Positions 1 to 64,000 of a stretch of 64,000 nucleotides of DNA are shown piece after piece. Location: contig NZ_CP101323.1 in NCBI RefSeq assembly GCF_024300825.1, positions 248,001 to 312,000 on the forward strand, read 5' to 3'. Under the pieces are notes generated by a model, which was given only the letters and a program-made list of their open reading frames with translations, did not search any database and was not told where the DNA came from. This DNA is from Natronomonas gomsonensis (GTDB lineage: Archaea > Halobacteriota > Halobacteria > Halobacteriales > Haloarculaceae). Position 1 is the first letter of the stretch, and each line of letters opens with the position of its first letter. A program made the translations under genes and the position numbers.

Positions 1-123
1 TTCTATCCCAACGCACCGAACGACGTAGCTCCGAAGGCATACAACGACCCTGATCCGAGCGGTGATCTCCCGGCGAGTCCGCTTGCGCCGCCAACGGTTT
101 CTCGGGGTCTCTCTTGGCGATAG
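1..123 (+). CDS. Possible 3' end of a gene cut by the window edge
   Basis: Frame 1 is open from the first base to a TAG at 121-123, giving about 40 residues that are rich in Pro, Asp and Ala (ending LSWR). I do not recognise the family. Such a short open stretch may also be chance, and the following IS remnant may have cut the original gene. Confidence 0.3.
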   Translation, partial: FYPNAPNDVAPKAYNDPDPSGDLPASPLAPPTVSRGLSWR

Positions 124-219
124 CGAGTGCAAAAGCTACGCTTGTTTGACGAAAGGCATCTAGTTCTACGACTCTGATTGATACCCTCATTGATGGAAAG
201 CAATAGCCGAAGGACTCAT

Positions 220-1775
220 GCGTATATGGTCGGCATTGGTCTACGCAACGACCTTGATGGTGGAATCACTCTCAGTGAGGCAATACGGAGGGTTGATGTT
301 CCATTCGAAACTCTTCAGGATTACTATCCCGACCACCGTACTCGTTCGAGGGCATCCTCAAGCTCTTCTACTATCGGGAGATCACAGGCCACAGCTACCG
401 TAAGCTGGCAGAATACCCAGAGTTGGCGGATTCGTTCGGACTGACGCGGATCCCGGACGAGTCGGTCCTCTCCAAAGCGTGGCGCCAGCGCTTCGATGCC
501 AGAGTCCGTGAGTTCATCACGACGGGGGCGCACTACGTCATCAAGGAGATCCATGACCTCGACCTGGGTGTCCCGGAAGCCCGACCAAAAGCGGAGGTAG
601 TTGATCAGCGACGGGACTCCGATGATGTCACTGATAGCGAGGCGAGCAAGTCGTTCTCTGACGAGCAAATCTATCGGACGACGCGATTAGCCCGTGACCA
701 CGGCTTCGACGATTTTGACTCTGGGCGAGCAGAGAACGCTTCCTACGCAGACTCACAGTTCTTCGAGCTACAAACGTTCATGGGTATGGTTGGCTGTGGC
801 ACGCCCTAAGGCGCCAACCGCTTCCAGTACCGACACCGCCCGGACAGTGGACCACACGGTGATACGCATCTCAGAGCGGTCAAACAGTTCGAGCCGGAAG
901 CGCTGATACAGGGGTTCGATGCGGCGACCGACCGGCTGCTCTCGGTCATTGAGTCTGAAGCGTCGTTCCGCCGGCCTGTGACGGCCGCGATTGATATCAC
1001 GACTATCCCGTACTACGGCGACGTCGAGGGCATGTCGATAATCAGCGGCACGAAAAACACTGACGTCAGGGCGTTCAAATTCGCGACGTTGTCGATCATC
1101 GGGCAGAACATCCCATTGGTCCTGGGTGTGGAGCCGATTCGGGAGAGCTCGGAATGGGATAGGAATCCGCCGAATAAGATCCATCGTGTCGTCCGAAGCC
1201 TGGTGAAGCGAGCCCAGGAACACGTCCCCATCGAGACTGTACTTTGTGCCCGCGAGTTCGACTCTCAACAGGTCTATCAGACGCTCTCAAACCTCGGCGT
1301 GAACTACCTCATCCCGAAACGGATCAACAGCACCGAGCGGGACATCATCCAAACGATGGAAACAGATGGCGAAGCGGTCGCTGTTGAGACTGCTTCCGTC
1401 CACGTCGAAGCTGGAAACCACCAGATGCGGTTCCTGTACGTACCCTCGACGAAAGGCGATGGCACAGCTGCCTTCGCGACGAACCTCAGGGTGGGCCCAG
1501 ATGAAGCAGAGACGGTCTGTCGCCGATACAGTCGCCGCTGGCAGATCGAGAACGAGTACAAAAGCATCAAGCACGATTTCCTCGCGAAGACCTCCTCGAA
1601 GGATTACAGGGTTCGGCTGTTCTACTTCGTGTTCGCTGTACTGCTGTACAACATCTGGCGACTCACCGACTTCCTGCTGAAAGCTGACGTGGATGGGCGG
1701 ATGGACTATGCACCTGTGTTGACTGCTGGTGAATGCATTGAGATCGTCGTCTCGGTGCTGATTCCCCCTGACTAA
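220..1775 (+). pseudogene. IS4-like DDE transposase, decayed
   Basis: Three stretches together encode a transposase homologous to the intact copy at 12.0-13.7 kb. The reading moves from frame 1 (residues like FETLQDYYP) to frame 3 (YSFEGILKLFYYREITG) by a frameshift near 335. An in-frame TAA at 807-809 then interrupts it, after which the same frame stays open to 1775. The DDE residues survive: Asp in AAIDITTIPYYGD, an aligned acidic position in CAREFDSQ, and Glu in RRWQIENEYKSIK. The true left end is not clear. The element is inactive as read unless the stop is suppressed. Family name beyond IS4/DDE_Tnp_1 is not assigned. Confidence 0.85.
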
Positions 1776-2082
1776 TGGACTGAACCCCGCTGGGTCCACT
1801 CTCTTGGAGTGGCAACACTGGTCAGCACCGCCAGAAACTAGCTACTATCATACTCTTTCGATAGTTGCGGCCAAAAGAGTCCAATCTACTGGTGAAACAC
1901 CGAGTAGAAGCACAAGCTGGCGGAGATATTAGCGAAAACTAGGCCAGCCTCCGAAACTCTGGGGACTACCAAAGCAAGACAATAGTTGAGACTGGCTCTC
2001 TCAATGCATAAAGCCCAGGCTAGTTGTTCGATTTGCCGTCAAACCGTATGATACTCAGGCCCCCCGCGCACGAATTCAGCAG
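1776..2082. other. Noncoding: IS right-end tail, then spacer
   Basis: No gene is seen. Two short blocks match the tail behind the intact transposase: GAGTGGCAACACTG at 1807-1820 and CCAAAGCAAGA at 1969-1979. The second lies 194 bases after the transposase stop here and 189 bases after the stop in the intact copy. The IS therefore probably runs to about 1980. Confidence 0.5.
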
Positions 2083-2817
2083 TTACACTGAGGAGAAGTA
2101 CGACTGACCGAAGCGAAGCAGGTCTCGGTCAAATGCTTCTGGGTCGTCGACTCGAAAGTGGAAGAGCTGATTTCGCATATCCCCGATTTCAAGGACTAGC
2201 TCGCGAATTACGTCCTGTTGATCATCGAAGAGTGATTCAAATTCTGCCCAGTGGATCGAGATGAATTGGGCATAGTGTGCGTAACTGCAGTGCTCGATTG
2301 ACGTTGGCGTCGGCAGTGGGTGTTCCTCGTCGAAGGTTTCGGCCAACTGCTCCGACAGTGAATCTCCGAACACTCGCGTGAAAATCTCGCGCAACTGCAT
2401 TTCGATAGACTCGATCAACAGAAACGGCTCGAGCATCTGTTTCAGTCGCGTCAGGAGGTCGTAGTCGGTCAGAATCTGCCACTCGTCGTCTCGATCGACC
2501 ACAATGTACGTGTACTCTGCGAGTGAATCGAATACGGCGAGAAGGTTCTCGTCTTCACTGATGGTGTGTGCATCTTCGACGGCCGCTCCGACCGAGATCT
2601 TATCGAGCGTTTTGTGCCCGACATCCAGCCGCTGGAATGCAAGGAGGGTCCGGACCACGGACCTGTAGGTGACAATCCCGACGAGCTCGCTGTCACGTTC
2701 GACACCGATCTGGGTGTAGCTGTTCTCGAACATCCGACGGAGCGCCGATTCGAGCCCGAGGTCATATTCGACGGTCTGGAGGGTGTTTTCGATGGGCAGG
2801 TCAGCGATTGTGTACAT
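2083..2817 (-). CDS. CBS-domain protein with HEPN-like C-terminus
   Basis: The 244-residue protein starts with a pair of CBS domains (about residues 1-130; motifs such as ELVGIVTYRSVVRTLL and YIVVDRDDEWQILTDYDLL), which usually bind adenine nucleotides. The second half is alpha-helical and ends with GDMRNQLFHF. Here R215-N216-x3-H220 fits the RNxxxH motif of HEPN domains, many of which are metal-independent RNases. CBS-to-HEPN fusion suggests a nucleotide-gated effector, but this is inference. The gene stands alone, with an inactive IS on one side and the AI-2E permease on the other. A HEPN domain without nuclease activity, or plain dimerisation helices, cannot be excluded. Confidence 0.7.
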   Translation of the reverse strand: MYTIADLPIENTLQTVEYDLGLESALRRMFENSYTQIGVERDSELVGIVTYRSVVRTLLAFQRLDVGHKTLDKISVGAAVEDAHTISEDENLLAVFDSLAEYTYIVVDRDDEWQILTDYDLLTRLKQMLEPFLLIESIEMQLREIFTRVFGDSLSEQLAETFDEEHPLPTPTSIEHCSYAHYAQFISIHWAEFESLFDDQQDVIRELVLEIGDMRNQLFHFRVDDPEAFDRDLLRFGQSYFSSV

Positions 2818-2979
2818 GGATGCTCAGAAGGTTGGTTCGTAGCTAACTATGTGTTTCCGTCTGTATCCAAATGACCGCTTTGTCTAGGTAGTATTCGATG
2901 TCTCTAGGTGTTGGTCGGTAAGATGCGTCTCGGCTTCTGTTCACAGATATGGAGACAAACATTGCTATTAGCGGGCTAT

Positions 2980-4149
2980 TCAGTAGTCCGAGAGACTTGA
3001 TTGTTCATGTGGCTGTCTGCCGGTGAGCACGTACGATGCAATAGTTCTAAAGAACTCTGCGAGGAGGACAAGCAGTATTGGGCCAAGAAAAATCCCGTAG
3101 AACCCGAACGCGATCGGTCCGAGAATATAGGCAAACATCAGTAGGCCCACATGTGTCCGGTTGCCGCTCACATACGGGCGGATTAGAAAGTCAGGAATCG
3201 TATCGACGACTACGAACGCTAAAAGGAGAAACAGAATCACGAAGCCAAACGCGCTTGGCTGACCACTGGCGACGGCTGCAACCGCGAGAATCGCTCCGAC
3301 GGGGAGATACACGATTTTCATCCCGACAACTGGAATTAAACTTCCTGCTCCTGTGAGTGCACCGACTAGGGGCGCAAATGGAACTTTTACTGCTTCGGGT
3401 GCAACAAGATTATATCCAGAAAAGACAAGAATCCCGATAATTCCCGTCACAAATGCGTTCAGGATATTACCGAAGAGAATAGAAGACAGTTCATCGTCAA
3501 CAGCTACTGCGTATGATTTGACAACACCTGACTCATCAAAATTGTCGAGGAACCAGCCTACGAGCTGCGAACCATCGGTGAGTAAATAATACGTTCCGGC
3601 CAGAAGAATGAATCCATGGAGTGCTGCGTTTGCGATGAGGCCTACTGAATCAATCAGCGTAGTCACCATTCGTTCTGCCCATGTTTGAACTGCGGGATTG
3701 TTGAGAATCGCTGCAACCTCCTCAGGACTCATTGCTAGTATGTCACTGATCTCTAACCCTACAAGTGGTGCCGGAAGTCCACTCCCTTGTGCCGACTGCA
3801 GTGCAGAGAGATATGCTGCACCAGGACCGTTCCCGCCGACGAAGCGCTGGATCTCGGGTACCACTAGCACAAGGGTATAGGTGAGCAAGAAGAGAAACGG
3901 CAGTAGGAAAACAGCAATCGTAGTCACTGCAAGCACCTGACGGCGATAGGGAAGGTAACGGCCTTGGAGTCGCGATGGAAGCGAAAAGTTATCGAGCTTT
4001 CGATAAATTGGGCGGCTTGCATAGTAGAGAAAAACCGTGAACACGAGCGTCGCCTGAAACTGAATTAAGACAAAAACGACAGCAATTAGCAATCCTACCC
4101 CTCCTATTCCGAAGAGAATTCGTCGCCGTAGTCTTGCGTCGTAATTCAT
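2980..4149 (-). CDS. AI-2E family transporter (PF01594-like)
   Basis: The 389-residue membrane protein has about eight hydrophobic segments: two near the N-terminus, one around residue 75-95, and the rest from about 160 on. A hydrophilic extracytoplasmic loop separates them. The C-terminal block (FGFVILFLLLAFVVVDTIPDF followed by LIRPYVSG) is the signature part of the AI-2E exporter family. Members export small molecules or act as Na+/H+ antiporters, and the substrate here cannot be told from sequence. The gene appears monocistronic. Length is typical for the family. Confidence 0.85.
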   Translation of the reverse strand: MNYDARLRRRILFGIGGVGLLIAVVFVLIQFQATLVFTVFLYYASRPIYRKLDNFSLPSRLQGRYLPYRRQVLAVTTIAVFLLPFLFLLTYTLVLVVPEIQRFVGGNGPGAAYLSALQSAQGSGLPAPLVGLEISDILAMSPEEVAAILNNPAVQTWAERMVTTLIDSVGLIANAALHGFILLAGTYYLLTDGSQLVGWFLDNFDESGVVKSYAVAVDDELSSILFGNILNAFVTGIIGILVFSGYNLVAPEAVKVPFAPLVGALTGAGSLIPVVGMKIVYLPVGAILAVAAVASGQPSAFGFVILFLLLAFVVVDTIPDFLIRPYVSGNRTHVGLLMFAYILGPIAFGFYGIFLGPILLVLLAEFFRTIASYVLTGRQPHEQSSLSDY

Positions 4150-4420
4150 TCAGCTAATGATTACAACGGTATGGAAAAGGTATGTTGATATTGGAGTGCT
4201 GACTTTCGCTCGTTAACCTACAATCGTGGTTGGCTCATTTATCGCCCAGAAGACAATACGAAAAACATCATGACGCAATCGCCATGAGAAACCAAGACGA
4301 CATCTGAATTGTCGGCTAGATCTGCTTGAACCCAGCGAGACACCGTCACGGAGGTTGTCTAATGTTTACAAAAAGAGCGATCACCACCGACAATCAAAGA
4401 GGAAAATGTAACCACGGGGG

Positions 4421-4696
4421 CTATCTGAAAAGACGACCAGCACGCCACTCCCACAGTGACTCAACTGATATCCAAACCAATATCCAGAGGGCGGTCAGGC
4501 CCACCACAAGAACTGTAGTTGAGAGCACCCCGAACGGTTCTACCGTTCTGAATAGGAGGGGTGTGAAAATGAGGATCAGGACTACAACAGATCCCAATCC
4601 GGCGAGTGCACATACAAAGTGCTCAATCCGTGAAGGGGTGGATAGCTGATTGCTAGCTGGTCTTGCCTCCTGACTGACCGAGGACGGTTTGCTCAT
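4421..4696 (-). CDS. Small two-helix membrane protein
   Basis: About 91 residues with a short Ser-rich cytoplasmic N-terminus and two strong transmembrane segments (about residues 30-50 and 60-80), ending in a short basic tail (WEWRAGRLFR). I chose the ATG at 4694-4696 (MSKPSSVSQ). No family is recognised. The opposite-strand ORF across the same bases has no family features. Many haloarchaea carry such small membrane proteins of unknown role. Confidence 0.5.
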   Translation of the reverse strand: MSKPSSVSQEARPASNQLSTPSRIEHFVCALAGLGSVVVLILIFTPLLFRTVEPFGVLSTTVLVVGLTALWILVWISVESLWEWRAGRLFR

Positions 4697-4763
4697 ACAT
4701 ACCACCTTCTGAATAAAGCTTCGTGATTGGCATATAAAAAATCTTGGTAGCTATTCACACAGC

Positions 4764-4804
4764 CTGAGGATTCCTCCGCTTTCAGGCGGGGAGAGGATGT
4801 TACA
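4764..4804 (-). mobile_element. Relic of an IS200/IS605-type right end (TnpB omega-RNA 3' hairpin)
   Basis: Read on the minus strand, this stretch is ACATCCTC-TCCCCGCCTGAAAGCGGAGGA-ATCCTC. The hairpin (CCCCGCC TGAAA GCGGAGG) between an ACATCCTC and a GGATTCC-like flank is how haloarchaeal IS1341-type tnpB elements end, as I remember them. No tnpB is beside it, so only the terminal structure would remain. A second copy of similar build lies at 53442-53480 on the plus strand. Confidence 0.4.
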
Positions 4805-4827
4805 CCCCGTATATTATCATAGGAGAC

Positions 4828-5982
4828 GTGCCAACGCTTGTGTCTATGCTCTCGTCCTTCCTTGTCCCTCTCCAATCTAGCACGGAATTCACCGAAACGG
4901 TGGCAGTAGTCGCTGCAGCAGTCATCGTCGGTGCTGTGATCTGGTTCCTGGGAAAACGCCTGAGAACCCGACTTCGAACGGAGAACGCCGAAGTCGTCCG
5001 GGCGGGACTCCTCCTGGTTGTGGCAAGCGTCGCCGCCGTCGTCTTGGTGCTCCGATGGAATGCGGCTCGGACCGCACTCTCGGTCGTTGGTGTGCTTGAA
5101 TTCGGTATTGAGGCTGGTGTCCGCCTCCTACTTACGATACTCCTGTTCGTCGCCGCGTACACCGTCACCCGTATCCTGAAGCGGTTCCTCCTCGGCAGTG
5201 GCAGCTCGAACCACCGCGTCACGTCCGACCACCAGCGTCGGGTCAGCTACTACGTCACTCAAGTCGTGATCTACGTTTTCGCCGTATTCGGAACGTTCTC
5301 ACTGTGGGGTGTCCAGCTAAGCGATCTTCTGCTAGGAGCCGGCGTCCTGGGTATCGTGCTGGGGTTTGCGGCCCAGGAGACGCTCGGATCGATTCTCGCA
5401 GGGTTTATTCTCATGCTCTCGCGCCCGTTCGCCATCGGGGACTGGGTCCGAATCGGCGATCACGAGGGATTCATCACCGAAATCACCATCAACAACGTCC
5501 GACTCCGTAATCTCGACGGCGAACACGTTGTGCTCCCGAACGAAGCCGTGAACAATCGAACGATCATCAATCGCAGTATCGAAGGAAAACTTCGGCTCCG
5601 GGTCGAAGTCGGGATCGATTACGACGTTGATCCCGACCATGCCGAAGCTGTCGCTCTGGAGGCAATCACGGAACTCGATGAGATCATGAGTCAGCCCGCC
5701 CCGCAGGTACTCCCGGTTCGATTCGACAATTCGGCCGTGATACTCGAACTGCGATTCTGGGTCGACAAACCGACTCCACAACGGAAATGGCGAGCCACGC
5801 AAGTAGTCATCCACAATGTCAAGGCCGCGTTCCGACGGGAGGGAATCAAGATCCCGTTCCCGCAACGTGAACTCACGGGGCGAACAGAAACCGGTGGCTT
5901 TCGAGTCGTTGACGACGAGCTGAGCGGCCAACCTGAGGCGGATTCATACCCGCCGACATCATCGCCAGATCGATCCGAGTGA
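4828..5982 (+). CDS. mscS: Small-conductance mechanosensitive channel, MscS family
   Basis: The protein (384 residues from the GTG at 4828, or 378 from ATG at 4846) has four to five N-terminal helices, then the pore helix and the MscS beta domain. The pore block reads LLGAGVLGIVLGFAAQETLGSILAG. The beta domain has PFAIGDWVRIGDHEGFITEITINNVRLRN and VVLPNEAVNN, both diagnostic. The tail (RREGIKIPFPQRE) is the usual C-terminal beta strand, followed by a disordered acidic extension. It should release solutes during hypo-osmotic shock, an obvious need for a halophile. GGAG lies four bases before the GTG, an unusual possible ribosome site for this class. Confidence 0.93.
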   Translation: MPTLVSMLSSFLVPLQSSTEFTETVAVVAAAVIVGAVIWFLGKRLRTRLRTENAEVVRAGLLLVVASVAAVVLVLRWNAARTALSVVGVLEFGIEAGVRLLLTILLFVAAYTVTRILKRFLLGSGSSNHRVTSDHQRRVSYYVTQVVIYVFAVFGTFSLWGVQLSDLLLGAGVLGIVLGFAAQETLGSILAGFILMLSRPFAIGDWVRIGDHEGFITEITINNVRLRNLDGEHVVLPNEAVNNRTIINRSIEGKLRLRVEVGIDYDVDPDHAEAVALEAITELDEIMSQPAPQVLPVRFDNSAVILELRFWVDKPTPQRKWRATQVVIHNVKAAFRREGIKIPFPQRELTGRTETGGFRVVDDELSGQPEADSYPPTSSPDRSE

Positions 5983-6006
5983 GCGGGAGCAGCGTCCCTC
6001 CCTCGA

Positions 6007-6448
6007 TTACCGATTCCCTTCGAGTCGAGTTCGTGCCTCGGCAATCGTGTCCGCACGACCGAGGAGTGTCACCATATCTCCACGCTCGAGAACGGTATCC
6101 GGCGTCGGAACGAACCGCTCGCCGTCCTGCTCGACGAGTCCAATGATACAGCCCTCGGGCAAATCGAGCGCCGCGATAGTGGTTTCAACGACCACCGGAG
6201 CGTCCACGGTCACGTCGCTCACGTCCCCTCCGTCACCGAACTCGGACAGCCATGAGAACAGCCCGGGGCGTAACAGTATGTTGTCCATCGTGGATGCTGT
6301 CGCCAAAATCGGTAAAACCGTCCGAACCCCGAAGTCCTCGAAGGCGTCTCGGTTCTCCGGATCGTTCACCTGCACGACAAACTCGTCAACACCGAATCGT
6401 GTCCGGGCCGTCTGACACGCTAGAATGTTTTGATCGTCCCAGCTCGCC
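6007..6448 (-). pseudogene. TrkA-type K+ uptake regulator, 5'-truncated
   Basis: The frame opens right after a stop at about 6449 with SWDDQNILACQTARTRFGV, which is mid-way through a TrkA-N (RCK) nucleotide-binding domain, and continues through VVQVNDPENRDAFEDFGV. A complete TrkA-C domain follows (LPEGCIIGLVEQDGE, then LERGDMVTLLGRAD). The Rossmann GxGxxG half is missing, and the next upstream gene (prenyl synthase) ends only 70 bases away. The gene was therefore cut by a deletion or rearrangement. An internal GTG near 6375 could still express an isolated TrkA-C domain, but nothing suggests that this is functional. Confidence 0.8.
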
Positions 6449-6517
6449 TATGATGAACACTCGATAACAGCCTGGGGAAACCGGTAGCCGACAGCTGGCA
6501 GGGTATTGCAACCGCAT

Positions 6518-7501
6518 CTATTGGATTCTATTGACAACCAACTCAGCGAGCCCTCGGAGGTGATTCGTGGCCGTCGTTTTCGGGAACGGAGCGAGAAACT
6601 CTTTGGCTGTTCGTGCGTATTCGGTGGCTCGCTTCTGGCCGTACGCGATGCTCCCGCTGGATTCGAGCTCCGAGATGAGTTGTTCGTCGGACGTATCAGA
6701 AGCATTCGCTAGAACGGACACGTCGACGCCGTGCCGTCGCGCGTGAATCGTGATGAGTGTTGCTTTCCCTTGGCGCACGTCACTGCCACGTGTCTTTCCG
6801 AGTGTCTCGGTCTCGCCAGTGAGGTCGAGTACGTCGTCATAGAGCTGGTACGCGACGCCCAGATTTCGACCATATGCGGCCGCACGGTCGGCAGTGCGAT
6901 CATCGTGCCCAGCGAGCACCGCGCCCATACGAGCCGAAGCTGCAAAGAGTGCCCCCGTCTTCAGTCGGGCCATCTCGAGGTACTCGGTCTCGGTCACCGA
7001 GTCACAGTGCTCGAACGAGAGGTCAAGTGCCTGTCCCTCACACAGCTGTCTACACGCCCGTAGAAGCGTCCGGTGACAGACCAGGATTTCATCGGCGGAG
7101 ACGTCTGTCTTGAGAAGTGTCTCGAACGCTCTCGGGAAGAGGACATCTCCCGCGAGGATGGCGGTTGACGTGTCCCACTTCGCATGAATGGCCGGTTCGC
7201 CCCGGCGTAACACGTCCTCGTCGATGACATCGTCGTGGATGAGCGACAGTGTATGAACCAATTCGACGGCAAGCGCCGCTGGTAGTATTCCGTCTCGTGC
7301 TTCCTCGTCAGCACCCAAAGCCTCTGCAACGAGGAGGAGCATCGTCGGCCGAAGTCGCTTCCCGCCCGCACGGATCGGATGCTGTGCGGCTTCGTACAGG
7401 TACGCTGGTGACCCAATCGAGCAAGTATCCAATGCGCCGGAAATCCGCTCGGCGTATCCGCCAAGCACATCCTCGAGGTCTGTATCGTCTCCCGTGTTCA
7501 T
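6518..7501 (-). CDS. idsA: Geranylgeranyl/farnesyl-type polyprenyl diphosphate synthase
   Basis: Isoprenyl diphosphate synthase that condenses IPP with allylic diphosphates, the source of archaeal lipid side chains, quinones and carotenoids. The first Asp-rich motif is DDVID at residues 90-94, preceded by the substrate-binding GGKRLRP at about 47-53. The second is YDDVLD near residue 215, followed by the Lys of GKTRGSDVRQGKATL. I chose ATG at 7499-7501 (MNTGDD) because the 16 residues upstream overlap the MATE gene side and look unstructured. The gene follows the MATE gene on the same strand by about 50 bases. It may be a paralogue rather than the housekeeping enzyme; chain length cannot be fixed by eye. 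Confidence 0.88.
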   Translation of the reverse strand: MNTGDDTDLEDVLGGYAERISGALDTCSIGSPAYLYEAAQHPIRAGGKRLRPTMLLLVAEALGADEEARDGILPAALAVELVHTLSLIHDDVIDEDVLRRGEPAIHAKWDTSTAILAGDVLFPRAFETLLKTDVSADEILVCHRTLLRACRQLCEGQALDLSFEHCDSVTETEYLEMARLKTGALFAASARMGAVLAGHDDRTADRAAAYGRNLGVAYQLYDDVLDLTGETETLGKTRGSDVRQGKATLITIHARRHGVDVSVLANASDTSDEQLISELESSGSIAYGQKRATEYARTAKEFLAPFPKTTATNHLRGLAELVVNRIQ

Positions 7502-7549
7502 GAAATTATTTGCTTGATAGGGTGTGTGGTCATGATTCGGTGGACCCAC

Positions 7550-9010
7550 TCAGTCATCACCTGTCGGCACGGACTCACGCGCCTCGCCGATAACGCTTTC
7601 AGCCCATGTTCCACGAAGGAACCACAGTACGGTTGCGAGCATCGCCAGCACGTTCGAGAGCGCGATGGCGTACCAGACGCCGGTCGCGCCCATGCCGAGC
7701 CATTCCATGAAGACGTACGCTGGCGGGAGCCGGAACACCCACAACGACAGGATCGCGAACACCATCGCCGTCCGGGTTGATCCACTGCCGCGGAACGCCC
7801 CTTGAACGACCTGGAAGACGCCGATGAACAGGAACGTCGGCCCGATGATCCGGAGGTAGTCGCCCCCGATGGCGATGACGTCGGGCGCTCCCGGAATGAA
7901 GACGGCCGTGATGGGTTCGGCGAACAGATACGCGACCGCTCCGGCCAGCGCGAGGACGACGGCGACGATACCGCTGCTGTACCCGACTGCACGCTTCGCC
8001 CGCTCGGCCTGGTCTGTCCCGAGGTTTTGCCCGACGACTGTCTCCGTGCCCCGGGCCAGTCCCAGCGCCGGGAGGAACACCAGCGAGTTGAGACGGTTGC
8101 CGATACCGAGTGCGGCGACGGCGTCGTCGCCAGCGAAGGCGACGAGTGCGGTGAGGACCGTAATCCCTAGCGCCCGCGTCGACTGCTCGACGCTTGAGGG
8201 CGCACCCAGCGAGACGATCCGCTTCACCATCGTCGGGTCGAGCTTGAAATCCGACAGCGAGAGGTGGATACCCACTTTTCCAGAAACGAGCCAATACATC
8301 CCGAGAATCGCACCGACCCCTCGTGAAAACACGGTCGCGATGGCCGCACCCTGCACGCCGAACCCCTCGAACCCCGTCGTCGCGTACAGCCACGACTGGA
8401 GTCCGTCGAGCCCGAGTCCACTCAGGAGAACGTTCTGGTCGAACCCGAGGATTAGGAACGGGTCGAGGATGACGTTGAGCGCGACGCCGAGGGCCATCAG
8501 GTACAGCGGGGTTCGGGTGTCGCCCCACCCTCGAAGCAGTGCCTGAAAGATGAAGAATCCGAACATGAAGACGACGCCGAGGAAGATTGTGCGGGTGTAC
8601 TCGACGGAGAGCGCGTACTCAACCGTCCCGGGCGTCGCCCCGACGAGGGAAACGAGTGATGGGGTAAGCACGTACCCGAGGACGGAGAAGACGGCCGCGA
8701 CGACGGCGACGAACGCGATGGTCTGGCCAGCAGCATAGTCGACACGGTCGTCGTTCCCTGCGCCCTTGTTCTGGGCGACGAGGACCGTTCCGGCGACAGT
8801 GAACCCACCGGCTACGGAGATCATCAAAAAGACGAGCGGCCACGAGTACGAGAGTGCCGAGACGGCCTCCTGCCCCAGTCGGCCGACCCAGAACGTGTCG
8901 GCGAGGTTGTAGCCGACCTGAAGCATCTGGGAGAGGACGATCGGAAGCGAGAGTATCACCAGCGGCTTCAGCAGCTCACCGTCGGTGACGTTGACATCGC
9001 GCGTGCTCAC
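7550..9010 (-). CDS. MATE family multidrug efflux antiporter
   Basis: The 486-residue protein has twelve hydrophobic segments in two related halves. It opens with LVILSLPIVLSQMLQVGYNLADTFWVG, the classic MatE start, and the mid part contains VFSRGVGAILGMYWLVSG. It exports cationic compounds or drugs in exchange for Na+ or H+. Its start overlaps the stop of the TetR-type gene upstream (ATGA at 9007-9010), so regulator and pump are co-transcribed. This arrangement suggests drug-responsive expression of the pump. Confidence 0.93.
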   Translation of the reverse strand: MSTRDVNVTDGELLKPLVILSLPIVLSQMLQVGYNLADTFWVGRLGQEAVSALSYSWPLVFLMISVAGGFTVAGTVLVAQNKGAGNDDRVDYAAGQTIAFVAVVAAVFSVLGYVLTPSLVSLVGATPGTVEYALSVEYTRTIFLGVVFMFGFFIFQALLRGWGDTRTPLYLMALGVALNVILDPFLILGFDQNVLLSGLGLDGLQSWLYATTGFEGFGVQGAAIATVFSRGVGAILGMYWLVSGKVGIHLSLSDFKLDPTMVKRIVSLGAPSSVEQSTRALGITVLTALVAFAGDDAVAALGIGNRLNSLVFLPALGLARGTETVVGQNLGTDQAERAKRAVGYSSGIVAVVLALAGAVAYLFAEPITAVFIPGAPDVIAIGGDYLRIIGPTFLFIGVFQVVQGAFRGSGSTRTAMVFAILSLWVFRLPPAYVFMEWLGMGATGVWYAIALSNVLAMLATVLWFLRGTWAESVIGEARESVPTGDD

Positions 9011-9615
9011 GCAGTACGCCTCAGTTCCGAGTCAATATACGAGGCCAGCGAGACGCGTGCTGCCGCGGCGGCGCTTTTGCGGTCTGTCGTCGCGCGACCG
9101 TACATCGCGCCGTTGACCGTCGCTAGGATATGCTCCGCAACCCGCGACGGGTCGACATCACGGAACGTGTCTTCCTCAATACCGTGGTCAACAATGCCCC
9201 GAATGGTGGCTGCCAGCCGTTCGTCGATCTGTGTGAACTGCTCGCGAAATACCCCGTTCGTCACGGCCTGTGACCGGAGGCCAACTAGTACCGCTTGGAG
9301 CTGCCGTTGTTCCTCGTCGGGCTGAAGCGGGAGGAGCTTCTCAATGACGTGCTCGAGATCCGCTGCCGGCTCATTACCTGTCTCTGTATCGATCGTCTCT
9401 TCGAATCTATCGACGGCGAACTCAAGAAACGCGACCAGAAGGTCGTCTTTCGTGTCGTAGTGGTAGTAGATAGCAGCCTTCGATTTGTCGAGTTCGTCGG
9501 CGATTCGGGAGATCGACAGGTCGGCGTAACCGTGGTTAAGTAGTGCTCGATAGGTGGCTTCCATAATCTCTTCTTCGGCGGTGCTCCAGTGCTTTTCGGG
9601 TGAATCAGAAGCCAT
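9007..9615 (-). CDS. TetR family transcriptional regulator
   Basis: From the ATG at 9613-9615 (MASDSPEKHW) the protein has 202 residues. The N-terminal helix-turn-helix is clear: ALLNHGYADLSISRIADELDKSKAAIYYHYDTKDDLL. The C-terminal ligand domain is helical and diverged, as usual in the family. The upstream extension of the frame (Arg-rich) overlaps the neighbouring gene and is unlikely to be translated. It overlaps the MATE gene by four bases, so it probably represses its own operon until a ligand binds. Confidence 0.9.
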   Translation of the reverse strand: MASDSPEKHWSTAEEEIMEATYRALLNHGYADLSISRIADELDKSKAAIYYHYDTKDDLLVAFLEFAVDRFEETIDTETGNEPAADLEHVIEKLLPLQPDEEQRQLQAVLVGLRSQAVTNGVFREQFTQIDERLAATIRGIVDHGIEEDTFRDVDPSRVAEHILATVNGAMYGRATTDRKSAAAAARVSLASYIDSELRRTA

Positions 9616-9617
9616 TG

Positions 9618-10070
9618 TCAGTTTGATTGGTTCTCGTCGAGTGGTTCCAGTTTGGTGACGTCGACGACGTTGAATTCGGTCGTACACCAGTGGCAGAATC
9701 CGAGATCGGGGTCGACCGGCTTTCCGCAGGCAGGACAGGCTGGAGATTCATCAGCCCCTGTTGGCCCGACAGTATTGTTTGCCTGGAATCTATCGGTTCG
9801 TCTTCTAACCTTCGCGATGAGATACGCGTCAACGGCGCTGGCGGCACTGATCAGAACTATCGGGAGAGTCGAGAATGGATCGGTTAGCGTACCCGAACTA
9901 AGCGCGGATATCGTTGACTCGGGGACGAACAGAACTGAAGCAGCAACGATGAGTCCTAGCCATCCAAGCGCTCTCAGCCAGCGCCGGAGGTAGAAGTGGC
10001 CAAGTCCGGTGACCACTATCCCCAGAAGCGCAGCGAGTAGTGGATTGTTTCTGAGTGAGACTCGTCCCAT
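9618..10070 (-). CDS. Membrane protein with C-terminal zinc ribbon
   Basis: The 150-residue protein has three or four hydrophobic helices (about 8-28, 32-48, 65-85) and a cytoplasmic tail with a zinc ribbon, CPACGKPVDPDLGFCHWC, at about residues 115-132. Haloarchaea have several such zinc-ribbon membrane proteins of unknown role. It stops three bases before the TetR start and may head the TetR-MATE transcript. Confidence 0.75.
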   Translation of the reverse strand: MGRVSLRNNPLLAALLGIVVTGLGHFYLRRWLRALGWLGLIVAASVLFVPESTISALSSGTLTDPFSTLPIVLISAASAVDAYLIAKVRRRTDRFQANNTVGPTGADESPACPACGKPVDPDLGFCHWCTTEFNVVDVTKLEPLDENQSN

Positions 10071-10326
10071 ACTACTGACTAAACGTTCGGTAGGTGTTAA
10101 ACCCTTCGTCTAACCTGAGAAGGCCATTGCCAGAGGCATGATAAGATACACACTACATATCTGAGTGTACTAGTTTTGAGCCGTATATTCGGCAGATAGG
10201 CAAATTATGGCTGAGGATATTGCCTGGTTCGAGGCGGTCTACTCTAACGTGAGATGAGGGGAAAGATTGATACTTACCGAACGTTCAGTTAGGGCCGTGG
10301 CGCGACCCGAAGCGCCCGAATACACA

Positions 10327-10653
10327 ATGACCGATGAATCTCGGCCCGCTGACGAATTGACAGCATCGTGGCACGGCCGCTACCTGGCTCGCTGGGGCAA
10401 TGAGACACCCCTCTACGAGGCCGTCACCGACGCCGTATCGACCGTTACCGGCGATGCCCGTTCAGCAGTCGCCTCCCGCTATGATCGGGCGCATGCGTTC
10501 GCGCTCAGTCAGCTGTTCGGCGGAGCTGACGGACCGTCGACGCCATCGACTGGAGTGGTCAAGTTCGTTCTCTCCGAGTGTGTCGTCTCGGTCCACAGCG
10601 ACGGGCAACTCTCGGTCAGCCTCGCTGACCGTGAACGTAACGCGATTGACTAA
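10327..10653 (+). CDS. HalOD1-like output domain protein
   Basis: A protein of about 108 residues starting at ATG 10327 (MTDESRP). The core has the layout of the halobacterial output domain: a first helix (PLYEAVTDAVSTVTG), a second (VASRYDRAHAFALSQLFGG), and C-terminal beta strands (GVVKFVLSECVVSVHSDGQLSV). These domains are thought to be signal-output modules, often linked to two-component systems. The upstream in-frame extension (to 10267) has no support. The gene is single. Confidence 0.65.
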   Translation: MTDESRPADELTASWHGRYLARWGNETPLYEAVTDAVSTVTGDARSAVASRYDRAHAFALSQLFGGADGPSTPSTGVVKFVLSECVVSVHSDGQLSVSLADRERNAID

Positions 10654-10817
10654 TCACATACATACATGCATAGACTCACCGCGAACAGCAGACCCGATAC
10701 AGGATTGACGGCCGGACTCGATCGAACAATCGTCACCCGGAGACTGAATCGGGTTGATGGACCAGCCAGCCCCGAAACTGAGTATACTCCCGAGACCACC
10801 TCTACAACATAACTCAC

Positions 10818-11726
10818 ATGCGACATTTTGGACTCAAAATACGGATGGCCGTCGTCGGTGCACTTCTCGCGGGGTTCTACCTCGTGGCCGTCGCCGCAGC
10901 GATGGTCGCGTTCGGCGAGGGCATCCTCCCGATTGCCATCGTCGGCAGCATCCTCTTGATCGGAATCCAGTATAAAGTCGGCAAGTGGGCCGCGTTACGG
11001 AGCGTCGGGGCCGAAGACCTGCCTGAGACCCAATACGCAGAGATTCATCAGTTCGTTGAGCGCGTCTGTCGAGAGAAGGAGATGAAGAAACCGTCGTTGA
11101 AAATCGCCAGTATGGGCGTTCCGAATGCGTTCGCGGTCGGTCGCCGCGGAAACGGAACCGTGGTCATCTCTCAGGAACTCATTCAACTGCTTGACCGAAG
11201 CGAGCTCGAAGGCGTCATCGCCCACGAACTCGCCCACATTGACAATCGCGACGTCATCACGATGCAACTCGGTCAAGGCATCGCATCCATTGTCGCTATC
11301 GTTGCGCAGTACATCGTGTTGTTCACTGGCGAGAACGACCTCGCAGATTTCTTCCTCGCGGTCGTCGTCGGGAACATCGTCCAGTTCGTCGTGATGATCT
11401 TCGTGCTCGCGATTTCCCGGTACCGTGAATACGTCGCCGACGCCGACGCCAGGGATGTCATCGGGCAGGGCGAACCACTCGCTCGCGCGCTTGAGAAAAT
11501 TCATCAGGGCAACCAGCAGGCCCAACAGTCGGCTGGACGTGCCCAGCGCGGCCGTGGGTCGGCTAATCGGCGTGGCCGCGGGCGAGGGAGTCAGCGCTCC
11601 CGCGACGCGAACGTTGATCAGCAGGTGAGCGCACTCTGTATCTCCAGCTCTGACCGTGGCTTCCTCCAACAAATCGTCTCCACGCACCCGCCCATGGAGA
11701 AGCGTATCCAGCGGCTCCGCTCGTAG
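10818..11726 (+). CDS. htpX: HtpX-like membrane zinc metalloprotease (M48)
   Basis: The 302-residue protein has two N-terminal transmembrane helices (about 10-60), the zinc motif HELAH at about residue 136 (IAHELAHIDNRDV), and two more helices (about 155-200). The third zinc ligand is the Glu in SRYREYVADADA. An Arg/Gly/Gln-rich insertion (about 235-265) precedes the final STHPPMEKRIQRL motif of the family. HtpX cleaves damaged membrane proteins. A small membrane protein gene begins one base after its stop, so the two are probably co-transcribed. Confidence 0.92.
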   Translation: MRHFGLKIRMAVVGALLAGFYLVAVAAAMVAFGEGILPIAIVGSILLIGIQYKVGKWAALRSVGAEDLPETQYAEIHQFVERVCREKEMKKPSLKIASMGVPNAFAVGRRGNGTVVISQELIQLLDRSELEGVIAHELAHIDNRDVITMQLGQGIASIVAIVAQYIVLFTGENDLADFFLAVVVGNIVQFVVMIFVLAISRYREYVADADARDVIGQGEPLARALEKIHQGNQQAQQSAGRAQRGRGSANRRGRGRGSQRSRDANVDQQVSALCISSSDRGFLQQIVSTHPPMEKRIQRLRS

Positions 11727-11969
11727 ATGCCCGGGGTCCGCGAACTCCTCGCAGTCGTTCTCGGCGTCCTACTCGGCATTGTGTTGATTGTCGCCCCACA
11801 AACAGCACTCCGACTGTCCGTATTCGTTGGCCCGAACCGTCGACGTCGTAGTGACTACGGCACAGACAAGCACGACTCGCTCTCCGACCAGTGGACGTGG
11901 CTCATTCGTGGACTCGGTGTCTTATGTCTCGCTATTGCGCTCTTTATCGCGTATCAAACGTATGCCTGA
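11727..11969 (+). CDS. Small two-helix membrane protein after htpX
   Basis: The 80-residue protein has two hydrophobic helices (about residues 6-32 and 58-77) joined by a polar loop (NRRRRSDYGTDKHDSLSDQ). It starts directly after the htpX stop, so it is almost certainly translated from the same message. Its role is unknown; a quality-control accessory is possible but only by position. Confidence 0.65.
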   Translation: MPGVRELLAVVLGVLLGIVLIVAPQTALRLSVFVGPNRRRRSDYGTDKHDSLSDQWTWLIRGLGVLCLAIALFIAYQTYA

Positions 11970-12042
11970 CTGGTCCGCCAACACATCTCTATCTCTATAG
12001 CTCCAGAGAAACTCATCGATATGAGATACTGAGGTAGTGAAT

Positions 12043-13719
12043 ATGACGGCAACCCCGGAGTCTCGTCGGGTGGTCTTCCGACGGATCGCAAGACGTTCGC
12101 ATACTGATTGGCCGGCGTACGATTCGACACCCTTGTACGATCGGACGTCGCTTGCTGGTCTGGAATCGGACGTTCGTATCGTCTCTGCAACGTGGTTCAG
12201 ACACGATGATCATACCTCCGTCGAGCAATTCGTCTGCTCGCTCCCGTTGGCCTATGTCATCTTTGACGCCGAGGATCGCTACACCGGGCCCACACGATAC
12301 GAGATGTCTACGCTCTTTCGGGTGTTCGTACTGAAAGAACTCCACGGATGGGAGTACGAAACAGCTCTCGTCGACTACCTAGAGAACCGTCCTGTACTCT
12401 GTGAGCAACTGGGGTTCGAGACGATCCCAGAGCAGTCAACACTGTGGCGAAGCTGGCACGAGCGGTTCTCCGCTGACCTCCGAGAGACTGTCGAGACAGC
12501 GGCTCGAACGATCCTCATCAAAGCACAGAATGCAGGTGTCGCGGTTCCGCGTGAGCCGGCACGAAAGCTCCGATACCACGAGAACGAGTCTGGTGAGTCA
12601 GACTCGGATGAGCAAACTACGTTGGAGCAGGCAGAGAAGATCACTGACCACGTCAGCCGCATCGTGTTCCCGGCGTTTTCATTGGACCGTGGGGACGGCT
12701 GTGAAATTCACGAGAACGCCTACTGGGGCTTGCAGACCTATCTCGGACTCCGTGAGAGACTGGCTGCGAACGAGGGCGCTCGTAGTTTCACCTACGAGTC
12801 GACTCGTGAGCGGACACCACTCGGACATGCCCACCGCGACCACATTCGTGACCTCTCCATCGCGGAGATCCGCGAGATGTACCGACAGGCGGTCAATAGG
12901 CTCCTGAGCGAAGTCGCGGAGACAGGGGAGTTCTTCCGAGCCGGGATCGTCGCAATCGATATCACCGAGGCTGACCCGTTCACCGGCGATAGAACGGGCC
13001 ACGAAGACGAAATCATCGGCACCAAGGAGAACACGGAGGAGTACGCCTACCAGTGGGCCACCGTCCAGTTAGTCGGGAATGCCGTTCCGATTGTACTGGA
13101 CGCACGGCCAGTTCGGAAGGGGGAGTCCCGCTTGGAAATTGTCAAGGACCTCTTGGATTCTGCTGAAGAGATGGTACACGTTGATAACGTGCTGATGGAT
13201 CGGGAGTTCGACAGTCAGCACGTCCTGGAGATGCTCAGCCAGCGTGGCCTGTCGTATGTCGTTCCCAAGCGGATGCAGACCAGCGAGAAGGCTCAGGCGA
13301 AGCGATTGCTCCGGCGTGACCAAGACCGATACGAGACCGACCGAAAGCTCCACCTCGGGAAGAACGAATGGCACGAAACGACGCTGATTTACCGCCGGAA
13401 AGAAGACTCCGAGTACGACGACCACCGACAGTACTCGGTGTTCATGACGAATTGCGGGAGTGGGCACCTCACAGAGTACGGGTATCGGTGGGAGATCGAA
13501 AGCGGCTACAGGTCGATCAAACGGTTCATGGCTGCGACGACGTCGAAGGACTTCGGGTTACGGTTCTTCTACTTCGCGTTTGCGTGTCTGCTGTACTCGA
13601 TTTGGCGGGCAGTCGATCTGCTCGTCCAAGTTGAATTGACCGGGGAGTACGAACACTCACCGATCGTGACAGCCGACAATACGCTCACGCTGCTGAAGAA
13701 GGAGACTGGAATCGGGTAG
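12043..13719 (+). mobile_element. IS4-like DDE transposase, intact
   Basis: Full-length transposase of 558 residues from ATG at 12043 (GTG at 12037 adds two). The DDE triad is visible: first Asp in IVAIDITEAD, second in LMDREFDSQHV, and Glu in YRWEIESGYRSIKRF, with the YREK-like spacing of IS4 enzymes. It is homologous to the broken copy at 0.2-1.8 kb but far from identical, so the two came from different members of one family. No clear terminal inverted repeat or target duplication was found by eye. The element inserted between the htpX pair and the integrase gene. Confidence 0.9.
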
Positions 13720-14170
13720 TAAAGCTCTCAGTCAAGGTTAGCGCGCCGTCTGAGTGGCCACACTGTTGGAAGTCTCGGAAATTCGCCCATACGTTAAGGA
13801 GTATGACAAGAATGGTCGCTTGGAGATCGATCTGAGGTAGTTTCCGCTGACCAAACCGCTCAAATTCACGCATCATAGCCCCGCTAAGCCCGCTGTAGTC
13901 TCAACTTCCAAAGCAAGAGATTTCATATAGCACTATACAGTTTACAAGATGGGTATTCGGCCCAATCAAGCGGATACAGTGCCTGTAGGTGTCGAAAATC
14001 TCGAATAAGATTCTGCGCTACATTGGTCATGATTACTCTGATAATCACGATCACTTTGAAGTACCCTGCCGCCGTCGGTGAAGCACGAATGCTGCAACCG
14101 CCTCACGCCGCCGCTTCCCCCGGGGTAGAGCCGCCAAAAGTCGGGACGCAGGACCACGGAGGGTGGACTG
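13720..14170. other. Noncoding: IS right-end tail, then spacer before integrase
   Basis: No gene is seen. GAGTGGCCACACTG (13752-13765) and CCAAAGCAAGA (13908-13918) recur at matching distances behind the decayed transposase, which suggests that the IS ends near 13920. The remaining 250 bases up to the integrase show no tRNA or obvious attachment site. Confidence 0.45.
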
Positions 14171-15409
14171 ATGTCTGACCGAGCGCTTTCGACGCCGCTT
14201 GACGACAGCTTCGAGCGGTACCTACAGGACAAAGGGAAGGGCCGCGGTGGCGATGGCGGGAACTACCGCCGAAACGCAGCGCGCGAACTCAAGCGGTTCA
14301 CCGAATGGGCCGCCGGCGCCCGCGGTAACGACGACTGGACCGGAATCGTTCCCGATAACGCCGACTCACAGCCGACCTTCGAGCACCTCGACGAACGAGT
14401 CTTCCGAGAGTACGCCCGTCACCTCGCCGGAGATCGTGGACTCAAGCAGAACACTGTACAAACCTATTACCGCTATATCTCTGCGTGGTGTGGATGGTGC
14501 GTCAACGAAGGCTACCTCGAGGCGCACTACGCCCAGCGGGCGAGTGCGATAGCCCCACTACCAGAAGATGACGGTCGTAAGCCCGGTGACCAGCAGGCTT
14601 GGACCTCCGAACAGCGACACACGCTTACCCAACACGTCGACGACCAAGCCCGCGCCGCGGTCAAGGCCTACACGACTGTCCCGGAGGATACTGGTTCTCT
14701 AGACAAACAGCGGGCGCGCTACGCGGCGCTGAAGGCGGCTCGTGACCGTGCCCTTGTGTTCCTCCTCGCGTACACAGCTGTCCGGGTTGGCGAACTCCTT
14801 CGGGATCCGAATGACCCGCGTCGACGCGGTGTCCGTTGGGAAGACCTCTCTCTCAACGACGGGAGTATGGATGTCTACCGAAAGAAACAGCAATGGGACG
14901 CCGCGAGTCTCCCCGATCCGGTGATCGCTCCGCTTCGGAGCTACCGGAAGCTAATGGATCCACCGGCGGAGCGGTGGCCAGTATTTCCGACGTTCGATCA
15001 ACGGACCCTTGCGGGGCTCGTCCGAAAGGAGCTAGCCGACCGAGGAAACGTACCGGATACAATCGCTAAGAACCGTGAAAGGTACGCTCGTGACCTTCTG
15101 TTGGCGCTCGATGAGGACGTTCGGCCGCCATCGATTACGACAGATGGCGCACGGTCGATTCTCAAGCGACTCTCAGAGGCCGCAGAAATCGATATCGACC
15201 ATCCGAAACACGACTATCTCGCCCCTCACGGCGGTCGACGTGGCATGGGCGAGGTTCTCGTTCGAGCGTTCGGCTACACCGTCGCAGCGCGATATCTTGA
15301 CAATTCAGAGGAGATGGTCCGCGAACGGTACTCTCACATCGAAGCTGGAGAACTAGGCGATATTGCCGCTGATGCACTAAAAGAGGTGGATGGTGAGCAT
15401 CTTAACTGA
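14171..15409 (+). CDS. Tyrosine recombinase / phage-type integrase
   Basis: The 412-residue protein has an N-terminal SAM-like core-binding domain (about 1-125; ARHLAGDRGLKQNTVQTYYRYISAW) and a C-terminal catalytic domain. Catalytic residues are visible: Arg in LLAYTAVRVGELL, His-x-x-Arg in PHGGRRGMGE, and the nucleophile Tyr in VRERYSHIEAG. Such enzymes integrate or excise viruses and plasmids. No tRNA target is beside it and no matching virus genes follow, so it is either an orphan or part of an element rearranged by the IS next door. Confidence 0.9.
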   Translation: MSDRALSTPLDDSFERYLQDKGKGRGGDGGNYRRNAARELKRFTEWAAGARGNDDWTGIVPDNADSQPTFEHLDERVFREYARHLAGDRGLKQNTVQTYYRYISAWCGWCVNEGYLEAHYAQRASAIAPLPEDDGRKPGDQQAWTSEQRHTLTQHVDDQARAAVKAYTTVPEDTGSLDKQRARYAALKAARDRALVFLLAYTAVRVGELLRDPNDPRRRGVRWEDLSLNDGSMDVYRKKQQWDAASLPDPVIAPLRSYRKLMDPPAERWPVFPTFDQRTLAGLVRKELADRGNVPDTIAKNRERYARDLLLALDEDVRPPSITTDGARSILKRLSEAAEIDIDHPKHDYLAPHGGRRGMGEVLVRAFGYTVAARYLDNSEEMVRERYSHIEAGELGDIAADALKEVDGEHLN

Positions 15410-15486
15410 ATAATTATGAAATCGATAGACGAAGTACGTCGATTGTCGTAGAAAGGTTTTAGTAATTGTCGATAACACCATATGAC

Positions 15487-15588
15487 ATGGAGTACGTGTG
15501 CCCAGACTGTGGAGAGACAGCTGAAATGGGAAAGTTCCCCTCAAAATGCTCCAATTGTGGTTTTACTCCAAAGCAAGGAGCTGATTGA
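15487..15588 (+). CDS. 33-residue zinc-ribbon microprotein
   Basis: A short ORF with ATG at 15487 and TGA at 15586-15588 encodes two knuckles, CPDCG and CSNCG, spaced by 11 residues. It looks like a rubredoxin-like or rubrerythrin-type zinc ribbon reduced to its metal site. Haloarchaea express many CxxC microproteins, some as regulators. An AT-rich stretch lies about 30 bases upstream. Function unknown. Confidence 0.6.
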   Translation: MEYVCPDCGETAEMGKFPSKCSNCGFTPKQGAD

Positions 15589-15832
15589 GGCGACAGTGTT
15601 GTTTTGATTCACACCTGTCGGAACTAAGTCACAAATCACCAACCGAATTCTCGACACGGGTGTTATTGCACCCGGCCTTTCGTAAAACAGCTGTTCATCC
15701 CTGGATACATAGCCCGTCAGTACCGGCCGCGACGGATACAACTCGCTAACAAAATGAGCTGATGCGAATCAGTACTATGGCCTTAGGAACTCTTCTACAT
15801 TCGGTTTCTCTCACGGCACAGTCGGGGGTTCA

Positions 15833-17419
15833 TCATTGACCGTTTAGCGTGATATCATTGATTTCGATAATGCGTTCGTCAGCCTCGAGATCCTCTTTTG
15901 CTTCATCCGGCATCGGACTGTCGACGTTGTAGACTGTTAGTGCCGTGCCGCCGATCGTCTCGCGCGCGTTGAACATCCCTGCGATGTTGACGTCGTATTC
16001 GCCCATTACCCGCCCGATAAAACCGATAACCCCCGGCTCGTCGGCGTTGCGCGTTACGACCATGTTCCCGTGTGGGATGGCATCGACACGGTAGCCATCT
16101 ACGCGGACGATACGTGGGTCGTTGTCAGCGAACAGCGTTCCATCGACCGAGATTTCGTTGCCGTTGTCGTCGCTGACGGTTACCGAAAGCAGGCTCTGGA
16201 AGTCCTCGGACTGTCTGGTCTTTGATTCGGTAACGTCGACGCCCCGTTCATCGGCGATTTGTGGCGCGTTAACTGCATTGACTTGCCATTTGAGCGGTTC
16301 GAAAATCCCTTTGAGTGCAGAGGCAGTGACGAACTCGATGCTCTCATCGGCGATTTCGCCCTCGTAGACGACTTCGATGTTCTCGATACGGCCATCGAGT
16401 AGTTGGGCGGCCACTTTACCGGCGGTTTCGGCGATTTCGATGTAGGGCTCAAGGCGCGGGAACGCGCTCTCATCAATCGACGGCGCGTTCAGGGCATTGG
16501 CAACCGGCTCGCCAGCCAGGGCGGCGTTGACCTGGTCGGCTGTGGAGGTAGCAACGTTCTCCTGGGCAGCCTCCGTTGATGCTCCCAGATGGGGTGTGAC
16601 GATAACCTCGTCGTACTCAAGTAGCGAGGAATCGGGGGAGAGGGGCTCCTCAGCGAAGACGTCCAGCGCAGCACCAGCTAGGGTGCCATCACCCACCTTC
16701 GTCGCGAGAGCCTCCTCGTCGACTACGCCGCCACGAGCGCAGTTGATGAGATAGCCGTCTCCAAGGGTGTCGAGTTCCTCCTCACCGATTAGCCCCTCTG
16801 TCTCCGGAGTTAGCGGCGTGTGGACAGTCAAGAAGTCCGCCCGTTCGAGACTCTCCTCGAGACCAACGAGCTCGGCGCCGATTCGTTCAGCGCGTTCCTC
16901 ACTAATGTAGGGGTCGTAGGCGGCGACTTCCATACCTAGTGCATCGAGTTTCTTGGCGACCTCCTGTCCGACGCGGCCGAGGCCAACGACACCCATCGTC
17001 TTCCCGTTGAGTTCGGTACCGAGGTAGTCGCTTTTGGCCCACTCGCCGTTCTTCAGGCGGATATGCGCCTCTGGAATCGAGCGGGCGGTCGCAAACGTCA
17101 TTGCGACAGTGTGTTCAGCAGCAGCACGAACGTTGCCCTCGGGGGCGTTGGCAACGATAACGCCCTGGTCGGTGGCGGCTTCGATGTCAATGTTATCGAC
17201 GCCGATGCCTGCTCGTCCGACGATGACTAAATCTTCGGCGGCCGTGAGAACCTCCTCGGTGACTTCGGTTCCAGAGCGAACAATCATTGCGTTGGCGTCC
17301 GAAACTGCCTCAAGCAAGTCGTCGCCCTCAAGTTCATAGCCTGTTTCGACCTCGTGACCCGCGTCTCTGAGTACATCTAGACCCACGTCTGTAATGGGAT
17401 CTGTAACTAACACCCTCAT
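15833..17419 (-). CDS. serA: D-3-phosphoglycerate dehydrogenase
   Basis: First step of phosphoserine biosynthesis. The 528 residues fit the long (type I) form: substrate domain, Rossmann domain with GVVGLGRVGQEVAKKL (about 146-161), the catalytic His in VTPHLGAST, an intervening ASB domain (about 315-445), and a C-terminal ACT domain (VVTRNADEPGVIGFIGRVMG) that usually binds serine. The start at 17419 (MRVLVTDPI) is standard. The serB gene lies 12 kb away on the same strand with unrelated and catabolic genes between. Confidence 0.95.
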   Translation of the reverse strand: MRVLVTDPITDVGLDVLRDAGHEVETGYELEGDDLLEAVSDANAMIVRSGTEVTEEVLTAAEDLVIVGRAGIGVDNIDIEAATDQGVIVANAPEGNVRAAAEHTVAMTFATARSIPEAHIRLKNGEWAKSDYLGTELNGKTMGVVGLGRVGQEVAKKLDALGMEVAAYDPYISEERAERIGAELVGLEESLERADFLTVHTPLTPETEGLIGEEELDTLGDGYLINCARGGVVDEEALATKVGDGTLAGAALDVFAEEPLSPDSSLLEYDEVIVTPHLGASTEAAQENVATSTADQVNAALAGEPVANALNAPSIDESAFPRLEPYIEIAETAGKVAAQLLDGRIENIEVVYEGEIADESIEFVTASALKGIFEPLKWQVNAVNAPQIADERGVDVTESKTRQSEDFQSLLSVTVSDDNGNEISVDGTLFADNDPRIVRVDGYRVDAIPHGNMVVTRNADEPGVIGFIGRVMGEYDVNIAGMFNARETIGGTALTVYNVDSPMPDEAKEDLEADERIIEINDITLNGQ

Positions 17420-17586
17420 GTGTGAACAACCCTCTTACGTGGAAGGTAAAAATTCTTCCGCTCAAAGTGAGGAGCACTCGCCATCCGCTATCCCCGACGT
17501 GTCTTGTAGGGCAAGGTAACGCGACGGCAAGATTCATGCGTGTCGTATCTCTCTTTTTCCGAACAGTGACTCGATGGCGGTACAGG

Positions 17587-17599
17587 AAATATTTATTTG
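17587..17599 (+). promoter_or_regulatory. TATA box for the TIGR04076-like gene
   Basis: The AT-rich AAATATTTATTTG lies about 28 bases before the ATG at 17625. This is the spacing expected for a leaderless haloarchaeal transcript. Confidence 0.5.
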
Positions 17600-17624
17600 A
17601 CGGCCCTGTCATTGTTCCACCGCG

Positions 17625-17960
17625 ATGACACAGAATGTCACAGAAACCGAGTACACTCTACACGACCTTCGCGTGGAGTGTGTCGAAATAAATGGCGAAG
17701 CGGCGGCCAGTTACGAAGTGGGCGACTACTTCGAAGTCCACGGGGAAGAACTCGTGTTCCCTGATGGACAACCGTTCTCGATGTATGCGTTATCGTCGCT
17801 TCTTCCTCTCCTTCCCGCGAAACAGCGAGAGGCAGATTCCGACGACTGGATGTCCTCAAACGTGAGGGTAGCCGGGCCGGACCCCGATATCGCTGGAATC
17901 TTCGAAATCACTCAGACTGATACGCGCACAGTCAGCTACGAGGAAGTCACTGATGAGTAG
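17625..17960 (+). CDS. TIGR04076-like small protein
   Basis: The 111-residue protein has a short basic start, then VGDYFEVHGEELVFPDGQPFSMYAL, a run SSLLPLLPAKQRE, and GPDPDIAGIFEITQTD. This order (Gly-Asp with beta strand, 'FSMYALSSLLPLL', then 'PDP ... FEI') matches the TIGR04076 family of unknown function. The Cys residues common in other members are missing. The gene is single and divergent from serA, and no function can be given. Confidence 0.6.
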   Translation: MTQNVTETEYTLHDLRVECVEINGEAAASYEVGDYFEVHGEELVFPDGQPFSMYALSSLLPLLPAKQREADSDDWMSSNVRVAGPDPDIAGIFEITQTDTRTVSYEEVTDE

Positions 17961-18223
17961 CAATCAACACCAGAGCTAGTACGGTCGTCCATCGGACGGA
18001 GACGCATAGTCTGGTACAGTGACATCGGAAACTTGCGGCTGACTGGTGGTGTGGGGAGCACCCGATTGGAATTCGTTCATCCGAGGTGTTCAGCCTAGGG
18101 GAGTTGAGATTTCGGGTGTGCGAAAGCAATCACTGAGTGGGTACAACACCCGGAGAAAATCAACGAGAGCGGGCGAAAGCACTGGGGTTTCGAATGAACC
18201 GTTGGAACTACCGAGCGGCAATA

Positions 18224-18233
18224 GATATATAAT
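18224..18233 (+). promoter_or_regulatory. TATA box of pdxS
   Basis: GATATATAAT sits 25-34 bases before the ATG at 18258. This supports that start over the upstream in-frame ATG at 18246. Confidence 0.55.
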
Positions 18234-18257
18234 GACGGGTGAAAAATGTGGGCAGGT

Positions 18258-19166
18258 ATGACAGAACCTTCCGATTTGAACGACCTCCGGCAGGGTACGG
18301 AACTCATCAAACGCGGCTTCGCGAAGATGCAGAAAGGCGGGGTCATCATGGATGTCGTTAATCGTGAACAGGCTCGAATTGCTGAAGACGCTGGTGCGGT
18401 TGCAGTAATGGCTCTTGAGGCGGTCCCAGCAGACATCCGTAAACGGGGAGGAGTCTCTCGAATGGCCGACCCAGCAATCATTCGCGAGATTATCGACGAA
18501 GTCTCGATCCCAGTCATGGGTAAATCGCGAATCGGCCATACAAAAGAAGCCGAGATTTTGGAAGCGGTTGACGTGGATATGGTCGACGAGAGCGAGGTGC
18601 TGACCCCTGCCGACAACCGCTATCATATCGACAAGCGCGACTTCACCGCCCCCTTCGTTTGCGGGGCCCGAAACCTCGGTGAGGCGCTTCGACGAATCGA
18701 CGAAGGTGCCGCTATGATTCGCACGAAAGGAGAGGCCGGAACGGGCGATGTTAACCAAGCTGTCCACCACCAACGGAATATCAAAGGGGCCATTCGCAGC
18801 TTAGAAGGGATGGCCTTTGAGGAGCGTGAGTCTTGGGCCCGAGAAAACGAAGCCCCGGCCGAACTGGTACACGAAACCGCAGAGATGGGTCGTCTCCCGG
18901 TAGTGAACTTCGCTGCAGGTGGCATCGCTACACCGGCAGATGCCGCTTTGATGATGCACCACGGGTGCGACGGCATTTTCGTTGGTAGTGGAATCTTCGG
19001 AGCTGAAGACCCTAATTCGATGGCCAATGCCATCGTTAACGCGGTCAACAATTGGGACGATGCCGAAACTCTCGCGGAGATTGCCAGCGGAATCGGCAAA
19101 GGCATGAAGGGGAAAGCCAATGTCGACCTCTCTCAAGAGGAGCAACTGCAGGAACACGGTGTGTGA
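18258..19166 (+). CDS. pdxS: Pyridoxal 5'-phosphate synthase subunit PdxS
   Basis: PdxS builds PLP from ribose 5-phosphate, glyceraldehyde 3-phosphate and ammonia. The 302 residues are close to invariant in the family: [41 protein letters not shown], the catalytic Lys in [10 protein letters not shown], the second Lys in [15 protein letters not shown] followed by RTKGEAGTG, and the phosphate loop [16 protein letters not shown] ... GSGIFG. The glutaminase PdxT is not next to it. Several PLP enzymes are in this window (TrpB and two aminotransferases), so local demand is plausible but not shown. Confidence 0.97.
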
Positions 19167-19377
19167 GTACGGGCTTAGGTGACCAAGGAGATCCAGCCAC
19201 TACACAGTATACGTTTACGTTCGGTCTCGCTATGCCAGACCCCGGGATTGCTCTAGGTGGCATGGAAGCCGATGTTGGCGGTTATCGCACGGGCCGTTCG
19301 GGATGCTGTCGACATGCACCGTTTCAGCGATATAGTTGCCATCTGGGCGTTCCAGATGATTATGTCTGGAAGGAAAA

Positions 19378-19387
19378 TTTATATATG
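19378..19387 (+). promoter_or_regulatory. TATA box of trpB
   Basis: TTTATATATG lies about 25 bases before the ATG at 19408, indicating a leaderless message. Confidence 0.55.
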
Positions 19388-19407
19388 ATTACATCGATAC
19401 TGCTGCT

Positions 19408-20583
19408 ATGGGTCTTGATGACTCAGCGCAAGGTGCAACCTTTGGACAGTTCGGCGGACGTCATGTCCCGGAAGAACTAGAAGCGGTACTTGAGGACCTG
19501 GCCAACGAATACGATCGCCTAAAAGACGATCCGGAGTTCCAGCAGGAACTCGATGACCTGATGCGTAATTTTGCAGGTCGTCCGACGCCGCTTTACCACG
19601 CGCCAGCACTTTCCGAGAAGTACGGAGCGACCATCTATCTCAAGCGTGAGGACCTCGTTCACGGTGGCGCTCACAAGCTGAACAACGCTCTCGGTCAGGC
19701 ACTGCTGGCCAAACACGCGGGCAAAGACCGACTTATCGCGGAGACGGGAGCCGGCCAGCACGGGACGGCTACCTCCATAGTTGGCGCACTCACCGGCCTC
19801 GAGACGGAGATTTATCAAGGAAAAAAGGACGTCGAGCGACAGCAGATGAACGTCTTCCGGATGGAACAGATGGGCGCCAGCGTCAACGAGGTCACGCGTG
19901 GTGGTGCCGGCCTCGCCGATGCGGTAGATGCGGCAATGGAAGACCTAATTAAAAACTCCGAAGACACCCACTATATGGTCGGATCAGTTGTCGGCCCCGA
20001 CCCCTGGCCGCGAATGGTCCGCGATTTCCAGTCAGTAATCGGCGAAGAAGCACGTGAGCAAATTCTCGATCAGGAGGGACAGTTGCCGGATGCTGCTATC
20101 GCTTGTGTTGGCGGTGGATCGAACGCAATGGGGCTGTTCCATCCGTTCTTCGAGGATAAGGAAGTCGATTTCTACGGCGCAGAGGCTGCCGGAAAGGGGC
20201 TTGATACTGACAAACACGCGGCACCGCTTTCGGAGGGCGATGATGAGGTGTACCAGGGCATGCGAACGCGAGTAATCGATGATGATGTCGACGTACACTC
20301 CATTGCTGCCGGGCTCGATTACCCCGGCGTCGGACCAGAGCATGCGAACTATCAAGCGCTGAACCGGGCCTCGTATCACGGCGTCACTGACGACGAAGCG
20401 CTCGAAGCCTTCCAAGATCTCTGTGAGTACGAAGGGATCGTTCCGGCCCTTGAGTCGAGCCACGCTGTCGCACTCGCGAAGAAACTGGCCGCCGATATGG
20501 ACGAGGACGACGTTCTACTCGTAAACGTGAGCGGACGAGGCGACAAGGACGTCGAAAAGATTGCCGAAGAATACCTCAGATAA
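19408..20583 (+). CDS. trpB: Tryptophan synthase beta chain
   Basis: Joins indole and serine to give tryptophan with PLP. The 391 residues match TrpB1: FGQFGGRHVPEEL at the start, the PLP lysine in REDLVHGGAHKLNNALGQ (about residue 91), the catalytic Glu in AETGAGQHGTA, the phosphate loop CVGGGSNAMG, and VNVSGRGDKD at the end. No trpA, trpC or other trp gene is in the window and the gene has its own promoter, so it is not part of a standard trp operon. It may be a second copy. Ser, indole or a related substrate is possible. Confidence 0.92.
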   Translation: MGLDDSAQGATFGQFGGRHVPEELEAVLEDLANEYDRLKDDPEFQQELDDLMRNFAGRPTPLYHAPALSEKYGATIYLKREDLVHGGAHKLNNALGQALLAKHAGKDRLIAETGAGQHGTATSIVGALTGLETEIYQGKKDVERQQMNVFRMEQMGASVNEVTRGGAGLADAVDAAMEDLIKNSEDTHYMVGSVVGPDPWPRMVRDFQSVIGEEAREQILDQEGQLPDAAIACVGGGSNAMGLFHPFFEDKEVDFYGAEAAGKGLDTDKHAAPLSEGDDEVYQGMRTRVIDDDVDVHSIAAGLDYPGVGPEHANYQALNRASYHGVTDDEALEAFQDLCEYEGIVPALESSHAVALAKKLAADMDEDDVLLVNVSGRGDKDVEKIAEEYLR

Positions 20584-20748
20584 CCCGCTGTAACCGTTTC
20601 TTCTCGAGTGGTGGCCTCGATTTGCAGCGTTTTTCGAGACGGCATCGCCACGTTATGTTGATGGCCGTTCCGGTATGGGACCATCGCAGAGATAGGGAGA
20701 CGGCGATGGTTCTCACTTACAGTGTCGGAGAAAATCCGGTAGGAGACG

Positions 20749-23037
20749 TTATCGCACGGAGTCCAACAGCAGTTTCTGTTCGACGCGTTTGACTTCGTGT
20801 TGGACATCGCGGACGGCGTCGATGTTCGCCGAAATCGAGGAGACGCCTTCGTTGACGAGGAACCGCGCCATCTCGGGTTTCGACCCGGCCTGTCCGCAGA
20901 TGGACGTGTTGACGTCGTGTTCGCGGCAGGTCTCGATGGTGGTGCCGATGAGTTTCAACACGGCGGGATGGAGTTCGTCGAAGCGGTCGGCGACGTGTTC
21001 GTTGTTGCGGTCCACAGCAAGCGTGTACTGGGTGAGGTCGTTCGTCCCGAAGGAGGCGAAGTCGATGCCCGCCTCGGCCATCGCTTCGACGCCCAGCGCC
21101 GAGGCCGGCGTCTCTATCATCACGCCCCAGTTTCGCTTTTCGGGGTCGATGCCGGCCTCTCCCATGAGGTTCCGGGCCCGAATGACGTCCTCGGCGTCGT
21201 TGACGAGCGGGAACATGATTTCGACGTTGTCGTAGCCCATGTCGAAGAGTCGGCGGAACGCTTCGAGTTCGTGGGCGAAGACGTCGGGGCGGTCGAGACT
21301 CCGGCGGATGCCCCGATAGCCCAACATCGGGTTGTGTTCGTGGGGTTCGTCGTCGCCGCCTTCGAGTTGGCGGAACTCGTCGGTCGGCGCATCCAGCGTC
21401 CGAACGCGGACGGGTCGGGGGTAGAACTCGTCGGCGACGCCGCGGACGCCCTCGACGATTTCCTCGACGTAGGCGTCGACGCCGTGGTCGTCGATGTAGC
21501 GTTCGGGCGTCTTGTTCGTCGAGAGAATCATGTGCTCCATGCGGAGCAGGCCGACGCCGTCGGCGCCGGTCGCGGCCGCGCGTTCGGCGGCTTCCGGAAT
21601 CGAGACGTTGACCTTCACTTCCGTCGCCGTCATCGGCTTGACTGGGTTCTGAGGTCTGACATCGTCGAGGGCATCCGTCTCCTCTTCGGAATCGACGCTC
21701 GTCCCGTTCAGGACCGCGCCCTTGTCGCCATCGAGGGTGATGGTTTGTCCGTCTTCGAGTACCGCCGTAGCGTCAGTCGTTCCGACGACTGCAGGAACGC
21801 CCAGTTCCCGGGAGACGATGGCGGCGTGGCTGGTCATGCCGCCCTCGTCGGTGACGATGCCGCTTGCGCGCTTCATCGCCGGCACCATATCCGGCATCGT
21901 CATCTCGGTGACGATGATATCGCCCTCGCTGACCTTGTCGACATCGTCGAGTTTGCGGACGATACGGACCGGGCCGTCGGCGGTACCAGGGCTCGAACCC
22001 AGGCCGTCGACGAGTACCTCGCCATTCCCCGAAGCGGACCCATCGTTAACACCGGTGTCGGTGGCGGATGTCTCGACGTTGCTGTCGGCGTCGTCTTCGT
22101 CGATGGTTGTAATCGGGCGCGATTGAAGCATGTAATCCCCCGCATCGGTCATTGCCCATTCGACATCCTGTGGTGTGCCGTAGTACTCTTCGACACGTTC
22201 GCCAAGGTCTACGAGTCGGGAGATATCCTCATCGGAAAGCACTCGTCTGGTGCGTTTTTCCTCGGGGACGTCCCGTTCGACCGTCTCACCGGTTTCCTCG
22301 TCCTTCAGGTGCATCACCTTCTTTTCGGCAACAGTTACGTCGATTTCCCGGTTGGTTCGTTGGACCACGTAGTTGTCCGGGGACACCGCTCCGGACACTA
22401 CTGCTTCACCGAGCCCCCAAGCGGCTTCGATAACCATTGTTGAATCACCCGTTGACGGGTGGCTAGTAAACATCACCCCCGACTTCTCAGCATCAACCAT
22501 CTGCTGGACGACGACAGCGATGTTAACCACCGAGTGATCGAATCCCTGCTCTTGTCGGTAGTAAATCGCCCGCTGCGTGAACAGCGAGGCCCAGCATTCT
22601 CGAACTCGGTCGAGGAGGTCATCACCTGTGACGTTCAGGAAGGTGTCTTGTTGGCCAGCGAAAGAGGCGTCCGGCAAGTCCTCTGCGGTTGCCGACGAGC
22701 GGACCGCGACAAAAGCGTCATCCTCCCCGATTTCGTGGTAGGAGCCGAGGATCTCGTCTCGGAGTTCCTCGGGGAACGGTGTCTCGAGAATGAGTTCCTG
22801 TGCACGGTCCGAAGCGGTCATCAAGGCACTTGAGTCCTCAACATCGACATCGACGGCATCGAACAGTTCCTCATCGATTCCTGCGTTTTCAATAAACGTC
22901 CGGTAGGTGCCTGCCGTTACAACAAATCCCGGTGGAACGGGCAATTGAGCCTGCATAAGCTCGCCAAGAGATGCACCTTTTCCCCCGACTACCTCGATGT
23001 CGTCAGCACTAACCTCATCCAACCAGAGTACTGGCAT
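20749..23037 (-). CDS. ppsA: Phosphoenolpyruvate synthase
   Basis: Makes PEP from pyruvate and ATP in gluconeogenesis. The start at 23037 (MPVLWLDEV) gives 762 residues and removes an unsupported 48-residue extension. Domain order is standard: ATP-grasp domain (VVGGKGASLGELM; FVAVRSSATAEDLPDASFAGQQDT), phosphohistidine domain with the catalytic His in GGMTSHAAIVSRELG, and the TIM-barrel PEP domain with SICGQAGSKPE. An acidic Ser/Gly/Asp-rich linker of about 35 residues joins the first two. The C-terminal half is visibly richer in G+C than the N-terminal half. Confidence 0.96.
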   Translation of the reverse strand: MPVLWLDEVSADDIEVVGGKGASLGELMQAQLPVPPGFVVTAGTYRTFIENAGIDEELFDAVDVDVEDSSALMTASDRAQELILETPFPEELRDEILGSYHEIGEDDAFVAVRSSATAEDLPDASFAGQQDTFLNVTGDDLLDRVRECWASLFTQRAIYYRQEQGFDHSVVNIAVVVQQMVDAEKSGVMFTSHPSTGDSTMVIEAAWGLGEAVVSGAVSPDNYVVQRTNREIDVTVAEKKVMHLKDEETGETVERDVPEEKRTRRVLSDEDISRLVDLGERVEEYYGTPQDVEWAMTDAGDYMLQSRPITTIDEDDADSNVETSATDTGVNDGSASGNGEVLVDGLGSSPGTADGPVRIVRKLDDVDKVSEGDIIVTEMTMPDMVPAMKRASGIVTDEGGMTSHAAIVSRELGVPAVVGTTDATAVLEDGQTITLDGDKGAVLNGTSVDSEEETDALDDVRPQNPVKPMTATEVKVNVSIPEAAERAAATGADGVGLLRMEHMILSTNKTPERYIDDHGVDAYVEEIVEGVRGVADEFYPRPVRVRTLDAPTDEFRQLEGGDDEPHEHNPMLGYRGIRRSLDRPDVFAHELEAFRRLFDMGYDNVEIMFPLVNDAEDVIRARNLMGEAGIDPEKRNWGVMIETPASALGVEAMAEAGIDFASFGTNDLTQYTLAVDRNNEHVADRFDELHPAVLKLIGTTIETCREHDVNTSICGQAGSKPEMARFLVNEGVSSISANIDAVRDVQHEVKRVEQKLLLDSVR

Positions 23038-23820
23038 CTGTACATGACGATGGTATAACTGAATAAAGAGTTTTACGGCTTTTGACACAGGTGGTCGGAT
23101 GATATCGGGACGAACTAACACTGCGGAACTGTCCAGTTGCGGCCTGACAGAAAGAGCTCGTGTGGCCTGACTCAACAGCACAATGCGGTCGACAATGTGT
23201 CGGTTCTGCGGTACCGAAACAGGAGTACGAACTTCTAGGGCCTATCGGAGGATGGTTTGATTGTCATGGACGAATGTCTCCCTAGATGCGATACAACGAG
23301 GGGTGAGCCGTCACTCCTGAAAACATAATTTGACATTAGCGAACTATCTTCACGGCAACTGGTAACTTCCCCACCGATGGTATTATTCAGAATATTGGGG
23401 GCAATTATAACTATGATTTCCATCGTATCTGCGCAGTTCGAGGGCCCCGTTCTACACATAAAGTCGTCTCAAATACGCACACCCATGTTCACTATCCACA
23501 AACGCTGCTGTGTTATATTGAAACACGTTCACACCCGTTCTATCGGACTACGCTTTCCATCTATTCTTATACATCGAAGTGTCGTAGTTGTACACTAATG
23601 AATATCAATAGTACTGTTGTTATCTCTACTTCGCCGTGGATCACTTCGGGACGTTTCAGTGCCAAATAAACGGAGTCGATAGCGGACCGTCGCCTGAGGG
23701 CGCTCTGGAGGTGCTAGCTGAACGGTAGGAGATCCGAACTGATCTGCTGAGGCTCCGTTGACGAAGCGTACTACAGCTACAGGCGAGACCTGGGTAAGTT
23801 GAGTGAAGTAAGGACAAATC

Positions 23821-23842
23821 ATAACAGACATAACTTTGTTAT
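23821..23842 (+). promoter_or_regulatory. 22-bp palindrome, copy 1
   Basis: ATAACA-GACATAACTT-TGTTAT: two perfect 6-base arms with a 10-base centre. The same layout, including TAAC at positions 11-14, recurs at 51003-51024 and 51415-51436 in the same orientation. It could be an operator or a recombination site. Confidence 0.6.
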
Positions 23843-23958
23843 TGATTGTGTTTAGAAGTCGGGATCCAGAACCAACCGTCAGCGCGAAATCCCCTAGTAG
23901 AACTCACCAAACCCGAGAATATCGTGCTGTTGATTTCATGGTAACCGATATCTGTTTC

Positions 23959-23977
23959 CGTTTGTAGTTAACAAACG
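23959..23977. promoter_or_regulatory. 19-bp inverted repeat, possible IclR operator 1
   Basis: CGTTTGT-AGTTA-ACAAACG has perfect 7-base arms and lies about 190 bases before the IclR start. A related site at 24120-24138 has the same spacing. Confidence 0.5.
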
Positions 23978-24119
23978 CATGTCGGTTGTTACAGACGTAT
24001 ATTCGAACCTCTTCCATACCATCGATGTTCGTTCTCTTGGTGGTATTTCCACCTTCTGTCGGTTCATGTATATTGATGGTGTACCGCCGACGGACTAGTG
24101 AAATAGACAACCATGATTG

Positions 24120-24138
24120 TGTTTGTCTAGACCAAACG
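24120..24138. promoter_or_regulatory. 19-bp inverted repeat, possible IclR operator 2
   Basis: TGTTTGT-CTAGA-CCAAACG shares the arms and 5-base spacer of the site at 23959. It ends 30 bases before the IclR ATG, where a core promoter would be. Autoregulation is the simplest reading. Confidence 0.5.
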
Positions 24139-24168
24139 TATAAGTCAGAGGCTGTCAACCCGTCGGGT

Positions 24169-24948
24169 ATGAACGATAGACAGGAACAAAAACAACGCAC
24201 GATTCAGTCTGTTGATAAGGCCTGCCGTATAATTAGGATGCTGCGAGAGTTAGACGGTGCAGGTGTAACGGAGATAGCCGATCGGATGGATATGCCAAAA
24301 GGTTCTGTGCATACCTATCTGAATACCCTGAAGCAGAACGATATCGTGTGCAAAACTGGTGGTCAGTACCGTCTTGGGTTCTTTTTGCTCGAACTCGGGG
24401 AAGAGATCAAACACAAAAACCAGGTGTGTCAGTTCGCACAGGGGCCACTCGATGAGCTGGCTTCGGAGACCGGTGAGTTGGCCCGTCTTGTCCTACGAGA
24501 GCAGGGATACGGTGTGTACTTGGACAAATCTGAGGGCAAAAAAGCGATCGAAACCACGATTCTACCTGGACAGCGTGAGTACCTCCACTACACGTCTCAG
24601 GGGAAGGCTATCTTAGCTCACCTCCCAGAATCAGAAGTTCGGAAAATCATCGATAAACATGGATTGCCCAAACAGACAGAGAATACCATTACGGATCCTG
24701 AGGCGCTGTTCGAGGAGTTAGCGGAGATTCGTGAACGGGGGGTTGCCTTCAGTCAGGGCGAACGCACCCGTGGACTTCGGTGTGTATCGACAGCGATTCA
24801 CGAACCAAATGGCGATGCCGTAGCTGCAATCGGCGTTTGTGGGCCAACGAATCGCATGCGTGACGATCGGTTCCGGAAGGAAATCCCGGAAATCGTTCGC
24901 GACAAAGCAAATCTCATTGAAATCAATATGCAGATGGCTATGAATTGA
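24169..24948 (+). CDS. IclR family regulator 1
   Basis: From ATG 24169 (MNDRQEQKQ) the protein has 259 residues. The N-terminal winged helix-turn-helix reads IIRMLRELDGAGVTEIADRMDMPKGSVHTYLNTLKQND. The C-terminal IclR ligand domain has the conserved YLHYTSQGKAILAHLPE and GERTRGLRCVSTAIHEPNGDAVAAIGVCGP. IclR proteins commonly sense aromatic or carboxylic metabolites and control their degradation genes. It begins the catabolic supercluster. A second IclR closes it at 50 kb, with the two HTH regions alike (RELDGAGVTEIA / QELDGAGVSELS). Confidence 0.92.
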   Translation: MNDRQEQKQRTIQSVDKACRIIRMLRELDGAGVTEIADRMDMPKGSVHTYLNTLKQNDIVCKTGGQYRLGFFLLELGEEIKHKNQVCQFAQGPLDELASETGELARLVLREQGYGVYLDKSEGKKAIETTILPGQREYLHYTSQGKAILAHLPESEVRKIIDKHGLPKQTENTITDPEALFEELAEIRERGVAFSQGERTRGLRCVSTAIHEPNGDAVAAIGVCGPTNRMRDDRFRKEIPEIVRDKANLIEINMQMAMN

Positions 24949-25177
24949 TTTCTGACCGTATTTGTTCTAAACAAAGATGGCCCTTCACAAACGATTTCGT
25001 CTCGTTCGGTACCGTACGCAAAATCAGATTCCCGCGTTGACGTCCCTGCCTTCGCGAGTGTAAGAAAGACTTAGGTCAAGATGCCACTCACGTATGACTC
25101 ATCACCCAAACAGCGTTCTCCATAGGTCGGTCGGGTTTGTTAGGAAGTCCTGTACCGGATCACCACCGAGTAGCCGG

Positions 25178-26002
25178 TTATGTACCGACATCGATAGTCG
25201 CGTTAAGCCCTCGTAACTTCTCTATTGCAGAAATCGCTGCGAGATAGCTCGTCTTTTGGTCGTTTGGTGACGGAACGTTTCGAACCGATGTCTCGATTCG
25301 ACCCATCCCACCCTCAGCCGTAATCTCGTGGACGTTGTTCTTCCCGGTTGGATCTGCGACAATCCTGACAGTCGTTTCTTCAGGGCCGACACCCGCGAGA
25401 CTCAGCGTCATCGCGACGTTGATATTTGACGGAAACAGCGGTGCGGCCTCGTCCGCTGTTCCTTCAAAGACGACGGTAGGTTCTGTGATGGCGTTAAGAT
25501 CAATTCCGCTTTCTTCGATATACGGCGCTCCTTTGAGAACACCAAGTGGTTTCGTGGTCTGCAGCGACACGTTTTCTAGTTCCCCAGTTAGCGCAGCGGT
25601 TTTTATCGAGTCGAGACCTGCAATCGAACCAGAAGGTAAGTAGAGATTGCCAGTACTCCGCTCCGCTGCCCTGAAGATATTAGACCGCAATTCCGTATCG
25701 GCAAGCGCTCCGACGCTCATCAGCATGCAAGAGCTTCCTGATTCAAGTGCTCCAACAGCGACGTCATCGACCACGTCTTTGTCGGCAGCCTCGATAACGA
25801 GGTCTGTCTCAAAAACCTCAGCGACCGTGTCGGCTTTTCTAGGATGTTCTCCATGCTTGAACTGGTCGCAAACGGTGGTAACGCGATCTGGATGATGGTC
25901 ATACACAACAGAGAGGTTGACTGGAGCCGTTCCATCAGCGATGTGGGTCGCGATTTCCTTCCCAATCGTTCCACAGCCGACAATACTGACTGAACGAATC
26001 AT
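25178..26002 (-). CDS. L-aspartate dehydrogenase-like protein, copy 1
   Basis: The 274-residue protein has a Rossmann start (IVGCGTIGKEIATHIADG) and the family core RIVADPTGKNNVHEITAEGGMGRIET ... VPSPNDQKTSYLAAISAIEKLRGL, which matches archaeal/Thermotoga AspDH, with the catalytic His in NNVHEI. AspDH interconverts aspartate and iminoaspartate/oxaloacetate with NAD(P). The usual partners for NAD synthesis (nadA, nadC) are not here. It is divergent from a NicX-like gene, and a second copy lies at 36.6 kb in an operon with a dihydrodiol dehydrogenase. A role on an amino acid released in aromatic catabolism is inferred. Confidence 0.88.
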   Translation of the reverse strand: MIRSVSIVGCGTIGKEIATHIADGTAPVNLSVVYDHHPDRVTTVCDQFKHGEHPRKADTVAEVFETDLVIEAADKDVVDDVAVGALESGSSCMLMSVGALADTELRSNIFRAAERSTGNLYLPSGSIAGLDSIKTAALTGELENVSLQTTKPLGVLKGAPYIEESGIDLNAITEPTVVFEGTADEAAPLFPSNINVAMTLSLAGVGPEETTVRIVADPTGKNNVHEITAEGGMGRIETSVRNVPSPNDQKTSYLAAISAIEKLRGLNATIDVGT

Positions 26003-26180
26003 GGGCCACTGTCAGTTAGGCAGAGGTAAAATATTGACGCAACCAAAAGGATTGCTACGCCGAACTCAGTCGTCTGAAGTTACTGTTTCACGAAGAGACG
26101 CCGGCCGGGCAGTATACAAGCCAACGATAGCTGCGCCGCACAAAACATATATTCGAGGGGGAAAACACCTCACATGAACC
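26003..26180. promoter_or_regulatory. Divergent promoter region between AspDH-like 1 and NicX-like 1
   Basis: The 178-base gap serves both genes. Towards the NicX-like gene, AAAACATATATTC at about 26141-26153 is a plausible TATA element 27-39 bases before its start codon. No strong palindrome stands out. Confidence 0.4.
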
Positions 26181-27236
26181 ATGGAAAAAACAGGGTTGCT
26201 AGTGCCACTATTCCGTCGGCAAATGGAACACTGTCAGGTAACGTCTGAAGAGACCGTTGCGCTAGTAACGGACACAAAAAGTCCACGTGAGTTCGTTGGG
26301 GCTTGCTTCGCCGCCGCTGAGGACCTTGATGCAGACGTGTTCGAGGTACAGATTCCTGAGTACGGTCGCAATTCCGTATCCCCCGAGATATCCGAGGGTC
26401 AGGGCGGCACACTGCGCCTCTCCAATGGCCCAGTCGCCGCCTGTAAACACGCCGACATGGTGTTTGACTTCACCCTCGAAGGGTTCATCCACGTCCCCGA
26501 GCGCGGTGAGATACGTGATGCTGGAACCCGAATCCTTCGCGTCGGAGCCCGTGAACCGCACTATCTCCGTCGGCTGATGCCCTGGGAGCCCGAGGAGGCC
26601 CAGCGCGTCAAAGAGCGTGTCCAACGGCACCGCGACCTACTGGCCGAAACCGACGAGATGCGTATTACCTCCGAATACGGAACGGACGTAACGATGGAAG
26701 TCGAACCGAGCACGGCATTCGACTCCTACGGGTTCGTCGATGAACCCGGTAAATGGGACGTCTGGGGGCAAAACATGGTCTCGAATTATCCGTCGAACGT
26801 TGACGGGACGATTGTAATCGCACCGAGCGATTACAACGTTGTCCCCTTCGCGGAGTATGTTGACTCGGCCATCGAATGTGTCGTCGAGGACAACTATATC
26901 GTTGAAATAAACGGCGAAGGCGGAGACGCCGAGTTGATGCGCGGCCACCTCGAAAGCTACGACGACCCGGATGTCTGGGCGACGAGCCACTTCGGATGGG
27001 GGCTCAACCCCAATGGAACGTTCTACAACATGGCACTTCACGACCGAAAGCCCGACGAAGCGGGCGTAAGCGCCAGTGAAGGGCGGGTCTGGGAAGGTAA
27101 CATGCTCTGGAGTACCGGTCCGAACACTCATGAGGACCGCTATGCACCGTGTCACTACGACATCGCACAGAAGAACTGCAGTGTCTATCTCGACGGCGAC
27201 CCCGTCGTCGAGGAGGGTGAGGTCGTCGTTGAGTGA
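26181..27236 (+). CDS. NicX-like 2,5-dihydroxypyridine 5,6-dioxygenase family protein, copy 1
   Basis: The 351 residues belong to the M29-aminopeptidase-fold family that includes NicX, an Fe(II) enzyme opening the dihydroxypyridine ring. His270 (TSHFGWGLNPNG) and His325-x-Asp327 (APCHYDIAQK) have spacing close to the NicX metal triad known to me as His265/His318/Asp320. The ORF runs MEKTGLLVPLFRRQMEHCQ at the start to a normal end. It may act on a pyridine intermediate of kynurenate catabolism; a leucyl aminopeptidase is the other option, but the HxD pair favours dioxygenase. Copy 2 is at 47 kb. Confidence 0.82.
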   Translation: MEKTGLLVPLFRRQMEHCQVTSEETVALVTDTKSPREFVGACFAAAEDLDADVFEVQIPEYGRNSVSPEISEGQGGTLRLSNGPVAACKHADMVFDFTLEGFIHVPERGEIRDAGTRILRVGAREPHYLRRLMPWEPEEAQRVKERVQRHRDLLAETDEMRITSEYGTDVTMEVEPSTAFDSYGFVDEPGKWDVWGQNMVSNYPSNVDGTIVIAPSDYNVVPFAEYVDSAIECVVEDNYIVEINGEGGDAELMRGHLESYDDPDVWATSHFGWGLNPNGTFYNMALHDRKPDEAGVSASEGRVWEGNMLWSTGPNTHEDRYAPCHYDIAQKNCSVYLDGDPVVEEGEVVVE

Positions 27237-27510
27237 GCGTCGGGGCGAATCTCGGAGCAGCCACCACAACCACCAACTATCGACGTACCGCTGATTCCAG
27301 CGGCCACGTTGAGTGTCATTTCAACTGGGTCGTTCCATCGACGTTACCACATTGAACACCGCAACTCGAGCCACGGAAGTCTAGTCTCGACAGGCGCCAC
27401 CATCCGTGATACGGCCGCGGTGAAATGAGAGACTGTACTTACTGGACCGAGCGCGGAGAAAATCCATACACACAGGACGTCGCTATCGTGATGCCTCCGT
27501 ATCGGCTGGC

Positions 27511-28467
27511 TCACTCCTCACGATTCGAGTTCGCTAGCCGTGACCGAATGTGATTCGTCAATCGGTCCATCGCTTCGTCGGCCGTATCGACTTCGTCAGT
27601 CAGGCTCAAAAACCCGTGTGCAAGGGCCGGATAGTGGTCGTGAGTGGTCGGGACGCCACTTGCTTCGAGTTTTTCTGCGTACTCGATACCATCATCTCGG
27701 AGTACGTCCATACCAGCGGTTACGACGACAGCGGGGGCGACGCCGGAGGGGTCTGATACCCGCCGAACCGCGGCGAGAGGGTTGTGCTTTTGGATGGGAT
27801 ACTCGAGATATTGGTCCCAGAACCACTGCATATCTCGGCGGGTCAGGAGCGGCTGGTCGCTGTGCTGAACGTATGACTCCGTCTCCCGAACGACGCCTGT
27901 AATCGGATACAGCAGGAACTGTCCATCTACGGTTAGGTCAGTCTCCATCGCACGGAGTGCCGTTGCAGCTGCAAGGTTGCCCCCCGCACTTGTCCCTGCG
28001 ACGCCGAGAGTGTCTGAATCGGCACCCAGTTCGTCTGCATGTTCGGCCGCCCACTTGAGCGCAGAAAACGTGTCGTTGAGCGCCGCGGGGAACGGGTGTT
28101 CCGGCGCCAGGCGGTAATCCACCGAAATAACCAGACACTGGCTTCGACTCGCGAGTTCCCGACAGATGTTATCAGCGGAATCGAGGGTTCCGAGTGTCCA
28201 CCCGCCGCCGTGATAAAAGACCAAGACCGGCGGATTCTCTGTTTGGGGATGATACACCCGAATCGGGATGTCGGATTCTTCACCCTCGATTTCGAGATCT
28301 CGAACCAACGCAACGTCGGTCCCCCCGCCACGGGAGAAAAGTTCGTCTTCGACTCTCCGGGCACACTGAACGGACATTGTGCTCCAGTCTGGAATCCCGT
28401 TTCCATCCATCTCTTCGATTACGGCCGCCATCTGTGAGTCCATTTGCTGGCTCATCTTGTGAACCAT
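27511..28467 (-). CDS. HSL-family alpha/beta hydrolase, candidate formamidase
   Basis: The 318-residue protein has the oxyanion motif HGGGW (VFYHGGGWTLGT, about residue 84), nucleophile Ser in GVAGTSAGGNLAAA, Asp in GMDVLRDDGI and His in LAHGFLSL. These are hallmarks of hormone-sensitive-lipase-type esterases, a fold also used by N-formylkynurenine formamidases (HGGxW) and by the N-formylmaleamate deformylase NicD. Its place between the NicX-like gene and the indoleamine dioxygenase makes either deformylation plausible, but an ordinary esterase cannot be excluded. Starts at 28467 or 28455 are equally possible. Confidence 0.85.
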   Translation of the reverse strand: MVHKMSQQMDSQMAAVIEEMDGNGIPDWSTMSVQCARRVEDELFSRGGGTDVALVRDLEIEGEESDIPIRVYHPQTENPPVLVFYHGGGWTLGTLDSADNICRELASRSQCLVISVDYRLAPEHPFPAALNDTFSALKWAAEHADELGADSDTLGVAGTSAGGNLAAATALRAMETDLTVDGQFLLYPITGVVRETESYVQHSDQPLLTRRDMQWFWDQYLEYPIQKHNPLAAVRRVSDPSGVAPAVVVTAGMDVLRDDGIEYAEKLEASGVPTTHDHYPALAHGFLSLTDEVDTADEAMDRLTNHIRSRLANSNREE

Positions 28468-28565
28468 TCTCTATTGCAAGTAATTCAAACCACCGGTCAG
28501 TCACACAGTACACGGGCCGCACGTACATTTCACCTTAGTGAGAAGGAATGACACTTACACCCCGG

Positions 28566-29678
28566 TTAGAGGCCAGCAACATCCTCGATGGCGTCGGTTA
28601 GCGCCTCAATCGAGTCGCGGTCGTGTTCGCCCATATGGCCAATGCGGAACGTTTCCTCGCCCAATACCGACCCATAGCCGTTGGAAAAGACGAAGTCATA
28701 TTCCTCGGATACTGCGTCGATGGTCTCGGCAACGTCGATGCCGCGAGTATTCTCGATACAACTGACCGTCTGGGATTCGTATCCCGTTTCTGGGAAGACA
28801 TCGAAGTGTTCGCGGGCCCATTCGCGGGTGTATTCAGCCATCTCGCGGTGACGCCGGTCCCGGGTTTCGTGACTCTCTTCGAGCATGTGTTTCATCTGCT
28901 CGCGATAAGCCAACATGATTGGGATGGCTGGCGTCGAGTGAGTCTGTCCCTTTCGGTCGTAGTAATCCAGCGTCCGCTGGAAGCCACCGTACCACGACGC
29001 CGACTCCTTCTGGCGTTCCCGCTCGTAAGCCTCGTCACTGACGACACAAACCGCTAACCCCGGCGGCATTGCGAAGGCTTTCTGAATCGAAGTAAAGATT
29101 ACGTCGATTCCGTGGGCGTCGATATCGACGTAGTCGCCTCCTAGCGCAGAGACGGCATCCACGACGAAGTAGGTGTTTGGATACTCTGCGACGACATCGC
29201 CGATCTCTTCGACTGGGTTACGGACACCTGTAGAGGATTCGTTCATCACACAGGTGACGACATCGTAATCCCTGTTGCGTTCCTCGAGAGCCGTCCGGAC
29301 GTCATCGGGTTTGACTGCCTTCCCCCACTCGTACTCGACGCGGTCGACGTTCTTTCCGAGACGTTCGGCGACGTTCGCCTGCCGCTCGCTGAAGCTGCCG
29401 CAGGTCGTACACAGAACGTTGTCATCGACGAGATTGAGAATCGAACTGTCCATGAATTCGGTTCCGGACCCTGTGAGAACGATGACCTCGTTGTCGGTGT
29501 CGAGGAACTCCTTGGTGTCCTCGACGATGGTCGTATAGAGGTCCGTCATCCGGTCCATCCGATGGCCGAACATCGGCTGGCTCATTGCCTCGATAACGTC
29601 CTCACGAACCTCGGTTGGACCAGGAATGTACAACGTCTTGTCGGGATAATCGCCGGTGTATTCACGTTTCTGAGTCAT
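28566..29678 (-). CDS. Class V aminotransferase, alanine-glyoxylate / serine-pyruvate type
   Basis: PLP enzyme of 370 residues from ATG 29678 (MTQKREYTGDYPD). The start IPGPTEVREDVIEAM and SQPMFGHRM are typical of the AGXT group, and the PLP Lys is in FTSIQKAFAMPPG. Homologues such as archaeal broad-specificity aminotransferases act in phosphoserine synthesis. The next gene upstream is serB, transcribed the same way with 187 bases between, which supports a serine role. It lacks the features of kynureninase known to me, although a catabolic transamination is not ruled out. Confidence 0.85.
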   Translation of the reverse strand: MTQKREYTGDYPDKTLYIPGPTEVREDVIEAMSQPMFGHRMDRMTDLYTTIVEDTKEFLDTDNEVIVLTGSGTEFMDSSILNLVDDNVLCTTCGSFSERQANVAERLGKNVDRVEYEWGKAVKPDDVRTALEERNRDYDVVTCVMNESSTGVRNPVEEIGDVVAEYPNTYFVVDAVSALGGDYVDIDAHGIDVIFTSIQKAFAMPPGLAVCVVSDEAYERERQKESASWYGGFQRTLDYYDRKGQTHSTPAIPIMLAYREQMKHMLEESHETRDRRHREMAEYTREWAREHFDVFPETGYESQTVSCIENTRGIDVAETIDAVSEEYDFVFSNGYGSVLGEETFRIGHMGEHDRDSIEALTDAIEDVAGL

Positions 29679-29865
29679 GCATTTCACCCAGGCAGTATCC
29701 ACTGAGTAGCGAAACAGTATGGTACTTTTGGTGTGTAAAATCATATCATACCGGCTGGTAGAAACGCGGTCTCTAAACGGAGCACGTTCTCTTTGAGCCA
29801 CGTCTGTGTGCGACGAAGGGGTTCTCAGTAACGTCTGGTGAGACGTGAACGAATCGTCTCTGAAC

Positions 29866-30516
29866 TCAGGCGTTTTCAAGAACGTCGCGGTCGAGAAGTG
29901 TCTCTCGGACGTCTGCCATCGAGTTCACGACGATCTCACAGTGGGGTTCGACAGCTGGCTTGGGATCGAACCCGATCGAGAGCCCAGCTACGTTCAGCAT
30001 TGGTAAATCATTCGCGCCGTCACCGACCGCAACAGTGTCTGCGAGGTCGATCCCAACCTCGCTAGCGAGGGTCTCAAGGGCATCGTCTTTGGTGCCCTCA
30101 ATGAGCGGTCCTTCGACTTCTCCTGTCAATTCGGGTTCGTCGTTCATCGGCAATCGGTTTGAAACGATTCGATCAACGGTCACCCCTTCGCGTTCGAGTG
30201 CGGTCGCGACACCGCGCTCGAAGCCCCCAGTGAGAATCGCCGTTGTCACACCTGCGTCATTCAACTCCCCGATGAGATCAGCAGCCCCCTCGCGGAGTTC
30301 CACTTCGTCAAAGGCGGCGTCGGCATCGGAGCCCGAAAGCCCGTCGAGTAGTGCCGCGCGCTTCCGAAGGCTCTCGGCGTACTCGATCTCGTCGTTCATC
30401 GAGCGTTCGGTTATTTCAGCCATATCGTCGGCCACGCCACACCGATCGCCCAACAACACGGTCATTTCCGAGTCGGAAAGTGTCCCATCGAAGTCGAAAG
30501 CTACGAGTGACATCAT
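29866..30516 (-). CDS. serB: Phosphoserine phosphatase
   Basis: HAD-superfamily enzyme of about 216 residues. Motif I is VAFDFDGTLSDSE with the nucleophile Asp, motif II is TAILTGGFERGV, motif III includes the Lys of EGTKDDAL, and motif IV is VAVGDGANDLPML. It removes phosphate from phosphoserine. SerA is 12 kb away on the same strand. In other haloarchaea that I recall, serA and serB are neighbours, so catabolic genes may have come between them. Confidence 0.9.
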   Translation of the reverse strand: MMSLVAFDFDGTLSDSEMTVLLGDRCGVADDMAEITERSMNDEIEYAESLRKRAALLDGLSGSDADAAFDEVELREGAADLIGELNDAGVTTAILTGGFERGVATALEREGVTVDRIVSNRLPMNDEPELTGEVEGPLIEGTKDDALETLASEVGIDLADTVAVGDGANDLPMLNVAGLSIGFDPKPAVEPHCEIVVNSMADVRETLLDRDVLENA

Positions 30517-30737
30517 CACCCGTTTCTGTGCCCCCGAATAAACAATTTTAGATTACGAGCGGTAACCGACAGTATCAACTGACAATCGGTACTGCCGGCT
30601 CTGAAACTCCCCCAACTATCCGACTAAGTCGAAGAGGGAGTTGTCGGCAACAGCATTTCGCCGTCGTGTTCCAACCCATTCACGGTGGCTAATTCAATGC
30701 CGTACACTACGTTGCAGTATCGTACACTTACTCCTAT

Positions 30738-30757
30738 AACCACTCATATGAGCGGTT
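30738..30757. promoter_or_regulatory. 20-bp palindrome before the indoleamine dioxygenase gene
   Basis: AACC-a-CTCATATGAG-c-GGTT is a near-perfect palindrome (one mismatched pair) centred 58 bases before the ATG at 30806. This position would overlap or precede the core promoter. It is a good candidate operator for a regulator of tryptophan catabolism. Confidence 0.5.
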
Positions 30758-30805
30758 TTTTGCGCAGAAAATAATAAACCATCCTGTGTTAGTAACTATG
30801 GTCAA

Positions 30806-31975
30806 ATGTCCGAAGCAGAACTTCTGGAAGAAGTCGATAAAGAGCGCGGATTCCTTCCGGCGCGTAATCCGTTGACCGAATTCGATACCGACCATCATCG
30901 GCCCGCCGTCGCCAGGTACCTACGTCACTTGGACCAACTCGGGACGGAACTTCCCGACCTTGTCGAGTCGGATAACGTCAGGCAGCCCCTTCGTTCGATT
31001 GAAACGCCACCGGCCGGTTTAGTCAGCGAACTCAACGACCATGAAATCCACCGACTCTGCCAACTATCCGGCTTTTTTGCGAGCGCATACGTTAACCACG
31101 ACCTGCCGGATGGGCAGTCTATTTCCACCCTCCCGGCCGGGATAGCCGTTCCACTTTACGAAACCTCCATGGAGATCGGTAGGCAACCGATTCTGTCCTA
31201 CGACCTTCTCTGTCTCCATAACTTCCAACTGAAGGATCCCGATGGTGAAATCACACTCGATAATCTCGATGTGGTTCAACGCTTTACACACTACGACGAC
31301 GAGCGGTGGTTCGTCATCGTCCACGTTGCCATTGAGGCAGCCGCCGCCCCGGCAATAAGTGCGTGTCCGGTCGCACAACAGGCCATTCGTGACGACGACC
31401 CGCAACAACTACAGGACGCTTTAGAGACCATCGCCGAGTCACTTAGCGAGCAGACCAAAATCATGCAGCGAATGACCGAGGGCAATGATACGGAAGTCTT
31501 CGCAAACGAGTTTCGACCGTACTACGATGGCTTTGACGACATCGTCTACGAAGGCGTTGATGAGCTAGAGGGACAGCCACAGTCGTTCCGTGGTGGGTCA
31601 GGTGCACAGAGTTCTCTCCTCCCTTCCCTTGACGCGACGCTCGGAGTAGAACACGAAGCGACCGAGATGACCGAAAAGCTCGGGGATATGCGGAGCTATA
31701 TGCCGCCGCTACATCGCACTACCATCGAGCAACTGGACAACGGCCCTTCGATTTCGGAGTACGTAACCGAGCAAGGATCGGACAGTCTCCGGTCGACGTA
31801 TAACAACTGTATAGCTGAACTCGAACAGTTCCGGCGGACCCATTTCAAACAGGTAATCCAATACATTCGCGAAGTGACCGGGGAAACAGAGGGAACTGGT
31901 GGAACGAATTACATGCCATATCTCCGAAAGTTAGAACAGGAAACGAAGTTATCACACGTCGGCGAGAAATCATGA
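30806..31975 (+). CDS. Indoleamine 2,3-dioxygenase
   Basis: Heme enzyme that opens the indole ring of L-tryptophan to N-formylkynurenine. The 389 residues contain IDO marks: the active-site block FRGGSGAQSSLLPSLD, DMRSYMPPLHR, the proximal heme His (His346) in RRTHFKQVIQYI, and GTGGTNYMPYLRKL at the end. The N-terminal small domain is present and length is usual. The family is common in animals and fungi but sparse in prokaryotes, and the alternative bacterial enzyme TDO is a different sequence. Downstream comes an aminotransferase on the same strand. This is the key gene that points the cluster to tryptophan. Confidence 0.93.
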   Translation: MSEAELLEEVDKERGFLPARNPLTEFDTDHHRPAVARYLRHLDQLGTELPDLVESDNVRQPLRSIETPPAGLVSELNDHEIHRLCQLSGFFASAYVNHDLPDGQSISTLPAGIAVPLYETSMEIGRQPILSYDLLCLHNFQLKDPDGEITLDNLDVVQRFTHYDDERWFVIVHVAIEAAAAPAISACPVAQQAIRDDDPQQLQDALETIAESLSEQTKIMQRMTEGNDTEVFANEFRPYYDGFDDIVYEGVDELEGQPQSFRGGSGAQSSLLPSLDATLGVEHEATEMTEKLGDMRSYMPPLHRTTIEQLDNGPSISEYVTEQGSDSLRSTYNNCIAELEQFRRTHFKQVIQYIREVTGETEGTGGTNYMPYLRKLEQETKLSHVGEKS

Positions 31976-32322
31976 TTGTAAACGCACCACTACCACTGGC
32001 GGTTTCGTCAACGGCCTGGATTCAGTCCCCGCGTTTTACCGCCAGCGAAGTTTGGTGATCTCGTCAATAAACACGGCCGCAGCCACAACGCCGCCCACAT
32101 CTACGATGGGTGAATCGCGAACAGAGCAACCCCCGGAGTTCTTGAAATCGGCAAGGGCGTATCCACATCGGTTCCGGCCGGTCTACCGACGCCGAGAGAG
32201 GCATGCCGGGTGTTTCACCTAATGCCAAAACCGAACTGTCTTCGACACCAGAAAGAGCTTGTATTGGCGCTCTAACTCAGAAGAGCGCAAGGTATATGTC
32301 GGTTCTCTGCGAGGGTTGGTGC
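31976..32322. other. Gap between IDO and aminotransferase, no gene
   Basis: No intact gene is seen. One frame (about 32015-32270) is open except for a TGA at 32111-32113 and shows ordered-looking residues (FGDLVNKHGRSHNAAHIYDG, then ANRATPGVLEIGKG), so it may be a decayed fragment. I could not assign a family. A TATA-like GGTATATGTC at 32291-32300 precedes the aminotransferase start by about 25 bases. Confidence 0.4.
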
Positions 32323-33501
32323 ATGAGTCAAGATAGCTTACCGCTAGCCGATCGGACTGAGCGAGTCAGTCGCTCACCAATTCGGGAGATGTTCGATCTC
32401 GCTCACGAGTACCGAGACAGAGACCTCGTCCATCTGGAGATCGGTGAGCCGGACTTCGACACGCCGGAACACATCATCGATGCGGCATCGGAAGCGCTTC
32501 GGGACGGTGCGACCCACTACACGTCAAGTACTGGCACCTCGGAACTACGGAACGCCATTTCGGATGACCTCGGTTCGGAGTACGTCTACGACCCCGAGTC
32601 AGAGATCATTGTCACAGCAGGGGCCGTAGAAGCCCTGGCGCTGGCGTGTATAACTGTAGTTGATCCAGATGACGAAATTATCATACCGTCACCTGCTTGG
32701 CCGAACTACCAGATACAGTCGATTATGACCGGGGCTGAAGTGGTTGACGTCCCGTTGGATGAAGCCGAAGGGTTCGCGTTGGACACCGATCTTTTGATCG
32801 ACCAAATGTCCGATGAGACTGCCGCAGTTCTCCTCACGTCACCATCGAACCCGACGGGACAGATATTCGATACTTCTTCGACGGCGGAGGTCGTCGAAGC
32901 GGCCGCTGAACACGATGCCTACGTCATCGCTGATGAGGTGTACAAAGACATTGTCTATGACCAGGAATTCCAATCGGTCGCCGGCAGCACTGCACACCCG
33001 GAACACGTCATCACGGTCGGTTCCTGCTCGAAGACGTATTCGATGACTGGATGGCGTGTTGGCTGGTTTGCAGCCGATGAAACGGTCGTCGACGCAGCGC
33101 TTGAATTCCACGAAAGCATCGTAACGTGTGCTCCAGCCCCCTCTCAGAAAGCCGCCGTCGAAGCGTTAACCGGTGACCAATCGCCGGTTCAATCGATGCT
33201 CTCCGCCTTCAGCGAACGGCGGGACTACGTCGTCGACCGCGTCGACGACCTCCCGAATATCTCCTGTCCCGAACCCGATGGTGCGTTCTATGCGTTTCTC
33301 GATTGTTCGGAACTTGAGGCCGACAGCACGACCATCGCTAAACAGTTACTCGAAGAACACGGTGTAGTGGTCGTACCAGGCGTTGGCTTTGGGGACCACC
33401 TCGATGATTACATCCGCATTAGTTTCGCGAACAGTCTCGACCGCCTTGAACTTGGGTTCGACCGAATCGAATCGTATCTGGAGTCAGCCGAGACCCGTTG
33501 A
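32323..33501 (+). CDS. Class I aminotransferase (aspartate/kynurenine-type)
   Basis: From ATG 32323 (MSQDSLPLADR) the protein has 392 residues of the fold-type I aspartate aminotransferase group. It shows VHLEIGEPDFDTPEHI, HYTSSTGTSELR, SPSNPTGQ, the PLP-holding ADEVYKDI, and the Schiff-base Lys in GSCSKTYSMTGWRVGW. Such enzymes act on aspartate, aromatic amino acids or kynurenine. Because it follows IDO, conversion of kynurenine to kynurenate (spontaneous ring closure after transamination) is a natural hypothesis. The substrate is not fixed by sequence. Confidence 0.9.
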   Translation: MSQDSLPLADRTERVSRSPIREMFDLAHEYRDRDLVHLEIGEPDFDTPEHIIDAASEALRDGATHYTSSTGTSELRNAISDDLGSEYVYDPESEIIVTAGAVEALALACITVVDPDDEIIIPSPAWPNYQIQSIMTGAEVVDVPLDEAEGFALDTDLLIDQMSDETAAVLLTSPSNPTGQIFDTSSTAEVVEAAAEHDAYVIADEVYKDIVYDQEFQSVAGSTAHPEHVITVGSCSKTYSMTGWRVGWFAADETVVDAALEFHESIVTCAPAPSQKAAVEALTGDQSPVQSMLSAFSERRDYVVDRVDDLPNISCPEPDGAFYAFLDCSELEADSTTIAKQLLEEHGVVVVPGVGFGDHLDDYIRISFANSLDRLELGFDRIESYLESAETR

Positions 33502-33956
33502 GACGGCCACGTCAGTGGTCCAACGATAGGGTCTGTTCTATCGTTCCAGCTGTTCGGAAAGATCGTCCATTTCCTGTGTTCTCACTTCGCGGAAGACCGG
33601 ACAGGCACCGCTTTGCCCCTCGGGAAGTCATTGACTCCACATTGGTTAGCTATCGACCAAAGACCACATTGGATACTACACTCTCATGTCGATATCTGAT
33701 CCCCAATGTGATGTTCGACGTACAAAATTGCCTCTCCCAAAGGATACACAATCATTTATACTTGCGTATCTATGCGTTAACGGTTGTGAAAAGTCGTATA
33801 TACGGACCTGTCGGTGTCGGTAGAACGCAGCACTGTGCAACGGCATGTATCTACGGCCTGAGAACGGTGGAATCTCCGAGGCTGTCGACGTCGGTAGAAC
33901 GCAGTACGAACTGACGGCGCGTATCCACTGCCCGAAGGCCGTGGTAGTGCGCCTGT
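33502..33956. other. Intergenic gap with a direct repeat, no gene
   Basis: No gene is supported; the one ORF across it has odd composition. A 23-base repeat differing at two bases (CTGTCG-nn-GTCGGTAGAACGCAG) occurs at 33808-33830 and 33882-33904. Confidence 0.5.
33808..33904 (+). repeat. Two-copy direct repeat
   Basis: The two units (33808-33830, 33882-33904) match in 21 of 23 bases and start 74 bases apart. A TATA-like TCGTATATACG lies just ahead at 33794-33804. Only two units are present, so this is not a CRISPR array; a small RNA with repeated segments or a tandem binding site is possible. Confidence 0.5.
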
Positions 33957-34163
33957 TTAGCGAATAAGTTCGGATAAGTTATCTTCCAATTGAGCCATCT
34001 CTTGGCTTCGCCAGTTGTCGTATACCGGACAGGATGGCTCGGAAGACGTCGCTAACTCGGTGATAAGTGATTGGCGGAGCTCGTGGTCACAACCTGCGGA
34101 GAATCGCTGCTGGTGTGGGCAATAACCACAACACTCTGGGAAGTTGGCTTCTCCGTCTGGCAT
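33957..34163 (-). CDS. Small cysteine-rich protein
   Basis: A 68-residue protein with six... five Cys in CCGYC (residues 11-15), Cys25 and Cys45, arranged like a metal-binding site (CCxxC-x9-C-x19-C). A strong TATA (TTTTTTTATAATCG on the minus strand, about 25 bases before the ATG) shows that this is a real leaderless gene. The family is not known to me. It lies head to head with the EamA gene, so the two share a promoter region. Confidence 0.6.
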   Translation of the reverse strand: MPDGEANFPECCGYCPHQQRFSAGCDHELRQSLITELATSSEPSCPVYDNWRSQEMAQLEDNLSELIR

Positions 34164-34227
34164 ACAGCCACATTGTGTATGCGATTATAAAAAAATTTCC
34201 TCGTACGGGGAGTCATTCACAGACATA

Positions 34228-34237
34228 GATTTAAATC
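34228..34237 (+). promoter_or_regulatory. TATA box of the first EamA transporter
   Basis: GATTTAAATC lies about 27-36 bases before the ATG at 34264; the spacing fits a leaderless transcript. Confidence 0.5.
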
Positions 34238-34263
34238 GATTCTGACTAAAGGTCGCCATCACG

Positions 34264-35151
34264 ATGGTGAGACAGCGGTACTACCCATTATTCGCTGGCA
34301 TACTGTGGGGAACAGCATATCCTTCACTACAGATCGTTCTCAAGTCATTCACGCCTACACAAGTGGTTCTCTTCCGAGTCGTCCTTGGAACGGTCTTTCT
34401 CGGGGGCGTGCTTGCAGTAACTTACGGTCGGGAATCGTTTGCTATTTCTCGGTCACAACTACTGCCACTTACCGCTCTTGGCTGGACGAGTGTCGCACTG
34501 TTTTATCTGCTACAGACTGTCGCAGTTCAATATTCAACACCGGTGAACGTCTCATTTATCATTTCAACGTATCCGATGTTCGTCTCCGTCGCCGCACCGC
34601 TTTTACTGTCTACACGCGTTAAACTGACTGATGCCGTCGGTCTATCTGTTGCTGTTATCGGTGTGTATATTATCGTCGGTGATGGCCGTATTATCAACCT
34701 TTTTGATTCGCCAACTATCATCGGTGACCTCCTCGCGTTCGGCGGTTCGCTCTCATTTATGACCTATCTACTGTTGACACGCCACTGGAACGAACGGCTC
34801 AATATTGATTACCTCTCGTTGACCTTTTTTGCGCATCTCCTTTCGATTCCGCCGCTTGCAGTGTTCTTTATTTTTAGTGGTGAAATCGCACCGACAACGG
34901 CTACGGCCCCATCAGTGCTTATGCTGGGTTACCTAGCTATCGTCGTCACTGGTTGTGGACTGTTGTTACTCAATGCCGGACTTGAACAGACATCCGCGCC
35001 AGTCGCGGCCCTCCGACTGCTAGTCATTCCTCTTGTTTCGACACTACTTTCGGTTGTCATCCTTGGAGAACCACTGACAGTCCCCAAAATCGTCGGTGGT
35101 GTTGCTATCAGTACCGGAATCATACTCCAAGCCGTGTTTAGCGAGAATTAA
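34264..35151 (+). CDS. EamA/DMT family transporter 1
   Basis: The 295-residue protein has ten hydrophobic helices in two EamA repeats (about 5-135 and 150-290). Typical landmarks are FAGILWGTAYP at the start, VLFRVVLGTVFLGG, and LRLLVIPLVSTLLSVVILGEPLT near the end. Members export amino acids or metabolites. Lying in the catabolic cluster, it may move tryptophan, kynurenine or a pathway acid. Another EamA gene (35703-36578) lies nearby but reads the other way. Confidence 0.88.
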   Translation: MVRQRYYPLFAGILWGTAYPSLQIVLKSFTPTQVVLFRVVLGTVFLGGVLAVTYGRESFAISRSQLLPLTALGWTSVALFYLLQTVAVQYSTPVNVSFIISTYPMFVSVAAPLLLSTRVKLTDAVGLSVAVIGVYIIVGDGRIINLFDSPTIIGDLLAFGGSLSFMTYLLLTRHWNERLNIDYLSLTFFAHLLSIPPLAVFFIFSGEIAPTTATAPSVLMLGYLAIVVTGCGLLLLNAGLEQTSAPVAALRLLVIPLVSTLLSVVILGEPLTVPKIVGGVAISTGIILQAVFSEN

Positions 35152-35179
35152 CAGCAACCGCGTAACCGACTATCGTTCG

Positions 35180-35605
35180 CTACGATTCATCCGGAACGGC
35201 GATAACTGGAACCGACGTGTGCAGTAGTACCGATTGGGTCGTACTCCCTAGAAGGGCCTTGCCGACGGGTGTACGTTTTCGTGATCCAAGCACGATGTAG
35301 GACGGGTCTTCTGAGTCAATTGCATCGAGGATTCCCTCTGCAGGGGAACCAACACGACCGATGGGCGTTATGTGTTCATCACCTCCGAGCGTCTCTCTGG
35401 CGACTCGACGAACCACTTGTTTGGCGTCGTGAACCGCATCGTCCCGAAAGTAATCATCAGTCGATTCAGACCGATCCTCGTACATCTCTTCTGAAATAAC
35501 GTGGAGAACGCGTAATTCTTCATCGTGGTTCATCGCTATGTCATTCGCGACGCTGAGAACACGATCTGGTGTTTCTTTGCCGTTTACGGCTGCCAGCACA
35601 GTCAT
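35180..35605 (-). CDS. UspA-type universal stress protein
   Basis: The 141-residue single-domain protein starts MTVLAAVNGKE and ends with the ATP-binding block GSRKRTPVGKALLGSTTQSVLLHTSVPVIAV, of the G-2x-G-9x-G-S/T type. It likely binds ATP. It lies between the two EamA genes, on the same strand as EamA 2. No special link to the pathway is visible. Confidence 0.88.
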   Translation of the reverse strand: MTVLAAVNGKETPDRVLSVANDIAMNHDEELRVLHVISEEMYEDRSESTDDYFRDDAVHDAKQVVRRVARETLGGDEHITPIGRVGSPAEGILDAIDSEDPSYIVLGSRKRTPVGKALLGSTTQSVLLHTSVPVIAVPDES

Positions 35606-35702
35606 GGCAATCATTAGGGAGACATCTCAAATAAGTGTTCGGCTGAGCTATTCTTTAGACAGATGGCCAGTAAGAACCACACATTTGACCATCGTCTCAG
35701 GG

Positions 35703-36578
35703 TTAGGTCGACATAGTCAATACAACGACCCCAGCGACGATGCCGACAGTCCCCACGATTACCCGTCGACTGAACAGTTCGTCTTCGCGGAAAAACAACC
35801 CAGTCAATAAGAAAACGAACAACGGCGACGCGTTGAATATTGGAGTGACAATAGTTACGTTACCGAGGCTGAGTGCCGTATATAATGATGCGAGACCCAG
35901 ACTAGAAACGATTCCGGCGGCTCCGAACGTGAGTAGGTCCCTGTTCGATGTCGAGAACGTCTCTAACCGACCTGTCACCGCGAGGCCAAGGGTGACAAGT
36001 ACGAAGGATGTCGTGAGGTTCACTGCAGCACCGATCGTAGGTTCTGCCACCAACCTGGTCCCCAACTTCCGAAATATTTGCACACTCCCGTAAGTGACGG
36101 CCCCAAACACAGGATACAAGAGGTCAGTCTTCCGGACTTGAATTTCTCCATCGCCTCGAACAGTAGAGAGGACGACGCCCCCTCCGACAGCGAGTAAAAC
36201 ACCGCCATAGCCAGAGAGTGTCAGTCGTTCACCGAGCAGAGCGATTGCAAGGAAAACAGAGACAAGTGGGTTCATATTGGTAATCGGTGAGACGAGATTC
36301 ACACCGACTCGTTGGATACCAACGTAGTTAGCTAACCGCCCGAGTGCTGGCGCGAATACTCCAGCAAGGATGAACCATCGCCACGCCCAGAGATTAATGT
36401 GGACATCATATTGGACCACACTCAAAGTCCACAGAACGACGACGTTCACAGCCATTGTAACCACGAGGGCGACAAGCGGGCTTGATTCTTGGACACCCAC
36501 ACGAACTAACACAGTTGAGACGGCAAATGCGAAAGCCGTTGCGAGTGCGAATAGAACCGGCAGAAATGTTGTTTCCAT
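35703..36578 (-). CDS. EamA/DMT family transporter 2
   Basis: 291 residues with ten helices in two EamA repeats (FAVSTVLVRVGVQESSPLVALV; PIFNASPLFVFLLTGLFFREDELFSRRVIVG). Its start is only seven bases after the stop of the AspDH-like gene, so it is the fourth gene of a minus-strand operon: ABC binding protein, dihydrodiol dehydrogenase, AspDH-like, EamA. Export of a side product or uptake of an intermediate are both possible. Confidence 0.88.
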   Translation of the reverse strand: METTFLPVLFALATAFAFAVSTVLVRVGVQESSPLVALVVTMAVNVVVLWTLSVVQYDVHINLWAWRWFILAGVFAPALGRLANYVGIQRVGVNLVSPITNMNPLVSVFLAIALLGERLTLSGYGGVLLAVGGGVVLSTVRGDGEIQVRKTDLLYPVFGAVTYGSVQIFRKLGTRLVAEPTIGAAVNLTTSFVLVTLGLAVTGRLETFSTSNRDLLTFGAAGIVSSLGLASLYTALSLGNVTIVTPIFNASPLFVFLLTGLFFREDELFSRRVIVGTVGIVAGVVVLTMST

Positions 36579-36585
36579 ACGTGTG

Positions 36586-37413
36586 TCAGGTACCGACGCT
36601 TACAGTAGTACTCATGCCTCGGAGCTTTTCGATAGCCGAGATTGCAGCGAGGTAGCTCGTTTTAGGGTTCGTTGGAGAAGGAACGTTCCGAACAGTGGTT
36701 TCGATAGTACCCATCCCCCCAGTTGCCTCAATTTGGTGTACATTGTTGTCCTCATCCGGATCGGCAACGATGCGAACGTTTGTCTCGTCCGGACCGATTC
36801 CAGCCAGACTTAGAGCCATCGCGACGTTGATATTTGATGGGAACGCTATCGCAGCTTCGGTGGCCGGCCCTTCAAACACAGTCCTCGCCTCGTCGAACGC
36901 GTGTACGTCAATGTCGTTCTCCACGAGATAGTTCGCGCCCGCAAGCCCGGCCGGATTTTTCCTTGTCGTGAGTGATACCGTCTCGAGGTCGCCAGTCAGG
37001 GCGGCAGCTTTCACCGCGTCGAGACCGGCAATCGCACCCGAGGGAACATGAATCCGCTGTTGCTCGTGGGTGGCAGTTCGGAAGATGCGATCGCGCAGGT
37101 CGGCGTCAGCCAGCGCCCCGACGCTCAACAGGAGCACGTCGCAGCCGGCTTCGAGACCGGGAACAGCAACGTCGGAGACCGCCGATTGGCCGGCTGCCTC
37201 AACGACTAAATCGGCAGTTTTGAACAGGTCAGAGAACGCATCAGCTGTAATCGGACGGTCGGTCTCAGCAAACGTGTCAGCGACGGTCTGGCATTTCTCT
37301 TGGTTTCGATCGTAAACGGCAGTGAGGTCGGCAGTAATAGTTCCATCAGCGAACCGCTGAGCGATTTCACGACCGATGGTCCCACAGCCGACGAGTCCTA
37401 CGCTAACAGACAT
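36586..37413 (-). CDS. L-aspartate dehydrogenase-like protein, copy 2
   Basis: 275 residues from ATG at 37413 (MSVSVGLVGCGTIG). It matches copy 1 throughout: GREIAQRFADGTITADLTAVYDRN, catalytic His in DNNVHQIEATGGMG, and VPSPTNPKTSYLAAISAIEKLRGM. Here it sits inside an operon with a cis-dihydrodiol dehydrogenase (43-base gap) and a transporter. Two AspDH-like copies without nadA or nadC nearby argue for catabolic deamination or amination rather than NAD synthesis. The true substrate could be an amino acid other than aspartate. Confidence 0.88.
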   Translation of the reverse strand: MSVSVGLVGCGTIGREIAQRFADGTITADLTAVYDRNQEKCQTVADTFAETDRPITADAFSDLFKTADLVVEAAGQSAVSDVAVPGLEAGCDVLLLSVGALADADLRDRIFRTATHEQQRIHVPSGAIAGLDAVKAAALTGDLETVSLTTRKNPAGLAGANYLVENDIDVHAFDEARTVFEGPATEAAIAFPSNINVAMALSLAGIGPDETNVRIVADPDEDNNVHQIEATGGMGTIETTVRNVPSPTNPKTSYLAAISAIEKLRGMSTTVSVGT

Positions 37414-37456
37414 ACAGTGACAGTACGAACGAGCCAAGAAAAATCATTCGAAGGTA

Positions 37457-38275
37457 TCAGAGGCCGTCGGTAACGAACTCAGTGGCTCGCCCCGCGACCG
37501 ATGTGATGCCACGGACGGACCGACCGAGGTCCGCACGGATGATGGTCCCAGTCATCGGTTTAGAGTTCTCCGGCGAAGCCAAAAGTACGTACGCCCCGGT
37601 GTAATCCTCGGGAGTCGGCACGATTTCGAGCGGATGGTTCGAGGCGTCGAAGTCGTCCGGTGAGACAATGCTGCGCTCACCGCCCAGCGAGTCGGTGGCA
37701 CTCAGGTCCGTCGGTACGTAACCAGGCGCGACGGCGTTGACCCTGACTGTCGGCGCCAGTTCGAACGCCAACTGGCGGACGATGCCCGCGATGGCGTGTT
37801 TCGAAGGGACATAGAGGATGCCACCACCGTCGGAGTTGAAACTTGCCTGCGAGGCGGTGAACACCATACGACCCTCCGTCTCGACGAGTTCGGGGAGCGC
37901 AGCGCGGGCACCGAGAATGTACCCCAGCACGTTGACCTCGAACAGTTCGGCGAAGTTTGCCCCGATGTCGTCGGCGTCCAACTCTGGCAGCGAGACGTTG
38001 TCGTCGAATACCCCGGCGTTGCCGACGAATACGTCAAGACGACCGAAGGAATCGACGGCCGTCGAGACCGCTCGTTCGTTGTCCGCGAGCGATGTCACGT
38101 CACCGTGTATAGTCGTGATGTCGTCGTACTCGTCGTCGAGGTCATCGAGTCGCTCCCGGTCCACATCAAGGACGGCGACCTGTGCGCCCTCCGCGAGGAA
38201 CCGTTCGACAACCGCACGCCCGAGCCCGGAGCCGCCCCCTGTGACCAGTGCTACCTGATTGTCGAGCCACGTCAT
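37457..38275 (-). CDS. cis-dihydrodiol dehydrogenase, BphB-like SDR
   Basis: 272 residues of the short-chain dehydrogenase family. The coenzyme loop is VTGGGSGLGRAVV, the structural motif is VGNAGVFDDN, and the catalytic pair is Tyr-x3-Lys in YVPSKHA. Beyond general SDR features, blocks typical of biphenyl/benzene cis-diol dehydrogenases are present: SLADNERAVSTAVDSFGRLDVFVGNAG, RQLAFELAPTVRVNAVAPG, and PEDYTGAYVLLAS. It should oxidise the dihydrodiol made by the Rieske dioxygenase at 40 kb to a catechol-like product using NAD+. This reading strongly supports the aromatic-ring role of the cluster. Confidence 0.85.
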   Translation of the reverse strand: MTWLDNQVALVTGGGSGLGRAVVERFLAEGAQVAVLDVDRERLDDLDDEYDDITTIHGDVTSLADNERAVSTAVDSFGRLDVFVGNAGVFDDNVSLPELDADDIGANFAELFEVNVLGYILGARAALPELVETEGRMVFTASQASFNSDGGGILYVPSKHAIAGIVRQLAFELAPTVRVNAVAPGYVPTDLSATDSLGGERSIVSPDDFDASNHPLEIVPTPEDYTGAYVLLASPENSKPMTGTIIRADLGRSVRGITSVAGRATEFVTDGL

Positions 38276-38375
38276 CGTATCGCGAAATTAGTCGGCTGAT
38301 ACATAAGTGTATCCGGAGTTGGGAGCGCCGCGGAACGCTAGGAGGATGGTTTACAACTGAGTTGTCCGGAGAGAT

Positions 38376-39389
38376 TCAGGGAAGATAATCGAGATTGTAG
38401 AGGTTGTCGATGTCGACGGGTTCTTCAATCCATCCGATATCGGCGGCAAGGTTGTTGACTTTCTTCAGGCTCTCCGTGAGTGGCTGGACCTGATGGGTGT
38501 AGTTTGGCAGGTCGACGTACGTCTCCTTCGGCGTCTGGACGAACCCGGCGTCGTGGATGGCATTCTTGGATTCTTCGATATTGTTGTTGTAGTAGTCAAC
38601 AGCTGTCGAATAGTCCTGGAGGAACTTCTCGACGACATCGCCATTCCGTTCAAGGAACTGGGTTGAGAACCAAAGTTCCATCAGGTCGTGTTCCCATCCC
38701 GTCGTATCGATAACGTTGAATATCGGCTCTAAGTCGTGCTTCTGCATTCCCATCCTTTCGAACACTGGTGGAAACATCGCAGTATCGACTTGTCCCTCAC
38801 TTACTGCATCTGGCATCGAGGGGAACGGCGTCTTCACGAGTTCGACGTCCTCGCCAGGTTCGAGTCCAACGCTTCGCACCGCCGACTGTGCCCAGAGATC
38901 ACACCACGATTTAAACGCACAGATGCCGATTTTCTTACCTTCAAGCGATTCTTTGTTGAGTCCATCCATGTCCGAATCAGGCCGAACGAGGAACTTCTCG
39001 TGGAACGTATCTTCCCGTTCTTGGGCGATGTTCGCGACAACAGTGAGCGGAAGGCCGCTGTCGGTTGAGAAGATTGCCGTAATCGCTGCCGACGTACCGG
39101 CTTGCAGTTCGCCTGCTTGGAACGCCTGCAAACGCTGGTTGTTAGCCGGGAAGCCTTTGAAATCAACCTCGTATGCGTCACCCCAATGTTCGAGGATATC
39201 GGATTTGGCGTCCATAAGCCAAAGCGGCTCTTCGGACGCGATTCCATGCCCTAGCGTGAAGGATACTGTAGACGAGTCATCACCACCACCGCCATTGCCT
39301 AAACAGCCTGCTAGACTACCGACAGCAATCGCGCTACCAGTTGCTTTCAGTACGTTCCGCCTGTTTGCATGAGTGACTCTCTCAGCCAT
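38376..39389 (-). CDS. ABC importer substrate-binding lipoprotein, Ssu/Tau/NMT1 type
   Basis: 337 residues with a twin-arginine signal (NRRNVLKATG) followed by the lipobox LAGCLG (Cys about residue 29), so it is a Tat-exported lipoprotein anchored outside the membrane. The mature part has the NMT1/OpuAC-like fold with GELQAGTSAAITAIF and LEGKKIGICAFKSW. The family takes up sulfonates, nitrate, thiamine precursors or aromatic acids. Two permeases (45.2-46.8 kb) and an ATPase (49 kb) of the same system lie elsewhere in the cluster. The ligand is unknown; kynurenate or a related aromatic acid is an attractive guess. Confidence 0.88.
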   Translation of the reverse strand: MAERVTHANRRNVLKATGSAIAVGSLAGCLGNGGGGDDSSTVSFTLGHGIASEEPLWLMDAKSDILEHWGDAYEVDFKGFPANNQRLQAFQAGELQAGTSAAITAIFSTDSGLPLTVVANIAQEREDTFHEKFLVRPDSDMDGLNKESLEGKKIGICAFKSWCDLWAQSAVRSVGLEPGEDVELVKTPFPSMPDAVSEGQVDTAMFPPVFERMGMQKHDLEPIFNVIDTTGWEHDLMELWFSTQFLERNGDVVEKFLQDYSTAVDYYNNNIEESKNAIHDAGFVQTPKETYVDLPNYTHQVQPLTESLKKVNNLAADIGWIEEPVDIDNLYNLDYLP

Positions 39390-39457
39390 GAGTGGATATC
39401 ATACGACATTAACGTATAAATCCACCGGTGAATGTACTTCTCTATAAATAATATTAG

Positions 39458-39886
39458 TTACTCATCCGGCGACTCCATCAGTTCGACGTAGTTGCCATCT
39501 GGGTCACGCATATAGGTTATCTGTGCCCCATTACCGACCCGCTTCGGTTCCTCGACGAACTCAGCTTCCTCGTTCAGTTCTTCGTAGAGTTTCCAGACGT
39601 CCTCGACTTCGAGACAGAGGTGGGCCACCCCTACATCATGGCCCGACGCCGTGTCATGGATGTTGTCGTTCGGCGGTGCGTCGTACGCGATAAGTTCGAT
39701 AAAGAACCCACCTGCGTCGAGGAACGTGATGTCCCCTTCGACATCATCGACCCCAACAATATCGCTCTGTACGTCGCTAATTGGAAACTGCCGGTCTACG
39801 TCGAGTCCGAGCAAGTCGCGATAGAACGCCAGCGCGTCGTCCATGTCCGAGACGTTCAGCCCGTAGTGTGTGGCACCATCAATCAT
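39458..39886 (-). CDS. VOC family protein 1 (glyoxalase/extradiol-type)
   Basis: 142 residues from ATG 39886 (MIDGATHYGLNVSDM). It has the paired beta-alpha-beta-beta-beta modules of the VOC fold; likely metal ligands are His7 (THYGLNV), His in VAHLCLEVEDV and Glu in NYVELMESP. It may be a small dioxygenase, isomerase or lyase. It is divergent from the Rieske alpha gene with a 125-base gap, so it is likely co-regulated with it. Confidence 0.82.
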   Translation of the reverse strand: MIDGATHYGLNVSDMDDALAFYRDLLGLDVDRQFPISDVQSDIVGVDDVEGDITFLDAGGFFIELIAYDAPPNDNIHDTASGHDVGVAHLCLEVEDVWKLYEELNEEAEFVEEPKRVGNGAQITYMRDPDGNYVELMESPDE

Positions 39887-39973
39887 GACTCCGTCTAGGG
39901 CAACCCGACTCACCAACATAACCGTTTGGGGATGTGGCAGCATCGCGAGCGCACGACGCGGAAAGTGTGAGGC

Positions 39974-39984
39974 AAAAATTTATG
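39974..39984 (+). promoter_or_regulatory. TATA box of the Rieske dioxygenase operon
   Basis: AAAAATTTATG lies 28-38 bases before the ATG at 40012. The transcript would be leaderless. Confidence 0.5.
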
Positions 39985-40011
39985 TTGGCACGTATCGCTT
40001 GTTGACACACG

Positions 40012-41391
40012 ATGTCACACGAAGTTGACCAATCAGCGTCGACTCCCCAGACCGATTTCGGTCGGGTAGAGCAACTCCTTGACCGGATGGACGAGACACT
40101 CGAAGACGGCGAGGTACCGATGCAGATTCTGAACGATGATGCTGTCCACCAACTGGAACTCGAACGGATTTTCGGGCAGACGTGGGTGTATGTCGGCCAT
40201 GAGTCCGAAGTTCCCGAGCCAGGAGACTACCGTCAACGGACCATTGGTGAAGACCCATTTATTTTCGTCCGCGGCGAGGACGGCGAGTTCCGCGTCCTGT
40301 TCAACAGCTGCCGCCACCGGGGGGCGAACATCTGCCGAGCGGAGAAGGGCAACACCTCGCACTTCCGGTGTCCCTACCACGGCTGGACGTACAAGAACAC
40401 GGGCGACCTCGTCGGTGTACCGCAGAAGTCGGGCGGCTTCGACCACCTCGATGCCGAGGAGAAGGGACTCCACGAGGCGCCTCACGTTGAGTCGTACAAC
40501 GGCCTCGTGTTCGCCTGCGTCGCTCCGGAGGTAGAACCCCTCGAGGAGTTCTTGGGTGGTGCGACATGGTTCCTTGATATGTATTTCGACCTCATCGACA
40601 TGGAGGTCATCGGCGACCCCCACCGTTGGGAGGTCGAGAACGACTGGAAAACACCGACTGAGAACTTCTACGGCGACAACTACCACATACCGATGGGACA
40701 CAAGTCGGCCATCGACGCCGGCGTGGGAAGCGACACAGCGACCGGCGAGAAGGAAAGCAACCTCATCGGCATTGCAGACTGTGACGGCCACGGATTCAGC
40801 TTCTACCAAATCGAGTCCGACGAGGACAGCTACTGGGGTCACCCGCCGGAGATCGTCGAAACGTTCAATCACGACGCCCTCCCCGACGACCAACACGAGG
40901 TCGCCCGGAAATCGGGCGTGACGCTGGGAACCATCTTCCCCAATCTCTCCTTTATTTTCCTAGGTGGCCGCGACGACCCGGAGAAGGAGTCGGTTGGGAC
41001 GTTCCTGCTCCGGAAGTGGGAACCCCGTGGCGCGGGGAAGATGGAGGTCGTCAACTGGGTCCTCGCCCCGAAGGACGCCCCCGAGGAGTACAAAGAGCGC
41101 GTCTATGAGGTCGGCATGTCGAACTTCAGCCCGTCTGGGAACTTCGAGGTCGACGATGTCGGCATCTGGTACGGTATCGACGAGGCCGCCGGCAGCGTCT
41201 TCGCCCGCCAGAACGAAGACGTGAATACGCTGTTCACGATGGGGCGAGGCGAGGACCCGGCGGCAACTGTCTACGAGGACTGGGTCGGGCCCGGCACCGC
41301 GTACCTAGAGGGCGGCATGACCGACGAGAACCAACTCGACTTCTACCGGACTTGGCACGAGGCCATGACCTCCGAGGGAGGTAGTCAATGA
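40012..41391 (+). CDS. Aromatic ring-hydroxylating dioxygenase, alpha subunit
   Basis: Rieske non-heme iron oxygenase that adds O2 to an aromatic ring to form a cis-dihydrodiol. Of 459 residues, the Rieske [2Fe-2S] ligands are Cys100-x-His102 (NSCRHRGAN) and Cys120-x2-His123 (CPYHGWTY). The catalytic iron site is Asp222-x2-His225-x4-His230 (GDNYHIPMGH). The beta subunit follows with a four-base overlap. No ferredoxin or reductase is beside it, so electrons must come from a gene elsewhere. Candidate substrates are kynurenate (7,8 position) or anthranilate; sequence alone does not decide. Confidence 0.93.
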   Translation: MSHEVDQSASTPQTDFGRVEQLLDRMDETLEDGEVPMQILNDDAVHQLELERIFGQTWVYVGHESEVPEPGDYRQRTIGEDPFIFVRGEDGEFRVLFNSCRHRGANICRAEKGNTSHFRCPYHGWTYKNTGDLVGVPQKSGGFDHLDAEEKGLHEAPHVESYNGLVFACVAPEVEPLEEFLGGATWFLDMYFDLIDMEVIGDPHRWEVENDWKTPTENFYGDNYHIPMGHKSAIDAGVGSDTATGEKESNLIGIADCDGHGFSFYQIESDEDSYWGHPPEIVETFNHDALPDDQHEVARKSGVTLGTIFPNLSFIFLGGRDDPEKESVGTFLLRKWEPRGAGKMEVVNWVLAPKDAPEEYKERVYEVGMSNFSPSGNFEVDDVGIWYGIDEAAGSVFARQNEDVNTLFTMGRGEDPAATVYEDWVGPGTAYLEGGMTDENQLDFYRTWHEAMTSEGGSQ

Positions 41392-41900
41392 GCGAATCAG
41401 TTCCGAGCCCGACACTCCGCGCTGAGTGCGAGGAGTTCCTCTACCACACGGCGGAACTGCTAGACGACCGCAAACTCTCGGAGTGGCACGATTTGGTAAC
41501 CGAGGATATCGATTATCGCGTCCCCATCCGGACGACCCGTGAGCGGTCGAACAGTACGGAGTTCAGCGACAACTCGTTTCACATGAAGGAGGACTGGGGG
41601 ACGCTGAAAGTACGGACCGAGCGGATGCAAAGCGATTTTGCGTGGTCCGAGGACCCACCGTCGCGCACCCGCCGCCAAGTCAGCAACGTCCGCATCGTCG
41701 AGGACGACGGCGAAGAGGTCCAGCTCAAAAACAACCTCCTCATCTTTCGCCAGCAGGGCGACGAGACCGACCCGGATATCCTCTCGATGGAGAGACACGA
41801 CACGCTTCGACGGACCGACGAGGGCTTTAAACTCGCCGAGCGACTCGTCCTGCTCGATCACACAATCATCCCGACAAACACCCTTTCAATCATCCTATGA
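41388..41900 (+). CDS. Aromatic ring-hydroxylating dioxygenase, beta subunit
   Basis: 170 residues with the NTF2-like fold of the beta subunits (ECEEFLYHTAELLDDRKLSEWHDLVTEDIDYRVPI, then RTRRQVSNVRIVED and RLVLLDHTIIPTNTLSIIL). It is a structural partner of the alpha chain in a heterohexamer. The gene starts inside the alpha stop and overlaps the next gene by four bases, so all three are translated together. Confidence 0.9.
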   Translation: MSESVPSPTLRAECEEFLYHTAELLDDRKLSEWHDLVTEDIDYRVPIRTTRERSNSTEFSDNSFHMKEDWGTLKVRTERMQSDFAWSEDPPSRTRRQVSNVRIVEDDGEEVQLKNNLLIFRQQGDETDPDILSMERHDTLRRTDEGFKLAERLVLLDHTIIPTNTLSIIL

Positions 41901-42361
41901 CGCCCGACGCCACTGACGACCCGACAATCACTCTCCGCGACGGCGACGAAAAGGTCTCGCTTGCCCGTGAGACGACGCCGACCGGCGAGCGACTTCGCAT
42001 CGAGTCAGACGATGACTCGACACGACTCGACGCGCTCGCACTAGAGAGCCTCACATGGCAAGACAGTGAATTCTTCAGGGGACTCACTGGCACCAACCAT
42101 GTGCCAAACGAGAATGCGGTCCAAACCGACGAGACGCTCCAGATTGGAAACGAGTACACCGTCGTCCAGCTAACCGTATTCGACACGGACAACGGAACGC
42201 GACTGGAAATCGACTCACCAAAGCTCGGTTACGCGTCCCTCCTGAGCGTCGCCGAGCTCGCAGCACTGAGCCGACAAGAAATGTCGCTATTTTCGGACCT
42301 ACTCCACACTCCACTCGGGCCGGTCGACGAACACGACGAGGACCCGCTGTTCCACCACTGA
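41897..42361 (+). CDS. Unknown protein translated with the Rieske dioxygenase
   Basis: 154 residues, very acidic, with no motif I recognise. It begins by ATGA overlap with the beta-subunit stop. The middle (RLDALALESLTWQDSEFFRGLTG) and the end (LSVAELAALSRQEMSLFSDLLHTPLGPVDEHDEDPLFHH) look like structured segments. It lacks Cys-based metal motifs, so it is not a ferredoxin. Its coupling to both subunits suggests an assembly, stability or electron-transfer helper. Confidence 0.65.
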   Translation: MTPDATDDPTITLRDGDEKVSLARETTPTGERLRIESDDDSTRLDALALESLTWQDSEFFRGLTGTNHVPNENAVQTDETLQIGNEYTVVQLTVFDTDNGTRLEIDSPKLGYASLLSVAELAALSRQEMSLFSDLLHTPLGPVDEHDEDPLFHH

Positions 42362-42375
42362 AATCAACGGCTGTT

Positions 42376-43260
42376 TTATTGATGGTCGCGTGCGCGCTTG
42401 ACGAACGACGCGGTGAGCTCTGCGACCCGACCTTCGCTACCCGTGAAAAAGTGGTCCGCCGCGATGGGTTCGACCTCGACGAGGGAACTAGCTGTTGCCG
42501 TCTCAGCGATCTCCTCGGCTTCCGCAGGTGTGACGTTCCGGTCCGATGAATGCGGAATGAGCAGAAGTGGTACCTCGATGTCGGGCGTCCAATCGATGGT
42601 CGCACACTTGCTTTCCGGCGACCGGTACGATAGGAACGATTCGGCTGTCATCGGGATATACTCGATATCGCCGTCAACCGGGCGTGGCAACGCAACTATT
42701 TCGTTGCCCCGACCAGCGTCGACCAAGTCTCGGGCTTCGTCGACAAAGTTCTCGTAGGCTTCGTCAGGGTCGTCGGAAACGGCCTCGAAGTAGCCACGGG
42801 TCGACCGCTCGCGGATGTCGGCGAAGGGGGCGGCAAGGACGACCGCATCGACGTCCGGGTCGTTCCGCTTCCCCTGATAATAGGCTGCTTCAGTGGCACC
42901 GAGACTCCGGCCCCAAACGACGACTTCGGTGGCACCCTGTGCCGTCGCCCACTCGACTGCGCCCGCGATGTCGCGGTCGATCTCCGCGAAATCGGAACGC
43001 TCGTACTCCTTTCCGCTGTTCCGCTTGTTGATGGACACACACTGGATACCCTCACGGGCGAGCGGGTAGGCAATCGGAGAGATACCCGCGCCGAGCGCGA
43101 ACCCACGCAGGCCGTGCAGGAAGATGACGCAGGTGTGTTCACCCTCGAACGTTTCGGCGTCGCTTGTTATCTCGAAGCCATCTAGCTGGCGGCCGTCGTC
43201 GGCCTCGTAGTTAATCGTGCGAAGGTCGATGTCCGATGGTGTAGGCTCCATTACTGGCAT
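42376..43260 (-). CDS. Alpha/beta hydrolase of the catabolic cluster
   Basis: 294 residues with nucleophile Ser in VWGRSLGATEAAY (about residue 118), the HGLRG oxyanion region (IFLHGLRGFALG), Asp in PHSSDRNVTPAE and His in ADHFFTG. The type is that of dienelactone/X-Pro-like hydrolases. It follows the ThDP decarboxylase gene by 59 bases on the same strand. In a ring-cleavage pathway it could hydrolyse a carbon-carbon bond, an amide or an ester; the substrate is unknown. Confidence 0.85.
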   Translation of the reverse strand: MPVMEPTPSDIDLRTINYEADDGRQLDGFEITSDAETFEGEHTCVIFLHGLRGFALGAGISPIAYPLAREGIQCVSINKRNSGKEYERSDFAEIDRDIAGAVEWATAQGATEVVVWGRSLGATEAAYYQGKRNDPDVDAVVLAAPFADIRERSTRGYFEAVSDDPDEAYENFVDEARDLVDAGRGNEIVALPRPVDGDIEYIPMTAESFLSYRSPESKCATIDWTPDIEVPLLLIPHSSDRNVTPAEAEEIAETATASSLVEVEPIAADHFFTGSEGRVAELTASFVKRARDHQ

Positions 43261-43319
43261 GGCATATACACCGATTACGGGGGAGAATAATTATTCTTGT
43301 GCACACCGTGGTTCCAGAA

Positions 43320-44981
43320 TCACCAAATCTTCCTAGAAACGTATTCGGCGGTCGGATCGATATAGATATCAAGAACAACGTGTTCGTCGGCCTCAAATGC
43401 CGTTTCTAGCGCAGGACGAATCCGGTCCGGGTCCTTAACTGTAATGCCCCGAGCGCCGAACGACTCCGACATCGCCGCGATATCTGTCGGTGGGATATCA
43501 GTTCCGATTTCCGCGTGACCATCGGACCGCTGGTAGTTCCAAATCATCCCGTATTTGGAATCGTTCATGACGATGGTGACCGCATTAGTGTCGGTTTCCA
43601 CAGCTGTCGCGAGTTCCATATTGCACATCAGAAAGCCACCATCACCGATAAGATTTACAACTTGACGGTCAGGGTCGACTAGTTTTGCCGCATTTCCAGC
43701 TGGAACCGGGAATCCCATCGAGTCGTATAGCCGCGAGTGCTGGAAAGAGTTGGTGGCCCGATATTCGAATGCATCGTTTGGCCAAGCACCTCCAGCAGCC
43801 CCTGCATCGCCGGTGACGATGACATCGTCGTCAGCGACAGAACGGAGTTCATCCATTATGACGAGCGGATGAATCGGTGTCTGGTCCCGTACTTCATCAA
43901 GGTAAGCTTCGATTTCTTCACGAACCCGCTTTGACTCGGCACGAACAGCGTCCTGATACTCGGGGTCAGTGGTGCCTGCAGTCTCGGTCAACACGTCCGC
44001 AGCTGCCGAGAGGGTCGTTTCGATGTCTCCGGTGACGATCGCCGCCGCGCTTGATTGTGGGAACTCGGCCTCCCCAGAGTCGAAGTAGACGATATCAACA
44101 TCATCAGAAGTTCGGTCGCCGAGCACTGCTGCCTCGTGTGAACTTGGCCGGACCCCAACAGAGAGTACGGCGTCGGCGTCGGCCAGCGCCTTGACTGCAG
44201 CCGGATGGTCTGACATGCCAACTGTACCAGCAAACGCTTCGTGATCGTTCGGGAACGAATCCGGATAGTGTCGTGGACAGACCACTGGGCAGTCGAGGGC
44301 CTCGGCCACGTCAATGAGTTCGCTAGTCGCAAAGGCCCGGAGAACACCCTTCCCAGGGTATAATACGCGCTTTTCGGCCTCTTCGATGGGGGCAAGTGCG
44401 TCAACCACTGCTTCGGCTGATGGCGGCGTCTCAGAGATGTGAGTCCAATTAAAGGCAGACTCAGGGATATCAACCGACTCCATGAGGATTTCTTCATCGA
44501 TACCAACGAACACTGGGCCAGGCCGCCCAGTAGTCGCGATGTCGAACGCACGGTTCAACGCTTCCGGCACCCGCTTGGGTTCGTGAACTTGGGTGCTCCA
44601 TTTGGTCGCTGGCTCGAAAGCCTTCTCGAGGAAGTGCTGATCGTCAACACCATGAAGAGACTCGGTTGGGGCGTCAGTTGGCAATACTGCACTAACGAGT
44701 ACCATCGGTGAGGCTGCTGTGTATGCCTGTGCTACACCTGTCAACGCGTTAGTTCCACCTGGCCCGGCAACGGTAATCGCGACGCCCGGATCACCCGTTA
44801 GTCGTCCTCGGACGTCTGCCATGACAGCCGCATTGTACTCATGGCGGGCAGTGACCACATCCACATCACGCTCGTACAGCCCATCGGCGATGTCTACCGT
44901 TTGGTTCCCGAGCAATGTGTAGACCTCTGAAACGTCATTTTCCGCGAGCACACGCGCTACGGAATGGCCTGCTTCAGTCAT
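43320..44981 (-). CDS. ThDP-dependent decarboxylase (acetolactate synthase/benzoylformate decarboxylase-like)
   Basis: 553 residues from ATG 44981 (MTEAGHSVARVL). The catalytic Glu lies in TARHEYNAAVMAD, the middle domain is present, and the ThDP-Mg motif is GDGGFLMCNMELATAV ... MNDSKYGM. Enzymes of this fold decarboxylate alpha-keto acids. In the route proposed here, loss of CO2 from the oxo-acid side chain left after extradiol cleavage would need such an activity. The gene has no acetolactate small subunit beside it, which argues against branched-chain amino acid synthesis. Confidence 0.9.
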   Translation of the reverse strand: MTEAGHSVARVLAENDVSEVYTLLGNQTVDIADGLYERDVDVVTARHEYNAAVMADVRGRLTGDPGVAITVAGPGGTNALTGVAQAYTAASPMVLVSAVLPTDAPTESLHGVDDQHFLEKAFEPATKWSTQVHEPKRVPEALNRAFDIATTGRPGPVFVGIDEEILMESVDIPESAFNWTHISETPPSAEAVVDALAPIEEAEKRVLYPGKGVLRAFATSELIDVAEALDCPVVCPRHYPDSFPNDHEAFAGTVGMSDHPAAVKALADADAVLSVGVRPSSHEAAVLGDRTSDDVDIVYFDSGEAEFPQSSAAAIVTGDIETTLSAAADVLTETAGTTDPEYQDAVRAESKRVREEIEAYLDEVRDQTPIHPLVIMDELRSVADDDVIVTGDAGAAGGAWPNDAFEYRATNSFQHSRLYDSMGFPVPAGNAAKLVDPDRQVVNLIGDGGFLMCNMELATAVETDTNAVTIVMNDSKYGMIWNYQRSDGHAEIGTDIPPTDIAAMSESFGARGITVKDPDRIRPALETAFEADEHVVLDIYIDPTAEYVSRKIW

Positions 44982-45169
44982 CACCTGCTTATCGAACAGG
45001 TACAAAAATAAAGTTACCCCTGTTTCTGTTATCTCAGTTTCAATTGATCTCCTCATAGATCGTTGAAATCAACAGGTACATTTTTTGCAATCGTCGTCAG
45101 TACTGGTAACACGCATGATGAGTAGAACCGAACCAGTATGGACCGACGTAATGTTGACAGGGGGATATA

Positions 45170-45979
45170 ATGGAATCTGAATCTGCCGACAGCAGCGGCT
45201 TCGGTAGGGTCCGAGAGTCCGCGAAAGCAACTTCTAGAATGCTCTTCCGGGCCTCGCCAGTCATTGTTTTGCTCCTCCTGTGGCAAGCAATAGGTACTCT
45301 TGGAGCACTTCCGGTATATGTTCCTGCACCGACGACCATCATTGCTTACCTTGGCGTGATGCGGACCGAGGGAATTCTGATCGAGAATTCGTGGGCCACA
45401 CTCCAACTCGTTTACTTTGGGTTCACCGGTGGATCAGCGCTTGGCATCATCGTCGGCGTCATCACTGGCCGAATTGCTATCTTCGGGAAACTGTTTGACC
45501 CACTTGTCTCAGTGACATACCCCATCCCAAAAATCGCGTTATTCCCCATCTTCGTTATCTGGTTCGGTATTGGATTCCTTTCGAAAGCTGTTGTCGTGTT
45601 CCTCGCAGCCTTTTACCCCGTATACATCCACACTTTCGATGGTGTTAGAGGGGTTCCTGAGCTCCATATTTGGTCTGCTCAGAACTTCGACGCATCACGA
45701 CTGCAGATTCTCACGGAGGTCGTTATCCCGGATAGTCTCCCGCAGATTCTCTCCGGCCTTCGGGTTGGCCTTGCTCTCTCATTCATTGTCGTCTTCTCAG
45801 CCGAGCTTATCCAGTCTGATCTCGGACTTGGACAACTAGCACTCCAAGCACGACAGTTCAACAACTACGAGCTCATGTTCAGTGCAATCTCTATGATCGC
45901 ACTGTTCGGTGTTATCCATGACCGACTACTACTGCTCACGCGTCGTCGATTGCTCTACTGGCAGGGGGATGAACACTAA
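45170..45979 (+). CDS. ABC importer permease 1, SsuC/TauC-like
   Basis: 269 residues, about six transmembrane helices. The EAA-like loop HIWSAQNFDASRLQILTEVVIPDSLPQILSGL marks the BPD_transp_1 family. Its stop overlaps the next permease gene by one codon (TAATG). Together with permease 2 it probably forms a heterodimeric channel for the lipoprotein-bound substrate. It lies divergent from the ThDP gene. Confidence 0.92.
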   Translation: MESESADSSGFGRVRESAKATSRMLFRASPVIVLLLLWQAIGTLGALPVYVPAPTTIIAYLGVMRTEGILIENSWATLQLVYFGFTGGSALGIIVGVITGRIAIFGKLFDPLVSVTYPIPKIALFPIFVIWFGIGFLSKAVVVFLAAFYPVYIHTFDGVRGVPELHIWSAQNFDASRLQILTEVVIPDSLPQILSGLRVGLALSFIVVFSAELIQSDLGLGQLALQARQFNNYELMFSAISMIALFGVIHDRLLLLTRRRLLYWQGDEH

Positions 45980-46806
45980 TGAGCGAAGTAGCGCGAATAA
46001 ATGACTGGTTCAGTCGGCTGAACGATTGGGCTGAGCAGACATCGTACCCGATTGGTTACGTTTCAATCATCGGGCTCCTCGTTGTTTGGCAGATAGGAGC
46101 CTTGCTGGTTTCATCATCATACGGGCCTCCACTCATCCCACGCCTCGAGGTTGTCGCGATGGAACTCTATACTATGCTTATCGCTGAGGGGACTGCGTAC
46201 TCCCACATTGCCGCGACGCTATTTCGAGTATTCGTTGGCTTTACTGCGGCACTTGTGGTCGGTATCCCGGTAGGGCTTTTAATGGGCTCAAGTAAGCGCG
46301 TTGAGTTCGTTCTCGATCCGATCATCAGTACGTTCTATCCAATCCCCCGCATAGCGTTTTATCCGCTTTTACTCACCATTCTGGGCCTCGGTCATGCACC
46401 AAAACTGGTGATTATCTTTTTAGAATCACTCATTCCGATTCTTTTGGGTTCCTACTATGGAGTCCAAGGCGTGAGTGAGCTACACATCTGGTCCGGGGAG
46501 AACTTTGGCGCATCGAAACTCGAGATTTTCCGGGATATCGTCTTCCCAGCAAGCCTCCCGTACATCTTTTCAGGTGTCCGGATGGCGATGCCGATTGCAC
46601 TCATCGTGACTGTCGTAACAGAGCTCGTTTCGTCGAGTCAGGGCATTGGTTATATTATTATCCAAGCGCAGGGGTCCTTCGATTACGAGACGGTGTTCGC
46701 TGGAGTCGTACTCATTTCACTAATCGGGATTTTCTTCGACCAAGCCCTTGCACGACTTCGGGAACATCTGCTATTCTGGGCAGGTGACGTCAGCATCGAT
46801 ATGTAG
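45979..46806 (+). CDS. ABC importer permease 2, SsuC/TauC-like
   Basis: 275 residues with about six helices and the ATPase-docking loop HIWSGENFGASKLEIFRDIVFPASLPYIFSGVRM. It is related to permease 1. The start codon overlaps the stop of permease 1, so the two are translationally coupled. Partners: binding lipoprotein at 38.4 kb and ATPase at 49 kb. Confidence 0.92.
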   Translation: MSEVARINDWFSRLNDWAEQTSYPIGYVSIIGLLVVWQIGALLVSSSYGPPLIPRLEVVAMELYTMLIAEGTAYSHIAATLFRVFVGFTAALVVGIPVGLLMGSSKRVEFVLDPIISTFYPIPRIAFYPLLLTILGLGHAPKLVIIFLESLIPILLGSYYGVQGVSELHIWSGENFGASKLEIFRDIVFPASLPYIFSGVRMAMPIALIVTVVTELVSSSQGIGYIIIQAQGSFDYETVFAGVVLISLIGIFFDQALARLREHLLFWAGDVSIDM

Positions 46807-47026
46807 GAGCGCTACGCTTACTCTGCTCGAATTTTTATCGTTCTGTATGGCGAAATCATCTCTCCTCGTGCGATATTCTGATACCTTGTTTTAGGGACTC
46901 ATAGCACATCCGTAACTGAGACAGCAGGGTGGCGTGTACGCCGATACGAATCGTTTTACGGCCAAAAGAGGTCCGCAATCGCTGCCCAAATAGGGTGTCT
47001 CGGCTGTTGGCCTGGGCTAAACAGGT

Positions 47027-48088
47027 TTAGACAACGTCCTCTACGACATCGCCGTTTTCAACGACTGCTGTACCATCGAGGTAGACACTGCAGCCTTTCT
47101 GTGCGATGTCGTAGTGACACGGCGCGTATCGGTCAACGTGTGTGTTCGGGCCAGTGCTCCAAAGCATATTGCCCGACCAGACACGCCCCTCACTCGCGCT
47201 GACACCCGTTTCATCGGGCTTCCGGTCGTGGATCGCCATGTTGTAGAACTCACCGTTGGGATTCAGTCCCCAGCCGAAGTGGCTCGTTGCGAAGACATCC
47301 GGATCATCATAGCTCTCCATGTGTCCACGCATCAACTCGGCGTCTCCGCCTTCGCCGTTTATCTCAACGATGTAGTTGTCCTCGACGACACATTCGATTG
47401 CACTGTTTACGTAGTCCGCGAACGGCACGACGTTGTAATCGCCCGGTGCGATCACTATTGTCCCTTCGACGTTCGTCGGATAGTTCGAAACCATGTTCTG
47501 TCCCCAAACGTCCCATTTCCCCGGCGTATCGACGAAGCCGTAGGAGTCGAACGCTGTATCGGACTCAACTTCCATGGTGAGGTCTGTGCCGTGTTCCGAG
47601 GTAATCCGCATCTCGTCGGAGTCGGCTAACAACTGGCTGTGCTTTTGCACTCGCTCTTTGACCTCCTGTGCTTCTTCCTCAGTCCACGGCATGAGACGCC
47701 GGAGGTAGAACGGTTCGCGTGCACCGACGCGGAGGATGCGTGTGCCAGCGTCACGAATCTCGTCACGTTCGGGAACGTGGATGAATCCCTCAAGCGTGAA
47801 GTCGAACACCATATCCGCGTTCTTACACGCTTCTACGGGGCCTTCCGGCAGACGCAGTGTCCCTCCTTGGCCTTGGGAAACGTCCGGACCCACGGAGTTC
47901 CGCCCGTACTCGGGGACTTGGACCTCGAATATGTCCGCTCCGAGGTCCTCTGCAGCTGCAAAACTGGCACCGACGTATTCTCGTGGGCTTTTGGCGTCCG
48001 TGACCAGCGCAACGGTTTCACTCTCGTTCACTTGGCAGTGTTCCATTTGCCTCCGGAACAGAGGCACTAACAGTCCTGCTTTCTCCAT
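47027..48088 (-). CDS. NicX-like 2,5-dihydroxypyridine 5,6-dioxygenase family protein, copy 2
   Basis: 353 residues from MEKAGLLVPLFRR (48088), homologous to copy 1 over the whole length. The metal-triad positions are kept: His in ATSHFGWGLNPNG and His-x-Asp in APCHYDIAQKG. The two copies differ in many places, so they are old paralogues rather than a recent duplication and may have different substrates or be subunits of one enzyme. Its 3' end faces the permease genes. Confidence 0.82.
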   Translation of the reverse strand: MEKAGLLVPLFRRQMEHCQVNESETVALVTDAKSPREYVGASFAAAEDLGADIFEVQVPEYGRNSVGPDVSQGQGGTLRLPEGPVEACKNADMVFDFTLEGFIHVPERDEIRDAGTRILRVGAREPFYLRRLMPWTEEEAQEVKERVQKHSQLLADSDEMRITSEHGTDLTMEVESDTAFDSYGFVDTPGKWDVWGQNMVSNYPTNVEGTIVIAPGDYNVVPFADYVNSAIECVVEDNYIVEINGEGGDAELMRGHMESYDDPDVFATSHFGWGLNPNGEFYNMAIHDRKPDETGVSASEGRVWSGNMLWSTGPNTHVDRYAPCHYDIAQKGCSVYLDGTAVVENGDVVEDVV

Positions 48089-48325
48089 ATGCACTCAATT
48101 GTACTGTTAGCAGAGTAAAAACTGTTCCGCAATATGTCAGAAATATTTTTCAACCTAGTTTCATCTTGGCATCGGCTCACACAGCGAAGAGACCGCAAAA
48201 AGGTCCGGCGCCATATCGCTGCTTGGCCGAACTGTCGTATCGATTTCGAACCACTCTAGCAGCATTATAAAGGATACTCTTCTGACAGAAAGATATATGT
48301 GGTTGGGGAGAATTTTCGAAATCGT

Positions 48326-48907
48326 ATGGTTGTAGATAACATGGGCTTAGACCATATAGCCATCAAAGTACGAGATATCGAACAGACCGTTACGTTCTAC
48401 CGGAACATCCTCAACATGGAGGTTTCCGACCGTATCGGGGATCGTGTGGCGTTTCTCCGCACGCCGAATGTCGCAGCGGCATCTCAGCATCATGAGATGA
48501 ACATCACCCAGATGTCTGAGGAAGAACTCGACGTGCTTGAAGAGCGCGGCGAACTCGATCTCGACCTCCATGACTTCGAAGAAGAGTTACCGGAGAATGG
48601 TCCACCGATGCTGCCGACGACGGGGCCAATATACCATATCGCATTCGAAGTACCCGATTTCCAGGCGCTCAAAGCCGCCGAAGAAGGGCTACGTGAGCTC
48701 GATCACCCGATTTATCGCGGCCCCGGTCGCCATGGCCCTGGGGATAACTTCTTCCTCTATTTCCCCGATCCAGACGGATACCCGATCGAGTTGACTGCGA
48801 ACATGGAGGACGCTCCCGAGGAAGGCGGTCGTCCTGCCCGAAAGTGGCCCCAAGAACCCGATACGTGGAACGTTTGGCACGATTCCGAGGAGCTGAAACA
48901 GGAATAA
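48326..48907 (+). CDS. VOC family extradiol-type dioxygenase
   Basis: 193 residues from ATG 48326 (or 48341, MGLDHIAIKV). Likely metal ligands: His in LDHIAIKV, His in PIYHIAFEV, and Glu in YPIELTANME, the H-H-E set of type I extradiol enzymes and glyoxalases. The second module carries an acidic insertion (about residues 60-95). AGATATATGT just upstream (48291-48300) fits a TATA box 26-35 bases before 48326. In the proposed route it would open the dihydroxylated ring. A role as isomerase or glyoxalase-like lyase remains possible. Confidence 0.8.
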   Translation: MVVDNMGLDHIAIKVRDIEQTVTFYRNILNMEVSDRIGDRVAFLRTPNVAAASQHHEMNITQMSEEELDVLEERGELDLDLHDFEEELPENGPPMLPTTGPIYHIAFEVPDFQALKAAEEGLRELDHPIYRGPGRHGPGDNFFLYFPDPDGYPIELTANMEDAPEEGGRPARKWPQEPDTWNVWHDSEELKQE

Positions 48908-48986
48908 CTGGACTCAAGAACTGTTCGAGCGACATGAATCGTTTCAGCCTGCGTTTCAACTCTGACTTTCTACGGGTGCGCGACGT

Positions 48987-49742
48987 TCAGATAGATACTT
49001 CCTCCTGAATCATATCCCAAATCTTCTGCCGGAGATCAGTAAACTCCTCAGTGTCTCTAATTTCAGGACTTCGAGGCCGACCAAACCGCTCAGTAACGTC
49101 GACGACTGCTTCGACGCTACTCGGTCGCGACCCTAACACCACAGTATAGTCCGACAGATAAAGAGCCTCATCGATACTATGCGTGACGAACATACAGGTT
49201 TGGCCGGTTTGATTCCAGATGTCGAGGAGTTCGTGCTGCATCATCTCTCGGGTCTGGGCGTCGAGTGCACCGAATGGTTCGTCCATGAGGAGAACGGAGG
49301 GATTGACAGCAAGGACACGTGCCATCGCAGCTCGCTGTTTCATACCTCCAGAGAGGGAATTCGGATATGCGTCCTCGAATCCGTCGAGTCCAATCATCTC
49401 GATGTACTCTTCGGCTTTCTGTTCTCGCTCTTCCTCGTCGATACCGAGAACCTTCATCCCCCACGTGATATTCTTCTTAATCGACATCCAAGGGAATAAT
49501 ACGCTCTCTTGGAACACCATCCCACGGGACGGATCTGGACCAGTAACCGACGCTCCGTCAACCGTAATCGAGCCTTCTGTTGGCTCGATAAAACCACCCA
49601 GCATGAATAGCAGGGTACTTTTTCCACAGCCTGACGGGCCAAGAACAGTCACAAAATCTCCTTCGTCAATAGATAGGGATACGTCTCCGACCGCAACGAC
49701 TTCTTCGTTGTACACTTTCCGTACCGAGTCAACCTCTATCAT
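48987..49742 (-). CDS. ABC importer ATPase, SsuB/TauB-like
   Basis: 251 residues. Walker A is GPSGCGKST (residues 35-43), the Q-loop is VFQESVLFPW, the signature is LSGGMKQR (130-137), Walker B with catalytic Glu is LLMDEPFGALD, and the H-loop is FVTHSIDEAL. It should power the permeases at 45-47 kb. It lies between a VOC gene and the second IclR gene and is read divergently from the latter. Confidence 0.93.
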   Translation of the reverse strand: MIEVDSVRKVYNEEVVAVGDVSLSIDEGDFVTVLGPSGCGKSTLLFMLGGFIEPTEGSITVDGASVTGPDPSRGMVFQESVLFPWMSIKKNITWGMKVLGIDEEEREQKAEEYIEMIGLDGFEDAYPNSLSGGMKQRAAMARVLAVNPSVLLMDEPFGALDAQTREMMQHELLDIWNQTGQTCMFVTHSIDEALYLSDYTVVLGSRPSSVEAVVDVTERFGRPRSPEIRDTEEFTDLRQKIWDMIQEEVSI

Positions 49743-49950
49743 AGTCCTGTTCTCGTGGAGGGGGTACTACTATTTAACGCTCATGGACGGCACAGCAGCC
49801 CTGAAAACGTTGTTGAGTAATGCGAAACGCTATTCGACAACAATAACAGGAGCTTCTAGACCCAAATTATCCACATCAATGGGATACACCAGTTCTACCA
49901 CTGTTCGGCTTCGCAAAACAATAAAGTAGGACCGGGGCAAATCAGAGAGC

Positions 49951-50721
49951 ATGCCAACACAAAAAGACGTCCCGGTAAAGTCCATCGCGAAGATGGTGGA
50001 TTTGGTACGCACACTCCAAGAGCTAGATGGGGCCGGCGTATCCGAATTGTCCCGGAAACTCGATGTCTCGAAGAGTACAGTCTATAACCATCTGAAATCA
50101 CTCGAAGAATTTGGATACGTCGTCAAGAAGGATGACGACTACTACGTGGGACTTGGCTTCTTGGACCACGGCGAGTACGCCCGGGGGCGCCAGGTCGGCT
50201 ACAACCTAATTCGCGCGAAGGTAAAGGAAGTGGCTGAGGAAACCGGGGAACTGTGTCAGTACCTAGTCGAAGAACACGGATTTGGTAGATTTATTCTACG
50301 AGAGGTCGGCCCTCGAGCAGTAGAAACTAGTTCACGAATCGGTGATCGGGTTTATCTAAACCATGTGACTGCCGGGAAAACCGTCCTCGCCTACTTACCT
50401 GATAAGCGAGTCTCTGAAATCATCGACAAGCGTGGCCTCCCGGGAAAGACCGAACATACCATCACCTCGGTTAAGGACCTGGAAGCCGAGCTCGAAACCA
50501 TCCGTGATCGGGGTTACGCTATCGACAAAGAAGAGCATCTGGAAGGCCTCTACGCCATTGGCGTGCCTATCCGAAACAGTGATAACGAGATTCTGGGATC
50601 GATGAGTGTTGCTGGACCTGCTAATCGAATCAATCGTGAGCAACGCGCCGAAGAAATTGCCCAGGTTCTCCTTGAGACGGCCAACGAGGTCGAACTTTCT
50701 CTCAAGCATTCGCATTCCTAG
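49951..50721 (+). CDS. IclR family regulator 2
   Basis: 256 residues with winged HTH (LVRTLQELDGAGVSELSRKLDVSKSTVYNHLKSLEEFG) and ligand domain (VYLNHVTAGKTVLAYLPDKRVSEII; GSMSVAGPANRI). It resembles IclR 1 and is divergent from the ATPase gene, so it may control the importer or the whole right half. It closes the catabolic cluster. Confidence 0.92.
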   Translation: MPTQKDVPVKSIAKMVDLVRTLQELDGAGVSELSRKLDVSKSTVYNHLKSLEEFGYVVKKDDDYYVGLGFLDHGEYARGRQVGYNLIRAKVKEVAEETGELCQYLVEEHGFGRFILREVGPRAVETSSRIGDRVYLNHVTAGKTVLAYLPDKRVSEIIDKRGLPGKTEHTITSVKDLEAELETIRDRGYAIDKEEHLEGLYAIGVPIRNSDNEILGSMSVAGPANRINREQRAEEIAQVLLETANEVELSLKHSHS

Positions 50722-51002
50722 CTATACCCCGTTTCCTTATACAGAACACTCGGAAAATTATGTATGCCTCTCAATGATTGACGTGTGCTAAACCTACGCT
50801 ATTGCACTGCCCCGTTACACTGTCTGCAAGGCCGATTACCCACATCGTCAGGGAAGGAAGTCACAATTACATTCTCTGGGAGTACCCTCCCATCGATTCG
50901 TGATATAGGGTCTGTTTGGTATTAGAAAACACATCACACTTGAGTCAACCAGCGGCCCACGAACTGTTCGGGATGCATTCAGTCCTTGATTAGAAGAATA
51001 GA

Positions 51003-51024
51003 ATAACAAATATAACCTTGTTAT
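51003..51024 (+). promoter_or_regulatory. 22-bp palindrome, copy 2
   Basis: ATAACA-AATATAACCT-TGTTAT. The arms and the TAAC core are identical to copy 1 and are in the same orientation. It stands in noncoding DNA 430 bases before the thiolase remnant. Confidence 0.6.
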
Positions 51025-51414
51025 TTGTGGGCGCGATCGCGGGGGCAAACCAACCAGCTGAAATCCTGCCGGTGCTGAAAACCGCTTGGTAAATAGATCT
51101 ACACCATCGTGGCACTTCATTAGAACCGTAATACGGAAGCGGTCAATACCTCTGAGATTCAGTTGTGATGCTTGGGTGCAGATACAACGGACCATCTTAG
51201 CACCCCGTCAGCTGGCGTTCGCTTACTAAGCAATTGATACGGCCTCAGACGCGCATAATATGCGTAGATATCACAAGGCATTGGCGAACGCCCCGCCGAC
51301 TTCCCTTCTACAAGGTCTGGAAGCCGCTGATTCGAGCTATCAATATTACTACCATGTTTTAAACTAATTGATAAAATCTCCATAATAGTTTTTTGATAAG
51401 GATGTTCACAGGAC

Positions 51415-51436
51415 ATAACAAAACTAACTTTGTTAT
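51415..51436 (+). promoter_or_regulatory. 22-bp palindrome, copy 3
   Basis: ATAACA-AAACTAACTT-TGTTAT; here the matching arms extend to eight bases (ATAACAAA/TTTGTTAT). It ends 15 bases before the first ATG of the thiolase remnant. Confidence 0.6.
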
Positions 51437-51451
51437 ACTTTACCTGATTAC

Positions 51452-51781
51452 ATGTCCCCTCAGGAAAGAAGTTCAAAGCCACCGGCCGTGAACGATTTGA
51501 TGGACCGAGCGGGAACGAATATCACAGACTACAATCTCGTTGAACTGAACGAGGCCTTCGCCAGCCAAACGCTCTACTGTCAGCACGAACTCGATATTGA
51601 CGATGCCCGATTCAATGTCAACGGCGGTGCAATAGCCCTTGGACATCCGCTGGGCGCCTCAGGCGCGCGACTCCCCGTGACTCTTATTCACGAAATGCGG
51701 CGGAGAGAGGCAAAACGAGGGCTCTCCACGATGTGTATCGGCTACGGACAAGGCATCGCACTGGAGTTCACTTGCCCCTGA
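51452..51781 (+). pseudogene. Acetyl-CoA acetyltransferase (thiolase), C-terminal remnant
   Basis: About 100 residues of a thiolase C-terminal domain: [31 protein letters not shown] with the catalytic His, and [15 protein letters not shown] with the second catalytic Cys. A complete thiolase is near 390 residues; the N-terminal domain with the acyl-binding Cys is lost. The start codon at 51452 is followed by unrelated residues ([15 protein letters not shown]), so the break lies about there. It marks a rearrangement at the right edge of the catabolic cluster. Confidence 0.88.
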
Positions 51782-52108
51782 CCCTCACAGAAACCAGTTC
51801 ATTGTAACGTTAAACGCTTATTTTCATATGCGTTTGGCGTTGTGGAACGCATACTGCATAAATATAGAAGTCCAAGTGGATTGGATTCCCCGGCAGGGAC
51901 GGCCCTCTCGACACGTTCGGTATGTGGAGGTGCGTAACACCCTCTGACTTCACCCCGCTCAAAGGTGATTACTTCAGTTGGCACGATTGTTTTGAGGATT
52001 GGTTCACCACGTTGGAGGCTCTGAGATTCACTCCATCATTTATTTTCAATAGCTAGCGAAAATTCTTATATTAGTGAATGGTGATAAAATAAACGGGTGT
52101 AACGAACC
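51782..52108. other. 327-bp gap, no gene
   Basis: Nothing convincing is seen. The right 60 bases are AT-rich and may hold the promoter of the gene at 52109. Confidence 0.45.
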
Positions 52109-52810
52109 ATGGCTGATCCGCAACATTACGTCGTATTGGAAGGATTGGAATCGAACGGACGATCCGACTACACTATACAGGCAACTGGGGAAATCGAGAT
52201 GGTTGACGGGATGCTGGGTGGCGTCAACGTCAGTCGGGACGCTGATGCGCCGGCACAAGGGAGTACACAAGAAGGGACCGTCTGGGCCGGCGCTGACGGC
52301 TACCGAGTCTGGGGCGGTATCAAGTCGGTCGACGTCGCGAACCCGGATCACGTCCAGCTACACGTGGGGGAAATTTCGGGGAGCCGGGATCCTGATGCGG
52401 AGGAGTGCCAAGTGACGGTCCGTGCTGAGAGTGTCGACTTCGTGAGCGGGCAGGGACCGGGCGAGGGAGCTCTCGAGTTGACCATCGAGAGCGATATTCA
52501 CGGGGAGCAGTCTGAAACCAATTCGGTCCGGCTTCCCACGGGGAGCTCGAAGAACCTCGGGGCATCAATCGAGTCGTTCCAAGTGCCCCAGGGTCGGTCC
52601 CTCACGAAGCAACTCACGACGAAAGTGACCGAGCGGGAGGTAGCGTCGGACTGGTTCGTCGGGAACGACGACTATGGCGACGCGACAACGGACATCGTCC
52701 TACAGTGTGGCGAACCCAAGACTGTCAGTCAGGAAGTGACGATTAGCTCGGACCGTGGCAACGAAGGGAAGGTGCGGGTCAACTACACAATCGGCGATCT
52801 CTCGCGGTAG
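52109..52810 (+). CDS. Hypothetical soluble protein
   Basis: 233 residues, acidic, with beta-strand-rich pattern (EGLESNGRSDYTIQATGEIEMV; DGYRVWGGIKSVDV; VQLHVGEISGSRDPDAEEC; KVRVNYTIGDLSR at the end). No signal peptide or membrane segment is visible. I do not recognise a family. The base composition and codon use match good haloarchaeal genes, so it is probably real. It has no close neighbours. Confidence 0.6.
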   Translation: MADPQHYVVLEGLESNGRSDYTIQATGEIEMVDGMLGGVNVSRDADAPAQGSTQEGTVWAGADGYRVWGGIKSVDVANPDHVQLHVGEISGSRDPDAEECQVTVRAESVDFVSGQGPGEGALELTIESDIHGEQSETNSVRLPTGSSKNLGASIESFQVPQGRSLTKQLTTKVTEREVASDWFVGNDDYGDATTDIVLQCGEPKTVSQEVTISSDRGNEGKVRVNYTIGDLSR

Positions 52811-53053
52811 CACGCCCGCGCTAACCCACTTCAGAACCCTCATTACTTCGACGAGCCGATGGCTGTGGTCGATGTAAGTCGATGACAGTCATATCCTCAT
52901 TGAGAAGCAGGGATAGAAAGTTGTCCTCATGTGCCCGGGTGGCTCGATCCAAATCGTTCCCATGTCTGCTGAGGCGTCGCTTTCGGTCACGCCGCTCATT
53001 GGTTGTGCTTCTGCTTCGACAATATTATACAAGACTGAGGGGTATCGAAAAAC

Positions 53054-53224
53054 ATGATGCCCCTCCAGATGTTCGGAATCAACTCACTCGGTAGTTTGGT
53101 GCTGGCACTCGTCGTCCCGCTCGTCATCGTCGTCTTCGGAACATACTTAGGGGTCCTCGGGGCGCTACGGGCGTTCTTCGGTGAGTCGTCGTGGCAGGAT
53201 GTTTCGACTGTCGAGGAGAAGTGA
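53054..53224 (+). CDS. 56-residue membrane protein
   Basis: Two in-frame ATGs at 53054 and 53057 open a short gene ending at TGA 53222-53224. It has one long hydrophobic segment (LVLALVVPLVIVVFGTYLGVL) and a short polar tail ending VEEK. GC-rich codons in the third position support coding. Function unknown. Confidence 0.55.
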   Translation: MMPLQMFGINSLGSLVLALVVPLVIVVFGTYLGVLGALRAFFGESSWQDVSTVEEK

Positions 53225-53645
53225 GACCTACGCCCGCCAACCAGCGGTCGGGCCATCATCTCCGGGACTTGGTGGAAGGTGTAGCTTCTGTATTACCCAA
53301 ATCGGGAGTAGAATGATTCCAGCACGATGAGACTGAAACAGTCGGATGGTTGTGCCTGCGTATCGAACAATCGGAGTTTGAGTCTACAAAAAGAGTTTAT
53401 TGCGACTTGAACAGGGAGTTGTATGGTCGCTGAATTGCGCATTGACACCTTTCCCGCGCCCTGAAGGGCGAGGATTCCCGAGCATTGAGATAATCCGACA
53501 TCTGCTCGAAAGCCTCGATTGTCGAGATTTTGTGTTGTTCATCCGGTCGCCCCCCTCGTGATGTATTCGGTGTTTTGCGTCGCTTGACTCATCGTTGGTG
53601 TGTTCAAAAGGGGAATATCGGCGCCTCCCGGCGCCGGAGCGTGTT
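53225..53645. other. 421-bp gap with IS-type terminal relic
   Basis: No gene is seen. The middle holds the hairpin relic at 53442-53480. The following 160 bases before the JAB-E1 stop show no recognised signal. Confidence 0.5.
53442..53480 (+). mobile_element. Relic of an IS200/IS605-type right end, second copy
   Basis: TTGACACCT-TTCCCGCGCCCTGAAGGGCG-AGGATTCC resembles the minus-strand relic at 4764-4804 (ACA, CCT, C-rich arm, TGAA loop, G-rich arm, GGATTCC). The order is that of haloarchaeal tnpB element ends, where the omega-RNA finishes. No tnpB remains beside it. Confidence 0.4.
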
Positions 53646-55139
53646 TCAGTCCGAAACCGCCGATTCCTCATCAGGCTCGAAGTGTGCGTCGCCGAATGAA
53701 CGCTGCCCCACGCCGAGAACGCCGTCTCTACCGCAGGTCGGGCAGTTCTCGGAGGGCGCAGTCGTCAGTTCGGTCATCTCGTGGTCGTGCTCCTCGTATC
53801 GGATGAAGTCCGGTGGCGTGTGAACACCGGTCACCAGATCGACGAGCACAGACACCGTTTTTGAGGCACACTGGCCGTTGAGGTGGATGACGGCAGGTTC
53901 GGGTGCCAGTTCATCGTCATCGATATACCCACGTTCCTGCTCTGCATCCTGCTCCGTGGGTGACAGCTGTTCGATCCGTGCAGCAGCCTGGTCATGACGT
54001 CCCAGACAGTCGAAACAAGCGTTGCTTCCGGGTGCCACCAGGTGGACGTACCCGGTCAGTTCGACTGACTGATCATCCGTCTGCACTGGATTCGTCGGCG
54101 TTCCCTCACGAGGCTCGTCAGACCTCTGTTTGGTTACCGCGTCATCCGAGTCTATCCCAGCTGGTGTTCCGTCTGGTGTATCGATCCGTACTCCGGCGTC
54201 GATGTAGTACTGGAGGTGCTTGACTGCGTACTCATTGCAGTACGAGCGGGCCGTGACCGAATCGACACAGCCGACAATGACGTCGCAGTTCTCAAGCACG
54301 GCTGTACAGTCCTGAACCCGTTTCGGAACGGCATCGACTGTCAGCTCCCCACCGGATGACTTCAAGAGATGTTCACGAACCGCTGTGACTTTTGGCTGTC
54401 CTACGTGATAGTCATAGGCGCCAACGAGGCGCGAGAGGTTGCTTGCCTCGACGCTGTCGGGATCGACGAGCACGAGTTCGCCGACGCCGAGTCGCGCGAG
54501 TTGTTCGGCAACTATCGATCCCAATCCCCCGACGCCGACAACTCCGATAGTGACCGATTCGAGTCGCCGCTGGCCGTCGACCCCGAAGGCGCGTACGTTT
54601 CGGTCATAGCGTTGCTCGAGACTCGGCCGGTCATCATCTCCGGATTCACCGTGGAATCGTGAGCGTGTTCCTGCTACCGGCGTATCGAGTTTCCACTCAC
54701 CAATGACTTCGATCTCGACGGCCTCAAGACGCGTTCCAGCGTCCGCGACAGCCTCGATGCCGCTGGTTCCAACGACGGCAAAACCAAAGGACTGGTCTGG
54801 GAATAATCCTGACAGCCACTCACGGAATCGCCCCATCGAATCAACGTCGATACTACTGAACCGGGGCGTCTCCGAGAACGGGTGACTGTGGGCCAACACC
54901 GGCGCGAGCTGTTTATTGTAACACTCACTCACCCGTTCTCGTTCGACCACAGGGGCAGGCCGACAGGCCGTCTTGGATTGCCGAGCCATCGACTCATCAT
55001 CGACTGGGACTACGCGATTCGCTAATAGGTCCCCCTCATCGCCGGCGTACACGAAGGCGAAGCGTTCTTGTTCGTCATCCTTGAGGAGTGTCTCCCGGAG
55101 ACGACGAACGGTCGACGCTGATATCTTGAGTGTTCGCAT
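53646..55139 (-). CDS. JAB metalloprotease-E1 activating enzyme fusion
   Basis: 497 residues. The N-terminal JAB/MPN domain (about 1-150) carries the JAMM zinc motif HSHP ... SSID (His-x-His, then Ser-x2-Asp), typical of deubiquitinase-like peptidases. The C-terminal ThiF/MoeB/E1 domain has the ATP loop GVVGVGGLGSIVAEQL and VDPDSVEASNLSRL. Two Cys pairs (CFDC, CPTC) should hold zinc, and a Cys in NGQCASKTVS may be the thioester residue. It would adenylate the small protein encoded two genes upstream and could also process or remove it. Operon order is Ubl, E2, JAB-E1. Confidence 0.88.
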   Translation of the reverse strand: MRTLKISASTVRRLRETLLKDDEQERFAFVYAGDEGDLLANRVVPVDDESMARQSKTACRPAPVVERERVSECYNKQLAPVLAHSHPFSETPRFSSIDVDSMGRFREWLSGLFPDQSFGFAVVGTSGIEAVADAGTRLEAVEIEVIGEWKLDTPVAGTRSRFHGESGDDDRPSLEQRYDRNVRAFGVDGQRRLESVTIGVVGVGGLGSIVAEQLARLGVGELVLVDPDSVEASNLSRLVGAYDYHVGQPKVTAVREHLLKSSGGELTVDAVPKRVQDCTAVLENCDVIVGCVDSVTARSYCNEYAVKHLQYYIDAGVRIDTPDGTPAGIDSDDAVTKQRSDEPREGTPTNPVQTDDQSVELTGYVHLVAPGSNACFDCLGRHDQAAARIEQLSPTEQDAEQERGYIDDDELAPEPAVIHLNGQCASKTVSVLVDLVTGVHTPPDFIRYEEHDHEMTELTTAPSENCPTCGRDGVLGVGQRSFGDAHFEPDEESAVSD

Positions 55140-55541
55140 TTAGGCCTCGTTAAACGGATTATCGCTGTTTGGGTTCGCCAGCGACGCGCGCATCATACTG
55201 GTCAGTTTGACAAGCGAGTCCCGCTCTGGATCCCAGTTGACGAAGTGATCTCTGATACACCACTTTGCCCACTCACCGTCGTCATCATCTGCCGGGTGAA
55301 TCCGATTGAGCAAGTGCTCGGGTTTTCCACGCTCGTAGGAGACGGTGCCCGATACGTATACAGTCGGGACATCCCGGGGGTAGGTCTCCGGAAGGTCATA
55401 GCGCATCGGAGCAAACCGCGGATTCCATCCCTCTGGATAGTCGAAGCGCTCGATTATCACACGGCGGTTAGCCTCACTGTAGCGAATCGGATATCTGTCG
55501 CCGAGTTTGGCGGCTTCCTCGTATGCTCGGCCACGTTTCAT
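55140..55541 (-). CDS. E2-like ubiquitin-conjugating protein
   Basis: 133 residues. The layout is that of prokaryotic E2-like proteins: YPRDVPTVYVSGTV (beta-meander with Pro), HLLNRIHPADDDDGEW, the proposed catalytic Cys95 in WAKWCIRDHF, then VNWDPERDSLVKLTSMM, the helix found after the Cys in E2 folds. It stops directly before the JAB-E1 start and begins inside the stop of the ubiquitin-like gene (ATGA). It probably receives the Ubl from the E1 and passes it to targets. Confidence 0.75.
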   Translation of the reverse strand: MKRGRAYEEAAKLGDRYPIRYSEANRRVIIERFDYPEGWNPRFAPMRYDLPETYPRDVPTVYVSGTVSYERGKPEHLLNRIHPADDDDGEWAKWCIRDHFVNWDPERDSLVKLTSMMRASLANPNSDNPFNEA

Positions 55542-55759
55542 CCGAAGACGTTGCCCTCCCCCGGTTGGAAACTGATGTTCGTTCCTTCGGGAATTGCGTC
55601 ACTGATGACGTCCCTGTCACCGAGAACTTTGACCTCGCCGTTTTCCTCGTACGTTGCCAGTTCCTCGTCATCTCGACCTAATCGTTCCTTGAGTTGCTGG
55701 ACTGTCGTTCCCGATTCGACTGGAACTTCAGTTCCTTCAACACGGATTCGTTCACCCAT
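55538..55759 (-). CDS. Ubiquitin-like beta-grasp protein
   Basis: 73 residues from ATG 55759 (MGERIRVEG). The pattern is a beta-grasp fold: two strands (RIRVEGTEVPV), the helix GTTVQQLKERLG, further strands ENGEVKVLGD and EGTNISFQP. It ends in Phe-Gly (NVFG) rather than the Gly-Gly of ubiquitin or ThiS, but a terminal Gly is what an E1 needs. First gene of the operon with E2 and JAB-E1. A plain MoaD/ThiS sulfur carrier is the alternative, but the E2 neighbour speaks against it. Confidence 0.75.
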   Translation of the reverse strand: MGERIRVEGTEVPVESGTTVQQLKERLGRDDEELATYEENGEVKVLGDRDVISDAIPEGTNISFQPGEGNVFG

Positions 55760-55921
55760 CGTTGACACCACATGCCGACTCTCGGATGGGACCGTTATAG
55801 TTGTTATCGCTAGTAATCTAGATATCGTTGTCAAAGTCGATTGAGTCGATTGCGTTAATATCGTCCGTCAAGTGAATAGGGCCGCCACATTAAATATCGG
55901 AGCAACGAAAACGAACACACG

Positions 55922-57058
55922 ATGACCGACGATCTGATCTCGGAAATGAAACGGGAGTTCGAGTCAGGAGGGAACTGGCCGTATGCTCCGGACGGCCACC
56001 GGTTCGAAACCAATCCCTTCGCCGAGCAGTGGCCCGACCCACGCCTCTTTGCCGGCTACGAAGACGAACTCCGACGCCTCCGTGAGAACATTCAGCGGAA
56101 CATTAACACCTTCATCACGGGACCGTTCGGGACCGGCAAGACTATTCTGACGAGGACGATGTACGAAATCCTCCAAGATATTGAGGGCTACCAACCGGTC
56201 TTCGTTCCTGTCCAGAAGGGCCGTTATAGCAAGACGATGGCAAAGCGCATCCTGGATGAACTCGAGGAACCGGTTGACTCGACAGCGGGGCAGGCCGACC
56301 TCTATGAGGATATTATGGATGCTCTAGAGCAGCGCTATGAAAACGATGTCCGGACGGTCATCTTCTATGACGAGGTCATAAACGGGAGTGACGGCACGCT
56401 CAGACAGATTTTACACCTCCAGAGAGATATCGACAATTGGGAGCCCGTTCTCGTGTTCAACGGGACGGCGCATATGCTTGATCAGATTCACTCGAAAATT
56501 GAGCCCCTGTCGGATCGCATCGGTGACGAGATTACGCTTTCGGGACTTGATCCCGACGGTGCTGCTGATCTGGTAAACAAGCGACTTCGATATTACTGTA
56601 AAGCGAGTGAATGGAGCGACGGCTCGGGGTGTAGTCATGACACAGCTTCCATCGAACCATTTACTCAGGAGGCGGTCGACCTCCTCCATCAGGACGTGAC
56701 CCCGTATCCCCGCCACCTCCGTCGGCAGTGTAACAAGGTCATAGAGGAAGCTGCCCGCGAAGATCTCGAGACTGTCGGCTTCGAGTTCGTCCGCGAAGTT
56801 CTCTCCGCTGACGCCGCACAGAAACTTGATGAGTTGTCCGAGTTGGCCCTTGAGATCGTCGAGCTCCTGAACGAATCCGGTGCTTTGACCGCCAACGCTG
56901 TCAGTGAGTCCTTCGAGGTCAGCGCATACAACGTTCAGGAATCGCTGACCGAACTCGAAAAAGAGGGACTCATCCGGGCGACCGATGGGAACCGTGGTAT
57001 CGAATACAAACTAACCGATCAGACGAGACGCGAGCTCTCGAATATTACGCAGAGTTAA
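55922..57058 (+). CDS. AAA ATPase with C-terminal winged helix
   Basis: 378 residues. Walker A is TGPFGTGKTILTR (about residue 67-74), Walker B with acidic residue is VIFYDEV, and sensor-like VFNGTAHMLDQ follows. The layout resembles ORC/Cdc6-type or transposition-helper AAA proteins. The end is a helix-turn-helix (LNESGALTANAVSESFEVSAYNVQESLTELEKEGLI). The next gene starts two bases after the stop, so they form a pair. It is divergent from the Ubl-E2-E1 operon (160-base gap), which suggests a shared defence or accessory module. Confidence 0.82.
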   Translation: MTDDLISEMKREFESGGNWPYAPDGHRFETNPFAEQWPDPRLFAGYEDELRRLRENIQRNINTFITGPFGTGKTILTRTMYEILQDIEGYQPVFVPVQKGRYSKTMAKRILDELEEPVDSTAGQADLYEDIMDALEQRYENDVRTVIFYDEVINGSDGTLRQILHLQRDIDNWEPVLVFNGTAHMLDQIHSKIEPLSDRIGDEITLSGLDPDGAADLVNKRLRYYCKASEWSDGSGCSHDTASIEPFTQEAVDLLHQDVTPYPRHLRRQCNKVIEEAAREDLETVGFEFVREVLSADAAQKLDELSELALEIVELLNESGALTANAVSESFEVSAYNVQESLTELEKEGLIRATDGNRGIEYKLTDQTRRELSNITQS

Positions 57059-57059
57059 T

Positions 57060-57455
57060 ATGCAGATTCCATCACGAGCCGAACTCGAACGCTTCTTTGG
57101 CGAGGACCGAGCTAAAGAGGTGCAGTTCCTCGAAACAGTTGCTGCATGGCCGAGCCTCCGAATCCTTGAGTACCTCTATACGAATGAACCCGCGACCACC
57201 GGTGACGTTGCCCGAGGGATTAATATGGATATGCGGGATGTCAGAGACCGACTTGAGGCACTCGAAAACCACGAAATCGTCACACAAGAGGGAGACAGCT
57301 GGCACACTCGAACCAACAGCATCGAAATGACCATCACACAAGGGGAAAATCAATTGGAGATCTCCCATACGATAGAGTCCTCTTCGGAGCCGGTAGAAGA
57401 ATCTTCTGAGGGCGTCATTACACGGCTAAGCCGGCTTCTTAATCCATTCCAGTAA
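57060..57455 (+). CDS. Winged-helix DNA-binding protein, partner of the AAA ATPase
   Basis: 131 residues with an ArsR/MarR-like winged helix (LRILEYLYTNEPATTGDVARGINMDMRDVRDRLEALENHEIV). The tail is Ser/Glu-rich. It begins two bases after the AAA gene stop, so it is co-translated. It may be the specificity or regulatory subunit of the pair. Confidence 0.78.
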   Translation: MQIPSRAELERFFGEDRAKEVQFLETVAAWPSLRILEYLYTNEPATTGDVARGINMDMRDVRDRLEALENHEIVTQEGDSWHTRTNSIEMTITQGENQLEISHTIESSSEPVEESSEGVITRLSRLLNPFQ

Positions 57456-57709
57456 TCGTTTTTCAGATTGGAATGGTTCAACAACTAGTCGGCCCGTCCG
57501 CCGCTCGCCAACGCATAATAATGCCGTACCCTGACCGCTGGGACTGGGGCGGGACTGAATTACGGTCCCGCGCTGATCGGAATATCGACTCTGTTGAACT
57601 CATCAAGCGGTGATATATTCTCGGGACCGTGTTGCATATAGGGCGCATATTGGTCACGGAATGCACCGATGTGAACCATCAGAAGAATTGCTCAATATAG
57701 GCATCGCAT

Positions 57710-58162
57710 TTATTCTCGTCCTCTATCGTTGGGAACGAGGGTAGATCGATTCTCACTCGATTCGGCTTGACGATCCGCGTCTAATAGCGTATCCAGTTGC
57801 TTTTCGAATTCCGAATCGGAGATCTCACCCTCTGCGTACCGCTGTTTAAGTTGCTCCAGCGGATCACGCTGGTCACGGCTCTCGGTACTTTCGGCACTCT
57901 CACTATCGAGACGACCCGTCCAACGGAAACGAACCCACCGTATAAAGATCCATAGCGCGAAAACAATCAACACAGCAGCCGAGACGACAGCTGCAGTCTC
58001 TCCCGAAATCCGGCCGACGTACCACAGTACCCCGACGATTATTATCGTGTCAACTCCAAAGGCCAAAAAAGCGCCCAGCATCATTCCGGTGACAATACGT
58101 GAGTCCGAGCGGGGCACAACTGAATTTGAGACCGCTACAACTTGTTCGTTCCGCAGAGTCAT
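57710..58162 (-). CDS. Two-helix membrane protein with SHOCT domain
   Basis: 150 residues, two transmembrane segments (about 25-50 and 58-75), then an acidic linker and a SHOCT motif (DPLEQLKQRYAEGEISDSEFEKQLDTLL, about residues 98-125). SHOCT is a short oligomerisation or anchoring module, common in haloarchaeal membrane proteins. Function unknown. Confidence 0.78.
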   Translation of the reverse strand: MTLRNEQVVAVSNSVVPRSDSRIVTGMMLGAFLAFGVDTIIIVGVLWYVGRISGETAAVVSAAVLIVFALWIFIRWVRFRWTGRLDSESAESTESRDQRDPLEQLKQRYAEGEISDSEFEKQLDTLLDADRQAESSENRSTLVPNDRGRE

Positions 58163-58303
58163 CGACTAGCTTACTCACCGGACCCGATGTGAGATTAATA
58201 TGGTTGACTGCTGACTACACCCTCTGTATCTTCCACGCCGTACGTCTCACACCCAACCCTAGTGACAATTCTGACACTCGATTCCGGGCGTTATCGAGAG
58301 GCG

Positions 58304-58636
58304 TTATTCGTCACTGCTGAGCTCTGCGGTGGTCAGTGCCATTCCGAAAAGGAAGAGCCCGTAGCCAGCGATTCCCGCTGCGAACGACTGCTGGAAGAGG
58401 CCGACCATACTTCCCGCACCGATACCGCCGCCGAGCATCCCGACCTTCCGTGACGCGCCTTCGCCCGACATCGTTCGAATCGTCTGTACGTTGTCGAGTG
58501 CAAATGCCGTCGTCGTCCCGTATATGAGTGGAATCATCACCACGAGACTAGGGAGGCTGTCGTCGACGACAACCGTCAGTGCCATCATTCCAATTCCGAC
58601 AGCAGCCGAGAGGGCATACCGAATGGACCGTCGCAT
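58304..58636 (-). CDS. Small membrane protein, about three helices
   Basis: 110 residues with three hydrophobic stretches (about 8-25, 30-50, 70-100) and a Gly-rich central part (VGMLGGGIGAGSMVGLF). No family recognised. Codon use is normal for this genome. Neighbouring genes are also membrane proteins without clear links. Confidence 0.6.
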   Translation of the reverse strand: MRRSIRYALSAAVGIGMMALTVVVDDSLPSLVVMIPLIYGTTTAFALDNVQTIRTMSGEGASRKVGMLGGGIGAGSMVGLFQQSFAAGIAGYGLFLFGMALTTAELSSDE

Positions 58637-59093
58637 GGTGATGCTTCGCCCATGCGTCTCTTTATTATCCGGGGTTGTCGTTGGTACGGCACCTATGTCT
58701 ACTTTCGACGACGGGATTCGAGGAGCAGGAGGTGAGGACGATTATGGAGTTGTTCGGGACGGTGATGACGGTCAATGAGGCCGGCGACATCCGAGTCAAC
58801 GAATCCGTGGATCTGTAGCACTCCCTAAGGACCTGCTGGGACTTGGACGCGTGACTTCATTGCGCTGGCCACTATTCGACCGGTATGGCGCGGGTCGATT
58901 CCAGGACCCGTATCGGATACACGAAGCTCCAGTGCGAAATTTATGGTCTGTACTGAGCGATTTGTGGGACAAGTCGGTCACAGAGTATTCAGATAAAACA
59001 TACCCTAAGAGTCGGTCAATACAGTAAATGCACATCGCTCCAGCGTTGATACTCGCCGGGACTGTTATTTCCGTGGGGGTTGAGTAATCACCT
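58637..59093. other. 457-bp gap; possible short gene remnant
   Basis: No complete gene is seen. An open frame at 58695-58818 ends MELFGTVMTVNEAGDIRV and looks like the tail of a degraded gene, but I cannot name a family. The right 60 bases lead into the small membrane protein at 59094. Confidence 0.35.
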
Positions 59094-59309
59094 ATGAGCA
59101 AAACTACATTCACCGATGCACCACGCAGTCAACAAGGGATTTTCATCGCTGGTCTGATAGTGCTTGCAGCCGCAGTCGCGGGGGTGCTCTATTTCACTCT
59201 TCAGTTGGAAATGCCAACCGTCTTCGCTATAGTTGTCGGCCTCCTCCTCGCGGCTCTCGCTATTGGTCGATTCTATCTCGTTGCAAAGCATCAATTATTC
59301 AAAGAATAG
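59094..59309 (+). CDS. Small two-helix membrane protein
   Basis: 71 residues with two transmembrane helices (about 15-37 and 43-60). The start ATG (MSKTTFTDAP) follows a short AT-rich tract. Function unknown. Confidence 0.6.
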   Translation: MSKTTFTDAPRSQQGIFIAGLIVLAAAVAGVLYFTLQLEMPTVFAIVVGLLLAALAIGRFYLVAKHQLFKE

Positions 59310-59486
59310 AAGTAACATTTTTCGTGTAGTTGTTAGATTCGCAGGTCGACTGACCGACTCTTCCGGCGAAGTTCGACTGGAATCTTCCGTAATCGACTTC
59401 TTCGACAAATCGCTCGGTACAGGGTCGTTACTAAGTGATGAATCTCCAAGTTCTGTGGTACACTCGCTATGTGATTGTGATAGGAG

Positions 59487-59498
59487 TTTTATATATTT
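59487..59498 (+). promoter_or_regulatory. TATA box before the gene at 59518
   Basis: TTTTATATATTT lies 20-31 bases before the ATG at 59518. It supports that start over the long upstream extension of the same frame. Confidence 0.5.
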
Positions 59499-59517
59499 GG
59501 CTCTGAACACCGGATGT

Positions 59518-60021
59518 ATGGGTCCTCTGCGTCCTCAGGTGAGCGGGGTGATTTCGTTGGAGGACGTTCAGAAGCCAGATCTGGTAGCCCTCGGTGGGTT
59601 AGGAGTTCTCGTGTTGCCGTACGTGCGTATTCCTCAAATCAATCGGTATCTCTCCGAATTCAATCCACCGATGAATAGTCCGGAGCTATTCTTGCTGTTC
59701 ATGACGTTCTTATTGCCGGTACTCCCCAGTATAGTCGTCGGGTACGCTACGCGAAGTAACCCTGCAGGTCAAACGGGTGTTCGTCAATATTTCCATGGCC
59801 TGTCGAGATACATCGCAATCGGTGTGGCCCCCAGTATGGTTCCTAGCGGATTCATCGCAAGCGGGTATCTGATCGGATGGGGAGGCCAACCTTCCATATC
59901 ATCGTATGTAATGGCCTATACCGTTTCTGGCCTCCTAATAGCAGGTATTGCTACGTTCGGCGCAGTTCTCGGGTACACAACCGGATATATGACTGGACGG
60001 CTCCGTTCAACCTCGCAGTGA
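59518..60021 (+). CDS. Membrane protein, about four helices
   Basis: About 167 residues (MGPLRPQVSG...) with hydrophobic segments near 22-37, 57-75, 95-115 and 130-158. The last is Gly-rich (IATFGAVLGYTTGYMTG). No family recognised. It is followed after 15 bases by another membrane protein gene, likely the same transcript. Confidence 0.55.
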   Translation: MGPLRPQVSGVISLEDVQKPDLVALGGLGVLVLPYVRIPQINRYLSEFNPPMNSPELFLLFMTFLLPVLPSIVVGYATRSNPAGQTGVRQYFHGLSRYIAIGVAPSMVPSGFIASGYLIGWGGQPSISSYVMAYTVSGLLIAGIATFGAVLGYTTGYMTGRLRSTSQ

Positions 60022-60036
60022 GAATCGAGAATTCGA

Positions 60037-60528
60037 ATGGATCAGACCGCTCGGTACGCACGCTCGTTCTCACGGGAGGTCCAGTCTCGTCGCTGTGTAA
60101 CAATCCCCCTCCTGATTCCCTCAATACAGGCTCTGTATCTATCGTTGGGTACTGGAGACTGGCCGTGGCTTGACGGTGTTTATTTTGCTACAGCTATTTA
60201 CATTATCCGAGGAGTAGATTATCCGATGCCCTCCAGAATCAAAGACGTTGTTTTCAGTGAACCATCTGGAAGACGCCAAGCGGCCGTAATGTTTGCCAGC
60301 TCGCTCGCTATGTTGAGTATCTACATCTACTATGGTGTCCTACGCGATGGGTCCTCCATCAGTTCGCTTATCATGGCGGTTGGATTCGCTCTGTCTGGGG
60401 TTGCTGAGGCCCTCCCAACGGAGCGTCGACGGATAGCAGGTGGTTTGCGTGTCACCGCGATTCTGTGGTTGACTGGTCTACTCTGTCTCACTGTCTTCGT
60501 CCCCGAAGTTATTCTCGGGCCACGGTAG
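60037..60528 (+). CDS. Membrane protein, about four helices
   Basis: 163 residues starting MDQTARYARS, with hydrophobic segments near 25-37, 48-60, 85-100 and 140-158. A conserved-looking basic pair (RRR) precedes the last helix. Family unknown. It is probably co-transcribed with the gene at 59518. Confidence 0.5.
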   Translation: MDQTARYARSFSREVQSRRCVTIPLLIPSIQALYLSLGTGDWPWLDGVYFATAIYIIRGVDYPMPSRIKDVVFSEPSGRRQAAVMFASSLAMLSIYIYYGVLRDGSSISSLIMAVGFALSGVAEALPTERRRIAGGLRVTAILWLTGLLCLTVFVPEVILGPR

Positions 60529-60627
60529 GAGAGCCGTCTACTGTGTCTAAGGAAGACGATTTCAAGGGAGCCGAGATTTCGGACGGACAGGAACACCGGA
60601 CGAACGGAGAGATGTCCTGAGAGATGG

Positions 60628-60735
60628 TCAGGAAGCGAGGTACGCCGTACACTCATCGATCATCCGGTCTGCGAACGCCGTTGTCACTTCACCTTGCGGA
60701 TTGGCAACGGCTCGATATTTGTTCGTCGCCACGAT
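60628..60735 (-). pseudogene. Short C-terminal fragment, unknown
   Basis: The minus strand is open for about 35 residues (ATNKYRAVANPQGEVTT ... FADRMIDECTAYLAS) up to a TGA at 60628-60630, with a stop just upstream. The ordered sequence suggests the end of a lost gene, next to the antirestriction remnant. Confidence 0.35.
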
Positions 60736-60753
60736 TCAGTGGATCGGCCGGCG

Positions 60754-61002
60754 TTAGTCCTCCAACACGTCGATAAGCAGCTCTGCCGTCCGGCTGATTC
60801 GTCCGAGCCGTTTCCGGACGACCGATGGATCGTCCGACTCCCAGGCGGCCAGATAGAACGTGGACCCGCTCATGTCCAGCCCGAGGTAGCGACCGACGAC
60901 ATAGGCGACGCTCTCGGCTTCGACTTCTCGCTTCGCTCGTTCTATCTCGTCGTCGACATCGCTGTCCGATGTCCGGGCTGTCGAACGCGACCGAAACCTC
61001 AA
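60754..61002 (-). pseudogene. ArdC-like antirestriction protein, C-terminal remnant
   Basis: About 60 residues (DVDDEIERAKREVEAESVAYVVGRYLGLD ... LGRISRTAELLIDVLE) match the C-terminus of haloarchaeal ArdC/DUF1738-type antirestriction proteins as I know them. The zinc HExxH part that should come just before is disrupted by frameshifts, and the upstream DNA to about 61110 carries further fragments with a stop. It is a sign of former plasmid or virus DNA. Confidence 0.6.
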
Positions 61003-61187
61003 CCGCCAATACGCCCAGTGAGGGTATCGGTCGACTTCGTTCCGCGAGAGACTCCCGGCCTCACGCTGGAGAGAATGTCACTGCTACGGCTGGTCATCTC
61101 GTGGCCACGAGTGAATAATTCCTTCACCATTTTCATAGCTTTCACGCCGAACACTCTTTACAGTGGCTGCCGTACCTTCACACAACG

Positions 61188-61559
61188 ATGTCGATCGACC
61201 GAGATACCTTCGAGAACACGAGCGAGGAAGACCTCGCGGAGCTGTCTGTCCCCGACCAGGTTCTGGGGTTTCTCGCCGCAAATGACGATCAGGCATTCAA
61301 GGCACGCGAAATCGCCTCCCAGATCGGCGTCGACGAGGGGCCGGTCAGCACCGCGCTCTCGCGGTTGAAGAATCGCGACCTTGTCGAACATAAGGCGACG
61401 TACTGGGCGGTGACCGACGACGCCGAGCGGCTTGAGGAATACAGCGGCTACGAGCGGGCGACCGCCCTGTTCAACGAGCGGCTCGGGACCGAAGACGAGG
61501 AAGCGTGGCGCGAGCACGCCCCTGAGAAGCCACACTCGAGCGTTGAGGACGAACAGTGA
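61188..61559 (+). CDS. Winged-helix antitoxin-like regulator
   Basis: 123 residues with a MarR/ArsR-type HTH (QAFKAREIASQIGVDEGPVSTALSRLKNRDLVEHKATYWAVTDD). The C-terminus is acidic (RLGTEDEEAWREHAPEKP). Its stop overlaps the start of the MazF-like gene by four bases (GTGA), so it is the likely antitoxin of a toxin-antitoxin pair and would repress the operon. Confidence 0.82.
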   Translation: MSIDRDTFENTSEEDLAELSVPDQVLGFLAANDDQAFKAREIASQIGVDEGPVSTALSRLKNRDLVEHKATYWAVTDDAERLEEYSGYERATALFNERLGTEDEEAWREHAPEKPHSSVEDEQ

Positions 61560-61903
61560 CCGAGGGGCCGCCAATCTTCGAGCGTGGTGATGTCGTCTAC
61601 GGTGCTGACCCGTTCAAAAGCGAGGGCGACGCTCGGCCGTGGCTCATTCTCTCGAACCACGAGGGGCGCCCATTCCACGGCGAGCAGTACATTGCACTGA
61701 CGCTAACGTCGAAATTCTGGCTAGACGGGCTCATCGAGATTCCAGAGACGGGCTGGATTCGTGGTGGCACACCAGACGACAGCCGAATCGTTCCGTGGGC
61801 TGTCCAGTCGATTGCTCGCGAGGACATCGACTTCTGGCAGGGCCGTCTCGATGGGACGCTCGTCGAGGAAGCGGTCGCTGCACTCGTCGAAGAATTCCAG
61901 TAG
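61556..61903 (+). CDS. MazF/PemK-like toxin
   Basis: 115 residues starting at a GTG. The first strand FERGDVVYGADPF and then ARPWLILSNHEGRPFHGEQYIALTLTSK fit the PemK/MazF SH3-like fold, in which an Arg and a Ser/Thr near these positions cut RNA. A late block with WAVQSIAREDIDFWQGRL is common in haloarchaeal versions. It is coupled to the antitoxin before it. Confidence 0.8.
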   Translation: MTEGPPIFERGDVVYGADPFKSEGDARPWLILSNHEGRPFHGEQYIALTLTSKFWLDGLIEIPETGWIRGGTPDDSRIVPWAVQSIAREDIDFWQGRLDGTLVEEAVAALVEEFQ

Positions 61904-62048
61904 CCGAGGCCGTCGAAAAGCGGTTAGGAAGACGCTTCCCGTAGCGAGACCCGTGTTACGTTGACGTGCATATTGATCGAGACCGGTCTGAATATATTAT
62001 TCCAAAGCCTGCTGATGCTCGTTGATCTCAAGTTACGGTAGAGAGACA

Positions 62049-62714
62049 CTATCTTCGCCCTTCAATCCCAATTTCAGCATCGAATTGCTCAAAGAACGTC
62101 TGCATGAAATCCCACCGAGACGCGCCAAGCTCCTCACCCGGGTCCGTGTACAAGGCATTGAGTCGCGCTTTGGCCCACTCTTTCAGGACCGAGATATCCG
62201 GCCTGTCTGAAGACTCTATTTCGGTAACTGACGTATCGTCTATCACAGCGAACCCTTGGCCAGTACGGCCTGACCGTTCACCAACGATGCAGGCGAGTCG
62301 AACCAGTCCACGTGCTCCGACAGCGTCCAGCTTGTCCGCGTCGAAGAGTAGCTTCGCTTCGAGCGTTTCTGGTTCCGGCGAAGAGGCTCGGATACTGTGT
62401 GCCCGCAGACAGTGCTCGATTGCGTTGAGTTGATCGGTCGGCACTGACTCAGCAGCAAGGAGTTCGGCTGCTTCGTCTGCGGCCCACTCGCCGTGATGCT
62501 CGATTGCTCCTGTCCGCTCGCGTGGCCGGCCAATGTCATGTAACCAAGCTGCTGCCGACAGTACATCCCGGTCAACAGTCTCCTCACACTCGCCTGCTAA
62601 GCGAATCGCGACATCGTGAACCCGCTTCGCGTGGAAGCGATCATGCGCTGGCAGGGCATCTTCGTAGTACGGTGCGGACAGTTCTCGAGCAAGGGGACCT
62701 AATTCGTGTACCAT
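62049..62714 (-). CDS. HD-domain phosphohydrolase
   Basis: 221 residues. The HD metal ligands can be placed: His in AHDRFHAKRVHDVA, His-Asp in AAAWLHDIGRPR, paired His in AIEHHGEWAAD, and Asp in LLFDADKLDAVG. The family (YedJ/RNaseY-like HD) cleaves phosphate mono- or diesters, often nucleotides. The substrate is unknown. Single gene. Confidence 0.9.
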   Translation of the reverse strand: MVHELGPLARELSAPYYEDALPAHDRFHAKRVHDVAIRLAGECEETVDRDVLSAAAWLHDIGRPRERTGAIEHHGEWAADEAAELLAAESVPTDQLNAIEHCLRAHSIRASSPEPETLEAKLLFDADKLDAVGARGLVRLACIVGERSGRTGQGFAVIDDTSVTEIESSDRPDISVLKEWAKARLNALYTDPGEELGASRWDFMQTFFEQFDAEIGIEGRR

Positions 62715-62890
62715 TGGAGGGGAGCGGACGTTTTCCCGCAGTCTATGTAGTAGCTATGGAAATTTTTGGTCGAAAACGAGGCGCTGGTGAAATCTTCAGT
62801 AGGCGACTGGAATCGAATACAGCAGAACATGGAGAACCTGTCGCTCATGTCGATGGATATCTCGCACACGATGTTGTTCAGCGGGATTGG

Positions 62891-63724
62891 TCAGATTGGA
62901 AGGTGGCGTACGACTGACGGTAAGTGGTTTCGAAGCCTAACAGTTAGTGGGCCACGGCAGTCGTCGATTTGCGTCATCTCTGTGTCAGTAAGGCTGAAAT
63001 CGAAGACATCGAGATTCTGTTCGAGATGGTTTTTACTGCTGGCTTTCGGGATTGCAACAACCCCTTCTTGTTGAATCAACCAGCGGAGCGCGACCTGTGC
63101 AGTGCTTTTGTCGTATCGTCGCCCGATACGTTCTAAGGTTTCCTCTGACAGCACATCCCCTCGAGCCAAGGGGCTGTACGCAGTAAGTGCAAGCCCGTCA
63201 GCTGCGCAGTACTGCTGGAGTTCAGATTGATCCGTATAGGGATGATAGAGGACTTGATTCGCTACGATTGGGAGTTCCGAAATTCGTCGTGCATCTTCGA
63301 GTTGTGACCGCGTAAAGTTGCTGACGCCAATACTCTTGACGACACCCTCGTCGTGGAGTTCGGATAGGGCTTCGAGTGTCTCCTCAAGGGGAATACGAGG
63401 GTGTGGCCAATGGATGAGAACTAAATCGACGTAGTCGACATGGAGGTTGTCGAGGCTCTCGTGAACTGATTCGAGCACGTCCTCATATCGAAGATTCGAC
63501 CGCCACACTTTGGTCGTCAGGAAGATGTTCTCGCGGTCGATGTCGGCTTGAGCGATGCCGTCACCGACCGCTTGTTCGTTGTCGTAGGCCTGTGCCGTGT
63601 CGATATGTCGGTATCCAGCATCTATGGCTGCTTCTACCGTTTTTGAACACTCTGTCCCGGTGTTCTGCCATGTCCCGAGGCCGATTTTCGGAATTCGCAC
63701 ACCAGCAGTTTCGACGTATTCCAT
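62891..63724 (-). CDS. Aldo-keto reductase
   Basis: 277 residues of the AKR5-like group. The catalytic tetrad is Asp in RHIDTAQAYDNE, Tyr in the same block, Lys in LTTKVWRSN and His in LVLIHWPHP. NADPH-binding residues are in IPKASSKNHLEQN. It reduces aldehydes or ketones such as diketogulonate or methylglyoxal. Length and start (MEYVETAGVRIPKIGLG) are standard. Confidence 0.93.
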   Translation of the reverse strand: MEYVETAGVRIPKIGLGTWQNTGTECSKTVEAAIDAGYRHIDTAQAYDNEQAVGDGIAQADIDRENIFLTTKVWRSNLRYEDVLESVHESLDNLHVDYVDLVLIHWPHPRIPLEETLEALSELHDEGVVKSIGVSNFTRSQLEDARRISELPIVANQVLYHPYTDQSELQQYCAADGLALTAYSPLARGDVLSEETLERIGRRYDKSTAQVALRWLIQQEGVVAIPKASSKNHLEQNLDVFDFSLTDTEMTQIDDCRGPLTVRLRNHLPSVVRHLPI

Positions 63725-63911
63725 CTACGAACAGATGCAACTGATATCAAAAAGTGCGTTTCGTATGGTGAAATCGGTACTTGGGTTTCCCGTATGCGTC
63801 ACAACAACCGAGTTTGTTTCACCAGCGTTCGGCTGAAGTATCCGGCCAATAGACGTGCGTATGTACGGACTTTCGTTCGGGGGTCAAATTAGTTGAGAGA
63901 CAACTGACGGT

Positions 63912-64000
63912 TTAGTGACCGCCCGAGACAGCGTGTAGACCGACAATACCGACGACAATTACGCCGATAAATGAGATTCGGGCGAGGGTAGCTGGTTCAT
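63912..64000 (-). CDS. SMR-family small multidrug exporter, C-terminal part
   Basis: The gene enters from the right edge and stops at 63912-63914. The visible 28 residues (EPATLARISFIGVIVVGIVG, then LHAVSGGH) match the last transmembrane helix of EmrE/SugE-type proteins. The rest lies outside the window. Confidence 0.7.
   Translation of the reverse strand, partial: EPATLARISFIGVIVVGIVGLHAVSGGH

Follow-up and report, generated by a model that had tools for sequence, protein, structure and literature searches.

A haloarchaeal gene island of ~35 kb in Natronomonas gomsonensis (genome G000) probably encodes a two-module catabolic system, in which tryptophan would be converted to kynurenate and both rings of kynurenate would then be degraded to intermediates of central metabolism. 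The island occupies ~15.8-50.7 kb of the window, the 64,000-nucleotide stretch of DNA that we analysed, and was compared with other genomes, among them those coded G022, G035, G197, G291 and G306. Our analysis establishes the gene families, their linkage, the conserved catalytic residues, the absence of a kynureninase above cut-off and the incongruence of the gene trees. Comparative genomics lends partial support to the tryptophan-to-kynurenate reading, which a first-pass annotation had put forward. The families named there were all located in the interval claimed for them by profile and structure-sequence matches, but ABH2, orf154, AT5 and SerB were overlooked, as were SerA, PdxS and TrpB to the left of the proposed start. 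The archaeal setting is borne out by orthologous loci in Haloferax, Halostella, Natrialba, Natrarchaeobius and others.

The kynurenate-forming module begins with an indoleamine 2,3-dioxygenase (IDO; 30806..31975, + strand; PF01231, E 6e-77, 259.5 bits against a cut-off of 26). Aligned with human IDO1, it keeps the proximal heme His and the substrate-pocket GGSxxQSS segment, and it would convert tryptophan to N-formylkynurenine. The HGGGW alpha/beta hydrolase ABH1 (27511..28467, -; PF07859), a probable kynurenine formamidase whose ~60% orthologs adjoin IDO/kynureninase pairs in other haloarchaea, would deformylate this product to kynurenine. AT1, a class I aminotransferase (32203..33501, +; PF00155) and probably a kynurenine aminotransferase, would then transaminate kynurenine, and the product would cyclise to kynurenate. 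AT1 is 75% identical to the G197 copy, the next best match among 392 genomes being 57%, and its clade is private to G000 and G197.

We infer all substrates of the pathway and the order of its late steps. Kynurenate would be 7,8-dihydroxylated by a Rieske dioxygenase, composed of an alpha subunit that is the candidate kynurenate 7,8-dioxygenase (40012..41391, +; PF00355/PF00848) and a beta subunit (41388..41900, +; PF00866, 5e-34). The best solved match of the alpha subunit is naphthalene dioxygenase 2b1x (E 9e-95); naphthalene-type dioxygenases are its nearest relatives and AndAc/AntA are weaker matches. The next gene, orf154 (41897..42361, +), is recognised by its adjacency in clusters as a conserved companion of haloarchaeal Rieske alpha/beta, and it stays adjacent down to ~45% Rieske alpha identity. 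Its predicted structure contains two beta-beta-beta-beta-alpha repeats (pLDDT 83), and a fold search with this good model gave matches with TM of about 0.3 and no confident fold assignment. The diol would be rearomatised by SDR, a BphB/HcaB-like cis-dihydrodiol dehydrogenase (37457..38275, -) that passes NF004849 (331.3 bits, cut-off 330) and lies below the stricter NF042950 and TIGR03325 cut-offs. VOC2 (48299..48907, +), a candidate one-domain extradiol dioxygenase, may then cleave the ring to yield 5-(3-carboxy-3-oxopropenyl)-4,6-dihydroxypicolinate. It matches the HPCD (HpaD) and catechol 2,3-dioxygenase profiles below their cut-offs, and an alignment of ten orthologs shows conservation of the H,H,E triad and the catalytic His expected of type I extradiol enzymes, and of an HH pair and a Tyr. 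In G022, a two-domain extradiol dioxygenase replaces VOC2 and a molybdenum hydroxylase of heteroaromatic-hydroxylating type is linked. VOC1 (39458..39943, -) has the four-ligand (H,E,H,E) motif of glyoxalase/epimerase-type VOC proteins, and the four ligands are kept in all aligned orthologs. The side chain would be reduced, a step to which no island enzyme is assigned, and then decarboxylated by a ThDP-dependent enzyme (43320..45056, -; PF02775/02776/00205), a proposed 2-oxoacid decarboxylase with an ortholog (68-86%) in each of the nine other core genomes. The families line up with the quinoline route in the order that the first-pass annotation had suggested. Its description of the pathway as complete goes too far, since neither an ene-reductase for the side-chain step nor a ferredoxin or reductase for the Rieske step was identified.

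Two NicX-like ring-opening dioxygenases are present, NicX1 (26181..27236, +) and the core gene NicX2 (47027..48094, -). Neither ORF has a Pfam match; both match Pseudomonas putida NicX (7cn3) with E 1.7e-50 and 2.9e-54, respectively. Like P. putida NicX, the 2,5-dihydroxypyridine (DHP) 5,6-dioxygenase of the nic pathway, the island enzyme is homologous over nearly its full length and keeps His105 and the four iron ligands, equivalent in NicX2 to H265, S302, H318 and D320. Unlike it, NicX2 carries Ser and Val in place of the DHP-recognition residues E177 and H189, and this S/V pair is invariant in 11 sequences. With these residues missing, NicX here probably acts on a substrate other than DHP, so that the earlier label of NicX-like ring opener stands for the family and probably not for the substrate. 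Action of NicX on substrates other than DHP has not been reported (PMC7910607). The partners differ as well: the isochorismatase-type amidase and Asp/Glu-racemase-type isomerase of bacterial nic loci, present at a Rhizobium locus and in part at the other bacterial loci read, are absent from the island and the core loci examined, where Rieske, ThDP and AspDH genes are found instead. A role as a nicotinate enzyme was rejected, since the nic-type partners encoded around 36% NicX in bacterial loci are missing from the island and the DHP residues are not the same. An AspDH in place of the nic partners is as expected if the ring carries a 2-carboxylate.

According to our proposal, NicX would split the pyridine (picolinate) ring between C4 and C5. 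The amide may then be hydrolysed by ABH2 (42376..43260, -; PF12146), an alpha/beta hydrolase encoded in the core, with conserved GRSL and DHFF motifs, that we propose as the amidase for the ring-opened product; this would release 2-oxoglutarate (or its semialdehyde) and iminosuccinate. An aspartate-dehydrogenase-like enzyme would reduce iminosuccinate to aspartate. There are two such enzymes, AspDH1 (25178..26002, -; PF01958/PF03447), which passes the NadX equivalog cut-off (TIGR03855, 207.0 bits, cut-off 206.55), and the core gene AspDH2 (36586..37437, -), assigned by Pfam (PF01958, 3.7e-33) and Archaeoglobus fulgidus AspDH (2dc1, E 4e-36) only. Chemical reasoning is the basis for both the cleavage at C4-C5 and the AspDH step, and the carbon of the proposed route would balance as C10 -> C5 + C4 + CO2.

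Uptake and regulation genes are interspersed with these enzymes. A putative ABC importer comprises an NMT1/SsuA-type substrate-binding protein (38376..39389, -; PF09084), two permeases (45170..45979 and 45979..46806, both +; PF00528) and an ATPase (48987..49742, -; PF00005). In addition, there are two EamA transporters (PF00892), EamA1 (34264..35151, +), with a 72% match in the G035 core, and EamA2 (35703..36578, -), which is found in core clusters. Two IclR regulators (PF01614/PF09339) lie at 23986..24948 (IclR1, +; 74% to the IclR of the G291 core) and 49951..50721 (IclR2, +).

Eleven genes, encoding Rieske alpha/beta, orf154, dihydrodiol dehydrogenase, VOC1, VOC2, the ThDP enzyme, alpha/beta hydrolase, NicX, AspDH and EamA, form a core that recurs in at least ten other clusters across several haloarchaeal families. 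Among 392 sampled genomes, the NicX clade (77% or more) always occurs together with the Rieske clade (66% or more), in 10/10 genomes. Most core clusters lack IDO and have an importer, either an ABC importer or a sodium:solute symporter; the genes for ring degradation form a module of their own, which is IDO-free in most genomes having it. The IDO module (IDO, formamidase and the private aminotransferase clade) adjoins the core in two genomes, G000 and G197, which belong to different families. In G197, IDO-AT1 lies directly beside Rieske-orf154, with the remaining genes within about 38 kb. The IDOs of the two genomes are sisters (100/100), whereas their Rieske and NicX proteins belong to separate lineages. 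Absence of co-occurrence with IDO elsewhere had been named as evidence against the pathway; G197 embeds IDO, aminotransferase and formamidase in a Rieske/SDR/VOC/NicX/AspDH set. This linkage in another family upholds the association, but at the genome level it is not enriched: 2/10 cores in the 392 genomes are accompanied by IDO (p 0.13), or 1/9 when the window is left out (p 0.44).

Since most cores are IDO-free and genome-level enrichment is lacking, the core substrate could be another imported N-heteroaromatic acid, quinaldate, xanthurenate or a pyridine carboxylate for example, and the IDO module would then make kynurenine or kynurenate for some other purpose, as a neighbour rather than a feeder. 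The importers linked to IDO-free cores agree with this explanation. We nevertheless regard it as unlikely: one IDO clade and its private aminotransferase clade are intermixed with core genes of two distinct lineages in members of two families, and a kynurenate-degrading core would also be expected alone in cells that import kynurenate. Still more doubtful is a chance patchwork that mobile elements gathered and that serves no common pathway. An ISH3-type transposase and a tyrosine recombinase do lie at the left edge of the island, several core clusters are plasmid-borne, and NicX1, AspDH1 and IclR1 look acquired from another lineage, NicX1 grouping with that of G291/G306 (98/98). Against this, the same 20-odd genes are regathered in a different order in G197, and the core is fixed in the further clusters.

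Other haloarchaeal IDO-formamidase-kynureninase loci resemble the island in their IDO and ABH1 orthologs, and TrpB often adjoins IDO there. They differ in that most have kynureninase next door, where the island has AT1 and the Rieske core, together with second serA, serC-like and pdxS copies. The earlier statement that the window holds no kynureninase is correct and extends to the whole genome: none above the family cut-off is found in G000 or G197, and G000 gives sub-cut-off matches only. Ordinary kynurenine degradation via anthranilate, in which the Rieske enzyme would attack anthranilate or some other benzoate, has its precedent in those kynureninase-containing loci, but we rejected it as scarcely credible because the genome has no kynureninase above cut-off, the Rieske alpha subunit is closer to naphthalene-type enzymes than to AndAc/AntA, and NicX and AspDH would be left without a role.

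Under the favoured route from tryptophan to kynurenate and onward, tryptophan itself could be supplied from indole plus serine. The islands of G000 and G197 each hold a second serA, a second gene for a serC-like aminotransferase and a second pdxS, as well as serB and an extra trpB. SerA, a phosphoglycerate dehydrogenase (15833..17419, -; TIGR01327, 616 bits, cut-off 454), has a 76% ortholog in the G197 island, and two copies occur in G000 and G197 and one in 7 other genomes. PdxS, the PLP synthase lyase subunit (18246..19166, +; TIGR00343, 440.2, cut-off 438.45), is sister to the G197 island copy (97/93) and, in nine genomes, is duplicated only in these two. TrpB, a paralogue of the tryptophan synthase beta subunit (19408..20583, +; TIGR00263, 552.7, cut-off 392.45), is 86% identical to the G197 island copy (clade 100/100). 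AT5 (28566..29879, -; PF00266) is a class V, serC-like enzyme with a serC_3 match below cut-off, probably a phosphoserine aminotransferase whose true start is probably near residue 65; its close orthologs are present twice in G000 and G197 and at most once elsewhere. The phosphoserine phosphatase SerB (29866..30519, -; TIGR00338, 162.7, cut-off 144.15) has a 75% ortholog in the G197 island. A role of AT5/SerB in the kynurenate branch was set aside because other genomes have just one copy of the close orthologs and because SerA and SerB are linked. A PEP synthase gene (20749-23181) was not counted as an island member, having no copy in the G197 stretch examined. Tentatively, the island may mineralise free indole by first building tryptophan: SerA, AT5 and SerB would regenerate serine, TrpB would join it to indole, IDO, ABH1 and AT1 would lead to kynurenate, and the Rieske/NicX/AspDH core would yield 2-oxoglutarate, aspartate, CO2 and formate. 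In this scheme, AT1 would pass the amino group to glutamate, from which AT5 would transfer it to serine.

Kynurenate degradation in pseudomonads was described around 1961, and the quinoline route in Pseudomonas, worked out by the biochemistry of the 1960s, comprises EC 1.14.99.2, EC 1.3.1.18 and EC 1.13.11.10. The island contains enzyme families of the kinds that the dihydroxylation, the oxidation of the dihydrodiol and the extradiol cleavage would call for; it differs in being archaeal and in its NicX/ABH2/AspDH end steps, which are newly proposed. Our literature search for kynurenate-degradation genes or haloarchaeal IDO returned nothing direct and no assigned genes. For pseudomonads, glutamate and alanine are the reported products of kynurenate, and the proposed end steps to 2-oxoglutarate and aspartate fit this glutamate formation (PMC11354673). 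The riboflavin/lumichrome lum operon similarly directs a thiamin-dependent decarboxylase, a Rieske enzyme and an extradiol dioxygenase at an N-heterocycle, but its substrate is different and its published abstract mentions neither NicX nor AspDH (PMC12746152).

The route described biochemically in the 1960s would gain candidate genes from the island, which offers candidates for each assigned step and an explanation for glutamate formation. The NicX clade with its changed substrate pocket is a candidate for a second pyridine-ring dioxygenase activity. With the linked serine and TrpB genes, a route from indole becomes conceivable; if true, indole catabolism via tryptophan, combined with a built-in serine cycle and a new NicX-type dihydroxypicolinate cleavage, would be new. 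In haloarchaea, Rieske-based heteroaromatic catabolism would extend to a natural amino-acid product.

The enzyme, transporter and regulator families named in the first-pass annotation were all recovered in the window (C1:248001-312000 of the 3.65-Mb haloarchaeal genome) by Pfam, NCBIfam and PDB searches. The two NicX-like ORFs match P. putida NicX across nearly their full length and match no Pfam model. Neighbourhoods of the closest Rieske homologs contain a recurrent core set: Rieske alpha and beta, orf154, ABH2 (an alpha/beta hydrolase), a ThDP enzyme, NicX, AspDH, EamA2, VOC2, SDR, VOC1 and an IclR regulator. Orthologous loci occur in Haloferax elongans, Halostella pelagica, Haloarcula amylovorans, Natrialba chahannaoensis, Natrarchaeobius chitinivorans, Salinigranum rubrum and Halocatena salina, among others. 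An ABC importer accompanies the core in the window, Haloferax elongans, Halostella and Natrarchaeobius, and is replaced by a sodium:solute symporter (PF00474) in several Natrialbaceae and others. A survey of 392 genomes of the order found the NicX clade (at least 77% identity) in 11 and the Rieske clade (at least 66%) in 10, all 10 of which also carry the NicX clade (hypergeometric probability ~1e-17, with the window left out and phylogeny ignored). The small, cysteine-free orf154 (41897-42361) adjoins Rieske alpha/beta genes across haloarchaea (loci L011-L028), even at ~45% alpha identity; its predicted structure of two beta-beta-beta-beta-alpha repeats gave no confident fold match. In genome G344 (C9, locus L135), an orf154 homolog and a Rieske alpha of ~45% identity accompany a second, distant NicX homolog (36-38%), a further NicX-Rieske pairing.

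In G022, the eleventh genome with the NicX clade, the Rieske homolog is 52% identical and lies ~13 kb away. The NicX, AspDH, ThDP and ABH2 genes of G022 (L059, L133) are linked to a UbiD protein and a molybdenum hydroxylase of three subunits, and the VOC2 position is taken by a two-domain extradiol dioxygenase. This variant cluster probably serves another N-heteroaromatic pathway, and its composition supports both an N-heteroaromatic substrate and an extradiol role for VOC2. VOC1, which retains four metal ligands, is more glyoxalase/epimerase-like. The extra IclR1-AspDH1-NicX1 genes (23986-27236) are closer to the core of genomes G291/G306 than to the remaining window core (NicX1, 93%), and look like the remnant of a second core acquired from that lineage. 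A tyrosine recombinase/integrase and an ISH3-like transposase lie at the left island edge (12037-15409).

Beyond the window, IDO occurs with the core in G197, a member of the genus Natrarchaeobius from a different family. Only the window and G197 carry both, and a genome-level test showed no enrichment of the combination, which counts against joint working of the modules. The ~38-kb G197 island reads VOC2-EamA-AspDH-NicX-SDR-EamA-RieskeA-RieskeB-orf154-IDO-AT1-TrpB-PdxS-ABH1-AT5, followed by SerA-SerB-ThDP-SBP-VOC1-permeases-ABH2-ATPase-IclR. Kynureninase adjoins most other haloarchaeal IDOs, as an ABH1 (probable kynurenine formamidase) ortholog does many, and no kynureninase above the family cut-off was found in the host genome or G197. 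Taken alone, this absence proves little, because G336 (L064), of the window's genus, also has IDO without kynureninase or Rieske core. The two islands share 75% identity in AT1, a probable kynurenine aminotransferase (next best among the 392 genomes, 57%), and in trees their IDO, TrpB and PdxS copies are sisters. The Rieske and NicX proteins are not: those of the window group with Haloferax and Halostella (Rieske also with Salinigranum), and those of G197 with Natrarchaeobius chitinivorans. Therefore, one IDO module appears with two different core lineages, a pairing difficult to account for unless both modules work together.

In the classical kynurenate route, 7,8-dihydroxylation, dihydrodiol oxidation and extradiol cleavage between C8 and C8a yield 4,6-dihydroxypicolinate whose C5 side chain is a four-carbon 2-oxoacid. 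The early steps on the island would be the same. Side-chain reduction and ThDP decarboxylation would then leave a 2-formylethyl group; neither an ene-reductase nor a Rieske ferredoxin/reductase was found for the system. NicX cleaves 2,5-dihydroxypyridine between C5-OH and C6. On this model, the haloarchaeal enzyme would split the ring between hydroxylated C4 and C5 to an N-acyl aminofumarate, which ABH2 would hydrolyse to 2-oxoglutarate (semialdehyde) and iminosuccinate, the proposed AspDH substrate. The carbon balance of this scheme is 10 = 5 + 4 + 1. The NicX alignment lends this scheme sequence-level support: iron ligands H265, S302, H318 and D320 and His105 are conserved, but E177 and H189, which hold 2,5-dihydroxypyridine, are replaced by S and V in 11/11 haloarchaeal sequences. 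Bacterial nic loci contain isochorismatase and Asp/Glu racemase genes, whereas the window has neither. The 2-oxoglutarate ending would account for the glutamate formation from kynurenate reported for pseudomonads (PMC11354673, citing Horibata et al. 1961). We hold the C4-C5 cleavage and AspDH ending tentatively, at slightly under even chances.

SerA, PdxS and TrpB lie left of the interval first proposed for the cluster (24169-50721), and all three have orthologs in the G197 island. The host genome and G197 each have two copies of SerA, of PdxS and of the AT5 clade, against no more than one in any of seven comparison genomes. AT5, a class V aminotransferase, is best read as a putative phosphoserine aminotransferase, so that both islands would hold a complete serine route plus TrpB. 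TrpB uses serine and indole. Of 20 further haloarchaeal IDO loci, 10 (L061, L062, L063, L066, L068, L069, L071, L077, L079, L080) have a TrpB paralogue no more than 10 kb from IDO, including loci with kynureninase as the next enzyme, a rate far exceeding a rough chance estimate. Therefore, tryptophan may be made in place from indole; we give such an indole route clearly less than even chances. The system itself is real, conserved and two-module, and tryptophan-to-kynurenate catabolism, taken as a whole, is its best reading and somewhat probable.
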